Positions 1 to 64,000 of a DNA stretch of 64,000 nt are shown piece after piece. Position 1 is the stretch's first letter; each line of letters opens with the position of its first letter. Origin of the DNA: Leptasterias polaris (lineage: Eukaryota; Echinodermata; Asteroidea; Forcipulatida; Asteriidae); contig JAZGTN010000162.1 of the NCBI GenBank assembly GCA_037783415.1, positions 2,852,001 through 2,916,000 on the forward strand, given 5' to 3'. The notes under the pieces are model-generated. The model saw only the letters and a program-made list of their open reading frames with translations, was not told the origin of the DNA and ran no database searches. Made by a program: the position numbers and the translations under genes.

Positions 1-24
1 GTAATCCATCAGCTGCTAGCATTG

Positions 25-370
25 GTAATGTGATCAGACTGGATAGCCTAACCTTCATGTGGTGTCCGATTACAAACCAGTGACTCTATTGATCAGATCA
101 AAACATCTTGAGAGGAGTCTACTACAGCGATTGAAGAAGAACTTGGAATTTATCTACCAGTACATGAGTAATGTAACAAGACTTGATAGTTGGTGACTAA
201 TCAAATCAAAACAGCTTGAGAAGAGTCTACCCTGTTTATAGATAAACTCTTGAGTGTGGGTGTGCATCTGTACATCCACCAGTACTTGAGAAATATGATG
301 AAACTTGATTGCTTGGTCAGTCAATGACTTATCCTATCCAAACAGCCTAAGAAAAGTCTGCCCAAAATAT
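25..370. repeat. Degenerate tandem repeat, about three units
   Basis: Three diverged units of about 100 bp follow one another. Each contains a variant of 'aagacttgatag', then 'aatcaaatcaaaacagcttg', and ends near 'gagaagagtctac' (around 115, 225 and 355). The units differ by many substitutions and short indels, so the array is old. No reading frame is maintained across units. Confidence 0.6.
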
Positions 371-974
371 TAAAGAGAGAGTGGACATTTTTTTGTCATT
401 ATTTGTTGGGCTAGTTCAAGAGACAGGCCTGTAACTCTGAAGCCACAAAGGTCATGCCCTCTATTGCCAGGTCTAAGGCCAACACCAATGGCCATGGCCC
501 CTGTTTCCTCCCTGTATCCTGGTCTTGGCCTTGGTGTCCGCCCTCTCAAAGATTAAAATGCAGGCCTGTAGAAAAGGTACACATTCAGGTCACTTGCTAA
601 GAGAAAGCACAACAAGATTTATGTCTGTAGCTTCATGAAGATAAAATGATATGGTGTGGAGTTTTCAGTTTCCCAGGTGATGCCCATCATCCAAATTGAA
701 GTGTCAAATACAAATGTGAAAACATTCAGAGCAAGATTGAATAGTTTTGTGCTATGCGGAGTGAAATTAAGCAGTACACAGCTAGTAATACACAGGTATG
801 GTGGACATCACTTCTTCCTTGGAATGTCAATCTGCTACATGTACTTGTTTTCCTTTCCTACATGTACATGTACATGTTGTACATGTACATGTACACCTAA
901 AGGACAGTACAAACACCACATGTTAAAGTTAAGAACAACCATTCAAACCCACGTCACATTTCCAGCCAAGCTTT
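371..974. other. Non-coding stretch with a TACATG microsatellite
   Basis: About 420-560 contains words such as 'caggcctgta' and 'aaggccaa' that recur near 25250, 33840 and 63270, so it is probably a decayed dispersed repeat. At about 859-893 there are two short (TACATG)n runs. The only ORF here (656-988) reads through the microsatellite and shows no recognisable domain, so I do not call a gene. Confidence 0.5.
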
Positions 975-1555
975 TAGCCAGGATTTGAAAATAGGGTGTC
1001 CAAATTTGACTGGATTGAAAAACAGGGCGTCCAAATTGTTGGGGTAAATTTTCAGCAAGCATGTACCACAGAACTATTATTGCATTTACTCTGTACTCCA
1101 CGTATGCTTTGGGTCTGGGCCGGTTAAAGGGTTTAAAAAAATGAAATCAGCACCGTACAGCCCTAAGAATCGTAGTATTTCGCGCAGTTTTATTATTATT
1201 TTTTAAGTTTGGGCGGGGTCACGACTTTTTCATATTGATTTCCCCCGTACAAGATCGAGTCGAGTTGCGGTATTCTACGGTATTCTACAAATAGCCCGCG
1301 AATTATATACGGAACAATGTTAACATTTCAACGTACATGTACATCATGTACATTTACAGTGTACCACCACTACGGACGAGGGATAGTTTGATAGTGAGGG
1401 AGGTGAGCATTTAAGAAGTACTGTCCTTCAATTTTATAGTGTGCAGTGAGCATTCTTTATTAAACCTGCATTACCAATACTCATGGTGGGAGGTTCACAC
1501 ATACAAACAGACACGCACGTTTTGACTCATACACTGCGCATGTGCGATGTTCTGC
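975..1555 (-). repeat. Uncharacterised 'GGGCGTCC' repeat, copy 1, left part
   Basis: Left part of a repeat whose second copy lies at 27505-29401 in the opposite orientation. It begins with TAGCCAG (975-981) and carries two units of a 'ggcgtccaaatttgactgga'-type tandem. It then matches the second copy through 'gaccccgcccaaac', 'tagtacgggggaaatc' and 'cgtgcgtgtctgc' on the other strand. A CR1-group LINE interrupts it at about 1556 and the match resumes at about 6014. No long ORF of its own is seen. The family is not one I recognise. Confidence 0.75.
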
Positions 1556-1830
1556 CTACATTAATATGATGACAGAAACATTTATTTCATACCGTCTCAA
1601 CAAATACAATACATTGTAGAAATCAAATAATTAATCAATATTTTTACATTATATGATTAAACTGAAAATTTAAATACATGAGACAATATGTAGGAATAAA
1701 GTGAAGTAAACAATATTACTTTTGTACTTTTCCCTATTTGACAGACAAAACAGACAAACACATACAGATAGGCTGACAGCCGAGACCAAACAAACATGAC
1801 CGAATAAAATATTATGAATCTACGATGACA

Positions 1831-4818
1831 TTACAAATATGTATCTAACAGGTAGTTTTTAAGTTTTCTAGAAAATGTATTAATTGAAGCAGGTTGCTTA
1901 AAATGTATATGAAGGCTATTCCAATATTCTGTTCCACGTTGTATAACACTGTTTTTGTGAATGGAAGTTCTGCTATAATTGACATAAAAATCCCCTTTCA
2001 ATGCTTTACGAGTGCCATAAGAATGTATTGATGAAGATAAAGTAAACATTTCATTAAAACTGTTTGGTAAGAGGCCGTATTTGTATTTGAACATGAATTT
2101 ACCCAAATTGAGACTATACAGATCATTAAACTTTAGCACTTTAAGTTTGGCAAATAAAGGAGCAGAATGAGATAGATAACTTGCTTTTGTGATAGTTCGA
2201 ACGGCTTTCTTTTGCAATAGAAAAAGTTTGTTACATTGTGCATTTCCGTGACCCCAAGATAGTATTGCGTAATTCAAATATGAAAGGATGAATGAATTGT
2301 ACAATGTTAAAAGAATTTTTTCTGACAGAAAACATTTTAATCTGTTCATAATACCAACCATTTTTGAGATTTTAGTGGATAAAACATCTATGTGTTTTTT
2401 CCAAGTTAAATTCTCATCAATATAAATACCTAAAAATGTTGAACTCCTTGTTTGGTTTAAAACACTGCCATTTAAGCAGAGAGGTACATTGCGCACATAT
2501 TTGTTTTGCCTAGCACAAAAAATTATATAATTTGTTTTAAGAACATTAATTGATAGTTTGTTTGCTAGAAGCCAGTTACTTATTTTAACAAGCTCTACGT
2601 TGAGGTTTTGTATAGCAATGTCAACATTTTGGTGATTATATAAAAGGCTTGTATCATCTGCAAACATACAAAAAGAGATCAGACTAGACGAATTACATAT
2701 ATCATTTATATAGATAATGAACAACAGAGGACCTAATACTGAACCTTGAGGAACTCCACAAGAAATATATTTATCGGATGAATGTCTAGAATTATGCGAG
2801 ACAAATTGCTTTCTATGTGTTAAATAGCTCTTAAACCATTCCAGGGCCAACCCACGAATACCAATTTTCTCTAACTTGGTAATAAGAATGTCATGGTTAA
2901 CAGTGTCGAATGCTTTGGACAGGTCAAGAAAAATACCAATTGAAAATTGTTTATTATCAATAGCGTTAATAATTTTATCTAACATACTTGTAATAGCTAG
3001 CTCAGTGGATCGTTGTGCTCTAAAGCCATATTGGGATTCTGTGAGCAGGCCATGCTTGTTAATAAAACAAATTAGTCGCTTGTATACCAATTTCTCAAAT
3101 ATTTTAGAAAATACAGAAAGTAGTGATATAGGTCTATAATTACCGAGGTCGTGTTTACAACCTTTTTTATATACAGGAACTACTTTAGCTATTTTTAGAC
3201 TGTCGGGAAAGACTCCAGTGGTGAATGACTTGTTAAAGAGCAGCATCAATGGCTTGGCCAAAGCATTCTTTGCTTCCTTTATGACAAATGAACCTATACC
3301 GTCACTACCTGGGGCTTTACCAGAGGGAAGTTTAGATATAACAATAGTAATTTCTGCTTCAGTGATTGGAGTCAGGTATAATGAATGAGGACATCTGTCT
3401 CCAAGAAAGGACTCAAAAGAACGTCCAGACGGTGTAAGTTCATCCGCTATACTATTGCCAATGTTCACAAAATAATTGTTAAAAGCATTTGCAATGTCTT
3501 CATCATCACAAATTCTCACATCATTATTAACAAAATACGATGAATTTTGAGTGGTCTTAGATTTACAAAGTAACGAGTTAATAAGTTTCCACGTTCCTTT
3601 AACATTGCCCTTCTCTTGATTAAACTTTTGACACAAATACTTTTGTTTTGCAGTTTTTATCAGACGTGTGAGGATGTTTCTGTACCGTGTATAGATACAT
3701 TTTTTATTAGGAGTCGGACTTTTGAGAAACTTTTTATACAGTGAATTTTTTCTTCTAATTGAGCTATAGATTCCTTCGGTTAACCACGGTGACTTGTTTT
3801 TATTTACACGGCTTTTAATTTTATGCAAGGGAAAGCACTTATCATAAAGTTTAAGAACTCGATTTAAGAATTGCTCATACACTCGATCCATGTTATCGAA
3901 CAGGTGTATGAAGTCCCAATTGGTATCACTGACTTCTTGAAGGAAGTGTTCGATATTTTGTTTACTATAATTACGCCTTTTGTTGTTGACATCTTTTAAG
4001 ATTTTAGCTTTACATTTATCAATAGCCATAAAAACAGGTAAATGATCACTTATATCAGTAAGTAAAATACCAGCACTATGGTTTGAAAAATCATTGGTGA
4101 AAATATTATCAATCAGTGTTGCACTGTCATCTGATATTCTTGTGGGTTTGTCAATGACAGGATAAAATGAAAAAGTGGAGAGCATGTCAATAAAATGCTG
4201 CACAGAATTGTCTACATTACAGTTCAATAAATTAATGTTAAAATCCCCCATAATATAGCATTTCTTCCCCTCATTATTTGCAAGTCTAAGAACGTCATTA
4301 CACACTTCTGTAAATTTATAACAAGAAACATCTGGTGGTTTATACATAACTCCGACAATAATATTTGCTGTAGTTGAGTTTTCAACTTCAATAAAGCACG
4401 ATTCAATTGACAGAGTATCAGTAGTACACAAATCATTTCTTAATGTATAATTATATTCTTCCTTGACGTACAAAGCCACTCCACCACCTCGTTTGTTCTG
4501 TCGGCAGAAACCTTCCATAGTATAACATGGAATTTTAATGAGCGGATCGCTTATATCTTTTAACCAGGTCTCGGTTATACCAATTATGGAAAATGAAACT
4601 CCAGTAAGTTCTACATATTGTTGTATATTAGAAATATTTTTTGTAAGGCTACGTGCATTTATGTGTAACAGTTTCATATCCGTATTAAATTTAAAATTAT
4701 CAAGAAACTGATCCTTGTCATAATAATTACAGGTGGTAGTATGAGAAATCAAATTGATGTCGGGATCTATGCTTGATTGAATATCAAATGAAATATCCCT
4801 GTCTCCCTCCGGTATCAT
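1831..4818 (-). CDS. LINE ORF2: APE-type endonuclease plus reverse transcriptase
   Basis: A 995-residue ORF2 protein that nicks the target and copies element RNA into DNA in the nucleus. The N-terminal endonuclease of the exonuclease-endonuclease-phosphatase fold shows LLHINARSL (50-58), GITETWL (80-86), GDFNINLL (191-198) and SDHLPVF (257-263), the last being the catalytic SDH motif. The reverse transcriptase shows NYRPISLL (560-567), LDLSKAFDTVNHDIL (631-645) with the first catalytic Asp, GVPQGSVLGPLLF (688-700) and FADDTSLLY (719-727) with the catalytic Asp pair. Motif style places it in the CR1/L2/Daphne group; the exact clade needs a tree. Length is normal for the group and no stop or frameshift is visible. 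The start is the first Met after a 180-bp gap from ORF1. Confidence 0.92.
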   Translation of the reverse strand: MIPEGDRDISFDIQSSIDPDINLISHTTTCNYYDKDQFLDNFKFNTDMKLLHINARSLTKNISNIQQYVELTGVSFSIIGITETWLKDISDPLIKIPCYTMEGFCRQNKRGGGVALYVKEEYNYTLRNDLCTTDTLSIESCFIEVENSTTANIIVGVMYKPPDVSCYKFTEVCNDVLRLANNEGKKCYIMGDFNINLLNCNVDNSVQHFIDMLSTFSFYPVIDKPTRISDDSATLIDNIFTNDFSNHSAGILLTDISDHLPVFMAIDKCKAKILKDVNNKRRNYSKQNIEHFLQEVSDTNWDFIHLFDNMDRVYEQFLNRVLKLYDKCFPLHKIKSRVNKNKSPWLTEGIYSSIRRKNSLYKKFLKSPTPNKKCIYTRYRNILTRLIKTAKQKYLCQKFNQEKGNVKGTWKLINSLLCKSKTTQNSSYFVNNDVRICDDEDIANAFNNYFVNIGNSIADELTPSGRSFESFLGDRCPHSLYLTPITEAEITIVISKLPSGKAPGSDGIGSFVIKEAKNALAKPLMLLFNKSFTTGVFPDSLKIAKVVPVYKKGCKHDLGNYRPISLLSVFSKIFEKLVYKRLICFINKHGLLTESQYGFRAQRSTELAITSMLDKIINAIDNKQFSIGIFLDLSKAFDTVNHDILITKLEKIGIRGLALEWFKSYLTHRKQFVSHNSRHSSDKYISCGVPQGSVLGPLLFIIYINDICNSSSLISFCMFADDTSLLYNHQNVDIAIQNLNVELVKISNWLLANKLSINVLKTNYIIFCARQNKYVRNVPLCLNGSVLNQTRSSTFLGIYIDENLTWKKHIDVLSTKISKMVGIMNRLKCFLSEKILLTLYNSFILSYLNYAILSWGHGNAQCNKLFLLQKKAVRTITKASYLSHSAPLFAKLKVLKFNDLYSLNLGKFMFKYKYGLLPNSFNEMFTLSSSIHSYGTRKALKGDFYVNYSRTSIHKNSVIQRGTEYWNSLHIHFKQPASINTFSRKLKNYLLDTYL

Positions 4819-4999
4819 GTAGGTATATAATATTAATCACGTAATTCATGTTAGATACACACACAAAAACAATCGTAAATTTGCTTGATCTCACAGCTGT
4901 CACACACAAACACAGACATAATATTAACACACATACTAACATAGCTGGGGCTGTATCTTGAGGATGGATTAGTTGCTACCTGACAAAAGATGTTATTCC

Positions 5000-5884
5000 T
5001 CAGGATGGAGTCGCGTCCCCAAGACGAAATACCTTGAATGGGCCGCTCTTTAGCTTGTATGATATAACCGGCGGGACTGACCAGGGGATGTATGCAAAGT
5101 TCACCTTGGGGTTGTTGCGGATTGCCTGCAGGTGTTTTTCCCTGAGCTGCTTACGGGAGTTCCTGATGGTGGTAGTGACGTCGTCCGAGATGAAGATTTT
5201 GTTGCCTTGGTATGAATTATTTCGGAGTGATTTGGAAGCCTGTTTGAGAATGTATTGCCGATCAGTGAAGCGTAGGAGCTTACAATGGATAGGTCTCGGC
5301 CGACGGGTGTTGTTTTCCTGTCCTTGTTGTCGGTGTCCGGGGGTGCGATGGGCCCGTTCAATCTCAATCTCGTGGCCGTCACTGATCTTCATGTGAGTGG
5401 AGAGAAATTGAGCAACGAAAGCCTCACAGGACTGGTCACCTTCCGATCCCTCTGGGATGCCATGCAAGACGATGTTATTCCTCCGAGATCGGTTTTGGAG
5501 ATCGTCAACCCGATCTGCAACTCGCCGGATGTCACTGTCGTTGCCATCGGTAATGTTGGTGATATGGCTGTTGACTTCTTTAAGTCTATTTTCCAAGAAA
5601 GAAATGGCTGATTTTAGGTGATCAATTTCTTTATCTTGTTCGATGGCCTTGACCGATGTTTCCTGTAGCTTCACCTCAAGGCCTGTTATTCTGGAGCCCA
5701 TGGTCTCCAGTGACTGCAAAATCTTGTCAAGCTTTTTGTTCATGATGGACATGTCGTCACGGCAGGTGCAAGCATGGCAGCCATCTTGTTCAGTGTCACT
5801 CGGTGAGGGTGTCGGAAGATCCTTCTTTGCTGGTTTTGTTCTACGGGTCTTGGTAGTTTTGGAGGGTTCTGATAAATCAGCCAT
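5000..5884 (-). CDS. LINE ORF1: coiled-coil, L1-like RNA-binding protein
   Basis: A 294-residue ORF1 protein encoded just upstream of ORF2 on the same strand. It begins with a basic, Pro/Ser-rich tail, then a CHACTC cysteine cluster near residue 36. A heptad-like coiled coil follows (about 45-125). A block with LQNRSRRNNIVLHGIPE (about 129-145) and ERAHRTP matches the RRM-like core of L1-type ORF1 ('transposase 22') proteins. The basic C-terminal part contains FTDRQYIL and KIFISDDV. Such proteins trimerise through the coiled coil, coat the element RNA and act as nucleic-acid chaperones. The reading frame is intact. Assignment to the family is by motif; cis-pairing with ORF2 is inferred from position and strand. 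Confidence 0.85.
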   Translation of the reverse strand: MADLSEPSKTTKTRRTKPAKKDLPTPSPSDTEQDGCHACTCRDDMSIMNKKLDKILQSLETMGSRITGLEVKLQETSVKAIEQDKEIDHLKSAISFLENRLKEVNSHITNITDGNDSDIRRVADRVDDLQNRSRRNNIVLHGIPEGSEGDQSCEAFVAQFLSTHMKISDGHEIEIERAHRTPGHRQQGQENNTRRPRPIHCKLLRFTDRQYILKQASKSLRNNSYQGNKIFISDDVTTTIRNSRKQLREKHLQAIRNNPKVNFAYIPWSVPPVISYKLKSGPFKVFRLGDATPS

Positions 5885-6013
5885 GGTCGATGATTATCCG
5901 GTAGTATAATTGATTGATAAAAGATGGTATAATAGCGGTAAATTGTATAAATGTCGTTGAATCTTAGGGAGCACGTAAACAGAGGTGTTGTGTCAACCGC
6001 GCATGTTAAACGA

Positions 6014-6726
6014 CACTGAAAGGTTGCGGCAGCCAGAAAAGAGCGGGAATGACGTGCCTAGACTTGGTTCCAAGTCTGTGCTCGTGGTTTTTAGTCTACC
6101 TGCATTGCCTGCATGAAATAGCGCCCTCTTGTGGATTAACCTCCGTCTTTAACCTACGAGTTAGAGCGCGTGATAGCCAATCTGCGGGGGGATTTTGTGT
6201 GGCTGATGCAGAAAAATAACCCTTATCTCAGACTTGAAATCAAGTCTACAACACGTGTGTCTCGAGTGCTGCCGATCTATCACACAGGTACACGACATGT
6301 ACCTGTACATATACATACACAACGCTTTTTACGTCGACATACATGTACATGTACATGTACATGTATTTTGTAAACTTGTCTACTGCGTGGCGTTTCACCG
6401 CTATAGTTTCTAAAGCCTTTGCGGTTGTTCAAGCCTTCCCACTAGTCGGGGGCACTGTCTGATCCCTTTGTCGGTAAACAATGAATGGGCGATCAGTATA
6501 TTTAAGATAAATTGGTTGTATCTTGCATAAAATTACCTTCACTGCAGCTGGCAGGTAGTAATAGTTTTGGATTTGCGTTCGTTTTGCTTACAATTTCAGG
6601 TATTCGGATGTAATTTTTTTTATTATGTACAAAAAACAGGGCGTCTTCAAGGGCGTCCGACAGTTTTTCGGGGCGTCCAAAAATAAAATAGGGCGTCCAA
6701 AAGACGCCCCGACGTATCGCTGGCTA
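6014..6726 (-). repeat. Uncharacterised 'GGGCGTCC' repeat, copy 1, right part
   Basis: Continuation of the repeat interrupted at 1556. It matches the second copy (27505-28030, opposite strand) through 'cactgaaaggttgcggc', the 'tttacaaaa' segment, 'gaatgggcgatcagtata' and a terminal cluster of GGGCGTC words at 6640-6712. It ends in CTGGCTA (6720-6726), the inverse of the TAGCCAG at 975. Relative to copy 2 it carries four extra hexamers at 6340-6365 and lacks most of the segment equivalent to 28050-28690. Confidence 0.75.
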
Positions 6727-9049
6727 ATAGCTTGTTTCCAGCATTGCTTTGAATTACTTTTGAAACCAGATCTTAGGCTAATACCAATAGTGAAAGGAGT
6801 TTTCTTTAAAGGAATATTTGAACATCCTTGTAATGTACCTGTACATGTGGGAATGCAATACTCAGTCTCAGTGCAAGGACCACTGTACTGTCTTTATTGA
6901 AGATTAGGACTGGTTCAAGGAGAGTCAGTCGCAACGCTCCATTTATTTTTATAATGAAATGTTGTTGTTTTTAGTGGGAGCCTGGACATTTAAGGTCTCA
7001 TGGTTAGTGGTTAGTGACTCCTACAGTACTTAGACTAAGCTTGGGTAGTTTTTGGTTTTGGGATCCATGGTATAAAATCATCACCAAAATACTGCAGTAT
7101 TCAATACTACATGTATGGGGAACTTTTCAGAGGGGCCAGAAGAAAAACAAAAAAACATACAGTCTCATAGTCATACAGTCTGAAATTGAAAACCAAGCAG
7201 GACAGTATTTCTAAAACAGCTCTGAGTGTTGTTCAGTATTGAACCGAATAACCTCCCAAGCTTAACTCAGACGTGGCATTTTGTCTGCTGTTCCTGGCAT
7301 ACTATAAGGGCCTGAATGGATCCAACCTCTCCTATTGGTTCTCTTCATCAGCAGCATGGTCAATCCTCAAGACACTTGTATTAGACACCTTGCGCATTAG
7401 GTCACAAGCTCAAACAGCGCCCTCACAGAGGTCAAAGAAAGACCTGTCGGTGTCACTGAGCTGTGTTTGGTGTGTACCACATTTCTATTGTTTGCCCTCA
7501 GTGATAGCAAGGGGTTCATTGAATGCATTTCATTCCCTTTTTTGGGTCACTTAAATTGTCTTGTCGAAGAGCATCCAGAAGCATTTGTGGAGCTCTTTGA
7601 GGTCAAATTTTGTTTTGTCACTCTTTTGTCTCTCTTCACGTGGGTGTTTAAAAAAACCAAAAAACGCTCCCACCCGCAGTTTTCTTTTTCGGATCTTTTT
7701 GGAGCTTCATGAGTAATCGTATCCCTTTGAAAATATTCTTGTCACAATGAAACCCTGACTTGACAAAGAAAAAACAACAAAGATTCTTATAATTACAAGT
7801 AGTTCCATGATTTGATGTTTTTGTGTGACATAAGTTGAGTAGGGAGTGATTCGCAGAACCTCAGCCATAAGCCACGACTGAAAATCTGCCATGGTAAATG
7901 TACATAATTATGTATGCTAGATTCTTGGAATGCTCGAACTTGTACCTCCCATTGAATGGAATGTAATGACCAACAATGGTGGCAGCCTCAGTGTAAGCCA
8001 CGTTTGTGCAAAAATAGGACAAAGGTCTTGAATTGTGAGTTACACATTAACCCTCGGAAAGGGATTTTACAAGGCTTGTTTCCCAGTACCTGTTGCATGG
8101 TTATCTGAAGCATAATCTTGACCAAGGTACATTGTACATGTACCTGCCTGTGTGCTACACAAGGGAAACTCTGGCTTAATAAAGACATCAGCAGTCCGCA
8201 TGTGAGCAAATCATTAGGAAAATCCGAAGTTGTCCTGGGCGTTAAAAAAATATCCTCCGTAAATCTGTCCAAAAACTTTTGCTTTTAAACATCTCATCCA
8301 ATGTGAAGTGGTTAAAGTGAAATGTGTCCTCTTAGTTATGATTCAATGATGTGAAACCAAAGCAAATTCAAGGTTTGTGGTTACTGTAACAACATCACTG
8401 ATCTGCTTGATTGGTGGAGATTTCCAAGTGTTTTCATTTGACAGGTTTTGAGATCAGTAGTTTTATTTTTTGTTTTCAATGTACAAAGTTTTGTCATGGG
8501 AATTTTCAATGGAAAATTAACGTTTTGCCCTTAACGTTTTCAGTTACTAGCCAGCGGGACCAGTTAGCTTTGTCATTTCACTGCTTCTCCAGTTTCTTCA
8601 CTTGTCCATAATACGCTGACCTGTACACCCACCTGTACCTGTACACCTGTAACTTCTAGTACATCAAGTGCTGTATCAAAGCACATACATGTAGCACCCA
8701 TCATAAGAACCTATGACAAACAAGAGTGCTGCCTTGATCCGCACATGACCGCATGCGTAAAACGGGACTGAGCGTGAGTCATGGACCAACGGTCTAGTGG
8801 TTGTTAATAATAGATCCTTGACGGAATGATATCATTGAAGTATAAATTGTAATCACCTTGCGTTCTTGGTCGGCTGATGACAACAGGCCACTGACCCAAT
8901 ATGTATGTCTTTAAAGTGCTTGAGAGACAAAGAGAAGGTTTTTTTTTTGCTCGTTGGGAAAAAAGAACATTTTCGTAATTTGACAGGTCAGGGCACGACA
9001 ATTGACTTAGGCCGCAGGCCCGAGGCCAGTAATTTTAGCATTGGGCCAG
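6727..9049. other. Intergenic stretch, no supported gene
   Basis: All reading frames are short and none shows a recognisable domain. Low-complexity and TACATGTA motifs occur at 7109 and 8690. Nothing here justifies a gene call. Confidence 0.5.
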
Positions 9050-9165
9050 TAAACTCACGATAATTTGGGTTCAATAATTTGGGTTGAACATAGAAAAATT
9101 TACTAGAGTGGGATATGAACCAACGCCCTCCAGATTAACGTGCTGGAGCTCTACCAACTGACAAA
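9050..9165 (-). repeat. tRNA-derived SINE fragment
   Basis: On the minus strand the sequence reads 'tcagttggtagagctcc' (A-box like) followed about 30 nt later by 'ggttcatatccc' (B-box like), then 'actctagtaaa'. The same layout with different bases occurs on the plus strand at 55199. It is a SINE head rather than a tRNA gene because the acceptor and anticodon stems do not pair cleanly. Confidence 0.55.
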
Positions 9166-9964
9166 TTAAAATGAGAAAAGTATGTACACAGTGTCACAAC
9201 TAAACAATTTTTATTGATCTTATGACATGAGTTATACTTTCATTCAACAGAATTGAAAGATATTTAAATGACTCAAAGTCAACATTTGAAAAAAAAAATT
9301 TGTAACTAAAAGATGAGGCGAGGTAATATTATTCAACAAACAAGACCGCTGGATTTGTTGAGTTCTGAGGTTATTGCGGTCTAGTGTAATTTTTCAGCCC
9401 TGTACGTTAAAAGTGGTGGTGGTACAAAATATTCAGATCCATGAACATGGGACGCTCAAAGGCAGGGTATACTTTTGGTATAGACCAGTATTCTCACTTG
9501 GTATCCAACATATGCATAAAACAAGCCTGTGCAAAATTGGGCTCAATTGGTCATCGAAGTTGCAAGAAAATAATGAAAGAAAAAACACCTTCTAGCATAG
9601 AATTGTGTGCTTCAAAATACCTGAGTAAGGCTTAATGCCTGAAATCTTTTTTCAGTTTCAAATTGTTGGGTGAAGATTATATTTCTTAAAAACTATGGTA
9701 CATTAGGCCTCCCTAAAAGGGGGTCGTTTCCAATAATGTTTTATAATATCAACAGTTCTCCAGTGCTCTTACCAAGCAAGTTTGTATCCAGGTCATTCAT
9801 TTTGGGAGTACATGTAGTTACCAAAGGTACAGGTATACCCTCCCTTTAAGACAAGGTTAACCTCCTGAAGCTGGAAGTAAATAAGTGACACCTTTCAATT
9901 ATAAATTTTCCTGAGAAAGATCTTATAAGATACAAAACTATGATAAATAAGGTAACCACACTTA

Positions 9965-11643
9965 TTATTATAATAATAATTGTTATTGCATAAGAAAGCA
10001 AAACGAGAATCAGGTGGCATTTGTATTTTAATCAAAACTGATATTGTAAAGGGTGTTCATATAATTAGTTCAGATGTAGATGATATTGTCTGGATTCAAC
10101 TGAAAGCGAGCTTCTTTGGTTTAAAAGATGACATTTTTGTTGGTGCCGTATACATTTGCCCAGAATCCTCTACACAAAATGCTATTAGGAGTTTAAATAT
10201 ATTTGATGAGCTCACTAAACAAATTGATACTTATTCAGCAAAGGGTTCAGTTATCTTATGTGGTGACTTCAACGCAAGAACTGGGAATGTAGAAGATTTT
10301 GTAAAGTACATGTAAGATAATTGCAATGGTGATTATGTACCAGTTCCTGATGATTATATAATGGACGAAAACTGGAAAAGAAACAACAGTGATCATACAA
10401 TTAACAGGTATGGGGAACAGCTGGTAGAACTTTGTCTTTCTGCTGGTTTGAGAATCCTGAACGGCAGAATGAAAAATGATTCTGAAGGTAAAATAACTTG
10501 CTATCAACCGGGAAAGGACAACACAGTAGGCTACAGCGTGGTTGATTATGTTATAGCATCAGAACATTATAAACGATATTGTTTTATTCGACGTTGTCCC
10601 CTTGAATACATTCTCCGATCACTGTTTATTGGAGTTTTTACTTTGTGTAAAATATGAAATTACTAATTATAATTGAAGATTATACTAAGAAGGTCAGAGG
10701 TGATGCTACAAGTTATAAATGGTCCAGAGAATATAGCAATGCATATTCATTGGAGTATGAGTGTGAGGATATTCAACTAAAATTAAATGGTTCTATGGAC
10801 ATGAGCTTAGAGAATGGTAATGTTGATCACATATTACAATGTTTCGATAACATTATTTTTACATCGGCAGATAGGACACTCCCTAAAATACCACGATACA
10901 GAAATAAAATGAAACCTTCGAGCCTTACGAAGGAAAAGGTATAAATGGTTTGATGATGATTAATAATGATACTATAAATTGAAGAAGAAATTCAAATCTA
11001 CTTGTGAAGCATTAGCACATAATTGGACCAATCCACATCTTAGAGGCCTAATGTATATTGTAAACAGAAAAAACAATACAAACGTAAGGTGAGAGCCAAA
11101 AAGCGTTCCTTCAAAAAATCTCAAATTATTGAACTGGAATCACTGCAAAAGGACAGTAAATTATTTTGGAAGAAGCTGAAGAACATGTCGGGGAAATTTG
11201 GATGTAAATCTGGATCAAAACAAGAAGATATAGATCCGGACGATTGGTATAATTATTTTTCAAATCTACATGTAGGTTAAACCAACCCCTTGGTTAATAG
11301 TGAACATTTTGATCAGGCGTTTTATGATGATGTTACAAATTCACGTTTTCAGAATATTTATATGAATAACGCTGAGTTGGATTGCCTAATTACAGAAATA
11401 GAAGTGGATAAGGTTATTAAAAGTTTAAAGTCCAACAAACAACCAGGTCATGATATTAGGGCAGAAATGATATATCATGCTAGAATTTATTTATGTAAAC
11501 CTCTTACCAAACTGTTTAATTTAATATGGGAGACCTAGAAAGTACCGGTCTCATGGTCATATGGATTAATTTGTCCCATTCATAAAAAGGGTCCTAAGAA
11601 TGATCCTGGTAATTTTAGAGGCGTTAATTTGTTAAGTTCTGTG
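9965..11643 (+). pseudogene. Decayed LINE, 5' half (endonuclease and start of RT)
   Basis: Broken ORF2 of a second non-LTR retrotransposon. The endonuclease is visible as ESGGICILIK (about 10005), GAVYICPES (about 10142) and VILCGDFNARTG (about 10250). It is broken by an in-frame stop inside TACATGTAA at 10308 and resumes with a diverged piece (10361-10560). Several frame changes follow (10654-11089). The region before the RT catalytic core is seen at 11290-11538, then IHKKGPKNDPGNFRGVNLLS on to 11640. The frame stops after the codons for SSV at 11643 and continues at 18193 with GSKLFQIVF, so the two halves are one element split by an insertion. At least one stop and several shifts make it non-functional. 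Confidence 0.8.
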
Positions 11644-12177
11644 TGTGTAGGGGAAAAGCAAATCAAACGTGTAACCTTGTGCAAGCAGACTATAAGATGA
11701 GACTAGTGTGACCACAAAGAACATTTTGATGGTTTTGTATATATAAGCATCATATAGAGTGTTTTTAGAGGACAAGCACAACAAATATAGTAATACCGGA
11801 ACGCACTCACAGTGTTCAAAAGCTTTAGTTATAGTATTTATAAAATTCTTCCCTTGTTAATGGAGAATCAAGTAGGGAAATTAAACCTTTAAAGAACGTA
11901 CATGTATGAGGCGATATGTGGATAGTTCTTAATAGGGAAGGGGGGAGTTTTTGGTTAAGTGAAAAGGCAAAAATAGATGGGGAACAGGTGTTGGTGGGGG
12001 GTGGGGTTTAGAGAGGATGGAGGGTGTGAAAAGGAAACTGCCAAAAGACATTGAACCAAGATGTACCAAGGAGCGGGAAATTCGAAACTGAATCAGGTGC
12101 TAGAAAATAGATTGGCAGCGAGAGGGAGTGAAGGGAAAACTATGGTGGCCCTGAAGGGACATCGCATATCGCAAACG

Positions 12178-12400
12178 TGTGCGCATACGTATGCAATGTC
12201 GTGAAACAATTCGCGAATATGTGCGCACACGTATGCAATGTCGTGAAACAATTCGCGAATATGTGCGCACACGTACGCAATGTCGTGAAACAAATCGCGA
12301 ATGTGTGCGCACACGTATGCAATGTCGTGAAACAAATCGCGAATGTGTGCGCACACGGTATGCAATGTCGTGAAACAAATCGCGAATATGTGCGCACACG
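12178..12400. repeat. Left arm 42-bp tandem array (5 units)
   Basis: Each unit contains three near-palindromes: GCATACGTATGC, TGTGCGCACA and ATTCGCGAAT, linked by 'aatgtcgtgaaaca'. Unit-to-unit differences are single bases, plus one extra G near 12358. The right arm carries the same unit inverted. Confidence 0.85.
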
Positions 12401-12914
12401 TCTGCAAATATATTTGCAATGTCGTGAACGTTTATTGCATACCAAGTTGCATACCTTTGAATAAAATGTCTAATGATCTGGGGGGTTTCTTGCCCACAGT
12501 GAGATTAGCGGTAGTCATTGCAGCGGTAGTCATTGTTGTGAGGCAAGCGAGGCGGGTGGCGTATTTCTTTTTTTCCCACGACGAACGTGGGCTATTAACA
12601 TAAAATGGGCGTGTTTGACCGTAAAATACCCTCGCGCGTGCGTACTCTTCGACCTTGATTGTAATAGCACAAGTACAATTATTAGTAGGCTGCAGGTAGA
12701 TATAGCTTATGCTGTAGTACATGTTGGCGAAACTTGGCCTGGTGCCAAGTTCTTGGGTACACATTATTGTATAGCCATGCTTACAGGAGCCTGACTGTAG
12801 CGCCACGTACTCCCTAGGTCTCTAACAAATTGTCTGCAACTATGACATCATCCCAAAGGTATGCAACTTGGTATGCAATAAACGTTCACGACATTGCAAA
12901 TATATTCGCACTCG

Positions 12915-13190
12915 TGTGCGCACACATTCGCGAATTGTTCCACGACATTGCATACGTGTGCGCACATATTCGCGAATTGTTTCACGACATTGCATACGTG
13001 TGCGCACATATTCGCGATTTGTTTCACGACATTGCATACGTGTGCGCACATATTCGCGAATTGTTTCACGACATTGCATACGTGTGCGCACATATTCGCG
13101 ATTTGTTTCACGACATTGCATACGTGTGCGCACATATTCGCGAATTGTTTCACGACATTGCATACGTGTGCGCACACGTATGCGATATGC
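12915..13190. repeat. Right arm 42-bp tandem array (6 units)
   Basis: Inverted counterpart of the left arm. Units alternate between 'attcgcgaattgtttcacg' and 'attcgcgatttgtttcacg', which suggests that pairs of units were amplified together (an 84-bp higher-order step). Confidence 0.85.
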
Positions 13191-13213
13191 GATGTCCCTT
13201 CAGGGCCACCATA

Positions 13214-14054
13214 GAAAACACATGTTGTCTGTGTGGTCTCTGGTAGTAAATCATCCCTGACTGTCTAAATGTTGTTTTTGGGTGGGAGACAAGTGTCTCT
13301 GTATTCAGATACTCAGGCAATGGTTACAACAGAGCTAATGTTGATGTTTTTATGAAACTTCATGAAGGATTGAGGGGGAGTGGGTTTTGGAAAAGGGGGG
13401 GGTTTGGTTTTCAGGGGAAGGGGTTGTTGGAACTCACCTAAAAAGAACGTTTTCCGGTGATAATATGTTGAGCCACTTTTTTTTTTATACCTTTAATGGG
13501 ATGGCTCAAAACATATTTTCAGTGCGTTATATAAGCTGCACCTCATCAGTCACCATTCTGGCTTATGTATCCTTTATTATGAAAGATTTGCAACAATGAG
13601 TGATCAAAATATGGCTTGTTAGAGTAGAAGGATCCAGCGAGATTAGTGTTTTTCGTTTGTTTTTAGTTTAACGTAGTCTCGTCTGGATCCAAACCCTGTT
13701 GTTTCTTTAATTTATTGTACCAAGCTGTTGTTCTTGGAGTAATTCAACCAGGATTTGCAAGTTCTGTTAGTCCATTTCTTTGAGTACGTTTTCTTCGGTT
13801 GAATCTTGCAATCTAGTCCGAATTATTTGGAATTTTATGTTCTTTTGTCTTTTGTAGGCCAACAGAGGTGGTACAGGGAAGAGTTTGTTAAAGTCACCTG
13901 GAAATAGAATTTATTTTTTTTTTAAATATAAGAGTACATGTATATGTATATATATTAACAATAAAACAATTTTTTGAGTAATTGTTTGTCAGTATTTATA
14001 TGTTAAAAAAATAGATAAAGTTGTTTGGGGGCGACTCCGCCCATCCCTTTTTGT
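13214..14054. other. Part of nested insertion, nothing coding seen
   Basis: G-rich stretch at 13373-13430, A/T-rich microsatellite-like sequence at 13915-13960, and no ORF with a recognisable domain. Origin unclear. Confidence 0.4.
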
Positions 14055-14714
14055 GACATCAATCGAGGAAGACTTCGCCTCGATTGAACATCGACCCCAC
14101 TCGAACTTGCCTGCATTTACGTTGTATATACACGTGCAAGTAGTGAGATTGTACGTTTCGTTTGGTTATCCAAAAGGGGGTTTTTTCTTGCATTTTTCCA
14201 GCGAAAATTGCTGCTGGATGCAGCAAAACGACTAAAGATGGGGTCAGCCAGCATTTTTTCCCTGCAGATCCCAAATATAGGCAGTTACGGGCATCGAAAG
14301 TTAGGCTAACGAGGGCAAGTGGTCTGGTCCGACGTCGTTTTCAGCGCTATGCAGCGAACACTTGGATAGCCTGGGGATTTTTTCGTTGGTAGTAGTGTGC
14401 AAGGGAAGTTGCAGTGAAGCTTAGGTTACCAGCGAAATGTTTCTGGTGGAAATACAATACCTCGTATTATCCGTGTTCTCGTTATGACCATGCTCGTATC
14501 TTCCGTTTTTAAGACATAGAAACGCGCATGGGACAGTTCGGGACCGGTGAAAAACCTCGTATAAACTGGCGTCTCGTATTAGTCGACTGTACACTGTCCT
14601 AGGATTGCATTGGGTGGTGACTTCCGAATACAAAAACGCATCATACTGATCAGGTACCCAGACGTAATGTACGGGGCCAGACTACACATTTTCTCCTGCC
14701 TCGATTGACGTCAC
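14055..14714. repeat. Inverted-repeat-bounded segment, possible MITE
   Basis: 'gtgacatcaatcgagg' near 14055 is matched by the inverse 'cctcgattgacgtcac' near 14699, with one mismatch in 16. The interior has no convincing ORF. Whether these are true element ends is uncertain because I see no target duplication and the similarity fades outside the 16 bp. Confidence 0.35.
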
Positions 14715-14799
14715 GAACAGCGCCATGTAAAGGGGGGCCTATTTTTTTATTTGTAATTAAAAGAAAAATACAATTTTGTAACCTTAGTAAATTGTTTAT

Positions 14800-16692
14800 T
14801 CACATTCCACTCATAAAAATGTATATTAATGACAAAAGCTTTATTTTGAAAAAATACCACTGCCAGGTGCCTTTAAGGAGATCACTGTCATTTATTAAGT
14901 GCCAGTGTTTAAACAGTGCACGTTTGAGATTAGAGTGGTGTATTTGTGGGAAGAAAGGCAAGATAAAAACAAGGGGCGGATTCGTTTCTTTCTTGATGTT
15001 AGGTAATGCACTCAATATTGAAGTCCTGGGGTCCACGTTAGATTTCGTGAAGGGGGTCAATTCTTCCGTGTTGTACATGTAACCACGTTCTGTTAGTTTT
15101 TCTTTGAAGAAATTGACCTTGCTCTCGAAGTCTTTTTTGTGTGTGCATATGCGTTTGTATCTCGTAACTTCACCCTTAATGACTCCACCAAATACAGACT
15201 TGGGGTGTGCAGATTCTCGAGCAAGATATTGGAACGTGTCCGTTTTTTTCGTTGCTACTCGAGAATCAAGCTTCCCCTCTTTCTGAAAACGTTCGCCTTT
15301 GTAAATTATGAGGTCAAGAAAGGTGATTTGGTTGTCGGAGATCTCTGAAGTGAACTTCAATGTTGGGTGCAGATTGTTTAACATCTTAATGAAATCCAGC
15401 GCTTCATTCTTGTTGCCATTGTAAATTATTAAAACATCGTCTCTGTATCTCATGTAAGCCACTATCTCTGGGTTGTTAGGGAGTATAATTTCCTTTTCGT
15501 ATTTGAATAGGGTGATGTCACATATTTCAGGACTGCATACACTACCCATTGCCACGCCAATTTTTTGTCTGTAGAACTTGTTATTGAATTTGAAGATGTT
15601 TGCGCCCAAGATCAGTTCTAAAAGACATTGCGTGTGTTTTTTTGTAGGTTTTGGTATGGTGTACAGTCCTGATTTTGCTTGTTCCAAAGCATCACAAACC
15701 GAGTCTATTGCCTCTTTCTGTGGGCAGTTTGTGTACATTGAAACAATGTCCAGTGCGATAAGGAGATTATCTTGTCCCATCGTCAAATTATCTAGTCTTT
15801 TGAGAACCTGTGAGGAGTCTCTTGTATATGTGCTTTGTTGCTTGACGATTGGGAGCAGGAAAAACTCCATATATTTTGAGATTTGTTGAGTTGGAGCCCC
15901 ACAATCACTGATAATCGGCCTTCCCACAAAACATGTTCCACCCGGTGGGTTTTTGTGGATCTTCGGTAATAGGTAAAGGCATGGTGTTTTGATCTCGTGA
16001 TTGTGAGGATTTAGAAACTCAAAAATCTCTTTGTTTATAACGTTGTCCACGTATAGATCGCGTACGGCCCGATAGACCATAGCGGTGACATCACCTGTTA
16101 AATCCCTATCCACAACCTCATAGTGCGGCCCAGATAATTGCCTCAAACCTTCCTGTAGGTAGTCTGATCTGTTTATAACATATACACCACGGCCTTTGTC
16201 AAATTTTGTTATGACAATGTTCTGGTTTTTCTTGAGGCCTGTGAGAGCGATGCGTTCTGCTTTGGTGATATTGGATGCCACATTTTTGATTTTGATTTTG
16301 GACAGTTCCTCCAGTGTACCTTCAATGTAATTTTCTAAGTTTGTATTGAAGGTAGCAGGGGGTGTCCATTTTGATGGCATCCAAAATGGATGAAGTTGAC
16401 CCAGATTCGCTTTCCCTGCCATTAAAACGCGAAGTCTCATTTTTCTGAAGAGCAGTTTTGAATGGCGTAGGATAGCTGTCCTTTTTGGTTTTTTGGGTGT
16501 GGGAATGAAGTTTAAACCTCTTCCTAGAGCAATCGTCTCAATCAAAGATAGTTTATAGTCAGAAAGATTTTTGACAAACTGTTGACTTTTGTTGGCTTTT
16601 TGTTTAAGAAAGATCAAACTCTCGTTTTTCTTTTTCTGTTTGGTTATTTTACGAGAGAGAGAGGATTTCTCTTTTGCCATTTTACATTTCAA
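14800..16692 (-). CDS. Penelope-like element reverse transcriptase
   Basis: A 630-residue uninterrupted ORF of the Penelope-like (PLE) group. Visible motifs: a basic N-terminus; NIVITKFDKGRGVYVI (158-173); YLLPKIHKNPPGG (240-252); GRPIISDCGAPTQQISKYME (257-276); LDIVSMYTN (314-322) with the first catalytic Asp; GVAMGSVCSPE (379-389); and YRDDVLIIY (416-424) with the catalytic Asp pair. After this comes the PLE-typical ITFLDL (456-461) and a block around KKTDTFQYL (482-490). PLE proteins normally carry a C-terminal GIY-YIG endonuclease. Here the ORF ends about 30 residues after NPPLVF and KHWHLIND in unrelated hydrophobic residues, with no GIY-YIG motif. It is therefore either a 3'-truncated copy or an endonuclease-lacking type. 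Upstream (16693-16850) lies a TATA-like 'ggtatttaaac' on the minus strand. Confidence 0.88.
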   Translation of the reverse strand: MKCKMAKEKSSLSRKITKQKKKNESLIFLKQKANKSQQFVKNLSDYKLSLIETIALGRGLNFIPTPKKPKRTAILRHSKLLFRKMRLRVLMAGKANLGQLHPFWMPSKWTPPATFNTNLENYIEGTLEELSKIKIKNVASNITKAERIALTGLKKNQNIVITKFDKGRGVYVINRSDYLQEGLRQLSGPHYEVVDRDLTGDVTAMVYRAVRDLYVDNVINKEIFEFLNPHNHEIKTPCLYLLPKIHKNPPGGTCFVGRPIISDCGAPTQQISKYMEFFLLPIVKQQSTYTRDSSQVLKRLDNLTMGQDNLLIALDIVSMYTNCPQKEAIDSVCDALEQAKSGLYTIPKPTKKHTQCLLELILGANIFKFNNKFYRQKIGVAMGSVCSPEICDITLFKYEKEIILPNNPEIVAYMRYRDDVLIIYNGNKNEALDFIKMLNNLHPTLKFTSEISDNQITFLDLIIYKGERFQKEGKLDSRVATKKTDTFQYLARESAHPKSVFGGVIKGEVTRYKRICTHKKDFESKVNFFKEKLTERGYMYNTEELTPFTKSNVDPRTSILSALPNIKKETNPPLVFILPFFPQIHHSNLKRALFKHWHLINDSDLLKGTWQWYFFKIKLLSLIYIFMSGM

Positions 16693-16850
16693 GTTTTTTT
16701 TGCCTCCCTTCTTGACATAGTTGCAACAATAGGGTCCTTCGTCGTTTTATTATGATGATAAAGGATGATAGAGTTACAACGATCAAATTGTGGTTTGCAT
16801 TCGTTTAAATACCATGCCCTGTGAAATCATCCACCAACATTCTGTCATGC

Positions 16851-17586
16851 GCATGCGCATGTGTAGTGACATAACCTGGGGTTGATGTCTGAAGGTTGTG
16901 TGAATAAAATCGCAGGGTCAGGTCGTGATATGCAAACGGTTTGAGTCGATTGGACAGGAGATTGGTTTGGAAATTGAAAACAAAGGGGGGGTTTTGTTTT
17001 TGGAAAAGGGGGCTTTGGGTTTTGAAGGGAAGGTATGGAAGTGGGGTGATAGAAGAGAGGACGGGTTTGAGAGGTTGAAGGTGGCGGAAAAGGAAGAGGG
17101 AGATGTGATAGAGGGGAGGAGAGAGTGAGAAGGAATGGGAGGGGGTTTAGGTTATAGAGAGGAAAAAGGAGGGGGGGGGGAAAGGTTTTCAAAAGGGCGG
17201 ATTGGCAGGAGCTTGGATGAAGGAACGGGGGAGGAAGGGGGTTAATGTCTTCTGAAATGGGATGATGGTGGTTGATGAAAGGTTGGGAAAATCAACGCTC
17301 GACTGCAAATCTAAATGTAAGGATATGCTTTTAAATTTTTGAGAAACATGTTTGCATTATGGTGATCTTCCAAGTTATGGTTTATTATGAAGCTGGGAAG
17401 CTTTTTATAAAGGAAAGATCATCAAAAAGAAACGAGGATGGACTGAGGAGGGAAGGGGGGTGGAATAAACAGAGCAAGTAAGTGGACATCGATATTAAAG
17501 GTTTGAGTGGAACAAGTTTAGTGCCAAAGACAAGAAAAAAAGAACATGTTTTATGTGAACAACTTTAAAGAAACAAACAAACATGG
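16851..17586. other. Purine-rich stretch of the nested insertion
   Basis: Strongly purine-biased plus strand (for example 16980-17200, with G runs up to ten) between the PLE and the stem-loop ORF. Frames here are by-products of the bias. No domain is seen. Confidence 0.45.
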
Positions 17587-17616
17587 TCAAAATCTCTTTT
17601 TTGAAATATATGTATG

Positions 17617-17640
17617 GTGGCTCTGAAAAGAGCCGGTGGG
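17617..17640 (-). promoter_or_regulatory. Histone-type mRNA 3' stem-loop
   Basis: On the minus strand the sequence is GGCTCT-TTTC-AGAGCC followed by ACC: a perfect 6-bp stem, a four-base pyrimidine loop and the 3' ACC flank. This is the canonical signal at the end of replication-dependent histone mRNAs, bound by SLBP and used for cleavage without polyadenylation. About 14 nt after the stem comes a purine-rich 'caaaaaagaga' (17593-17603), placed like a histone downstream element that pairs with U7 snRNA. The stem starts 28 nt after the TGA of the upstream ORF, a spacing typical of histone genes. The ORF itself is not a histone. Sequence identity of the signal is seen directly; function is inferred. 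Confidence 0.75.
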
Positions 17641-17662
17641 TTTGTTTGGCATAGCCAAGTTC

Positions 17663-18192
17663 TCATCTCCGTTTTGCGCCCCTGGGTCCTTCGAGGAGAC
17701 CGGCCCTCTGCTCCGCCGACTCGGTGACGATCGCCAGCACTCGAAGGGCCCGTCGACGCTCCTTGTCGTTTGCAACGTTAGCATCAATCAAACTGCCCCC
17801 CCCCCCTTGTTTTGCTTTGAGAGAAGGTCAACCTCAATCGTAGTTAGCCCCGACTGGTACTGATCTAGGATCAACCTACCCAGTTCAACCGCAAACCCTG
17901 CTGTTTTTTTGTGCCACGACATGATCATCTCGGGTGAGCAGGGGATGTCGAGTGGAAGGGTAGGAATTTTCTTGTTGATTTTGTACCAGTCTGGGGCTTC
18001 ACCACGATCAAGGCTTTCCCTCAGTTTGTCCGCCTGCCTCCGAACCCGATTTCTCAGGCCGGCGAGACGGACAATCTCTACTCTGGCTTTACGGACCAGA
18101 CCATAAGCGGAGGGGCTCAGTTTGATTTGCTGTTTGTCTTGTTTTTTCTTCTGACAAGTCACGAGGACGAGGTTGCGACCGCTGGCCACAAG
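17663..18192 (-). pseudogene. Unknown 5'-truncated ORF ending before histone-type stem-loop
   Basis: Open from the junction at 18192 with no start codon inside the insertion, so the N-terminus is missing. The first 135 or so residues are Arg/Lys-rich with LRNRVRRQADKLRESLDRG, then DWYKINKKIPTLPLDIPC and SWHKKTAGFAVELG. A run of 11 G's (17796-17806) moves the frame into a stop at 17788. One base more in that run would let it continue through DKERRRALRVLAIVTESAEQ to GAKRR and a TGA at 17663-17665. The run length may be a sequencing or slippage matter. I do not recognise the protein and it is not a core or linker histone. It may be the 3' end of a retroelement or of a retrocopied host mRNA. Confidence 0.5.
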
Positions 18193-20040
18193 GGAAGTAA
18201 ACTATTTCAGATTGTTTTCAGAAATCGTCTAGATCATTGGGCTAAAGATGTGTTAACTGATAATCAGACAGGATTTAAGTCGGGGTACTGTACTGTCGAC
18301 AATATTTTTGTTTTACACACAAGTTGCTGCAAAAATTTCGCAGTCAAAAGAAGAAATTATATGTCTGTTTTGTTGATTTCAAAAAAGCTTTTGATTATGT
18401 AGATCGGACTTTATTGTGGTGGAAATTAATGCAAACTGGTCTCAGTACTAAGTCCATTAACATCTTGAAAAGTATGTATAAATCTGTAAAATAGCTGTGT
18501 GAAGTTAAAATATGGTGTTACTCAATCTTTTCAATGTAAAATGGGTGTCCAGCAAGGTGCAGTGTTAAGCCCCCTTCTATTTTCTTTATTCTTGAATGAT
18601 CTTGAAATTGAGTTAGGTAGAGCCCCTTTACAGGGTGTCAAACTCGGTACTAGAAGTATTAATTCATTGTTGTATGCAGATAATTTGATTATTTTATCTG
18701 ACACTCATGAGGGACTTCAATTGCAAATGAAGAGATTTGAGTCATTTTGTAATAAGTGGAGACTTACTGTCAATGTTAACAAAACAAAAGTTATTATTTT
18801 TAATAACGATTTATCAAAAGCAAAAAATGTGGTGAATACTTTTAGCATCAATGGGGACTCCATAGAAGTTGTTGATTCTTATCTGTACTTAGGGATTATT
18901 TTTCAAACCTCAGGTTCTTTCAAGTTAGTTAAGAAAAATCTTGTAAATAAAGCTAATAAGGCCGCCTATTCAATTAGAAAAAACATTGCCAATGAGATCC
19001 CCTCCAGTACTTGTGAAAATATTTGATACTTTATTAAAACCCATTGTAAATTACGGCTCTGAAGTAACATGGAAGAAAGATGATGATCAAGCCAAAGTTT
19101 TTCAAATGAGCTGGTATAAATATATTTTGAATGTAAACAGACGTACTTCCAATGATGCTGTGCTGAGTGAACTGGGCAGTTTTCCTCTGTACATTGAACA
19201 TTGCCGAAATGCTTTAAAATACTGGCTTAAGTTATCTGAAAACCTCCTCATTCAATTTCGTATAATGCCTTTATAGAAGACATGGAGTTGGGCAATAGGA
19301 GGACGTCTTTGTTCCGTTGAAAAACACCTTTGACATGATAAAGTGGAATGCTCCCTTGAGTTTGTCAGGGTTCCATAGTCAGCGAGTTCTTTGTGATAAA
19401 TTTGTAGAGGAACGACGTAATGAATTTATTTGTAACTGGTTAGGTAGATTACATGATGATACTAAAGGAACGTGCAGTCAAAAGAATAAGGTTAGAACCT
19501 ACCGGATGTTTAAAATAAGGTACGAAATGGAACCATATTTATGTTTTTTAAGTAATCCTCAGTACAGACATTATCTGGCCAGATTTAGATGTTCAGCGCA
19601 TAAACTGCTTGTAGAAACTGGAAGATACATCAGTTTAGAATTTAATCAACGTATTTGCCCTCACTGTATGGAAGACGTGGAAACAGAAATGCATTTTGTA
19701 TGTGCTTGTCCGATGTATAATTTTCTGAGAAAAAATATGTACATGTATGATGCTGTTTGTAAAAGTAATGCAGATTTTAGTATGCTATCGGAAAGAGACA
19801 AATTAATTTGTTTAATGACCTCTCAGGAAAAAGGCATTGTATATTGCTTAGCCAAGTATATTTGTATGTCTGCTAAGTTAAAGGAAATCAATGTTTAAAA
19901 TAATTAGTTTAACACTGATGCTTATGCTAACTCCTCAGTCATGATGTAAACTGCAATTTGTATTTTTAAATTTTTGTTGTAACCCTTCCCCAGGGTAATG
20001 GGGTATGTTCCTTTTGGAATAAAACACTAATCAATCAAAT
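18193..20040 (+). pseudogene. Decayed LINE, 3' half (RT core to 3' end)
   Basis: Continues the element broken at 11643. It begins with GSKLFQIVFRNRLDHWAKDV and NQTGFKSGY. After a frame change come MGVQQGAVLSPLLFSLFLND (about 18540), LLYADNLIILS (about 18670), where the usual Asp pair reads DN, and TVNVNKTKVIIF. A frame shift at about 19020 is followed by the connection region and, at 19317-19898, a C-terminal zinc-finger-like CPHC...H...C block (about 19650-19710). A stop at 19896-19898 is followed by a 3' UTR with 'ggaataaaacactaatcaatcaa' near 20020. The DN change and multiple shifts show it is dead. NMYMYDAV at about 19736 contains an in-frame TACATGTA. Confidence 0.8.
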
Positions 20041-20837
20041 TATTTTTTGTTTTCCTTTTTTGACCTCCATGTCACACTTAAGATTCCATGATCTCACAAT
20101 GACCCTAATATGTCCTTGAGGACCAGACTGGGCCCATTTGATGGCACTGTTTTCCACAGGTTTTGTGCACAAAGTGGTGCCCAGTAAAGCTAGTTTTTCT
20201 ACTCATGTACTGGCCATATTGTAAGTACCGAGCTCAGTGAGAAGAAGTGCAATGAGTTTAGGCCCTCATAATTTTTAACAATATCCACCCTGACATCCTG
20301 CATGTTTGGGGTGTGCAGATTTTGGAATAAAGCGGGGCTTAATTGATTCATCTACATTGTATTGCTGTCATCTTTGAGAACAATTTTTGCTGGATATTGA
20401 TGTTGATCGTTGTTCTGTAGACTTTTATCCTTCACTAAATTTGTCAGTATTAATCAGGGTTAGGCGGATCCAGGAATTTTAGAGCCAGCTTGATTGATGT
20501 GATAAAGCATCTTAAAATTATTTTAGAATTTGTCGGATAATGCAGCAATTTTGCCTGACAGCAGTTTTACAAACTTGTATGAAATACATGAGTCCCAATT
20601 GTTTACTGATGTCGAAGCTTCCTGTACAACAATACAAGTGTAAAAGTCGTTTGTAAAAAAAAAACAATAGGCCTAAAACAATACTGGTTTGCTTCGAGAA
20701 AAAGTGCTGTAACCACTTGTAATTTAACAATGAACCCCTGCACAACATGTTGACTCAGTGTTAGAACAATAAATGTCCTGGCACTTAAAAAAATATACAC
20801 AGACCTATAAGATATGACTGTCATAATACATACACAA
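20041..20837. other. Intergenic stretch, nothing recognised
   Basis: A/T-rich sequence with no domain-bearing frame on either strand. Confidence 0.45.
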
Positions 20838-21290
20838 GGGCCCAATGTCATACAGTTGCTTTAGCACAAACAGTAGCTAAGCACAAAAAAATTATGCAAA
20901 CCAGAATAAGGTTACCAACCAAAACGCCAATTTACATACATGTATGTACCATTTGTGACTGGTGTTGCTGATCATTTTTGCTGAGCAGAAACTTATAAGT
21001 AATATTTTCTGCTCTAAAAGCAGCTATGTGAAAATGAAATTGAGCCTACTGTACATGTAGTTCTTCCAGTGTGTAGATCTGGGCCCCTTTTCATAGAGCT
21101 GCTTAAGCAGAAAATACTGCTTCAAAAATAAGCAGCTATGTGAAAATGAAATTGAGCCTACATGTAGTTCTTCCAGTGTGTAGATCTGGGCCCCTTTTCA
21201 TAGAGCTGCTTAAGCAGAAAATACTGCTGAACAAAATATAAGCAGGAAACCAGTTTTTGTGCTTAAAAGCAACTCTATGAAATTTGACCA
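20838..21290. repeat. MITE cluster ('gggcccaa...tagagctgc' family) with internal duplication
   Basis: It starts with 'gggcccaatgtcatacagtt' and ends with 'gcaactctatgaaatttgac'. It contains the family words 'aataaggttaccaaccaaaa' and 'agctgcttaagcag'. A segment of about 110 bp is tandemly duplicated (from about 21020 and about 21131). The two copies are identical except that the first has five extra bases, TACTGTACATGTA (21047-21059) against TACATGTA (21159-21166). Confidence 0.6.
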
Positions 21291-22244
21291 TGTGCTGCAA
21301 GTTCAAGGATCTTTTTTACTGCTTTACAAAAATACATATTTTTAATTTTACCAATATCTTTGAGAAAAGAAAGAAATTTGCTCATCTTTTCCCTGGATGT
21401 TGTGGCCACAAAGTGGCCTCTCAAATTGATTTCATTCGTAATGATAATTGCTTGACAAATTTAATCTTACTTCGGCCTGCAACACAAAACTTCGGAAGCA
21501 ATTAAGGGGGTGTCACTCCGATCAGTATTGCAGTGAGGGTGCCCACGCCAGAGTCACCATAGTAACTTGTGGTTATATCAAGAACATCCCGCTGTGGTTT
21601 AAGAAAGGGAAAAAAGGAAGGCATATAATTCTTAGTGTGTTGTGACAATTAGAACCCTCAAGATTTTTTAGAAAGTTAAAATTCTCAACTCAATAGGTGT
21701 CTGTTTGTTTATTACTTTTAAACCTGTGTTTTTCTATAAATTGTGTAACTCACACTGTCCCCTTCGTTAGTTTGGCCCAGAAACTTTCCAGAGTGGTCAG
21801 AATCTTGCTTCAGCAGCTACAATGTACCATTATCAACTTTGACCAGAGTGGCATGCGTAGATGCTTTGTCTAATGGTGTTCAGATTAACATGAAACTTCT
21901 CACTGTTACACTGTCACTGATATGGTTTTGAATGACAGATGAACTTTGTCAGCCAGCAATAAGATACCATGCAATGAATGTGTCCGCACAACACACAGGT
22001 ATTTAATTAAATATGTAATAATTGCATCAGAAAGAAAATTACTATTTTGTTGTTGTTAATGTTATCAGACGCCAATGTGATAAGCACTGTATACTCAGTG
22101 CTTTCCAAGTCTGTGCTTTTCCAGAAGAATGGTAGGACTCAGAAAGCTGTGTACTTATTATTATTAATAAACCGGATGTATTTTAATAGATGTTAATTGT
22201 TTTGTTAATTTTTACATCGGGGATAATGAATATAATTTTGTTTT

Positions 22245-22460
22245 TGCCCTACACGATGTGTGTTAAGCACTGTATACTCGGTACTTTCCAGAGTTCTGTG
22301 AAAAAAATCCACAGGCAAATCACTTGGGTGGGATTCGAACCCACGACCAAGGACGGTTCATAAGTGAGCATGTGAACCAGAAGCACCAGGGCTAACTGAT
22401 TGACTGTATATTCTGTTGTATAAATTTCATGTACAGCGTTTTGAGATTTTATGTCAAACA
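22245..22460 (-). repeat. tRNA-derived SINE
   Basis: The minus strand carries a B-box-like 'gtgggttcgaatcccaccc' (22325-22345) preceded by tRNA-like sequence. The flank 'gatgtgtgttaagcactgta' recurs at 36775 and, changed, at 51710. This is a dispersed SINE, not a working tRNA. Confidence 0.6.
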
Positions 22461-22504
22461 TTATATCAAGATTAAATTATTTTTTATTTTATTATCATTA
22501 ACCC

Positions 22505-22690
22505 TTACTCTTCCACAATTCTAGTTCATGGGACCTACAGCTAAATGTCCCATCTAAAGGACAAATCAATAATGGTATTTAAGTATCTTGCTCAAGGACA
22601 CAAGTGTCTTGACCAACTGGGACTCGAACCTAAACTCTGCTAACACCAGTGCTCTTAACCATCCAGCCAGGACACCCTACAAGTTGTCTT
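22505..22690 (-). repeat. tRNA-derived SINE, second family
   Basis: The minus strand reads 'tggctggatggttaagag' (Leu/Ser-like A box), then 'ggttcgagtccc' (B box), then the body 'cacttgtgtccttgagcaag'. Body relatives lie at 25925, 36280 and 58270. Confidence 0.65.
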
Positions 22691-25249
22691 ACCACACAGA
22701 CACACACAACTCGTACCAGTGATAGTTTATGCATGCTTGGTCAACTTTACTGGCAAATCTCATGAAAAGGAGGAGGGTTCCCATCCAACTGTTGGCAAAA
22801 CAAGAAGAACGATCTTGAAGTTAGCAAACAGGATTGCTGGTCAGCAGTTTCTCCTGCCATTCTGCCATTGTTGTTGTACCAGCCCTTTAAAATTTGTTGT
22901 GGTTGGATTTGGGGTTTTCCTGAGTGGCGACAGTGTGGGCAGTAAACAGATAATGCCTCTACAACCCCCTTTCCTTTTCTTATAAATTGTTTCCTTTGTG
23001 TTACATGTAACAAGAAATGGGAAAACATCTGGGTCATAGGTCATCAGTGAGCTGTCCATTCAGCACAGCATGATAAAGAGACCATTTCCACAACTAATTA
23101 TTCATGCATCACGTTTGATGACAGATTTATTGAGCTGTTGATGAGTGTTTGGAGCATTGTTTGTTTTTCATTGTGTTTTTGGATTCACCTATTAGTTCAA
23201 CTGTAGCATTCGTACCTGTTGAACACACTGAAGACTTTAACATCTATAACTTAAGCAAATAAATTGTAAACAGGAATGCTATTTAAACTTGTTTATAATG
23301 TGTTTTGTTATCATTGTTGTAGCTTTCTAACTTATACACTTGTAAATTTTTCATAATATTATCAATACCAAAATTTGGCCCCAACCCGGCCCAAGGTTTT
23401 AGAAATACTAGCTACACCTCTGCTGTTGACGGTGTGTGTCAAAATAATAATATTTGACATCATTTGTGGGATGTTACTTTGTTATTGCAACAAAGCGACT
23501 ATACAAAACAGAGTACCAACAATGGCGTAACAACTAACATGAGTGATGATGCCTCTGTGATTTTTGTGAATCTTTCTTTAAAAAGTACCTCACAAGAGTA
23601 TTAAAAATGATTGTTTTTTTTAACAATTAAAATCTGTTAACTCTCATGTGAACTCAATTTTCTTGTTGACTGAACACAAATGAATTTCAGCAGAGATCAC
23701 TTGTTGTCGTTTTCGTTTATGCTGGTCTTTAACAAAAAGGATCCAGAGGACATTCTAACTTCTTGTTGCAATGTTGTGAAGAAAAAAACAAAACAATAGG
23801 GACTTTTAAAAAAAATTAATAAATCAAAACAATTGGAGAACAAAGCAGAGTCCTTGATTTACAGGGTCGATGAATACTGGTGTACATACATGTATGTATG
23901 TTTATGTGCCAAGCCTTGACCTGCACCAAGTCTGATTAGGTCAGATTAGCCTCAATGACCATGGTTTTCGGCCTTGATTTTTTAGAATATGAATTTTTCT
24001 TTAAGTTAGGGTCATCTACTGCTCTGTATATAGAATTTATATATTTTTTTCCAAACTTAACACAGTTTTTAAGTAGGGGTTTTGCGGATTAAAAAAATGT
24101 ATTACAAATTCTTAAATCAAATTTTCAAAATGTTAGGCCTTAAGAAGCATTCAGAAGCATTGACAAGTATTAAATTCCGTATTTGAGGTCTAAAACAAAT
24201 AAGCGAATTAAGTTGCATTGTAAAAAATATGTGCAGGTAAAACTGTTTCTCCCCTGCTTTATTAATTTATTTATGTTCTTAAATTTACCAGACAGTATCA
24301 AATATAATACCAGTATTTAATTTTTTGTAACTGATTTTTTGTTATACATGTAGGTCCTTGGACTGTAACTGTGAGTGTTGAGATCTAAAAACTGCACCAA
24401 AGGAAAGCCAGTTGAAGGTACAATAAGCAAAAGTATTTTTTCCCAAAAGAGTTTTGAGGAAGTAAGAAGTTAGGAAAAGTTTCATTTTGTTACAACAAAA
24501 TTAAGTTCCAGCTGACAGACTCTTTGGAAAGGTTCAAGCATAAAAAAGAAAGAAAATGTTTTACAATAACCGTAATTTTTTCTCCCGTTTTAGGGAGACT
24601 CTGTCTGTTGGAAAATGAGTGCATCACAAACCTTTATTTGACAGATGGTACATGTATCTACATGTATCAGGAACTATCTATTGGCATTTCAATCTTATCA
24701 ATAAAAGTCCAAACATTTTGTGTGTTGAGATCCCCCTTGAATATTTGGATTGGAACAGTGCCTAGATTTTAAAAACGAAGAAGGGGAAATGAGTCCTCTG
24801 AAAAATATAATTGTCGTGGCTTAATGTAATGACCTAAAAATGGGGAAGTATTGTTAATGAACACTGCAGATTTACATGTCCATCTCATTCCTGCGTGTGG
24901 TAGCCAACTAAGTTCAAGATTGGTGATTTAAACGAGCAGGCTGGAAGAAAGCCAGTCTACTGTGTGGACTTTAAAGTTGACATCAGGAAGTTAGTTCAAT
25001 ATTGTTATTTTCGTGATTTACTTTGTCTGCCAGAGCATTGTGAATCTCTAATATTGCTCTTGGGGTTCCACAAAGTGTGCTGGTGAAATCGGTAAAATAA
25101 AATTGTTATTATTTAGTTGATCAACTTGGTTTTATTTAAACTAAAAAATCACTCAAAATTGATAAAACGGCTATTTGACAATGACTTAATCTTTTTCTGA
25201 GTGTTTTCAAGAAAAGAAGGGGTATGTAAATTGTAATTAAAGGTCTTGT
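22691..25249. other. Intergenic stretch, no supported gene
   Basis: A/T-rich, with scattered TACATGTA (23002, 23888, 24345, 24650) and a few short ORFs without motifs. Nothing supports an exon. Confidence 0.45.
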
Positions 25250-25860
25250 TGCAGGCCTGTATTTTCATCTTTAAGAAGGCCAACAGCACTAAAGGGCAAG
25301 GCCAATTTCATTTTGCGAAGGGCTCTTCCATTTGGAAATCTTGTAGTCTACTGGAAAGTTTTGAAAGGGCACTAAAGGCTCCGTGTAATTCCAGACCGAG
25401 TGTGGTCTGTGTAGAAATGACTTTGTGAAAAGATAGCGTCCCCTAAATTTGATCTTACAATTAAGATATTGAGACACAAAAGCTTATTTTGTTAAATGAT
25501 ATTGTCAAACGCAATTGTGTGCCATCGTTGCTACATGTATGTTCAAAATGGAGGCCTCTGTAGAATCAAGACAATGCATGTAGACCCCATGTACACAAGC
25601 TCAAATAGCACCATCACTGAGAGTTACATGTACATGTAAGAGTTGCGCAGTGACCTTACACAAGTCAGCATTTCCATTGTTTGACCTCAGCGATGGCAGC
25701 CTATTCAAAGGGTCATTTTACAGGCCTGATACGTCAGGGAGGCAGTAGAGGCAGTTGCCTTGGTGCCCCTTGAAATGATCAAATCAGATTTTCTTTTCCG
25801 TCATTGAATTGAAGGTGGGGGGGGGGGGGGGGAATTACCATGCCCTTTATAGCCTGAATT
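25250..25860. repeat. Decayed dispersed repeat 'aggcctg...aagggc'
   Basis: 25255-25380 shares 'ttttcatctttaagaaggcc', 'gggcacta' and 'ttggaaatctt'-type words with 58085-58140 and 63268-63370. It ends near another 'acaggcctga' at 25720. A G run lies at about 25817-25832. No coding signal. Confidence 0.4.
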
Positions 25861-25917
25861 CACAAATTAATAATCTTTATATCCACTGGTGAAAGTCAAG
25901 AAATGATAATAGTGTTT

Positions 25918-26110
25918 CTGATCAGCAGAGTGTGGGTTCGAGTCCCGGTCGTGGCACTTGTGTCTTTGAGCAAGATGCTTAGTCCTTCAAATGGGACATT
26001 AAACTGTAGGTCCTGTGTACTGGGATTGGTAGTGCACGTAAAAGAACCCAGAACACTTATGGTGGAAGAATATAGGGGTTAACCCCGGTGTTTCTGGTTC
26101 CCAGCAAGCA
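25918..26110 (+). repeat. tRNA-derived SINE (second family)
   Basis: Plus-strand copy: 'tctgatcagcagagtgtggg', then the B box 'gttcgagtcccg', then 'cacttgtgtctttgagcaag' and a long body with 'aaaagaacccagaacactta'. Same family as 22505, 36110 and 58205. Confidence 0.6.
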
Positions 26111-26824
26111 CCCTTGTTTCGTCAGGCTTGCGAGCTTCAGTGATTAAATTCAAGTTATGAGGTATCCTTGGTTTCATTACCAGAAATAAACAAAACAACT
26201 ATTTGTAGTAACACCACCTCCTAACAACAACATGTACATGTATTTCATACTGTACACATGTACATCAGTAGAATATGTTATGACCAATCATCCAGTGAGT
26301 GAATCCCATCACCACCTTTTGTCCCACCAGTAGATAACCATCAGGAAGTGGGTTTGATTGTCTCTAACTCCCTTAAGGCCAGCAAGTAGAACTCCATCCT
26401 AACCCCCCCATGCACAAATTGTTTAACATGTGCTTCCTTCCAATATCCACCCCAGAGGAAATCGTCGGGGTACCCACTACCCAGGTAATGCTGCTCTGAT
26501 CATTCACATTACGTGCATGTGTAGATCTAGTCACTGCCAGGCATTTCCCACACGTGTTGTCAAAATTATTGCTTTTGAAGACGCATGGGTAAACTTTCGA
26601 TTTTGTGCAGGCCTGACTCGAGAGAGTTTTCAGAATTTGAACTTTCAGTTTTTGTATGATAATCTCTGATCTTACTGTTGTTATAGATTTTCATATTAAG
26701 ACTGAATAAATGTTAGTGTGGCACAAGGAACTGGAGTGAAAAATCAACTGGCAGCTTGCATGATTTCATTTTGTTCAGTATTAGCATTCTGATTTCATTC
26801 GATGAGAGTTTTAAATATCAGCAT

Positions 26825-26960
26825 TTCATAACCAATCGCATTCCTCATTAGATGAGTGTCATCCTCACTGTCCAATCATCAGCCTCGTTTGTCAGCCTGT
26901 CAGCCAATCACACTGTGTTGTAATTAAAGGTTTTAACACCAGAAAAAAACCCTGGAGAAA
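26825..26960 (+). promoter_or_regulatory. Candidate promoter/5' UTR with three CCAAT motifs
   Basis: Three CCAAT words in the same orientation occur at about 26831, 26870 and 26904, just before the ATG at 26961. Clustered CCAAT boxes are typical NF-Y sites in animal promoters. No TATA box is evident. The transcription start cannot be placed from sequence alone, and a non-coding first exon further upstream is possible. Confidence 0.35.
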
Positions 26961-27118
26961 ATGGCGGACGGTAAACACAAACATAAGAAGTGGAGCAAGT
27001 TCAAAGATGCAGTGAATAGAAACGGGTTGGTTAGACGCATCAGCATCCGCAAGAGCAGCCGTGTCAAGAAGTATGGAGACACCAGTGAGGAAAATGAAGA
27101 GGACTTTAACAACTATCT
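26961..27118 (+). CDS. WH1-domain gene, coding exon 1 (basic N-terminal tail)
   Basis: Starts with ATG in a good context (gaaaATGG) and encodes 52 codons plus two bases. It is followed by a strong donor, gtgagt. The peptide is highly basic (KHKHKKWSKFKD, RRISIRKSSRVKK) and then acidic (SEENEEDF), with no hydrophobic segment, so it is cytoplasmic. Splicing in phase 2 to 35646 keeps the frame and leads straight into the WH1 domain. I infer an N-terminal exon of a still life/TIAM-like Rac exchange factor. The tail itself is not conserved enough to identify. Intron 1 would be 8.5 kb. Confidence 0.65.
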
Positions 27119-27504
27119 GTGAGTGCAGAGGCTTTTGGATCACCTCTGAATATTTGCAACTTTTTCATCATGCACTAACAGTCTAACACCCCATTCAGAC
27201 TCATGGAATGCAACCTTTCATTAACAGTCATTTTATTTGATCATATTTGTTTTATTTTATTTTAATGGCATCACCATAAACCATCAATAACAGAGTCAGA
27301 CAAACTCAGTAGTATGCCTGTGGATTATTTTCCACTGGGCAGGATTTGGGAATGCACAGAGTATGCAGTTTTTATGGTATAGGGTAAAAAACAAAGTAAT
27401 ATTCTCACTGGGTGCACTAGGTGGTTTAGTGGTGAGACATCTGGTCTAGAATGACGGGATCTTAGGTTTGAACTTCCCATTCGCTGTTGATTTTTTTTCT
27501 GTAA

Positions 27505-29401
27505 TAGCCAGCAATGCGTCCGGGCGTCTTTTGGACGCCCTATTTTATTTTTGGACGCCCCGAAAAACTGTCGGACGCCCTTGAAGACGCCCTGTTTTTT
27601 GTACATAAAAAATATATTGCATCCGAATACCTGAAATTGTAAGCAAAACGAACGCAAATTCAAAATTTTTACTATATGCCAGCTGCAGTGAAGGTAACTT
27701 TATGCAAGATACAACCAATTTATCTTATACTGATCGCCCATTCATTGTTTACCGACAAAGGGATCAAATTTAACATCAGACACTCGAGCGGGAAGGCTTG
27801 AACCGCAAAGGCTTTAGAAACTAGCGGTGAAACGCCACGCTAGAAAAGTTTACAAAATATGTCATCGTAAAAAGCGTTGTGTATGTACTGTACATGTACA
27901 TACATGTACATGTACATGTACATGTACATGTATGTACATGTACATGTACATGTACATGTACCTACTGGGGTTGTGTGATAGATCGGCAGCGCTCGAGACA
28001 CATGTGTTGTTTACCACGAGTTCCGTTATTACTCTGCAGTTGCTATGATGGGTGGGATGGGGCTTAACCCTTTAGCACTCACACAATATTAAACATAGCG
28101 CCATTCACTCCTCACTACAGATAACTTCGGTACCTCAAACCCTTTGAAAAAATCATATCAAATCACGATATTCTGTGTGTAAAAACACCAATAAGTTTAT
28201 CGTGAAAGAAGCGGAAGTTCGCCATTACTGTGTACATTGCGCGTGTGATCAAGGTACCTACATGTATGATACGGTCCGCACTACACAGAGAAAAACAGCT
28301 ACTTGTTGCACTTCACTTGCATTGGTGATAGGACTTCCGACCTTTGAACCTTTGGAGGTGGACATCGTGATTTTTTCTTATGGGCACCATGTGTTATTTT
28401 TAGAATATTATTGTCTGTGTTGAGATAGCGCTCTATCTATGACCGTTTGCAGCATTTTAACCGCATGAACTAAAAACACAACTTGTCAAACTTCGAAGTC
28501 GTTTGCGGGCGGTATGCGGAGTAATACGCAGGGCGGATGCGGGCGGTATGCGTGGATCGGTCAATGTTGTAAACTTCTCAAAACTTATTTATAAATAAAA
28601 GTATTAACTGTCAAGGTTCAAAGTAAAAACAGTTGATAACAATGTGTTGGAAGAGTTTAAAAACAGCTCCATTCATTAATTCCATCAGGCAATAAACTGC
28701 GCACCGCTTCCGGGCACGTCATTCCTGCTATTTTCTGGCCGCCGCAACCTTTCAGTGCATATGCAGAACATCGCACATGCGAGTATGAGTCAAAACGTGC
28801 GTGTCTGCTTGTATGTGTGAACTTCCCACAATGAGTATGGGTAATGCAAGTTTAATAAAGAAAACTCCCTGCAATTCACAACATCAAATTACATGCACTT
28901 CTTACATGCTCACTATAAAACTATCCTTCGTAGTACACTGTACATACTATATTTACATTGAAATGTAAACTGTTCCATTCGTATAATTCGCAGGCTATGT
29001 GTAGTATACCGCAACTTTAGTACGGGGGAAATCAATATGAAAAAGTTGTGACCCCGCCCAAACTTTAATAATAATAACATAAAATGAAACCGCGCTAAAT
29101 ACTACGATTCTTAAGGGCTGTATGGTGCTGATTTCATTTTGTTTAACCCTTTAGCCGGCCCAGACCCAAAGCATACATGTACGTGAATACACAGTAAATG
29201 CAATAATAGTTCTGTGGTACCAGCTAGCTGAATATTTATCCCAAAAATTTGGACGCCCTGTTTTTCAATCCAGTCAAATTTGGACACCCTATTTTTCAAT
29301 CCAGTCAAATTTGGACACCCTGTTTTTCAATCCAGTCAAATTTGGACGCCCTGTTTTTCAATCCAGTCAAATTTGGACACCCTATTTTCAAATCCTGGCT
29401 A
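27505..29401 (+). repeat. Uncharacterised 'GGGCGTCC' repeat, copy 2 (1.9 kb)
   Basis: Complete copy bounded by TAGCCAG (27505) and CTGGCTA (29395-29401). GGACGCCC-type words are clustered at both ends: 27530-27595 and a 31-bp tandem at 29248-29395. It lies inside intron 1 of the WH1 gene. A long TACATG microsatellite sits at 27885-27962. At about 28756 it preserves the site that the CR1-group LINE occupies in copy 1. There is no convincing ORF, so it is a non-autonomous element or a satellite-like repeat of unknown class. Confidence 0.7.
29248..29395. repeat. 31-bp tandem repeat
   Basis: Four to five units of 'tttggac(a/g)ccct(g/a)tttttcaatccagtcaaa'-type sequence, with period 31 counted between successive 'tggac' words at 29281 and 29312. 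Copy 1 of the host repeat has only about two units (980-1040). Confidence 0.8.
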
Positions 29402-30271
29402 AAAGCCTTTTCTGCAGGACTCGGTTGACAGTGCTTATCACACATTGGTGTAGGGTAAAAACCAAGAGTGATATCAAATGTTGTTTACCAACAAACCATC
29501 GTCGTTATCTTTAGCTTTGAAACGCATTCCACATTTGTGAAGTACATGTATTGCATACGTTTCTTTATGATTCACTCATTGATTGACATTTCCTGGGCTA
29601 ATGCACCAATCTTGGTTGTTACATTGTTTAAAATATTCTCCTTCAACATGCTGATAATTTCAGAAATGTCTGCCTTGTTCAGAACAAGATCTAAGTATTG
29701 GGAAGTTAATTGCAAAATGCTGATGTTGCTGGTGTTGTAAACATTTATTTCTGTTTTTGCTTTTTAGACTAATGTGGAAGCATTCGTGGTTTGTTGGGAT
29801 ACAACATGATTTCTTGATAAAAAACCCAAAATGATTTGAAGATTTAAAGTTACAAACTCAATACAGTTGTCCTATATATCACATACCCTTCTGAAATGGG
29901 TTTCTTACATTTGCAAGAAGTTTTTTGCTTTATGACAGTATTTTAGACGGTAATATTTATCTGTTATTAGGAACGTATAGTCTTGTAGAATTGACTCTCA
30001 TTTTAAACTAACACAAATTTTAGATAGTTTTAAAATGATTTACTGTTTGTTGTAAACAATGATACTTGATATTTCTGAATCCTATGAGTTCATTAATTTT
30101 TTTCTCCTGTTTTAAACATTTTAAAATCGATTAACTCTTAATTGCTATTCTAATGTGTGCATATTTTAATGTAATAACAATTTTGAAAGTTCAAAAATAT
30201 TACTGAGCATGACTTATTAACATAACATGATACCATTTTGTTTTTGTTTTTTTAACATTTTACATTTACAG
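29402..30271. other. Intron 1 sequence, nothing recognised
   Basis: A/T-rich with no motif-bearing ORF. It ends in a strong pyrimidine tract and cag at 30269-30271 (see the alternative exon). Confidence 0.45.
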
Positions 30272-30308
30272 GCCTGAACATTTTGAGCCCGAAACTCGGA
30301 TGATGTAA
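30272..30308 (+). CDS. Candidate alternative last exon of the WH1 gene
   Basis: A long T-rich tract and 'acatttacag' give a strong acceptor. Joined in phase to exon 1 it adds a completed Leu codon plus PEHFEPETRMM and a TAA at 30306-30308, making a 64-residue protein without the WH1 domain. The exon is visibly less A/T rich than its surroundings. Poly(A) signals AATAAA lie at 31054 and 31069, so a 3' UTR of about 0.8 kb is possible. This is inference from splice grammar only; a chance acceptor is the main alternative. Confidence 0.3.
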
Positions 30309-30413
30309 ATAAGATATTTATTGTTTACTAACTGTGTGTGTTTAAGCATTGTGGTGTGGATATTCTACCTTGATGAGTTTTGCAGTGGGTATGAGGTGGG
30401 GCTGAGGTTGGGA

Positions 30414-30440
30414 GGGGGGGGGGGGGGGGGGGGGGGGGGG
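30414..30440 (+). repeat. 27-base poly(G) run
   Basis: An uninterrupted G tract within a G-rich neighbourhood (30398-30446), in the putative 3' UTR of the short isoform. It can form G-quadruplexes and is prone to length error in assembly. Confidence 0.8.
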
Positions 30441-31079
30441 CGGGAGTGTGGCTACATTATGGAGATGAAAACATTAAACATTCAGAACAAAGTTGTACAG
30501 CAATTTTGTCATGTCAAATTGCTGTTAGTTAGCCATAGAAATTCTTTTAAATGTGTATTTTTTTTTTTTGCATTTTGAATACTGTTTGATGTTTTTTAAT
30601 TTTGTATTGTTGTTTTTATTTTTTATGAAGCAAATTTAGTGTAAACTTGTTGTCTGTTCCTGAAAACGTGAAAGCTGGAGCACTCATGTTTGGAAGCTGT
30701 CTAACCAATACGATCGCGTATACATTTTTTGGCACTTTGTGAAAACATAATAGCTACATGTATATACTTAGGTTCCAGGTTCTTAGCGTTTCTTGCCTTT
30801 CATCAACTGAGCATAATTAACAAACTACATGTAGATGATTTTGAGACCTATAACTTCCTTAATTGTTAAATACTTATCAACCAAATCAAAATCACCCTAA
30901 AAGTCAAAAGTAGTTTTCCTACCATTTAAACAAAGTTTGTTGGCACCTCGTGATGTTGCTGACGTTTTGTTTTTTGTACTTTTGTATTTTCTTGGCAGGC
31001 CCTATTCAACTTTCATTCATTGTACTTAAAAAAAAAAAAAGTGAAATAATAATAATAAATTTGATGTGAATAAAAAAAC

Positions 31080-31775
31080 CATCTCAAATGTCTTTTACAG
31101 CATGCCTATAACACTTTTTTGAAAATAAGGTTTGTCTAACAGCATTATCTACATATGACTTAACATCCTCTGTGGTAGCATCTCTATACAGGGCTTCAAT
31201 ATTTTCTTGTTCAAACCACAAAATCTCATCATCATTCATCTTGCTATTCATGATCCCGCCCACCATTGTCCACAATTAAACAACACAGTCACCACACATT
31301 ATAATATTAGCACTGTTAGCACCTGTTTTGTTTATTCCCCTAACACTGTTAACTAATCAATCTAACAGGGAGCATGCTGCTCAAGGACAGTTTGTTATTG
31401 TTTTCCTGTAAGTTCTAAACTTGGAAGTAACGCTCCCACTAATTACACACACTGCAAGTGTGTTACAGCGTTTGTTGAAATCACTTGGATTTCCTCCTCT
31501 GATAATAGAGATAACGATGGTTGGTCATCCTTTGGTAAAACCTGGAATGGAATTTTAATTGAAATAAGATTAGAGTAAGATTCTTCAGTTGTAGAATTTG
31601 TTTTGGCATGCTGTGTTGTCTTCCTATGTATCGTGGTAAGTTCTGTAGTCATACGTCTTTTTCTATGTACAGTAGTATTTGAACGCCTTGGGCCGGAAAT
31701 CGATGTGTCTATCTTAAGTTGTGCGTAATGCGTAGTGCACAATGCATAAAATTGAAAATACACGCCGAACAATGC
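31080..31775 (-). other. Two short minus-strand ORFs, gene status unclear
   Basis: 31084-31275 encodes 63 residues rich in D/E (MNDDEILWFEQENIEALYRD). 31443-31772 encodes 109 residues rich in S/T with HRKRRMTTELTTIHRKTTQ. Composition is less biased than nearby shadow ORFs, but I recognise no domain, and no clean splice pair joins them. They may be remnants of a mobile element or exons of a small intronic gene. Evidence is weak. Confidence 0.15.
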
Positions 31776-32000
31776 ACATAGTGTTTATGGACAACACAGA
31801 AAGCAATACGAAGACATGAATTATGTGCCTTGGTTGGGGTGTATTTTCATGTTTACGCATTGCGCACTTCACATAACACACAACGCATGATGGACACATG
31901 GATTTCCAGCCTTATGGAAATTCAACACTTTTCAACAACTATAATTTATTATTAAATCTTTTTGCTGAAGTATTCTGAAATTGTTTTCAATTACTAAATA

Positions 32001-32854
32001 CAGTCGTTTGACCAGTTCCGGATCACTTAAACTTTGCAACAACTACATAATTAAAATACTTCTCACATTACCAATTTCTGTTGATACATGTGAAGAATAA
32101 CATCCAATAAACCAACAAACCCAAAATAAGGTGCCAAACATCATCGACAAATAAATTATGGCAATTTTTCTGAAGTTTGTCGGCATAATGATCATTATTT
32201 ACAAAAAAAATGATGGTTGAAAAACGCTGTTAAAACTTCTCACCTTTCAAATTTGAACGCCAGGGCGAATAAAATTTATGTAAAATGGTAAAAATGTGTA
32301 AAAAATATTTCACGTAAATACTGAGCAGGTGTCTTGTTTTTTTGATGAGATAAATTTACCGAAATCGTTTGTTTTGAGGCATCGTACCCTTGCCCAGTTC
32401 CGGATCACTCAATATGTTGGTGCGTCAAATGGTGGCGCACTCAGTTAGGTAAAATCATACGGCTGTTGTAGACAGTTTAGTTATTTAGTTGCACTGGAAG
32501 CGTGCATTTTTATATTTCAAGCAATGTAAAACTACATGTACTTCATCCAACAGCCGTCGATAACGTTGCATGTATTTTCAGTTTCATGAATGGGGATTAG
32601 GAGTATTGGTTTGCAATAGAGGGCGCGCTACTGATTCGGAACAGAATCAACCGATCCGGAACTGGTCAAACGGGTGACGATACTTTTCTCGAAGCCACTT
32701 CAAAAGTATTACTTATTTTTTGCCAATGGATACTTGGTGAGTGTAATGACATGTGTAGGTAAACTGATCGACTTTTGTCTGCTTGAAATGTTAAAGAGAT
32801 TGCAACAAAAACAACATGAATTCAAAAAGTGATCCGGAACTGGTCAAACGACTG
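32001..32854. mobile_element. Tc1/mariner-type non-autonomous DNA transposon
   Basis: Perfect 28-bp terminal inverted repeats begin CAGTCGTTTGACC at 32001 and end in the inverse at 32854. They are flanked by TA on both sides (31999-32000 and 32855-32856). A TA target duplication and CAGT ends are typical of the Tc1/mariner/pogo superfamily. Partial internal copies of the repeat occur at about 32392-32409 and, inverted, at about 32653-32672, possibly extra transposase-binding sites. There is no transposase ORF, so movement would depend on an enzyme made elsewhere. Confidence 0.8.
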
Positions 32855-33017
32855 TACAATTTGAGCAAAAAATGCTTTAAATAACTTAATGAGGAGCATC
32901 ATATGATTTGCAAAATAAAAGAGTCAGTTAATAAGATGACTATAATTGGGTTCCACACTATTCATTAACCTGTCGTTGATTTATAACTTTGTAATTTATA
33001 CGGTCTTTTTAAACGTC

Positions 33018-33188
33018 AGAGCTGCCAACTCTCCCTGATTCTGCAGAAAGTTCCCTAAAAATTAAACCAATTGAAAATCTCCCTGAGTATGGAAACTTAT
33101 TCCCTATTATGTTGAATGTAATTCTAAATATCTCCCTGATTGTTGTACAAAATCTTGCTGATTGCAAGATGCAAATGTTGGCAGCGCT
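33018..33188. mobile_element. MITE, 'agagctgccaac' family, compact copy
   Basis: The ends AGAGCTGCCAAC (33018) and GTTGGCAGCGCT (33177-33188) are inverse with one mismatch. The interior has 'tctccctgattctgcagaaa', 'gttgaatgtaattc' and a single 22-bp 'tctccctgattgttgtac' unit. Relatives lie at 49804 and 52331. Confidence 0.7.
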
Positions 33189-34292
33189 GATGTGCAGTTC
33201 AACCCTTGGTTGCCATGGCAGAATTTTAAAGAATAATCCATTAATTAGAAAAGAATACTTCATGAACCTATACAATTTGAATTTTAGAGATGAGCGGAAT
33301 AATATAGCGTTAGCAACACCTTGAAATTAGGCCCAGCAGCTCACATGATGCAAAAACAAAGAATTGCTCCAAATCTACAACCTCACTGAGACAGTATCTT
33401 GGTAAGAAGGAACCAGTGATATGGACTGATTATCTAAGTGGGTCACCTGTTTAGTCTGTCATGAAAGGTCCTCCAATCGCCTTAATCAGGATACCTGACG
33501 TCACCTTGTTATGTAACCAGATTTCTGCATCTTGATCTGGTTGATACAGCGCGAGGCTAAAATCCAATTTCCTGGCGCTGACGAAAAACTTTCACTCGCC
33601 CTTTTTTGAAGGTCTCTGATAAGAATATTTTAATAGGCGAAATGTTGCTTGCATACATGTATTGTGTGATTTGGAAAGCAAGTGTTGTTTTTCGTTGGTT
33701 TTCTGTAAAAAAGAAGATGCCACGGTTTAATAGCAGGTGTGATACTTCACGGAGGCAAGTGGTGCCCCTTGAAATGTTTCAGTACAAACGTAGATCCGAA
33801 TAGAGGTGCCCTTTTCCCAAGAACAAATTGCCTTGCCCTTACAAGACTGAAGTGTCAGGCCTATAATAGGGCACTTTGAACTTTTGTCACGTGATCTCTG
33901 TCTTCAGAATAATCCATGCTTGTATACTGATCTCTGTCCTTGGGTTGTGTAGTGTTTAGCTGACCCTATTACCTGTGAGTGACAAACTCATGACAAATAC
34001 AAGTTGTGTAATGGCCCAGTCCATTGTCCAACAAGGTGGTGAGTCAGTATCCCGCTGGCTGTTAGCATGATTCTAATGGAAACAATGCCTCATTTAATAC
34101 TAACACTATTATATCCACTAATTGTTTTGCTTGGCTTGTTGTTTTGTTCTTATGTTGGCTAACTGTACGTTACTGTTGATGATGTGTTAACCTTGTGTTT
34201 CTGTTTATGAATTTGCCCAGTTTGGGTGACCGTGTACTTTAAAAAAAGGGTTTACAATCGGTGCACAAACTTCCATATGGAAGTAGCTTTGC
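33189..34292. other. Intron 1 sequence, nothing coding seen
   Basis: Contains a decayed 'gtgccccttgaaatg' repeat piece (33760) shared with 25765, and TACATGTA at 33654. No exon is supported. Confidence 0.4.
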
Positions 34293-34294
34293 TA

Positions 34295-34427
34295 AGGCCA
34301 AGTTTGCGGAAGGACCATTGTCGACTAGAGGTCAATTTGCCTGGTTCCCAATACACGTTTTTGAGCATGGATACCAGTTTATATCAGCCTCTAACTGACA
34401 AAAGGTCCTTGTGCAAACTTGGCCTTA
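34295..34427. repeat. Short palindromic MITE-like hairpin
   Basis: 'taaggccaagtttgcggaag' (about 34296) is matched by its inverse 'cttgtgcaaacttggcctta' ending near 34427, with two mismatches. The interior is about 90 bp and has no ORF. Confidence 0.55.
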
Positions 34428-35645
34428 AAGGTCACAGCAAGTGAAAGGTTCCAACCAGTACTTTTTCAGATGCTGTCAGATACATTAAATGCTCAAGGAA
34501 ATTTTGCCCCTATACATTAGTTCAGTGACGCTGTCTTGTTTCTCTTTCACACAAACCAATGGGACCAAACTGAGGCTGGAAGGAAAATGGTCTGTCTGTC
34601 CCGTCCGGTCTGTCTGTCCGTCTGTTTTTTTCCTATTTTGCCAGTATGTAATTAGATTTGTAATTTACTGTGATTTACGGCATTCCCGCTACAAGCACCT
34701 GCTTCTAGGGTATTATTGCCGCCATCCCATTATTCTCTTTTATTAATAATGTTAAATATAACAAGTACTCCTTCAGCCTTACAATATTGTATTTACTATT
34801 CTTGTGAACTTGTATTCAGTTGAAATGGAATGGAAATAAACGTAAACGTAACCCTTTAGTGGAATGAGAATTATAACTATTCTTCCCATTTGGTATTCAG
34901 GGAACCTGACACAGAATGCAGCAGAGTGATAAAGGCCTGTTGTCACCCAATTCACAGTTTTTTTGAGTTTGTGAGGGCGTGTGAGAACCAAATAAACATG
35001 ATGCAAAACGAGTCAGACAAATTAATTTTTCCTATTGTTGTTATTATATCTATAGGCCTATTTGGCCATTGATACAAGAAAACAATTTGCAGTCAAAATA
35101 AGACAAAACTGTAATTATGATCATCAAAGTTAGCCATTGAAAACGCCCTCATTCGATCTAAAGTAAATGTATCTACATGTACACTCATGTAAAGTGTTCA
35201 CTTCAACTATGCTGTCTCAAATACTATCCACTTGAAGGAACTCCAAATACTCATTGGACAGCGGGGAGGGTGAAGTAAAATGGAACAATCCCGCCATTGA
35301 ATGTTTTTGTAATATCTGAATGCAAAAATAAATGTACTGTCCAAAATAAGGAAGCGGACCTACATCTATTAGTTTTGTGTGGTCTTACCATTCAATGCAT
35401 AGTCCAAAATGTGCATCACTCTTTGCACAACACAGGACTTGATCTGGCACCTGAGGCACTTGGCACTTTACTACATGTAGTTGAGTAGTTAAAGTATCTA
35501 CAAACTGTACAATGAGGTCCTAGGTTTGAGTCTCACCCTTCGTTTGATCTCAGACACACCCAAGTATTCAGCGCCCTGTATTCTAATACATTGTTTTAAG
35601 AGCTGAATAACAATTAGTCATGATGTTCTCTCATTCATCTTACAG
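34428..35645. other. Intron 1, last part
   Basis: No domain-bearing ORF. It ends in 'attcatcttacag', the acceptor of exon 2. Confidence 0.5.
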
Positions 35646-35827
35646 CCTGCTGGCCCAAGTCTACAGTCTCTTCATAGATGGTGAACAACAACAGTGGGAG
35701 AAGATTATTGACGAGGTAGTCCGTATCTGCGTCACCGTTGAGCAAGAGTCACCCAAGTACATCTTCCATATTGCCACGGTCGATGCTGATCTTCAGGGAG
35801 TGTTAGATGCCTATATCAGTGTACCAG
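35646..35827 (+). CDS. WH1-domain gene, coding exon 2 (first half of WH1)
   Basis: Acceptor 'tcttacag', donor gtaagt, phase 2 in and phase 1 out, 60 full codons. It encodes LLAQVYSLFID, then WEKI, VVRICVTVEQ, SPKYIFHIAT, and LDAYISVPG completed in the next exon. This matches the first strands of a WH1/EVH1 domain, which binds proline-rich ligands. The pattern (AQVY..W, SPKYIFHI, then PGTQ) is the variant seen at the N-terminus of arthropod still life, a synaptic Rac GEF of the TIAM family. It is less like Ena/VASP, Homer or WASP. Codon use is clearly coding-like against A/T-rich introns. Family assignment is from memory of the domain pattern, not an alignment. Confidence 0.8.
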
Positions 35828-36109
35828 GTAAGTCATGCTTTCTTGTTGTTGTTGCTGTTCTTGTTCTTGATGTTGTGTTAAATGTGTAGCACCATAAATG
35901 CTATGTACAAGGAGCAGGACTACTCTCTTTTGGATTGTTGAGGCTCTGAGAAGAGCTGGACGACTTTTGTTTTCTCTTGACATTTTAACAGGTGTACTCT
36001 GATCATACTAAATAAATATATACAGTACATGTACATGTAGCAGTGTATCTACTGGCGTCTCAGAGCGCTTTAGGACAGGATAAATGCTAAGTTTTTGAAT
36101 TATAAGATC
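35828..36109. other. Start of intron 2
   Basis: Contains TACAGTACATGTACATGTA (36021-36039), a compound of two footprint-like motifs. No exon. Confidence 0.45.
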
Positions 36110-36390
36110 CCCTTTATTATAAGGATGCACAGTATGCTGCCAACCATGCCAGAAACACCGGGGCAAACCCCTCTCTTAAAGATGTAACTGGGTTCTTTTA
36201 TGTGCATCACACAACACACAGGACCAAGGGCTTTACATCTCATCTGAAGGTCATAGAAACAATGGTTTTAAAGTATTTTGCTTTAGGACACAAGTGTCAA
36301 GAACGAGACTCGAACCCAAACTCTTCTGATCAGAAACACCAAGGCTTGGGTCGGATGGGCTTGACCATTTGGCCATGACATGCAATCATC
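36110..36390 (-). repeat. tRNA-derived SINE (second family)
   Basis: On the minus strand: 'tggccaaatggtcaagccc' (A-box region), 'gtttgggttcgagtctcg' (B box), then 'cacttgtgtcctaaagcaaa'. The body extends to 'aaaagaacccagtta' at the low-coordinate end. Confidence 0.6.
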
Positions 36391-36764
36391 TGCTGCTGTT
36401 GTTATTTTTTAGGGAGTGTGTGCATTGAAATTATTTTGTTCAACATCATGTAGGTAGAATGATGTGGGTCATTCTACCTTCTGGGAGTTATATGAACAGT
36501 TCACCATTCACCATTCATTGAGGTGCTTGACTCATTGAAAGTGTGCATAGTGACTTACTTTCCTGATATACCAGAATCAAAGAAATAGTTTTGTAGTTTC
36601 CTTACTTTCCTGTAACTTATAGTTTCCTAGTTCCATGAAGGAATACACTTTGTTTAGTAAAAACTGCTTGGAGCTAGCAAACACCTTTTCAGATGTGAAT
36701 ACTAACTTTAGAACATGTGTTCAGCTATTTTTTTGAGTGTGAGATTGTAATTTGGTTATTTACC

Positions 36765-36860
36765 CTTACACTGATGTGTGTTAAGCACTGTATACTCAGT
36801 TCTTACCCGAGTTATGTGAAAATCCACAGGCAAATCACTCGAGTGTGAGATTGTAAGTTC
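36765..36860. repeat. SINE flank fragment
   Basis: 'gatgtgtgttaagcactgta' followed by 'aatccacaggcaaatcactc', matching 22255-22325. The tRNA-like part is missing. Confidence 0.5.
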
Positions 36861-37069
36861 ATTTGACCATTAAACTGGTTGTGATTGCTACAATTAAAAC
36901 ATCAAAAGATACACTTAAAACAATACATATTTAACATTTTGGCATCTAAAACTTCATGGGAGCAAGTAAAATGCACAGTTAACTAGCCCAGGGAGCTACT
37001 TTACAAAAAGCTTAAGCGCAAGGTCTCTACACAGTCTAGTTTGAGGATGAAGTGGTGAGATTCACCTTG

Positions 37070-37215
37070 GGAGTGTTATACACTTCACACCTGCTGAAGG
37101 CCACCAAGCATCCTGTGTGACCAAACCAACACTCTGGAACAATCTCCCTGGCCACATCTCCGCTACTTTGTAGCTACCTACATTAAACTCATTCAAAGAT
37201 CTCTTATACATTTAG
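37070..37215 (+). pseudogene. LINE 3'-end remnant
   Basis: One frame reads PTLWNNLPGHISAT, a stop, then PTLNSFKDLLYI and a stop. This is the typical C-terminal W-N-x-L-P ... F-K-x-x-L signature of CR1/L2-type ORF2 proteins. Only this last piece remains. Confidence 0.5.
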
Positions 37216-38006
37216 AGGCCGTCTTGTGGCAATTAGTTGCTGAGCACTTCATAAACACTAGTTGTAAACACTTGTTAAATGCAACCATTAATTATTTATT
37301 TTAATTGGAATAATTAAGGCTGCCCAAAACAACCTGGGACCAATAACAAAGAGCTTTGAAGCGTTCAATAGAGTTCGCTTGATTGTGAGGCAAAACGTTA
37401 CCAGGGAGCCAGTTACATGTGACAACATTCTGCCACCATCTCAGAGGTAAAGCAATGATGAAACAATGGCAAACGTACATCTATGTGTGGATGGTGCACA
37501 GGATGGGCCAATGAGTAACCTTCTTTTGACCTCTAACTGAGGGTGCTCTACTCAAATGACATCATTTGCATAAAGGTCTATACGATTTCGTCTGGTACCT
37601 TTTTATTGCAATGTCACAGCCCAAGTTTTTGCCAATGGATGTTGGAAAACTATGGAAAGCCATTACTGCAACCCCAAAACAGATACATGTAGCCATAGTT
37701 TGTAGCAATGTTACACAAATATTCAAAAATGGTGTTGAATTTGTTGGAAACAAATCAACCAATCATGGGAGGTATTTCAGATCATGATTCTTTACAGAAA
37801 ATGTTGAATTTGGTCACAATATTTTTTAACACAATTGAATGTTTTGCTAACATTCAGCCATCCATGCCCGAACCGGGCGCACTTTGTTTATCAACAATGG
37901 AAAGGTCTGTAGACCGAACTCACTTGGTAGAAGTTTGTGTAAGTGCTTGGCCATGTTGAACAAACAAATGAATGAATGAATGTAGGCTTCCAAATACCAT
38001 CATCAT
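37216..38006. other. Intron 2 sequence before the LTR element
   Basis: No recognised domain. It ends in ATCAT (38002-38006), the target duplication of the adjacent LTR element. Confidence 0.5.
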
Positions 38007-38808
38007 TGTCACATGTACGGCATTTTAAAGAGAAGAGGCTGGAAGACTCTTGTTGTGTTCATGAATTCACCCCATTTTATTTTGCACACCGCAGGAAATG
38101 GTTAAAGCTGACGCGGGTGAAAACTAAAGATAACAAATACATAAATACAACGTTAAACAACACATACAATAAGTACACAATAATAAATCACTTTAGAAGA
38201 AAAAATGGAACGAGTGCGTAATACATGTAGCAATAAAATGAAATAGCATCAAATATCAAGCGAGATGCATCGATCTACCAAGCAATTTACTGAAACCTAA
38301 TAGAGCGAGACCCAAACATAAAGTACTCCAGAATATACCCAATACTTTAACCTCAACAACAAAATTAACTTAGCACAAACAAAAACTTACAATCGTTTCC
38401 GGGGGAACTCACGATTCCGGCCATACACATGGGAATCAATAAATGAAGATCGGCGGTTTACTGCGGCATTCTGGGGTAGGGAGTTGACTACAAAAACTTA
38501 CAGGAACAGAACCAAAAAATAACTCGAACTGAACTGAACGGAAGCTAGAACATAAAATGACTCGAACTGAACTGAACGGAAGCTAGAACATAAATGACTC
38601 GAACTGCTCCCGCAAACGGTTTTGCTAAGCAGCCAGCGCCCACTACGAATAGCATACGATGCATACCGGGCATTCCAAATGTGCTTAGATACAAAGTAAA
38701 TACCGGAAATGCCATGATTACAATAAAGAAAGGGGGAGGGCGGGCAGGAAATACTAGGAGAACCAAAAAAAATATTTGTTACAAAAATGCTTATCAATGG
38801 AGATAACA
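38007..38808 (-). repeat. BEL/Pao 3' LTR
   Basis: Begins TGTCACATG and ends GATAACA on the plus strand. It contains a short direct duplication of 'actcgaactgaactgaacgg' (38522 and 38562). It carries TACATGTA at 38222-38229 where the other LTR has TA. Confidence 0.93.
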
Positions 38809-39162
38809 CTCCCCCATTGAATGGATCACATTCAAATACATAATAAAATTATCACAAGCAGTTAAACGGATCGCTTGGGGTGACAAATAAACATACTAAA
38901 GTTACACTACAATACTCATTACACATTATCCATTGAAATACACTAACATTAACTAACAAGTATAATCTGAAATAATAAGATATTGATTACAACAAATGTC
39001 AATGTCAATATGGGTCAATACCCTAATAACAAAATTATCAATCACCATAATATGCAATGCTTATTAATAAATCAATAATCATAATGATGAATTACATCCG
39101 ACTCTACGACAAACTAACACCGTAATTAACACAGATGCCAGGAAGGAATTTATTACGCCCTA

Positions 39163-41427
39163 TCAGGAGTAATTACACATTTTAACAGCATCACCTGAAA
39201 TGGCCGACTCTAATAAAACTATCTTAGTTATCGGACGGACAAGCTCTGTGGTTCTTGTTTTAACCTTTACTGATCTGACCAGACCATCTCTACCAGTAGT
39301 TATAGCAATCACCCGTGCCAAAGGCCAGAGGTTCCTAGGAGTCATTTCATCTGCTATAAGTACTAAGTCACCAACAGCTAAACTATCTGTAACCTGGAAC
39401 CATTTCGATCTTCTCTGCAATTCTGGCAAATACAACCTTAGCCATTTACGCCAAAATTGATTGGCGAGGTGCTGAACATGCTTCCAGCGCCTGCTATATT
39501 GATCAAGGTGATCGAACTTACCAGGTGGTAACCTGGGCCCATTTCTCAGGAGCAATAAACAATTAGGGGTTAAAGGTGAAAAATCATCAAGGTTGTCACT
39601 GATTTTACTCAGCGGCCGCCCGTTCACGATACATTCTGCTTCACAAAATAGGGTCTCTAGAATTTCATCAGTAAGCTTGACAGACCTAGGGAGGATAGCC
39701 ATCATTACTCTCTTTATGACACCTATCATGCGTTCCCATACTCCCCCCATATGGGATGCAGTAGGGGGGTTGAAACGCCAAATTATGTTTTCTTTCACAG
39801 CATAAGCATCTATTACTTTACGGGAGAGTTCCTTTATACTGTTCCTTAGTTCTGTCTCACCTCCGACAAAATTAGTGCCCTGATCAGAGAATACGACCTC
39901 AGGGTGGCCTCTGCGCGAGGCAAAACGTCTGAAACCGTTCAAAAATGAGTCAGTGTCTAACGTATCTAACTTTTCTACATGCACAGCTCTTATACTCAAG
40001 CAAGTGAACAAGCAACCATAACGCTTGATTTCGGATCTCCCATATTTAACATAAAAAGGCCCGAATACGTCAACGCCTACATAAGTAAAAGGGGGCTTAT
40101 TAGCCTCCACTCGTTCCCTAGGTAAATCTGCCATTTTCTGCACACATGGTTTAGAGTACAACCGTTTACAAGTGACACACGCCTTTCCTACCCTTTTTAT
40201 CAAACGTCTTGCTCCAATTAACCAGAAACGTCTTCTGACAAGGCCTAAGGCCCACTCAACACCAACATGAGCCAAATCGTGCACGTCTCTAACAATGGCC
40301 GTGGCAATGACATGGCCACTTGAGATAATGTATGGATGTTTGTTTTCTATGTTACTTTCCTTAAGCCTACCACCAACTCTGAGTAAACCTACGTCATCCA
40401 AAAAAGGGCAAAGTGTACTGAGGGAGCTAGATAATTTCACGGCCTTTCCCTGCTGTAATCTCTCTATCTCGGGAGCGAAACTTATGGATTGGCTTTTTCT
40501 GATGAGGATTGCATCGGCGTGACTGATTTCTTCGACGGAGAGTCTTCCCTTAGGCCCCTGCCCACGGACAGATTTGCTGAAACGAATCCACCAAGCTAAG
40601 CCCCTTTTCATCTTGTACCAGGATGAATAGTGATGCATCAATCTGCAGAGGGGATCAGTAGGGGCTTCATCTGACTTAGACCCTTTGCGATGTTCCTGAC
40701 CAACGACCGCCTCACACACCATCACAGACGTACCCTTGACTTCAGGGTCATCGCTTGACAAATTGAACGATTCAAGTTTATCTGCCCTCCAATTGCACTT
40801 GTGTTTGTGCAATTCGTCTGGACCATTCAGCCACTTTTCTTTATCCCATTTACTGTAAGACATCCCTCTGGTGATCATATCCGCTGGATTGTCCTGAGAT
40901 TTGACGTGAGACCACTGTTCGGGGAGACTAAATTCTCTGATGAGACTTACTCTATTGCCAACAAAGACATGAAACCTCCTGCTATCATTACGAAGATACT
41001 TCAGAACAATCTCGGAGTCTGTCCAAAAATATGACCGGTTGAGGTTCAAATCCAACTCTCGTTTCAACATCACATCAACCTTGACCGCCAAAACTGCGGC
41101 CTGCAGTTCTAGACGAGGAATGGTACATAACTTCAAGGGGACAACTCTGCTCTTACTCAAAACGAGGCTTACATTAATCATACCCAACCGATTTATACAA
41201 CGAATATAACTGCAACATCCATATGCCTGGGCGCTCGCATCAGAGAAGTGATGAAGTTCAATCGCAGCATCATTGAACTCAAAAGGCTTTATACAGCGTG
41301 CGATCTTAAGCTGATTGACAGAACACAACGACTCCACCCACAGGTTCCACTCTCTCAAGCGACGGTGACACCCTTTCATCCCACGACAACTTGCAAGCCG
41401 TTGCCTTCTGAAATAACAACTTCCCAT
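39163..41427 (-). CDS. BEL/Pao pol, RNase H and integrase part
   Basis: A 754-residue frame; true pol sequence begins near residue 26 (EWNLWVES). RNase H is indicated by FSDASAQAYG (61-70), LELQA (106-110) and WTDSE (135-139). The integrase zinc-binding HHCC is H383, H387, C417 and C420. The catalytic core shows GVDVFGPF (D453), FSDQGTNF (D515) and HMGGVWERMIG (E565). A C-terminal domain with VGDLVLIADE and RNLWPLARV is typical of Pao integrases. Integrase joins the cDNA to host DNA. The part upstream lies in a different frame (41306-44374), so the polyprotein is broken in this copy. All catalytic residues listed are present. Confidence 0.92.
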   Translation of the reverse strand: MGSCYFRRQRLASCRGMKGCHRRLREWNLWVESLCSVNQLKIARCIKPFEFNDAAIELHHFSDASAQAYGCCSYIRCINRLGMINVSLVLSKSRVVPLKLCTIPRLELQAAVLAVKVDVMLKRELDLNLNRSYFWTDSEIVLKYLRNDSRRFHVFVGNRVSLIREFSLPEQWSHVKSQDNPADMITRGMSYSKWDKEKWLNGPDELHKHKCNWRADKLESFNLSSDDPEVKGTSVMVCEAVVGQEHRKGSKSDEAPTDPLCRLMHHYSSWYKMKRGLAWWIRFSKSVRGQGPKGRLSVEEISHADAILIRKSQSISFAPEIERLQQGKAVKLSSSLSTLCPFLDDVGLLRVGGRLKESNIENKHPYIISSGHVIATAIVRDVHDLAHVGVEWALGLVRRRFWLIGARRLIKRVGKACVTCKRLYSKPCVQKMADLPRERVEANKPPFTYVGVDVFGPFYVKYGRSEIKRYGCLFTCLSIRAVHVEKLDTLDTDSFLNGFRRFASRRGHPEVVFSDQGTNFVGGETELRNSIKELSRKVIDAYAVKENIIWRFNPPTASHMGGVWERMIGVIKRVMMAILPRSVKLTDEILETLFCEAECIVNGRPLSKISDNLDDFSPLTPNCLLLLRNGPRLPPGKFDHLDQYSRRWKHVQHLANQFWRKWLRLYLPELQRRSKWFQVTDSLAVGDLVLIADEMTPRNLWPLARVIAITTGRDGLVRSVKVKTRTTELVRPITKIVLLESAISGDAVKMCNYS

Positions 41428-44374
41428 TAAGCACTACTGGACCCAACAGACCAACAGGATCAAATATAGATGATACCATGCCAAGCATTCTCCTTCTGGT
41501 GAGTGTCCCATCTGCGATGCTCTCCACTTCGAAGAAGAAAACATCTGGGGAGATCATCCACTTTATACCTAATGCTTTGCTTGTAGAATGTGAACATAAA
41601 TCACGTTCTTCTTTGGCTCTACATTCGACAGAGACCTCGGACAGCAATTCCTCGTCGTTAACAACAAATTTGGTGAGCCTGAAGCCGCCTTCACGGAGGA
41701 TCTCTGGTGTTTCAGTTATGACAGTTTTAGCATCGGACCTGGAGGCAACTGAACTAAGGCAATCATCCACGTAAAATGAGTTAAGTACCGTGTGCTTCAC
41801 TAAAGGATTAACACTTTGAAAATCGGTGACAGTACGCTGTAGGGCATAAGCAGAGCTAGACGCACACCATATTCCTCCAAACAAATGCGACTTCATACGG
41901 TAGTATGTCAACTGATCATTGATGTACCAGAGAAATCTGAGGGCATCTCTATCTTTAACCGGTATTCTAACTTGATTGTACATCGCCTCAATATCTGCTT
42001 GAATGGCTATACCATGTTGTCGGAAACGCAATAGGACAGGTAGAAGCTTATTGATCATGTCAGGACCTTGCATGCAGTGTTCGTTTAGAGATTTCCCTTT
42101 AAACTTGCTAGCACAATCAAAAACTACTCTAAGTTTTCCTGGTTTCTTATCATTCATTACAGCCTGATGTGGAAGATACCAAGTTCTATCAGTGCCAAAT
42201 ACTTCATTCTTAGGGACCTCTTCAGCATATCCTTGGACTCGTAACTTGTTAATCTCTGCATTGTACCTATCATACAGACCCTCCTTAACAAGCTTTTTCT
42301 GCAATGAGTCTAACCTGGATTTTGCCACGACAAAATTATTCGGGAGTGGTTCCGACTTATCTTTCCAGGGGATGGGCAATTCATAGTGACCATCTACTTT
42401 CCTGCACTCTTCATCCCATAAAGAGATGACTCGTTTATCTTCTTGAGACCAAGACATCTGCTCTAAGCCTTCATTTTCAATGTTCCAAAGGCGAGAAACA
42501 TCATTACTTACACCTGAACATGACACAAAATTGGAAACTACTTTGCGATTCGGTGTATTCAAAGGAGATTGTCCATTTGCACACCAGCCTAACAAAGTAC
42601 GTACGGCAAAGGGCTGCCCAGGACTACCTCGTCTAACTTCTAAAGGCACAAGGGCCTCAGCATTATCCTGACCTAACAATAAGTCAACCACTACATTATC
42701 ATGATCATAAGCAGGCATGCTATCTATACCCTGAAAGTGAACGTAAGATGAAACATCAATGGCTGAGTTCTTCACTGGGATTTCATCTACTACATAAACT
42801 GAAGATAAATTGAGAGTTTCACCCAGGTCGGAGGAGATCGACAGATCAACAACTTCAGATTTCTGATTGCTAGACCTGTTCAACGTTCTAAGCTGTACCT
42901 CGTGCAATTTACCTACAATACCTAACTGTTGGACTAAAGCACGCGAACAGAATGAATTACTAGAACCGCTATCTAGCAAGACGAATACTTTATGCTGATT
43001 ATTGACTAAAACTCGAACGATGGGCATGTGTATCTCTTTATCGGTAAGGAAGCTGGCATTAGACACCTTGATTTTTGTTGGAGCATCATAAGCCCCGTGA
43101 ATATACATGGTATGCTTCTGTCCACATCCCGCCACCTTACATACTGAACGTTTACCACAATCCTGGGTACTATGAGACGCAAGGAGGCAATTATGGCACA
43201 ACTTATGAGCGACAACAATTTTAAATCTCTCTTTAGGACTCAAGCGTTTGAATTGTTCACAATGCCATAGACGGTGTCGTTGACTACACAACATACATGG
43301 AGCCTCAGGCTTAGCATATGATCTATTGTTAACGGTTTTGTTACCTTTATCATCTGCCCATCTACTAATCCCCGAATTTGATTCAGACAACGACATGGAA
43401 AAACTGCTGGATGATTTCTTACGTTCGCCATCAACTCTGTCCGACCGCCTAGGGTTCACACCACCGTACACTGGATCGTTCACTTCTGTGGCGATGATAC
43501 CTGCAAATTTAACCAACTCTCTAAACACAGGATAAGAGCCATTGGAACTTTTTGTCTTAAACACAAGCTTCTTCCATCTCGTCTGAACATAATTCGGGAA
43601 TCGGTTAACTATTTCAAGTATAACAGCCTGTGTATTGACTTCTTGCAGTGTCTCTAACTGGCCAAGAACGAGGAAGGCATTTTGCATATCATCAGCCAAC
43701 TGGCGTATGTCCATAGGGGACCTGACTGCCTTACCTAACTTGAGTTCCCGTATAAGACGTTCGGTTACCAGGTGAGCATTACCAAAACGCTCATTCAAAA
43801 TTGAGCAAGCCTGGGTGTATCCGGTCTCACCTCCTATCAACTGACAGCCCCTAATTGCTTCTTTAGGAGGGCCTGCTGTGTACTGCATTAATCGTGATAA
43901 TTTAAGATCGGGATCATCACAAATATTATCAACATTAACCTCAAATGCTCTCATAAATTGGTGAAAATGTAATGGGTTACCATGGAACACTTCTAACTCT
44001 ACTTTCGGAAGATTAAGCAATCGTAAAAGCTCTGCATTAGAGGCTGTGGGGACTTCAGCCTTTACAACCTTTGGTTTGTTGAATTCTTTGACCATCTTCA
44101 AGACTGATATATACTCATTTTGTTTATCAGAGAAATATGTATCACTTTCTTCTAAATTGTCTTCTTCAATTAGCGTCTCATGATATTCATGATGAACAGA
44201 TGTGAAACCTTTAAACAACTCTTTAAGCTTAATTACGTGATCGTTAATATTGTCTATATTATCTTCTTCGGCTATGCATTGTTTAATTTGGTTGATTTGT
44301 TTAGTTACCGCTCTCTTAGCAGAGGATCTAGCCGTCTTCAACAACGCCATGATTGGGTGACGGAATGGCGACAC
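41306..44374 (-). CDS. BEL/Pao gag, protease and reverse transcriptase part
   Basis: A 1022-residue frame. The Gag region (about 110-300, KVELEVFHGNPLHFHQFM) is the DUF1759-type Pao gag. Cys/His clusters at 360-425 (CMLCSQRHRLWHC, CHNCLLASHSTQDC) are zinc knuckles. The aspartic protease shows LLDSGSS (466-472) and a second LLLGQD (565-570). RT shows LRVVFDCAS (748-756), ADIEAMYNQV (793-802) and FYVDDCLS (867-874). It overlaps the RNase H/integrase frame at 41306-41427. The natural continuation is lost at a short GA run (41350-41356, 'ctctctc' on the plus strand), consistent with a 2-base loss, after which this frame runs about 15 residues to a stop. The first Met at 44374 is used; a second Met eight codons on is an equally good start. 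Confidence 0.92.
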   Translation of the reverse strand: MSPFRHPIMALLKTARSSAKRAVTKQINQIKQCIAEEDNIDNINDHVIKLKELFKGFTSVHHEYHETLIEEDNLEESDTYFSDKQNEYISVLKMVKEFNKPKVVKAEVPTASNAELLRLLNLPKVELEVFHGNPLHFHQFMRAFEVNVDNICDDPDLKLSRLMQYTAGPPKEAIRGCQLIGGETGYTQACSILNERFGNAHLVTERLIRELKLGKAVRSPMDIRQLADDMQNAFLVLGQLETLQEVNTQAVILEIVNRFPNYVQTRWKKLVFKTKSSNGSYPVFRELVKFAGIIATEVNDPVYGGVNPRRSDRVDGERKKSSSSFSMSLSESNSGISRWADDKGNKTVNNRSYAKPEAPCMLCSQRHRLWHCEQFKRLSPKERFKIVVAHKLCHNCLLASHSTQDCGKRSVCKVAGCGQKHTMYIHGAYDAPTKIKVSNASFLTDKEIHMPIVRVLVNNQHKVFVLLDSGSSNSFCSRALVQQLGIVGKLHEVQLRTLNRSSNQKSEVVDLSISSDLGETLNLSSVYVVDEIPVKNSAIDVSSYVHFQGIDSMPAYDHDNVVVDLLLGQDNAEALVPLEVRRGSPGQPFAVRTLLGWCANGQSPLNTPNRKVVSNFVSCSGVSNDVSRLWNIENEGLEQMSWSQEDKRVISLWDEECRKVDGHYELPIPWKDKSEPLPNNFVVAKSRLDSLQKKLVKEGLYDRYNAEINKLRVQGYAEEVPKNEVFGTDRTWYLPHQAVMNDKKPGKLRVVFDCASKFKGKSLNEHCMQGPDMINKLLPVLLRFRQHGIAIQADIEAMYNQVRIPVKDRDALRFLWYINDQLTYYRMKSHLFGGIWCASSSAYALQRTVTDFQSVNPLVKHTVLNSFYVDDCLSSVASRSDAKTVITETPEILREGGFRLTKFVVNDEELLSEVSVECRAKEERDLCSHSTSKALGIKWMISPDVFFFEVESIADGTLTRRRMLGMVSSIFDPVGLLGPVVLNGKLLFQKATACKLSWDERVSPSLERVEPVGGVVVFCQSA

Positions 44375-44544
44375 TTCTTGGCCAACGCTTTGGAAGACGT
44401 CATGGAGTGCAGGTGGGACGACACGTGACGACAGTCAAGGTGACGATTAGCACACAAGGATGGGCAACTTATACTGGATGACATAGATGACATAGATGGC
44501 GATGATTCGGTTATCGGTGACTTCTGGAGGAACGATTTTTTCAC

Positions 44545-45340
44545 TGTCACATGTACGGCATTTTAAAGAGAAGAGGCTGGAAGACTCTTGTTGTGTTCAT
44601 GAATTCACCCCATTTTATTTTGCACACCGCAGGAAATGGTTAAAGCTGACGCGGGTGAAAACTAAAGATAACAAATACATAAATACAACGTTAAACAACA
44701 CATACAATAAGTACACAATAATAAATCACTTTAGAAGAAAAAATGGAACGAGTGCGTAATAGCAATAAAATGAAATAGCATCAAATATCAAGCGAGATGC
44801 ATCGATCTACCAAGCAATTTACTGAAACCTAATAGAGCGAGACCCAAACATAAAGTACTCCAGAATATACCCAATACTTTAACCTCAACAACAAAATTAA
44901 CTTAGCACAAACAAAAACTTACAATCGTTTCCGGGGGAACTCACGATTCCGGCCATACACATGGGAATCAATAAATGAAGATCGGCGGTTTACTGCGGCA
45001 TTCTGGGGTAGGGAGTTGACTACAAAAACTTACAGGAACAGAACCAAAAAATAACTCGAACTGAACTGAACGGAAGCTAGAACATAAAATGACTCGAACT
45101 GAACTGAACGGAAGCTAGAACATAAATGACTCGAACTGCTCCCGCAAACGGTTTTGCTAAGCAGCCAGCGCCCACTACGAATAGCATACGATGCATACCG
45201 GGCATTCCAAATGTGCTTAGATACAAAGTAAATACCGGAAATGCCATGATTACAATAAAGAAAGGGGGAGGGCGGGCAGGAAATACTAGGAGAACCAAAA
45301 AAAATATTTGTTACAAAAATGCTTATCAATGGAGATAACA
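44545..45340 (-). repeat. BEL/Pao 5' LTR
   Basis: Matches 38007-38808 without visible change apart from lacking six bases at 44760-44761. The leader to the first ATG is about 170 bp. Confidence 0.93.
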
Positions 45341-45345
45341 ATCAT

Positions 45346-46045
45346 CCTTTCCTTTAAAACATTGTCACCACAACACAGAGTTGTTAGAAAAACATAGCAT
45401 TGGAGTACATATAAAAGCTTCAAACCTTTGATGTAACTTCCCCCTTTAGAAATATTATGTCATTGTTTTTTCTTTTGTAGGATGTTGATTTTTTTATCTT
45501 GACGGTCGTTTCTTTATCAAACAGGAATTTACTGACACATTTCCTGTGCCAAGTCGTGTTAGTTTAATATTGGATTTAAAAAGAAAACAAAGTTTGATAC
45601 AAAAATGTGATTGCCCCAAATGTAATCTTGATTGCAAGAAAGTGATGTCAGCACATTCTCAAAATAACGAACTCTCTGCAATCTACATGTAATACAAGAG
45701 GAAGTGGCTTTTCGTTTAAAACTTGTATACAAAACAAATGTTCATGTACTTTTTTTTCCTGCAGGGCTCCGTCCAAAACAGTGTAAGGAATTGGTCTTCA
45801 ACTGCTGTGTGCTAATGACCTGGTTGATGGCTGGCCGCTGTTAATGGACTGTGGCCACCAACCAAGGTCATTACCATGCAGTGAAGACTGGTTCCCCACA
45901 CTGTTATTATCATTAATAAATACTTTAACAAAAACAAAAACAAAACAGAAACTGTAAAAATCATCAGAATTTGAAATTTTCCATTCGCTGGTATTTGTAG
46001 AAATGTTCTATTCATTTTGAAGGGCCATTCTTTAGGCTGTTCAGT
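45346..46045. other. Intron 2 sequence, nothing recognised
   Basis: No exon or repeat family is identified with confidence. Confidence 0.4.
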
Positions 46046-46700
46046 TTTTGCTCATATCTTATTCTTATTCTTATTCTTTATTTGGCCAATAAACAATTAC
46101 AAACAGACAGTATGTAAAATGGATATATAAAAACAAAAGTAAACAAAAGTAAAAACCAAGCAAGACAAACCGTAAGGGCAAAACTAAATTACAAAACAAC
46201 CGTAATGTGATGGCCAGGATCAACAAAAGTATAATAAAACACTGTAGCTCGAAAGCCTGTTAATCCAGTCACATAGGGAGGCACAAACACTATATAAAAT
46301 ACTCTCTTTGGAAAAATAAAAATAATTTAGAATAAATATATATAATCTGCATACACAAAGCACAACTTAAAATAACAAAAACAAATTTGATACAAAAAGA
46401 GGTTAACCTTTACAACAAGAGCATGGCAAAAACAAACACTAGAAATAAGACAAGCAAATAAAAAAATAAAAAACAATTTCTAACGCATATAATAACATTT
46501 GGCTGTTTGGGAGTTTCTGCCAAGCAAGAAATTTGTGGCCTGAGCATTTCTTTAATGAAGATAGATTTACAAAAAGTCCCAGCTTTCCATTTTCTTGCAA
46601 TCCAGTGGTTCAAGACCACAAAACCAAACAGCATGTGACTTTCAGCCAAAAGATGTTCATCTGAACATTACAAAGATTTATTCTGCAATAAAACCATTAA
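46046..46700 (-). repeat. LINE 3' UTR remnant
   Basis: 'ttattcttattcttattctt' (46058-46080) followed by 'tatttggccaataaacaa' is, on the minus strand, a LINE-type 3' end with an (AATAAG)n tail. A/C-rich sequence follows to about 46450. No ORF2 coding part is recognised. Confidence 0.4.
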
Positions 46701-47404
46701 TAGTACAGCAGATACACAAAAAGGGAAGTCGTATTGCACTTATAAAACTATTGTTAACACACACGTATGCTCCAATTGGATTGACTTAAAGTGTCCATCT
46801 AACTGCAAACTGACCAATGACATTCCCTCTTCTATCTCAAGTAAGTCACTTGGCTTTTTGTGCTCCCAAACTTCCTAGATTTGTTGTGGGGCTGGTGGCA
46901 CATATATACAGCCAGTGCGATTGCCTTACAGCCTATTTACGAGTCACAGCAGTGGAGCAGCTGTGATTATAACCAACATGTATGTTGATGGTAGTTCATT
47001 AAATATAGTTAATGGCCTGATGGTTGGACCCTAGCAGAGTCTTTCTCAAAGGCTGGTAGTTCTTTAACATAAGTCTTTGATGTGCCCCAGCAATGACAAG
47101 AGTCTTTGCATTCAAAAGAGCTGTTGTGATCTTCTGTTTGAATGTCAGGACTGTAAGGTCCTACAACTTGGTGGAGGATTGGTGCTGTGAGAACATCTGT
47201 ATTCTAGCAGGATTGTTACGGCTGAATGGTCCAGTGCACTTGACTGGAGCTCAGTTTGCCAAGTCATCTGATCATTAGAATATTCAGTGTTTAAAGTAAC
47301 TCACCCAAGGTCTTATTGCAGCACAAAATATTGCTTTCAAAAGTTTATTTGGACAAGCAATTTTAATTAACTGTTAGTGTGTGCCGTTTAACTGTTTCTG
47401 CTAC
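46701..47404. other. Intron 2 sequence
   Basis: 'gaccctagcagagtctttct' (47028) recurs near 58500 as 'accctagcagggtctttct', so a decayed dispersed repeat is present. No exon. Confidence 0.4.
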
Positions 47405-47602
47405 GGCCCAGATTCATAGAGCTGCCTAATCATAGAAAGTAGCTGAGCACAGTAAAATTATGCTTACAAGAATAAGGTTACCAGCCAACATACATGTACT
47501 GTTCCACATGTATCATTTGTGACTGGTATCTTGCTCACTTTTGCTAAGCAGAAAATGTTTAAGCACCATTTGCTGCTTAAGCAGCTCTATGACATTGGGC
47601 CC
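47405..47602. mobile_element. MITE, 'ggcccaaTTTCATAGAGCTGC' family
   Basis: The left end 'ggcccagattcatagagctg' (47405) and right end 'cagctctatgacattgggcc' (47583-47602) are inverse with few mismatches. The interior contains 'aataaggttaccagccaaca' and 'ttgtgactggtat'. Related copies lie at 20838-21290 and 63575-63763, and pieces at 52930-53540. Confidence 0.7.
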
Positions 47603-48474
47603 AGGCAAGGTTTGTTTTTGCTGAGCAGTTTTTGTTGCTGTGGTTATTAGCTTGGGCACAGGTGCTGTTTAGAGGTGGATCTGTGAGGGCTGAAATGGCA
47701 TTGTCTTTGATTAACAATTCATACTTAGTAACAGCTTGAGGTGGTATGCTTCCTAGGGAGTTGTGTAAGTTCAAGGAATGGTTCAAGCATGCCCAATGAC
47801 CAGGGATAGTCACTGTTTAGTACCTACATGCAGGAACCTTACAGTGATGTAAATAGGAAACTACATTATTGGTTTTTGGAAGATAAACTTTAAAACCCAT
47901 ATTTAACTTTACAATAAACACACCATACAATTAATCTGTGAATTTGTCATCAAATTTGGTGGTTCTGTTTTAGTGAAAACAGTTTAAAATGCTGTGTGTT
48001 TTTTCAAGGAGTTTGTGCACATGTATGTACCTATCTGGTGTATTAGAATAGAACAAAATATTTATCTGCAACCTCAATATAAAAATGGGTGAATTGAAAC
48101 TACAATACTGTAAAAACACAAAACTATTAAAAATACTTTGCGAAAAAAACAAGGCAAGGCGAAGAAACAGTACCAACTTGATATAAAAAGACATTCAAAA
48201 CATCAGGCTTAATTTAATTGCCACAACTATTTGTGGTTTAATACTTCAAACACTGTTTCTTTGACTTTGACAGAATTTAATTTTGTGTGTTTATTGGAAA
48301 ATCTAGGTCAGAAATTAATTTACATCCAGACTTCTAAAAATAAAATGTTTTCCCCCCAATATATTTTTATTATTATCAATTATTGTTAAACCTTCGTTCT
48401 TACAAATCATAACAGTATTGCTGTCAATTGTTCAATCTTTCTTTTGAATATCTGTTGTTTTCTTCTTCTGCCAG
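47603..48474. other. End of intron 2
   Basis: No exon before the acceptor 'ttcttcttctgccag' at 48474. Confidence 0.5.
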
Positions 48475-48596
48475 GAACACAGCTGGTGAGGTGTACATCA
48501 AGTTTTGTTCAGTGGAAGGATTCAGACCAGGGTGGTGCTTGGGGTCTTAACTTCATCTCGGACGAGGCAGCGGAGAAATTCATTGCACTCTGCTCG
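48475..48596 (+). CDS. WH1-domain gene, coding exon 3 (second half of WH1)
   Basis: Strong pyrimidine tract and ccag acceptor, donor gtaagt, phase 1 in and 0 out, 40 full codons after the shared Gly codon. It encodes GTQLVRCTSSFVQWKDSD and WGLNFISDEAAEKFIALCS. FVQWKD followed by WGLNF and a terminal helix is the diagnostic end of WH1/EVH1 domains. With exon 2 the domain is complete. The helix ends at the exon boundary, so the next exon should start a linker. Together exons 1-3 give 154 residues. Confidence 0.85.
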
Positions 48597-49803
48597 GTAA
48601 GTCTTACATGTCATAAGTAATCTCATTATTGAAATACGTCATGTACGTTACATTAACTTACTTGTTTCTTTGTAAGTCTTTTGTCAGTAAAAATATTGTT
48701 TTGTTGTAGGAGTGTGAACAGTTGACAACTAATTTGGGCTGAAGGAAGTCGATTCAAAGGTGGATAACATTTTTCAATAAGTGGCTGTATGTAGAGAACA
48801 GAATCTCCTGCCACACCTTCTTGATAAAAAAAGTCCTAGATCAATTTTGAAACCATATTTTTGGCTCTGCCTTACATGTATGCTCCGTCCATCTGTTTGA
48901 AGCCCCTGTAGCGAAAGCGCATGATTTAAAAAAAGCAGACAGAGCCTAAACTGGAGCCCAAGTCTTGGTTTTGAGAAAGGCCTTAATTTTTAGCCTTGTC
49001 ATTTTACAGACAGAGACACTAATGATCTTTCCTTATAGACTGTGCAAGTCTCGCGCATATCCGAATGAGAAAACACGTCAAACGAAGAACATTTTTATTT
49101 CTGAAATCAAATCTTTGTTTTAAATTATATCTCATGAAAAAATCTGAACAACAAAAATAAATCATTACAATTTTATGAAATTAGTTTTAGCTTTTTAAAA
49201 AAATACGCCAAAGTGTGTTAATTATTATTAAAAACAAATTAAAACTCTGGGACAAGGATGCTTTTTTGATAACTTTTTAGAAACCCCTTACGCAGATTCG
49301 TGAAGGTCAAACGGGTTTTAAATTTACCCGTATCGCAGTTTAAAGAGGAATGCCGACGCCTCAACACCATAGACTGCAATAAAAAGGGTTCGCTTTGCAA
49401 TTACAGCATCTGGCGATTATAATCGCGCATCCAAAACAAGCTTTTACATAAGTTTTATGATCGGAGGTGAGCACAAAATTCTTATTTTTTTGCAATAACC
49501 GGAAGCTGAGGTCAAGTTTAATTCTCGGGTTTTCTTTGTTATATTGTTGAATTGGTTTTACTTTCATATTTTGTTATCACTTAGTATTACATTCCCAACA
49601 ACATGTATAATTTTCTAGGTCATAAACTACGTTAAACTAAAATAATTGAAGAAACAAAATCTCGCCCACGTTAAAACTCCATATGGTTGGGACCACTATG
49701 GTCCCGGAAGTTCGAATGCGCGCGAGACTTGCACAGTCTATTAGCATGCCCTATACATAAATGGTTTGTTGTCTTCAAAATGGGACCTGTCCTTCACATT
49801 ACA
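48597..49803. other. Intron 3, first part
   Basis: 'gactgtgcaagtctcgcgca' (49039) and its inverse 'gcgcgcgagacttgcacagt' (49718-49737) are nearly exact inverted repeats about 680 bp apart. They may bound a small DNA element. No ORF of note lies inside. Confidence 0.45.
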
Positions 49804-49880
49804 AGAGCTGCCAACTCTCCCTGATTCTACAGAAAGTTCCCTGAAAATAAACCAATCTTTCCATGTTCTGATGGACAAAT
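49804..49880. repeat. MITE fragment, 'agagctgccaac' family
   Basis: Begins AGAGCTGCCAAC and 'tctccctgattctacagaaa', then diverges after 'ttccatgttctg'. The right end is missing. Confidence 0.55.
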
Positions 49881-51689
49881 TTAACAATCACCATGATTAT
49901 TTAACTTTGTCCCTATAGGCCTACATGTATGTAAGTCTAAATTTCTCCAGTTGTTGTACTGTTGCTCTGGCATGCAGCTTTGTAAGCTTATGTAAGAAAT
50001 GAAAACCACTGCAACAAAGCACTCACCTGTCATTTTCAACTGAAATCGATCAGTGGTGATGAAAACTATATCTAAACAGGAACTTTGTACGTACTTTGGT
50101 TTCATGGAATTGGGGCTTTCCCTTGACTTTTTACCCTTACACATTGTACATGTACTGTATGTACTTCCCTCTATGACCCATAAATAATATTGTGTTTTTT
50201 TCCTTTTTCTTTTTCTCTTGAATTGAATTGAAATCAGTTTGGTTCCATTTATTTACAAAAAGTTCTCTTTGACATATAAAAAACCTGAATGTGAAACATT
50301 ATACCAAGTAATTGTGAACATACAATAGAAAAACAAAGTAGCTACTACTTGAACATGAAAGCTGGAGTTGAACAAAACTGAAATATTACACAATTCAAAA
50401 AATACTGAATAATCATGGAGAAGAATGGAAAAAACACGATGTTGTATAATTTGAATTGAAGTGATCCGGTTTCATCTTCGCATAATACTTTGTTTTTTGT
50501 GTACTTCTCAACAAACCTGACTTCTATCGCAATAAATTGTTTAAGACTTGGTTTGAATCAACCAGAATGTTTGGTGGTCTCATCTGACTGGAATCTTTAA
50601 TCTTCGCCGACATTACCTGTACAGTAAAAAATCCAAAGCACGTACAAGTAGGTTGCTCACCAAAACCCTAAGGCTTGACTTTTAAGTGGTGATCATTGCA
50701 AAATTAATTGAAATTTTTAAGTCTTAATGCTTTTGTCTTAATCTTGATCCTAGAATAAGACATAAGAAGACATACATGTAAGAAACATTAATAATCTCCA
50801 AAGAGAAATACTGTAGAAAATGCATTTCCTGAGTATATTAAATGTCCTGAGTATCTTTCTGCTGAAATACTTCAATGTGTAGAACAATTTTCCGCTAAAA
50901 TTCAATTTTTGTTTCCTTCATGCACAAAAACACCCATTAAAAAAACCCCAGAAAGCTGTTCTTTTTAGTGTTCTCAAAAACACGACCACAAACAATTTAT
51001 AACAATGCCGACAGGTTTGTTATAATTTGTCATTGTAGAAATGTTGTGAAATGGATAGTTTTTGAAAAGCCTGTCAGACTGTGATTGAAATAATTTGATT
51101 TCATTAGGGTGGTGTAATAGTTAATATTAATATCTGAAGGGTCAGTATGGGTCATTAGTGGTGCTCTTACAACTGACAGTTTGAGTTTCAGAGAAAGATG
51201 GTCGCAGCAGATGCACATAGTAAACGGGAAATGGAAGGTCATGCCGGTTCCAGTCTTTTGGCAAACCCATCGGAAATAGTGTCGTCAAACCCAAACTGCA
51301 TCCCACGTACATGGAAAGACCAAGGACGTTGTGTAGTCCTAACCACTCTGGTGTCAAATACTTAGTACTGGTGGTGAGTGTGGACATGTTTGAAGTTGCT
51401 GGTGTTTCTGGTTTTGGGAGTTTTGTTTCGGAGTCTGGACATTTCTGTGTTGTGTGGTGCAACTTGCTGAAGAGTCAAAAGGTTCTTTCCTGCATAGTCG
51501 GATAGTCTACAATATTGTTTGTCTTTTGGATTACTTTATATTCCACGTAAATTCGGACACGAAGTGGTGATTTCTTTTTCTACATGGTGAGTGCTTTCTG
51601 GTTTTAAAGGACTGTGTTATTTTCAAAAGAAAAATTATATTTAAATAGATGCAAAAATTGCATCCAAATAAAGAAATTTTACTAGATTG
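49881..51689. other. Intron 3 sequence, no exon seen
   Basis: A/T-rich; short frames carry no motifs. TACATGTA-type words occur at 49920, 50145 and 50770. Confidence 0.4.
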
Positions 51690-51920
51690 TACTTTGGTTT
51701 TACCCTACACCGATGTGTGATAAAAGCATTGCGTACTCACTGGGCACACCCAATGGTCTATATTGTATGCAAAATCTGCTTGAGAATAGCAGGGGCTTGG
51801 GTTCATATCCCACCCGAGTAGTATGCCTCTAGGTTTTTTCTTTCCTGCCGTGTCATTAATCTGGAGGTTGCAGCTAGGTCCAAATCTTGCTCCAGTTAAT
51901 TTGTCTTTGTTCAATCCACA
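51690..51920. repeat. SINE-like mosaic
   Basis: 'accgatgtgtgataaaagca' resembles the flank at 22255. 'gggttcatatcccacccgag' is a B-box-like match (51798-51817). 'tttgtctttgttcaatccac' matches the tail of the 55199 SINE. Orientation is mixed, so it is probably rearranged. Confidence 0.4.
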
Positions 51921-52330
51921 ATTACTTAAAAACTTATCTGCAAACTTGAGTCTTCTTTTTTGTGTCGTATATGTTCATATGTGAGGTGAACATTTATTTT
52001 TTACTGGACAATGCTGTGGGGCAACGAGCCAATGACCAGTGGCATGGAGGTAGATGCCTCGGTGGCCTCCATGAAGCGTCAGGTCTGATTCTGCACTTGT
52101 ATCAACTTTACAATCAAGTAAAATATTTTGCCAGTGTTACCAATTTTTACAGAATCATCTCTATGAGATAATTTTCTGCATTTATGAACTGCCCCAGGCG
52201 TTGAAAGTTTACTTTGAGAAAATGTCTAGATAAACACTGTTCACTTTTGTAATCGGAGCAGATTTGTGGCGAAGTGGCTGACTGCTTTGCAGCCGATTGT
52301 GGGTAACATTTGTCGGATGACACAAATGTC

Positions 52331-52787
52331 AGTCTGCCAACTCTTCCTGATTCTGCAGAAAGTTCCCTGAAAATGAACTTTTCCATGTTCTGCAGAACTA
52401 GTTTGGAAATCTCCCTCACTGTGGAAATGTTTTTCCCTATTCTATGTTGAATGTAATTCTAAATATCTCCCTGATTGTTGTACAAAATCTCCCTGATTGT
52501 TGTTCAAAATCTCCCTGATTGTTGTACAAAATCTCCCTGATTGTTGTACAAAATCTCCCTGATTGTTGTACAAAATCTCCCTGATTGTTGTACAAAATCT
52601 CCCTGATTGTTGTACAAAATCTCCCTGATTGTTGTACAAAATCTCCCTGATTGTTGTACAAAATCTCCCTGATTGTTGTACAAAATCTCCCTGATTGTTG
52701 TACAAAATCTCCCTGATTGTTGTACAAAATCTCCCTGATTGTTGTACAAAATCTCCCCCTTTGCAAGATGTAAATGTTGGCAGCTCT
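52331..52787. mobile_element. MITE with internal 22-bp minisatellite
   Basis: The ends AGTCTGCCAAC (52331) and GTTGGCAGCTCT (52776-52787) and the interior match the compact copy at 33018-33188. Here the single 22-bp unit is expanded to 13 units (52466-52751), accounting for most of the size difference. Confidence 0.75.
52466..52751. repeat. 22-bp x13 minisatellite
   Basis: Exactly 286 bp of 'tctccctgattgttgtacaa'-type units (plus two A), nearly invariant: the second unit has a 'gttca' variant. Three units make 66 bp, giving long spurious minus-strand ORFs. Confidence 0.9.
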
Positions 52788-52929
52788 GCACTGGTAGCTT
52801 TGTTAGTACAGATTCCAACTGGTAACTATTTGATATTTATTTTATTCTGTATTCAGTCCGAGTCTGAGCTTTGTTTTCTTTTTGGAAGTAGAGCTCTTGG
52901 CCACTAATTCATTCCAGATAATTATGTTA

Positions 52930-53540
52930 TTTCCTTCATGTGACATGCAATTTTGGCTGGTAACCTTATTCTTGTAAGCATGAATTTGTTGTGCTTAGCT
53001 ACTTCTTGTGCTATACATGTATACTGTGCTTAGACAATTCTTGCTAAGCAAAATGAGCAGGATACCAACAACATTGTTCTTTGTGATGTGGAATTTTTTC
53101 TGGTAAGCATAACTTTGTTGTTATTTAAGCTACTTCTTGTGCTGTATACTGTGCTTCAACAATTTCTGCTAAGCATAAGTACAAAGGAGCAGGATACCAG
53201 TTTGTGATGTGGAATTTTGTCTGATCACCTTATTCTGGTAAGATTTAACTTTTTGTGATTAGTTACTTCATGGAGGAAGGAAATATACTTCTTGTCCTGC
53301 ATGTTGTGCTTAAATAATTTCTGCTAAGCAAAAATGAGCAGGATACCAACAACATGTGATATGAATTTTGGATTGCTGTTAAGCATAACTTTGTTGTGCT
53401 TAGCTACTTCCTGTGCCGTATACTGCTCTTGTACAGTTTCTGCAAAGCATATGCAAAAATGAGCAGGATACCAATCACATTGTACTTGTTGTGATGAAAG
53501 TTTGGCTGGTAATGTTATTTTGGAAAGCAGCTCTTTTTGT
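52930..53540. repeat. Diverged tandem units of the 'ttgctaagca' MITE family
   Basis: About five units of 110-130 bp, each with 'gctacttc(t/c)tgtgc', 'gtatactg', 'tttctgctaagca' and 'gagcaggatacca'. The first unit has TACATGTA at 53014-53021 where units two and four have TA (53145 and 53419). Confidence 0.65.
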
Positions 53541-54896
53541 GCTGAGCTCCATTCACATCTTGGACCTTTGGGTCTTGGTCTTGGAGAGCTGTTTGCTGAA
53601 GAATTTGTTTAAGTACAGCATCTTATCTCCTCATACCAAGAAGGTCGAAAGATCAGAGCAAACTCAATAATCTCTCTCTACCCTACATATTATTGTCAGA
53701 CACCCAATAAGACCAAGCCCAGATTGTTCATTGGTTATCTATTGACGGAGAAGGTTCAAGTTTAACGCTGTCTTTACACACTGTTCCCTAATTAGATATC
53801 CTTGGTTGTTAAAGCTCTGTATCAATGCACTCCACCCGTTTTCTTTTCTTTAGTCTTTGACAAGACAACTAATGGAATAATTGGAAATTGGTTGTACTTT
53901 TAAAGTGATTGTAGAACAGTGGGCTTTGGGGGAGTATGTCTGTCATTTAAAGCTGTATCTCGTATAAGAGATAGTGTAAAAATAACTTGGTAACATTTCA
54001 TTAAAGATAAGTGCTCTCAAAACAACAAACAACTATTTTTCTGTTTTGTTTTTAGACTCATCTAGTGTTTATTCTGTTGCCATTCCATTCAATGGATATA
54101 AAATCAACTCACACCATTTATAGTTCTACACATGTAGGAGATGACACTGGTACTCAAGTCATTAGATGTTTAGTACAATTACCAGCTTTGTACATAGCCT
54201 GCTAGCTGAGATTCAAACTTTTTAAAAAGTCCACTTAACACTACAATACATCTTGTTGAGGTATTGGACAAATAAGGTTAAATCTGTAAAGTTGCTGAAC
54301 CTGTATTGTTGAGGTATTGGACACATTAGGTTAAATCTGTGAAGTTGCTGAACCAGTATTTTTTATGAGTGACAAACTTTCTGCTATCTAAACTTGTGAG
54401 CTGTTGGTAACTTATTTCATAGCTTGTTAGACTATTGTAAAGACAAATTTCCAATACAAACATTAAATTAATTAATTCTCATGGAATGTAACTGACCCTG
54501 TCAAACCTATACCAGACTTTTCCAAAAACAGGGATGAAAGTCTTTGACTTGTTTTCTTCTGAATTCAGATGTTTTATGTGTCTGCCTTTTGAAAAAAAGT
54601 AGCTGAGATTTTCTTCAGAAATAAAGAAATCTTGCACTTTGATTTACTTTTCTAGTGCTGAGGATACTGAAATGTATAACGCCAATGGTTGTCAAAAGGT
54701 GGCAATGCCATCATTTCAACAAATCTGCTAAAGTTTTGATCCTAGTTTCAGACTTTTATGTCAGCAATAACTCTCACCCTTGTAAACAAATGTTCGTAAC
54801 TAATCTTTTCTGACGTGTCCCCTTTTACTTTATTCTTGTGGTTTCCGGATGTGAACATGAATGTTTTTTCTTGTGTATCCTGTACTAACAATGCAG
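53541..54896. other. Intron 3, last part
   Basis: A duplicated 'gttgaggtattggaca' (54254 and 54308) marks a short tandem duplication of about 54 bp. No exon is identified before 54897. Confidence 0.4.
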
Positions 54897-54908
54897 CACA
54901 ATGAGGAA
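54897..54908 (+). CDS. Candidate 12-nt microexon of the WH1 gene
   Basis: 'ctaacaatgcag', then CACAATGAGGAA, then gtaaga: acceptor and donor bracket four codons (HNEE) in phase 0, matching the phase at which exon 3 ends. Without splicing the frame stops five codons on. Neuronal Rac GEF genes often use microexons, but a 12-nt call from splice grammar alone can easily be chance. Confidence 0.3.
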
Positions 54909-54982
54909 GTAAGAACGTGATAGTTGAACTTATCCTATTGGCAAAGTACCAACAGTTAAACTAAATCTTCCTTTCTCTGCAG

Positions 54983-55084
54983 GGTGAAAAGCAAAAAGAT
55001 CCAATAGAGCTGCTGATAAGAAGGGGAAACGTTTACTTACATGTAGGGTTACCAGCCAAACCGTTCCCAGTTACTAATTGCTGA
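54983..55084 (+). CDS. Candidate next or terminal exon of the WH1 gene
   Basis: Pyrimidine-rich 'ttcctttctctgcag' precedes GGT GAA AAG CAA AAA. The phase 0 frame reads GEKQKDPIELLIRRGNVYLH and then enters a dispersed repeat ('gggttaccagccaaa') and stops at 55082-55084. A donor-like gtaggg near 55042 would end the exon at about 55041 before the repeat. The intron to the microexon would be only 74 bp. The coding-like start and mobile-repeat tail leave open a real exon, a repeat-derived alternative end, or chance. Confidence 0.3.
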   Translation, partial: GEKQKDPIELLIRRGNVYLHVGLPAKPFPVTNC

Positions 55085-55198
55085 AGTATTGTACATGTAC
55101 ATGCAAGGCTCCAATCACTGGTATTACCGTATACAGCACATGTACAATATTGGTATTTGTCAAAGACTAGTGCTGCACTTTATGTGACCCGACATTAA

Positions 55199-55305
55199 GC
55201 TCGATAGCTCAGTTGGTAGAGCCCCGGCATGTTGATCTGGGTTTGCAGGTTCAAGCCCCGCTCTAGTCACTTTTTCTTTGTTCAACCCCTAATTATTTAA
55301 AATTT
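55199..55305 (+). repeat. tRNA-like SINE head
   Basis: 'tagctcagttggtagagc' (A box) and 'ggttcaagcccc' (B box) are tRNA-like. The acceptor stem does not pair and the anticodon arm is poor. The tail 'ctttgttcaacccctaatta' recurs at 51905. A decayed SINE is more likely than a tRNA gene. Confidence 0.6.
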
Positions 55306-55582
55306 ACCAATCAATTTTCCTTGTGGTTTAAACCGTTTATTATTTGATACCAAACATACATGAAAGCCATACTACATGTAAAGTTAAAGCTCAATCGGTC
55401 ATAGTCACAATAAAATAGCGAAGAAAAAACCTTACATGTTTAACTGTAAACATCCTGTTTATGGACTTGCAAGATTGTTTTTTCTCATTTCTCAAAAACT
55501 GAAGCATTTCAGTCAAAACCATTTGGAGGGAAGTTTTCCATCATGACCATCTTAATAGCATTTAAGATGTGCAAGTTTTTGA

Positions 55583-56122
55583 ACATTTCTATACTCAGTT
55601 CTGGTCCTTGCTCTATGGTTTTACCCATACATGTACAAGTGTACATTTCTATACTCAGTTCTGGTCCTTGCTCTATGGTTTTACCCATACATGTACAAGT
55701 GTACATTTCTATACTCAGTTCTGGTCCTTGCTCTATGGTTTTACCCATACATGTACAAGTGTACATTTCTATACTCAGTTCTGGTCCTTGCTCTATGGTT
55801 TTACCCATACATGTACAAGTGTACATTTCTATACTCAGTTCTGGTCCTTGCTCTATGGTTTTACCCATACATGTACAAGTGTACATTTCTATACTCAGTT
55901 CTGGTCCTTGCTCTATGGTTTTACCCATACATGTACAAGTGTACATTTCTATACTCAGTTCTGGTCCTTGCTCTATGGTTTTACCCATACATGTACAAGT
56001 GTACATTTCTATACTCAGTTCTGGTCCTTGCTCTATGGTTTTACCCATACATGTACAAGTGTACATTTCTATACTCAGTTCTGGTCCTTGCTCTATGGTT
56101 TTACCCATACATGTACAAGTGT
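55583..56122. repeat. 60-bp x9 minisatellite, units essentially identical
   Basis: Exactly 540 bp of nine repeats of a 60-bp unit starting 'acatttctatactcagttct' and containing 'catacatgtacaagtgt'. No unit difference is visible. Since 60 is divisible by three, open frames of about 200 residues appear on both strands; they are artefacts unless expression is shown. Confidence 0.95.
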
Positions 56123-56265
56123 ACAGCTTCAAAATTCAGAGCAAGTTTGCACTATTTTGATTTCAGCTTCAAAGTGAATTAGCAACGTGATGACAGTAGC
56201 ATGGCACATTGGCTGACAATCTGTTTCTGCTAGACTCTTCTCTGCTAAGCAACCTTGTTCATATA

Positions 56266-56291
56266 TCAGGGTTTTTTTTTGGGGGGGGGGG
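56266..56291 (+). repeat. T/G homopolymer tract
   Basis: 'ttttttttt' followed by a run of G's; low-complexity sequence and assembly-sensitive. Confidence 0.7.
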
Positions 56292-56569
56292 TTTCCTTAG
56301 TTATATTTATATTTTCCACCAAACACTCCTCGAATATGAAACCAAAGACTTGAATAATGGTACATGTTACATGTATCTCAATAATAAAACTTGATAACAA
56401 TATTTTGCTTTTGTGTTTGAAGCATCTGGCATGATGTATTTCTTTCACTTCTTCTAACAATAACAAGGGGGGCATGTGATTTATTGGAAGTTTTACATCC
56501 AAGTTTTTAACTTTTTTCTGTTTCTCTTGACTTTAAAGATCTCTGAAATCATAATTAGTCATTGTTAAA

Positions 56570-56690
56570 GGTACCCTTTTAACTCCTGGGTGATGAGAAG
56601 CAATTATGGTTAAGTCTATCTCTTAAGACAGAGGGCCATTACCAGGGTTCGAGTCCCAATCGGAAGACTCAACTTGTGTCTGGTAGTTTT
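56570..56690 (+). repeat. SINE-like fragment
   Basis: 'ccagggttcgagtcccaatc' is a B-box match followed by 'caacttgtgtctgg'. The A-box part is diverged. Confidence 0.4.
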
Positions 56691-58204
56691 TTAGTTTAGC
56701 TCCATTTGTTTCCTACGTATGGTCACTGATGCTACGACTGACACACACCTATGTACACATGTACATGAACCATACAGTACTAGTAAAAAACTAAAAAAAA
56801 TCTGAAAATGGCTTCTAATGTTGAACTCTTTTTTAAAACACCACTATCCTTCAACATTTCAGAGTGTTTACAACTAGTTTTCTGACAGTGGACACTGAAT
56901 GCTTTGAAGTTGATAAATATACTGTTTGATTTTGTTTGATTTTTCATGTCCTAAATTAATAGCAATAAAGTAAGAAAGGTGTGTGTTAGTTTGTGAAACT
57001 GAAATAAAAGCAAAACAGGCATAAAGAAGTGACACATTTCAGTGTTATACAACAATACATGTGTGTCACTTTGTAGGTTTGTGTCAGTTCATGAAGGCAT
57101 TTGTTTCATATTAGAGTTTGGTACGCGTGGAGCTTTACAACGATAAATGCAACTCGTGTTTCAATTCAATAAAACGATAATTGCCACTTCCATGCAAAGT
57201 TTGCAATTTGCCAATACGTAAATATCCTAATGAAAAAAGTAAAGCTCTTGAAGCTTTGACACCTCATGCCTCGATGAATGTTGTTTATGTAAACAAAGAA
57301 ATGAAAACTGAAAAGAGTGGTATTGTACACAAGGTGTCAATTCACAGCGTCAGTGGCGGCATTTGTTTCGCTTACATTTGCCCTGTTATGTAATTTTCTG
57401 CAAATGTTTTTTTCTTTTCAACTTGTCTGTTTTTCCTTTTGCAAGTTGTTTTTTGTATTTTCTGGATTTTTTAAATGGGGTGTGCACATTAAAAGTAATT
57501 TCCCAAAGTTGTTAGTACTAATTACTCTCTAAAGTGTTTAATGGATGAATAATAGAAAACAGAACTAAACTTCTTAAGATTAGCGCTTGCTCTCACAAAA
57601 ATGTGAAGTGTGTAGTCTAGTTTTAAATGGATTGATTGCCGTCCGGTGATCAGTTACCTTTCAAGAAGGTTCACAACAAATTTTGATTTTTGTGTTCTGT
57701 TTGATTGAAGACATTATAATTAAATCAGACTCTTTAGAGTCAAACCATGGCTTTGGGCTTTGGCTCAGGCTTATCCTTCGTTAGTTGTTTTGAAAACGAG
57801 TGCTTTTAAAGTTGTTAGAATTGTTTGCCTTCGTGGCAGCCTGCAGAATATTACTGCTCTGCTTTGTATCATCTTTTCACGCTAATCATTGACTTTTTAA
57901 CCGTTTATTTGCTATCAGCGGATTGATTATTAGTCATACATGTAGATCATCTTCAGACAGGTGTTGACTTCCAATCTTCTTTAGTTTTGGAGATATTTGA
58001 TGTTTCATAATTCACCTTTCTCATTATTTGATTTATGGTGGCATTACACAGCTCTCCTTACTCATATTAACAAACTCTCTGCCGTAAAGGGCACTTCCAC
58101 TGGAAAATCTTAGTCAATGGGACATTTTTGAAGGGGCGTTCAGACCATGTCCTCTGTGTAATTCCAGTGTCAGCTTTCAGATTGTAACTGCTTGAAATAT
58201 ATTG
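56691..58204. other. Intron or intergenic stretch, nothing supported
   Basis: An ORF at 57181-57393 begins MPLPCKVCNLPIRKYPNEKS but shows no recognisable domain or splice context. 58085-58140 is a piece of the 'gggcacttcca' repeat also at 63325. Confidence 0.35.
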
Positions 58205-58450
58205 GCATTGTTGTGGCCGAGTGTTCTGGCACAACGAACTTGAGCTCTAGTGATTCTGATTATCAGAGTGTGGGATTGAGTCCTGGTCTTGACACTTTTG
58301 TCCTTAAGCAAGACTCTTAAACCATTTCTGCTTCATCCTTTAGATGGGACATAAAGCTGCAGGTCCTGATATTGTGGAATGCACAAAACAACTCAGCACA
58401 CTTATTGTTAAGCCAATGGCTTAGCTCCTGGTGTTCCTGGCGTAAACGGC
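58205..58450 (+). repeat. tRNA-derived SINE (second family)
   Basis: 'ttgtggccgagtgttctggc' (A-box region), 'gagtgtgggattgagtcctg' (B box, mutated), then 'ttgtccttaagcaagactct' and body 'agatgggacataaagctgca'. Full-length relative of 25918. Confidence 0.6.
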
Positions 58451-58969
58451 ATCTGTATAAATGCAAAAAATAGTTAATACATGTAGCCTGTCATTCCAAC
58501 CCTAGCAGGGTCTTTCTCAAAGGCTAAATGACCAGGGTTCTGCATAAACGACTCTAACAATAAAACAATAAAACTTGGCAACCTGTCGTAAACATAATAA
58601 TTTTGAGACGCCCATTGATAAGAACTGATTGTTGTTATAACCAGTCAATTTCTCTTCCAGTTAAATTGACCAATCCTCTACTTGTCTTTAATGCTATAAT
58701 TACTGCAAACCTAAACGCCCATTTACCTGAAGGTTTAAATGACTCAGTCACCTGTAATCAGGTGATTATATACAACTCAACAATAGTCTGGAGCTTCTAT
58801 TGTTCTTTGTCTTAAAATAAATGCACTACCTCGAGGACCTTTTGGCCCTTGGCATCTCAAGAAATGAGAGTAAAACTAAGCATTAGAGGTATTTATCAAT
58901 AATCATATGAAGATTGATGAGATAAGACAATATAGAATTTAAACCAACAAACATGGTAAATGGGTGTCG

Positions 58970-59263
58970 AAAGCTGATAGCATTAGGCCACACATAGTTA
59001 GGGTCATGACTTGTTATAAAGCTGATAGCATTAGGCCACACATAGTTAGGGTCATGACTTGTTATAAAGCTGATAGCATTAGGCCACACATAGTTAGGGT
59101 CATGACTTGTTATAAAGCTGATAGCATTAGGCCACACATAGTTAGGGTCATGACTTGTTATAAAGCTGATAGCATTAGGCCACACATAGTTAGGGTCATG
59201 ACTTGTTATAAAGCTGATAGCATTAGGCCACACATACATGTAGTTAGGGTCATGACTTGTTAT
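58970..59263. repeat. 48-bp x6 minisatellite, last unit with TACATGTA
   Basis: Six units starting 'aaagctgatagcattaggcc', 294 bp in total: 6x48 plus six. The first five read 'cacacatagttag'. The last reads 'cacacatacatgtagttag' (TACATGTA at 59235-59242). The open frames on both strands are repeat artefacts. Confidence 0.92.
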
Positions 59264-60459
59264 AAAGATGGTAATGGTAGTAAGCATCCTGCCAAACTAT
59301 TTTATCTGAAGTGCCCTCCGTTGTTTAGGAATCAATGAAAGCATGTCAATAAATGTGGATCCCAAATGTTTTTGTTGAGCACCCTGCAGAGCATGGAGTT
59401 CTGTGGGTCGTAAGCGCAGAAATCCATGGTAAGAAGAGCCATGAAATTAGGCCCAGGTTTCAATTTCATGGCTGGACTTCATACACTTGGTCCAAGCTAA
59501 AAACACGGGAACTCATGCAGAGGCAGAATAGTCCATGATATTTCGCAGGTTAGCAAGGAAGTCTTTGCTTGTACCCTGATAAAGATTGTAATTTTCATGA
59601 TAAAAGAAGATTTGTTGAAGTAAAGTATACAAATAAATACCAAATGTCAACAACAAAATGATAAACCTTTCTAGAGGAATTCATTTTCTTACGGACAATC
59701 ACCAATGTTTTATATTTGTATGGCCATACACATATTATATTTTCCAATGGGAATGGATGGTGTAGTGCTTGCAGGTAATGTGATTAGGAAGGCTCATGTA
59801 GGTCTCTTAATAGGGGAATCCGTCCCTGTGGTTTGAACGCCTTGTTTTAGAACATCACCATTCACCTCAGGCTAGAGTGGCATCAGGTGGGTTTAGTGAA
59901 AAAGCGTCAAAGGAAGAAGGCAAAACCCCCTCGGTGACAATGGATTGTCGAACGAGGACCTGTTTGACCACGCCCTTGGAGATTAAAGGAGAGAACTCAT
60001 CCTGTGGTATTGTGTGTTAACCTCCTGAGGTTGATCTCAGTGATTATTGAAAGCTTTCTCAAAATGAGGCAAAGGATATTGGCTTGTCAGATGATGATAA
60101 ATTGATATTCCGGTGTGACTGTCATAGTTCAGTCACAGCGTCATGACGTACATAGTGCTGAGCAGAGCTGTTTAGTTCAAAATCGAGGCTGCCCAATTTG
60201 AGGCCACTTTCTGAAACCATGGCTTGGGATTGGTCTCCGGCTTAGACTCTGTCAGTTATAATGAAAGCATGTGATTTTGTTTGACACAGGGCTTCATCAA
60301 ACAGGCAGCCAGAGCCTAAAAGCCAGAACTTGAACCCAAACTGTAGTTTCAAAAAGGGGCCTTTGAAAAAAAAAAAAAAAAAAACCAAACAGTTGAGTAC
60401 CAAGATGATACCAAGTTTTAGAAAATAAAAAAGTTGTCTTTTAATTCTCCATCTCAAGC
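59264..60459. other. Non-coding stretch
   Basis: 59390-59480 has MITE-like words ('ttaggcccaggtttcaattt', 'catggctgg') related to 63190-63230. An A run lies at about 60368-60384. No gene is supported. Confidence 0.4.
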
Positions 60460-61577
60460 TTTCTACTACTTCTCATCCTTACACTCTCGCTTTGCTGAGA
60501 TGTTTCTACTACTTCTCATCCTTACACTCTCGCTTTGCTGAGATGTTTCTACTACTTCTCATCCTTACACTCTCGCTTTGCTGAGATGTTTCTACTACTT
60601 CTCATCCTTGCACTCTCGCTTTGCTGAGATGTTTCTACTACTTCTCATCCTTACACTCTCGCTTTGCTGAGATGTTTCTACTACTTCTCATCCTTACACT
60701 CTCGCTTTGCTGAGATGTTTCTACTACTTCTCATCCTTACACTCTCGCTTTGCTGAGATGTTTCTACTACTTCTCATCCTTACACTCTCGCTTTGCTGAG
60801 ATGTTTCTACTACTTCTCATCCTTACACTCTCGCTTTGCTGAGATGTTTCTACTACTTCTCATCCTTACACTCTCGCTTTGCTGAGATGTTTCTACTACT
60901 TCTCATCCTTACACTCACGCTTTGCTGAGATGTTTCTACTACTTCTCATCCTTGCACTCTCGCTTTGCTGAGATGTTTCTACTACTTCTCATCCTTACAC
61001 TCTCGCTTTGCTGAGATGTTTCTACTACTTCTCATCCTTACACTCTCGCTTTGCTGATATGTTTCTACTACTTCTCATCCTTACACTCTCGCTTTGCTGA
61101 GATGTTTCTACTACTTCTCATCCTTACACTCTCGCTTTGCTGAGATGTTTCTACTACTTCTCATCCTTACACTCACGCTTTGCTGAGATGTTTCTACTAC
61201 TTCTCATCCTTACACTCTCGCTTTGCTGAGATGTTTCTACTACTTCTCATCCTTACACTCTCGCTTTGCTGAGATGTTTCTACTACTTCTCATCCTTACA
61301 CTCTCGCTTTGCTGAGATGTTTCTACTACTTCTCATCCTTACACTCTCGCTTTGCTGAGATGTTTCTACTACTTCTCATCCTTACACTCTTGCTTTGCTG
61401 AGATGTTTCTACTACTTCCCATCCTTACACTCTCGCTTTGCTGAGATGTTTCTACTACTTCTCATCCTTACACTCTCGCTTTGCTGAGATGTTTCTACTA
61501 CTTCTCATCCTTACACTCTCGCTTTGCTGAGATGTTTCTACTACTTCTCATCCTTACACTCTCGCTTTGCTGAGATG
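60460..61577. repeat. 43-bp x26 minisatellite
   Basis: Exactly 1118 bp = 26 x 43, unit starting 'tttctactacttctcatcct' and ending 'cgctttgctgagatg'. Only a few single-base variants occur (for example 60610, 60916, 60955, 61058, 61174, 61390, 61418) and no length change. Period 43 is not divisible by three, so no long ORF results. Confidence 0.95.
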
Positions 61578-61597
61578 TATGTAGAACAAAAAGCTGT

Positions 61598-61737
61598 TCC
61601 AACAGCGTTTTTCCTTATACTGCATCTCTTTGGAACTCCTTGCCTGGTGCATTTTCCCCTCCATCCTACAATCTAAATTGTTTTAAGAGGAATATCAGTA
61701 CCTTCAGCCACCCTGAGTTAATTTCATCTCTAATATA
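61598..61737 (+). pseudogene. LINE ORF2 3'-end remnant
   Basis: The frame reads SVFPYTASLWNSLPG and then NCFKRNISTF and ends in a TAA near 61735. This is the W-N-S-L-P ... F-K-R C-terminal signature of CR1/jockey-type ORF2 proteins. It directly follows the 43-bp array, so the array may have grown within a LINE. Confidence 0.55.
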
Positions 61738-62674
61738 AATTTGTAGCCCTTACCAAGAGTTGCTTTTAGCCTTGTTTGGGGCCAACTAGCATGGAAACAT
61801 TTTCTTTTAAAGAAAGTGTATGTAATGTGTACCTGTTTGTATGTAAATGTGTGTTGCCTGGGGTTGGGGGTTGGGGGGGGGGGGGGAGGGGGAGTCTGTT
61901 AGGGCAAGGATAATTGTCAATGATCATCTTTGAACTACAAAATGAATCACTGAATATACAACAATGTCCCACTTTAGTGAAAATACCAGACATGTTCCCA
62001 ATAGATCATTACCCTGCACGCTTGTAAATTCCTGGTTGTAGTTTAAGAAAAAACACACTTTTACAAACACGGAAATTGATTTAGCACATCAGTTCCTGGT
62101 TGGAAAAGTTGAAAAGCAAAACATCTGAAAGGGGATCAGTAATTACTGTCACACTCTTGATGAGCTACAATTAGATCAGTCTTCGTTGTTGGATTTTATC
62201 AGTGAAGACCAGGAGAGTTCAAGGAAGGCCAGCTGGTCTAACATTGGATCCCCCTGTTTATATTCCTGGGCATTTTATTCAACCAAAGAAACTTAAGATG
62301 GGAACGGTATTCTGAAAATGCCAGTACAGTCCTGTAAATGTCATATCTTTGTACAAGCTTATGGTATGACTGATGTTAAAGGGTGTGTAATGCCATTGGT
62401 GATTACGGTTCTTGTTTTCATTTATTTAATTTTGGGGTTTTTTGGGGGGGGGGGGGTGAACTTATCGTCTGAAAGTAACTTCATACTAAAGGTCACCTTT
62501 TGGCTTTTGAAGAGTTCATTCTAATCTTAGGTTACGACTCAATGGCTACATTTCCCAGGTCTTGGACTTAGGTTTTTGTTTTGTTTTATTTTTCTTTTCT
62601 TTTTTCCTGCACCTTGGAATATGTTTGATCATAGATAAATGAAGGTGGCGCTTTAAAAACGGTGTGTTATTATT
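61738..62674. other. Non-coding stretch
   Basis: Homopolymer G runs at about 61866-61890 and 62443-62457. No supported gene. Confidence 0.4.
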
Positions 62675-62830
62675 TGGCATGGTTGGCTAGGCATAAAGCA
62701 CTCACCTCTCCACTGTGGTCCTGGTTTGATTCCTGGTGAAGGCCATACATGTGAGTAGAGTTGTGCATTGGTTCTCTGCTATACCACAAAGGTTTTCTCC
62801 GGGCCCTCCGGAAAAAAATTGAGACACTTT
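62675..62830 (+). repeat. tRNA-derived SINE, third type
   Basis: 'atggttggctaggcataaag' (A-box-like) and 'ggtttgattcctgg' (B-box-like) are followed by 'gtgagtagagtt' and 'ggttttctccgggccctccg'. Confidence 0.5.
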
Positions 62831-63574
62831 TTATCTCTGGCTGTGCTCTGTGTTCATACTGTATATGGGTTGATGTGGCTGGCTGCCAAAGGTGCCCTTG
62901 CAAGCCTGTGGCTCAAACACGTTGTTGCCGTGTTTTTTGCAATTTAGCTTCTCAGCAAATGATTAATTAAGTAGACCACTGACCAGTGTCTAGCAGTTTT
63001 TAGCATTGGGCCAGTAACCCCACAACTCAGCAAGTCCCGCACTGTAATACTTTTTGTCACCCATACATACTTGTGAAGGTTTTCTAAGTGCATTCATTTA
63101 TAAGCTTATCAATTCTTTAAACATCCAGTTAGTATAAACTTGTCAAAAACTTTTCTTATAAAGTGAAAGTTCTGAGCTACATGTACAAACTACAAGAGCC
63201 CAATTTCATGGCTGTGCATACTGAATTCTGCGCTTACATCCCATATAATAATGTGCTGTACAGGGATCCAGGCCTGGAATTTCATCTTTGAGAGGGCAAG
63301 GCCATTTTCATTTTGCAAAGGGCACTTCCATTGGAAAATCTTAAGTTCTATGGGAAATGTTTGAAGGGGCATCAAGGCCAAGAACCCGGGCAACAGAGGC
63401 CATAGCCTTCATTGCCACTGGTCTGGGCTGGGCTTTGTAAGCACACAATTCTGCGGTAAGCAGAGTGATGAAATTGGACCCTGTAGTATACATGTAGTGG
63501 AGATTTCCTTAGAATTCTAGACCTGAGTATTCCAGATGTTTAGTCTCAGTTACACTGTGTTAAACTTCAAACCT
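62831..63574. repeat. Decayed dispersed repeats
   Basis: 63268-63370 matches 25255-25370 ('aatttcatctttgagagggc', 'gcacttccattggaaaatct'). 63195-63230 and 63440-63475 ('cacacaattctgcggtaagc', 'gatgaaattgg') look like ends of a MITE related to the one at 59400. Confidence 0.4.
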
Positions 63575-63763
63575 GGGCTCATTTTCTTAGAGCTGCTTAA
63601 GCACAAAAAGTAGCTCAGCACAACAAAATCATTCTTACCAGAATATGGTTACCAGCCAAAATACTATGTCAAATGTACAAGCTGTAACTGGTATCCTGTT
63701 GCCTTGTTATTGCTTAGCATAAAATGTTCAAGCATTGTTTTTGCAGCTTTATGAAATTGGGTC
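63575..63763. mobile_element. MITE, 'tagagctgcttaagca' family
   Basis: The left end 'tgggctcattttcttagagc' and right end 'gctttatgaaattgggtc' are imperfect inverses. The interior has 'atggttaccagccaaaatac' and 'gtaactggtatcctg', as in 47405-47602. Confidence 0.6.
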
Positions 63764-64000
63764 ATGACTTGTTAGTACTCCCAGCTCCATAGAGCAAGGC
63801 TCAATCCCTCCCTCACTCGCACAACTGTTACTTATCTGACTATCATGACTAACTAGGGAAGGAAAAATATAGCCTTGCACCTTGCTAAGCAAAAATAGGA
63901 CAACCAGCCAAAATGTTATGCGATACATAGTCATCACTGGTGTCCTGCATTGTATTTATACTTATTTAGCAAACTACATGTACTTTGCTTCGTGAAATCT

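Follow-up and report, generated by a model that had tools for sequence, protein, structure and literature searches.

Why one palindromic word of eight letters, TACATGTA, recurs so often in the window (the whole 64,000-bp stretch of DNA analysed here) is the question raised by this locus. The sequence-only reading had noticed more than forty loci where base composition predicts about two, and had proposed that the word was spread by repeated insertion and excision of Tc1/mariner elements. We counted 81 occurrences at a GC content of 38.3%, whereas 2.0 are expected from base composition and 4.7 from an order-3 Markov model.

Abundance of TACATGTA in the window and in a genome sample

When tandem arrays were set aside, 52 sites were counted in the window (51-53, depending on the mask used), compared with 1.6 by shuffling (200 dinucleotide shuffles, maximum 6), and, ranked by order-3 z-score, no 8-mer of the masked window was more strongly over-represented than TACATGTA. 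Chance or base composition is ruled out as the source of the excess by these Markov and shuffle counts. The comparison was extended to 20 further stretches, of 10 kb each, from this 630-Mb genome (185 kb after masking), in which the excess also held: 51 occurrences versus 4.2 in the masked sample and 53 versus 6.7 in the unmasked one. In the latter, TACATGTA fell outside the 25 top-scoring 8-mers, which were mostly repeat-family words and G/C runs. The distribution was very uneven, with a variance/mean of 7.0 over the 20 loci, and no frame longer than 145 aa was present in the hot loci L168 and L154. The window is a region dense in TACATGTA, and the enrichment is also found elsewhere in the genome.

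Upon ranking of the 256 palindromic 8-mers, TACATGTA (112 versus 8.7) and TAGGCCTA (27 versus 1.7) came out on top. Other words of the form TA-N4-TA were mildly enriched, such as TAATAATA (73 versus 18.2) and TAGACCTA (16 versus 3.9).

Exact gains of six letters at TA

The origin of TACATGTA is an exact gain of CATGTA at a TA, polarised by other copies of the repeat concerned. A Bel/Pao LTR of 802 bp (38007..38808, minus strand; ends assigned by eye, TGT...ACA with the 5-bp flanking duplication ATCAT) carries TACATGTA at 38222..38229, and its partner of 796 bp (44545..45340, minus strand; boundaries by eye) has a plain TA at the matching place, 44760..44761. This 6-bp gain is the sole difference between the two LTRs. 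Alignment of 22 LTR copies showed TA, the ancestral state, in 21 of them and the derived TACATGTA in the 38222 copy alone. Similarly, among 11 aligned rows of a DDE_3 family, L191 was the only carrier of TACATGTA, with private gains at two sites. At the first site nine rows have TA and L197 has TATA; at the second, nine rows have TA and L203 is deleted across the site.

The LTR indel had been listed by the sequence-only reading together with three others, all of which held up. The site at 59235..59242 lies in one of the six units of a 48-bp array, the remaining units having TA. The site at 53014..53021 corresponds to TA in the copies at 53145 and 53419 (homologue test and inspection by eye), an exact +6 accompanied by one or two substitutions. 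At 29174..29181, for which the inverted repeat copy near 1103 (complement) has TA, the comparison by eye of AAAGCA-TACATG-TACGTG with AAAGCATACGTG gave an exact gain with small changes nearby, a case scored as 'other' by the scripted test. For a further site, 37684..37691, the L165 homologue has TA, with a flank identity of 85%. In the LTR, DDE_3 and homologue comparisons, the gains lie exactly at TA and the TA is duplicated, in line with the earlier claim that the indels are centred on TA. TACATGTA thus recurs because six letters have been added repeatedly, and exactly, at TA pairs.

In a BLAST-based comparison, a clean TA form was present among the homologues of 11 of 70 TACATGTA sites, versus 10 of 427 for other TA-N4-TA words (Fisher test, 2e-5, computed before collapsing families). 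These raw counts are preferred to a Fisher test on 33 collapsed sites, for which families were grouped by eye. The flank identity of the 11 sites was at least 0.98 in four, 0.84-0.86 in three and 0.74-0.79 in the last four, which are doubtful. No private gain of TACATGTA was detected in the 16 distinct copies of the aligned TACAGTCG family (21 rows, five of them duplicates of others) or, L191 apart, in the 10 remaining DDE_3 copies, indicating that gains are rare outside hot regions. None of the sites compared was represented by all three of the forms TA, TA-element-TA and TACATGTA.

Target flanks and other candidate scars

With all TAs of the window as background, the TACATGTA sites outside the window showed A at position -3 in 60 of 126 cases (p 4e-4) and a depletion of T at -1 (21 of 126, p 3e-5). 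The sites in the window share both features; position -2 differed between the two sets. A symmetric target-flank preference is therefore present both in the window and outside it, and the flanks are transposase-like. The symmetric target form of Sleeping Beauty is ANNTANNT. Target symmetry of this transposon is treated in PMC5801840.

The second over-represented palindrome, TAGGCCTA, occurs at 20668..20675 and 35053..35060, and at 49916..49929 the two palindromes have one TA in common (TAGGCCTACATGTA). TAGGCCTA, ranking next in enrichment among the 8-bp palindromes, is likewise bounded by TA, and its sequence is the one obtained when the two tips of a resident family of transposases (TAGGTTTT...AAAACCTA) are joined. 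The tip match is imperfect, since copies of TAGG...CCTA sit in TATA whereas only 2 of 28 TAGGCCTA sites (by eye) have TA on both sides.

Several differences may represent imprecise scars: TA in one and TACAATGTA in the other of L192 and L193, which are 99% identical apart from gaps; TATA at the exact TA that became TACATGTA in L191; and, in the sample, the words TAGGNCCTA (9 versus 1.3) and TACANTGTA (17 versus 4.3). The 1-base fillers among them could be due to slippage.

For the shorter excision products, we take the +4 Tc1 scar to read TACATA/TATGTA. These words numbered 133 versus 114 after shuffling (maximum 140) in the sample and 65 versus 40 in the window, a weak excess; a separate comparison with a Markov model gave a ratio of 1.0. 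The Sleeping Beauty-type +5 words TACAGTA/TACTGTA are present in the window (5 + 10), as the earlier reading stated, but their enrichment was not convincing in the window (14 versus 8.5 shuffled), in 282 kb (24 and 24 versus 23.5 and 24.7 expected) or in the sample (31 versus 21.6 shuffled, maximum 33). The one sign of mixed repair products was a weak excess of the +4 and +5 words in the window.

In the known systems the proportions differ. C. elegans Tc1 also inserts at TA and can keep its terminal CA/TG between the duplicated TAs, and TACATGTA is one reported product; the account in PMC3520976, which cites Eide and Anderson 1988, calls it a rare footprint, and in the somatic data given in PMC13148408 the typical footprint is the +4 scar (78%). 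The statement that Tc1 is known to leave TACATGTA has accordingly to be qualified. Here, +6 is the sole strongly enriched product, in an assembled genome and well beyond one locus, rather than in a somatic assay. The footprints of Sleeping Beauty and Frog Prince, described as C(A/T)GTA in PMC3878927, are likewise Tc1/mariner scars at TA; their +5 words are without clear enrichment here.

Resident transposases and candidate source elements

PF13358 (DDE_3) had 71 matches, many of them in frames that are open and free of stops. Judged from these frames and from two copies, L204 and L205, that are 99.7% identical, the genome contains transposases of the superfamily that look active. Both start with TA|TAGGTTTTCCCGG; in their family TATAGGTTTT was present at 8/8 left ends examined, and the one right end read was AAAACCTA|TA.

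A TA-inserted terminal-inverted-repeat element, TACAGTCGTTTGACC..., with perfect 30-bp ends and CA...TG tips, lies at 31999..32856 and contains an ancestral TACATGTA at 32533. We scored 40 near-full-length copies of its family, the one CA...TG family analysed, from 824 first-look candidates; their insertion sites prefer A at -2 (24/36), unlike the TACATGTA sites. The TACAGTCG family was rejected as the source of TACATGTA because its target flanks differ; 2 of its 18 insertion sites directly adjoin CATGTA (0.14 expected, p 0.009). A scan for TA-flanked inverted repeats starting with CATG returned none except inside TACATG-rich stretches, and no source element with ends and target preference matching TACATGTA was found. 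Window and sample together hold 134 TACATGTA sites and one clear CA-tipped element.

The ends of the TACAGTCG family had no match in the viral collection. No relative of the LINE was found there either, and the one relative from the prokaryotic collection was distant, with 24% identity. A search with the LINE protein gave 2109 relatives, of which the best 120 were inspected. A viral pattern scan marked at least 120 stretches; the densest of those listed, L017, looked phage-like by eye; the phage records gave one weak match.

Origin of the palindrome

On balance, we favour the explanation that DDE transposons specific for TA left the TACATGTA sites as scars throughout the genome, probably in brief insert-and-leave events. 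A transposase of the Tc1/mariner kind would act at a TA and join to it an element with CA...TG tips, so that the TA is duplicated. Excision two bases inward of each end would follow, and the two-base remnants would both survive host end joining, leaving TA-CA-TG-TA. By the same route, TAGGCCTA may have come from a second family that has GG...CC adjoining TA. Residence between insertion and exit was possibly brief, which would explain why scars far outnumber resident elements. The spread by insertion and excision put forward in the sequence-only reading is supported in part. The exact gains at TA, the flanks, the second palindrome with its match to resident tips, the TA-inserted elements and the DDE_3 frames agree with it; against it, the searches made found no matching source element, and the +4 and +5 products expected from the joining of 2- or 3-base overhangs show no clear excess.

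A less probable, though still appreciable, alternative is that a process other than excision inserts the palindrome CATG (or GGCC) and duplicates the TA, no element ever having been resident. Strand transfer that aborts and is trimmed by a nuclease would be one example, templated repair at TA breaks another. This process would fit the very uniform +6 product with no clear +4 or +5 excess, the scars far exceeding the CA-tipped elements found and the regional hot spots; the targeting of TA, the symmetry of the flanks and the TAGG tips found in a resident family of transposases point instead to transposon ends.

That TACATGTA is a selected regulatory site is very improbable. The word is abundant elsewhere: PMC3520976 reports it, as motif-1, upstream of 12,070 genes in Phytophthora and mentions that Irx homeodomain factors bind it by preference. 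It is also uneven along the genome. However, it originates here by insertion and not by substitution, with private gains inside an LTR and transposon arms and with unrelated flanks. Hardly more can be said for carriage by repeat families that contained TACATGTA, such as the TACAGTCG family and a 60-bp tandem array (55583..56125; once per unit, 9 sites, reflecting passive amplification and not separate gains): this is rejected for most window sites, because four transposon coding stretches, 21% of the masked window, contain just 2 of the 53 sites outside arrays and the flanks of the others look unrelated. Least credible of all is seeding and spread by slippage of (TACATG)n microsatellites, of which short arrays lie at 859..895 and 6340..6365 and an (ATGTAC)n array with 10 overlapping TACATGTA at 27883..27961; it is excluded for the isolated sites, given that 47 of 53 non-array sites are single copies, that polarised gains start from an isolated TA, which offers no repeat for slippage, and that the polarised sites in the alignments made comprised only TACATGTA, TATA and one deletion, with no repeat-length series. 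The reverse, that TACATGTA gains seeded the TACATG microsatellites, is plausible.

Returning to excision scars, a bolder extension can be offered tentatively: in the hot regions of this genome, scarring by TA-specific transposases may rival other small mutations in rate, chiefly through hit-and-run or abortive events after which no element remains, and of the order of 100,000 palindromic 8-mers (TACATGTA and TAGGCCTA) might preserve, like fossils, the traces of families that have since disappeared from view. The palindrome of Phytophthora motif-1 is the same and likewise very abundant, upstream in eukaryotic genomes; in PMC3520976, as far as its account of the motif goes, it is interpreted as regulatory and explicitly not expected as a transposon footprint, whereas single gains at TA are directly seen here. 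If the scar explanation is right, there would be a mutational account to test in cases where a regulatory role has been assigned to TACATGTA. A recurrent, sequence-specific insertion mutation would then receive a name, and simple word counts together with indels between repeat copies would reveal, for any genome, past as well as current activity of transposases, even of families without surviving copies.

Abundance and distribution of TACATGTA

The genome comprises 629.7 Mb in 334 contigs, the window being C162:2852001-2916000. It contained 81 copies of the palindrome TACATGTA before masking. Once tandem arrays had been masked, 51 to 53 remained, 47 of 53 being isolated, and comparison with 200 dinucleotide shuffles (52 observed versus 1.6 shuffled, maximum 6) confirmed the huge over-representation claimed by the sequence-only reading. 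The runner-up TA-N4-TA word in the masked window was far behind (14 versus 3.9).

The excess over shuffled controls was also present beyond the window. In a sample of 20 stretches of 10 kb, taken at round-number positions of other contigs, 53 copies were counted without masking and 51 with masking, versus 4.2 in 100 shuffles; in the unmasked sample, words of repeat families ranked above TACATGTA. The distribution was clumped (variance/mean 7.0), with 18 copies in L168, 10 in L154 and none in five of the 20 loci. These loci (L150-L169), with counts between 0 and 18 in 10 kb, were similar in GC content. Extrapolation from these 20 uneven samples gives about 170,000 sites genome-wide when 53 per 200 kb is scaled up, and about 80,000 when the two densest sampled loci are excluded.

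When all 256 palindromic 8-mers were ranked irrespective of form, TACATGTA came first and TAGGCCTA second (27 versus 1.7), both of the form TA-xy-x'y'-TA; they were followed by ATGTACAT, which is part of tandem TACATGTA (47 versus 10.4), and by TGACGTCA (17 versus 2.6).

The scar spectrum was narrow. In 282 kb of masked sequence, under an order-2 Markov model, TACATGTA occurred 113 times versus 8.7 expected, and the +4 words of the C. elegans Tc1 type 109 versus 110 (TACATA) and 112 versus 112.5 times (TATGTA). The Sleeping Beauty (SB) words TACAGTA and TACTGTA, which had been noted as present, do occur (24 each) but without excess (23.5 and 24.7 expected). Against shuffles, the +4 and +5 words showed a small excess in the window (65 versus 40 and 14 versus 8.5, respectively); in the sample they were inside the shuffle range (133 versus 114 and 31 versus 21.6). 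TACANTGTA, the version with a one-base filler, was over-represented in the sample (17 versus 4.3 shuffled), and two related stretches, L192 and L193, differ by one filler-type gain, TA to TACAATGTA. One-base fillers of this kind could alternatively be slippage products.

TACATGTA as a six-base gain at TA

The sole difference between the LTRs of a Bel/Pao element (38007-38808 and 44545-45340; Peptidase_A17, DUF5641 and integrase zinc domain by Pfam) is six bases long: one LTR has TACATGTA at 38222 where its partner has TA, at 44760. This pairing, proposed from the sequence alone, was borne out; the two mismatches of the 809-column alignment fall outside the LTR ends, as we read these ends. Elsewhere, TA was found at this site in 20 of 20 copies examined, out of 53 matching places. 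With TA in 21 of 22 alignment rows overall, the gain at 38222 is therefore derived. The other proposed TA/TACATGTA pairings, namely those in the 48-bp array at 59235, between the copies at 1103 and 29174, and among the copies related to 53014, were all consistent with that account.

Eleven copies were aligned of a DDE_3 transposase family whose inverted arms are long; of these, only L191 carries TACATGTA, at two sites. Nine copies have TA at the first site and nine at the second, where L203 has a deletion across the site. At the first (L191 1306), the same TA is altered in two copies, to TACATGTA in L191 and to TATA in L197. Against a generally high rate of gain, no private gain was observed when the 877-bp TACAGTCG family of TA-inserted elements was aligned (16 distinct copies).

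Each TACATGTA and each other TA-N4-TA word was then compared with its homologues in the collected sequence. For TACATGTA, 168 sites were queried, 70 had a homologue and 11 a clean TA form; for the control words, the corresponding numbers were 1944, 427 and 10, and these 10 include the 38222 event again (W_38228) and two rows that are a single event. Since the 70 sites include 22 copies of one ancestral TACAGTCG-family site and repeated tandem units, the signal can only be diluted by them, not inflated. Substitution was the main difference between control words and homologues (804 pairs); for TACATGTA, a difference by substitution was seen in 13 pairs.

Target flanks and search for a source

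Flank counts were pooled from both sides of TACATGTA, with all TAs of the window as background. A was found at -3 in 34/72 cases in the strict window set and 60/126 outside (background 32%), and T was scarce at -1 (8/72 and 21/126; background 34%). Position -2 was inconsistent, C being favoured in the window set and T outside. Tc1/mariner target preference is symmetric, as described for SB in PMC5801840, and the flanks of TACATGTA resemble such targets, their preference (A at -3, few T at -1) recurring in both sets.

A scan of the sequence collected by then for TA-flanked inverted repeats (18-bp ends, at most 2 mismatches, spacing 60-3500 bp) detected none starting CATG outside TACATG-rich stretches. 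The TACAGTCG-family element at 31999-32856 starts CAGTCG, and a two-base cut would therefore yield TACATGTA. Its family has A at -2 in 24/36 and G or C at -1 in 27/36 insertion sites; these target flanks are unlike those of the scars, and the family was rejected as the source. CATGTA directly adjoins 2/18 of its insertion sites (0.14 expected). The collected stretch L129 contains, at 474-1014, two perfect 18-bp inverted ends flanked by TA and tipped with CA (TACAAACTCGCCCCCTCA), a candidate further CA...TG element.

Other residents of the window include a LINE (1831-4836; reverse transcriptase and endonuclease by Pfam) and a frame at 14800-16746 that we read as Penelope-like, Pfam giving only a sub-threshold RVT_1. 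Together with the Bel/Pao element, these transposons give the sequence an animal character. At 12140-13214, two 42-bp tandem arrays (TGTGCGCACACG) form an inverted pair within a TA-flanked inverted repeat, whose TATGGTGGCCCTGAAGGG ends were found again in L158. A 43-bp repeat is present in 26 tandem copies at 60460-61578 (inter-copy matches 98%), and a histone 3' UTR stem-loop (Rfam RF00032) scores above the gathering threshold at 17594-17639 on the minus strand. A dispersed SINE/MITE-like family (e.g. CTGGGCCCCTTTTCATAGAGCTGCTTAAGCA) has copies at 20836-21244, 47402-47599, 52937-53512 and 63573-63761.

The second palindrome, TAGGCCTA

By eye, the flanks of TAGGCCTA sites are unrelated, and their distribution is unlike that of TACATGTA. 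None of the 26 sites with sufficient flank had a homologue in the collected sequence. A DDE_3 family with an open frame of 376-380 amino acids gave eight genome matches with practically equal scores. Two copies, L204 (from 290; G000:C16:248300-250700) and L205, share 99.7% identity across 2127 bp; the family has apparently been active recently. Their left ends begin TA|TAGGTTTTCCCGG, the other six left ends are also TATAGGTTTT, and the one right end examined reads AAAACCTA|TA. Joined head to head, the tips give TAGGCCTA. However, all eight left ends lie within TATA, so that the element may start at TAGG or at GG, whereas, by eye, TA adjoins TAGGCCTA at either edge in only 2 of 28 cases. Thus, the derivation of TAGGCCTA from this family is suggestive and not proven.

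Discussion

According to PMC3520976, TACATGTA is known as a motif in Phytophthora, where a footprint origin is not expected, and is cited as a rare Tc1 footprint; the claim that Tc1 excision leaves TACATGTA needs the qualification that this product is called rare. In the passages of PMC10629817 consulted, TACATGTA occurs in repair oligos only. Among the matches listed, no title reports genome-wide TACATGTA scars and none of those for TAGGCCTA has footprints as its subject; novelty of the TACATGTA scars is claimed within the literature covered, mostly non-subscription and largely by title.

The main rival explanation is that TACATGTA may arise without an element ever being resident. The most economical account is scarring through the excision of TA-specific DDE transposons. 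On this account, the uniform six-base product requires that two-base remnants of both ends be regularly retained, for example by fill-in across the break, or alternatively that the cut leave a self-complementary CATG overhang. C. elegans is not known to possess X-family polymerases, and their absence could explain the dominance of four-base scars there. As scars are far more numerous than the CA-tipped elements found, excision scarring would likely involve brief residence of the element, or abortive insertion, at the scarred TAs.
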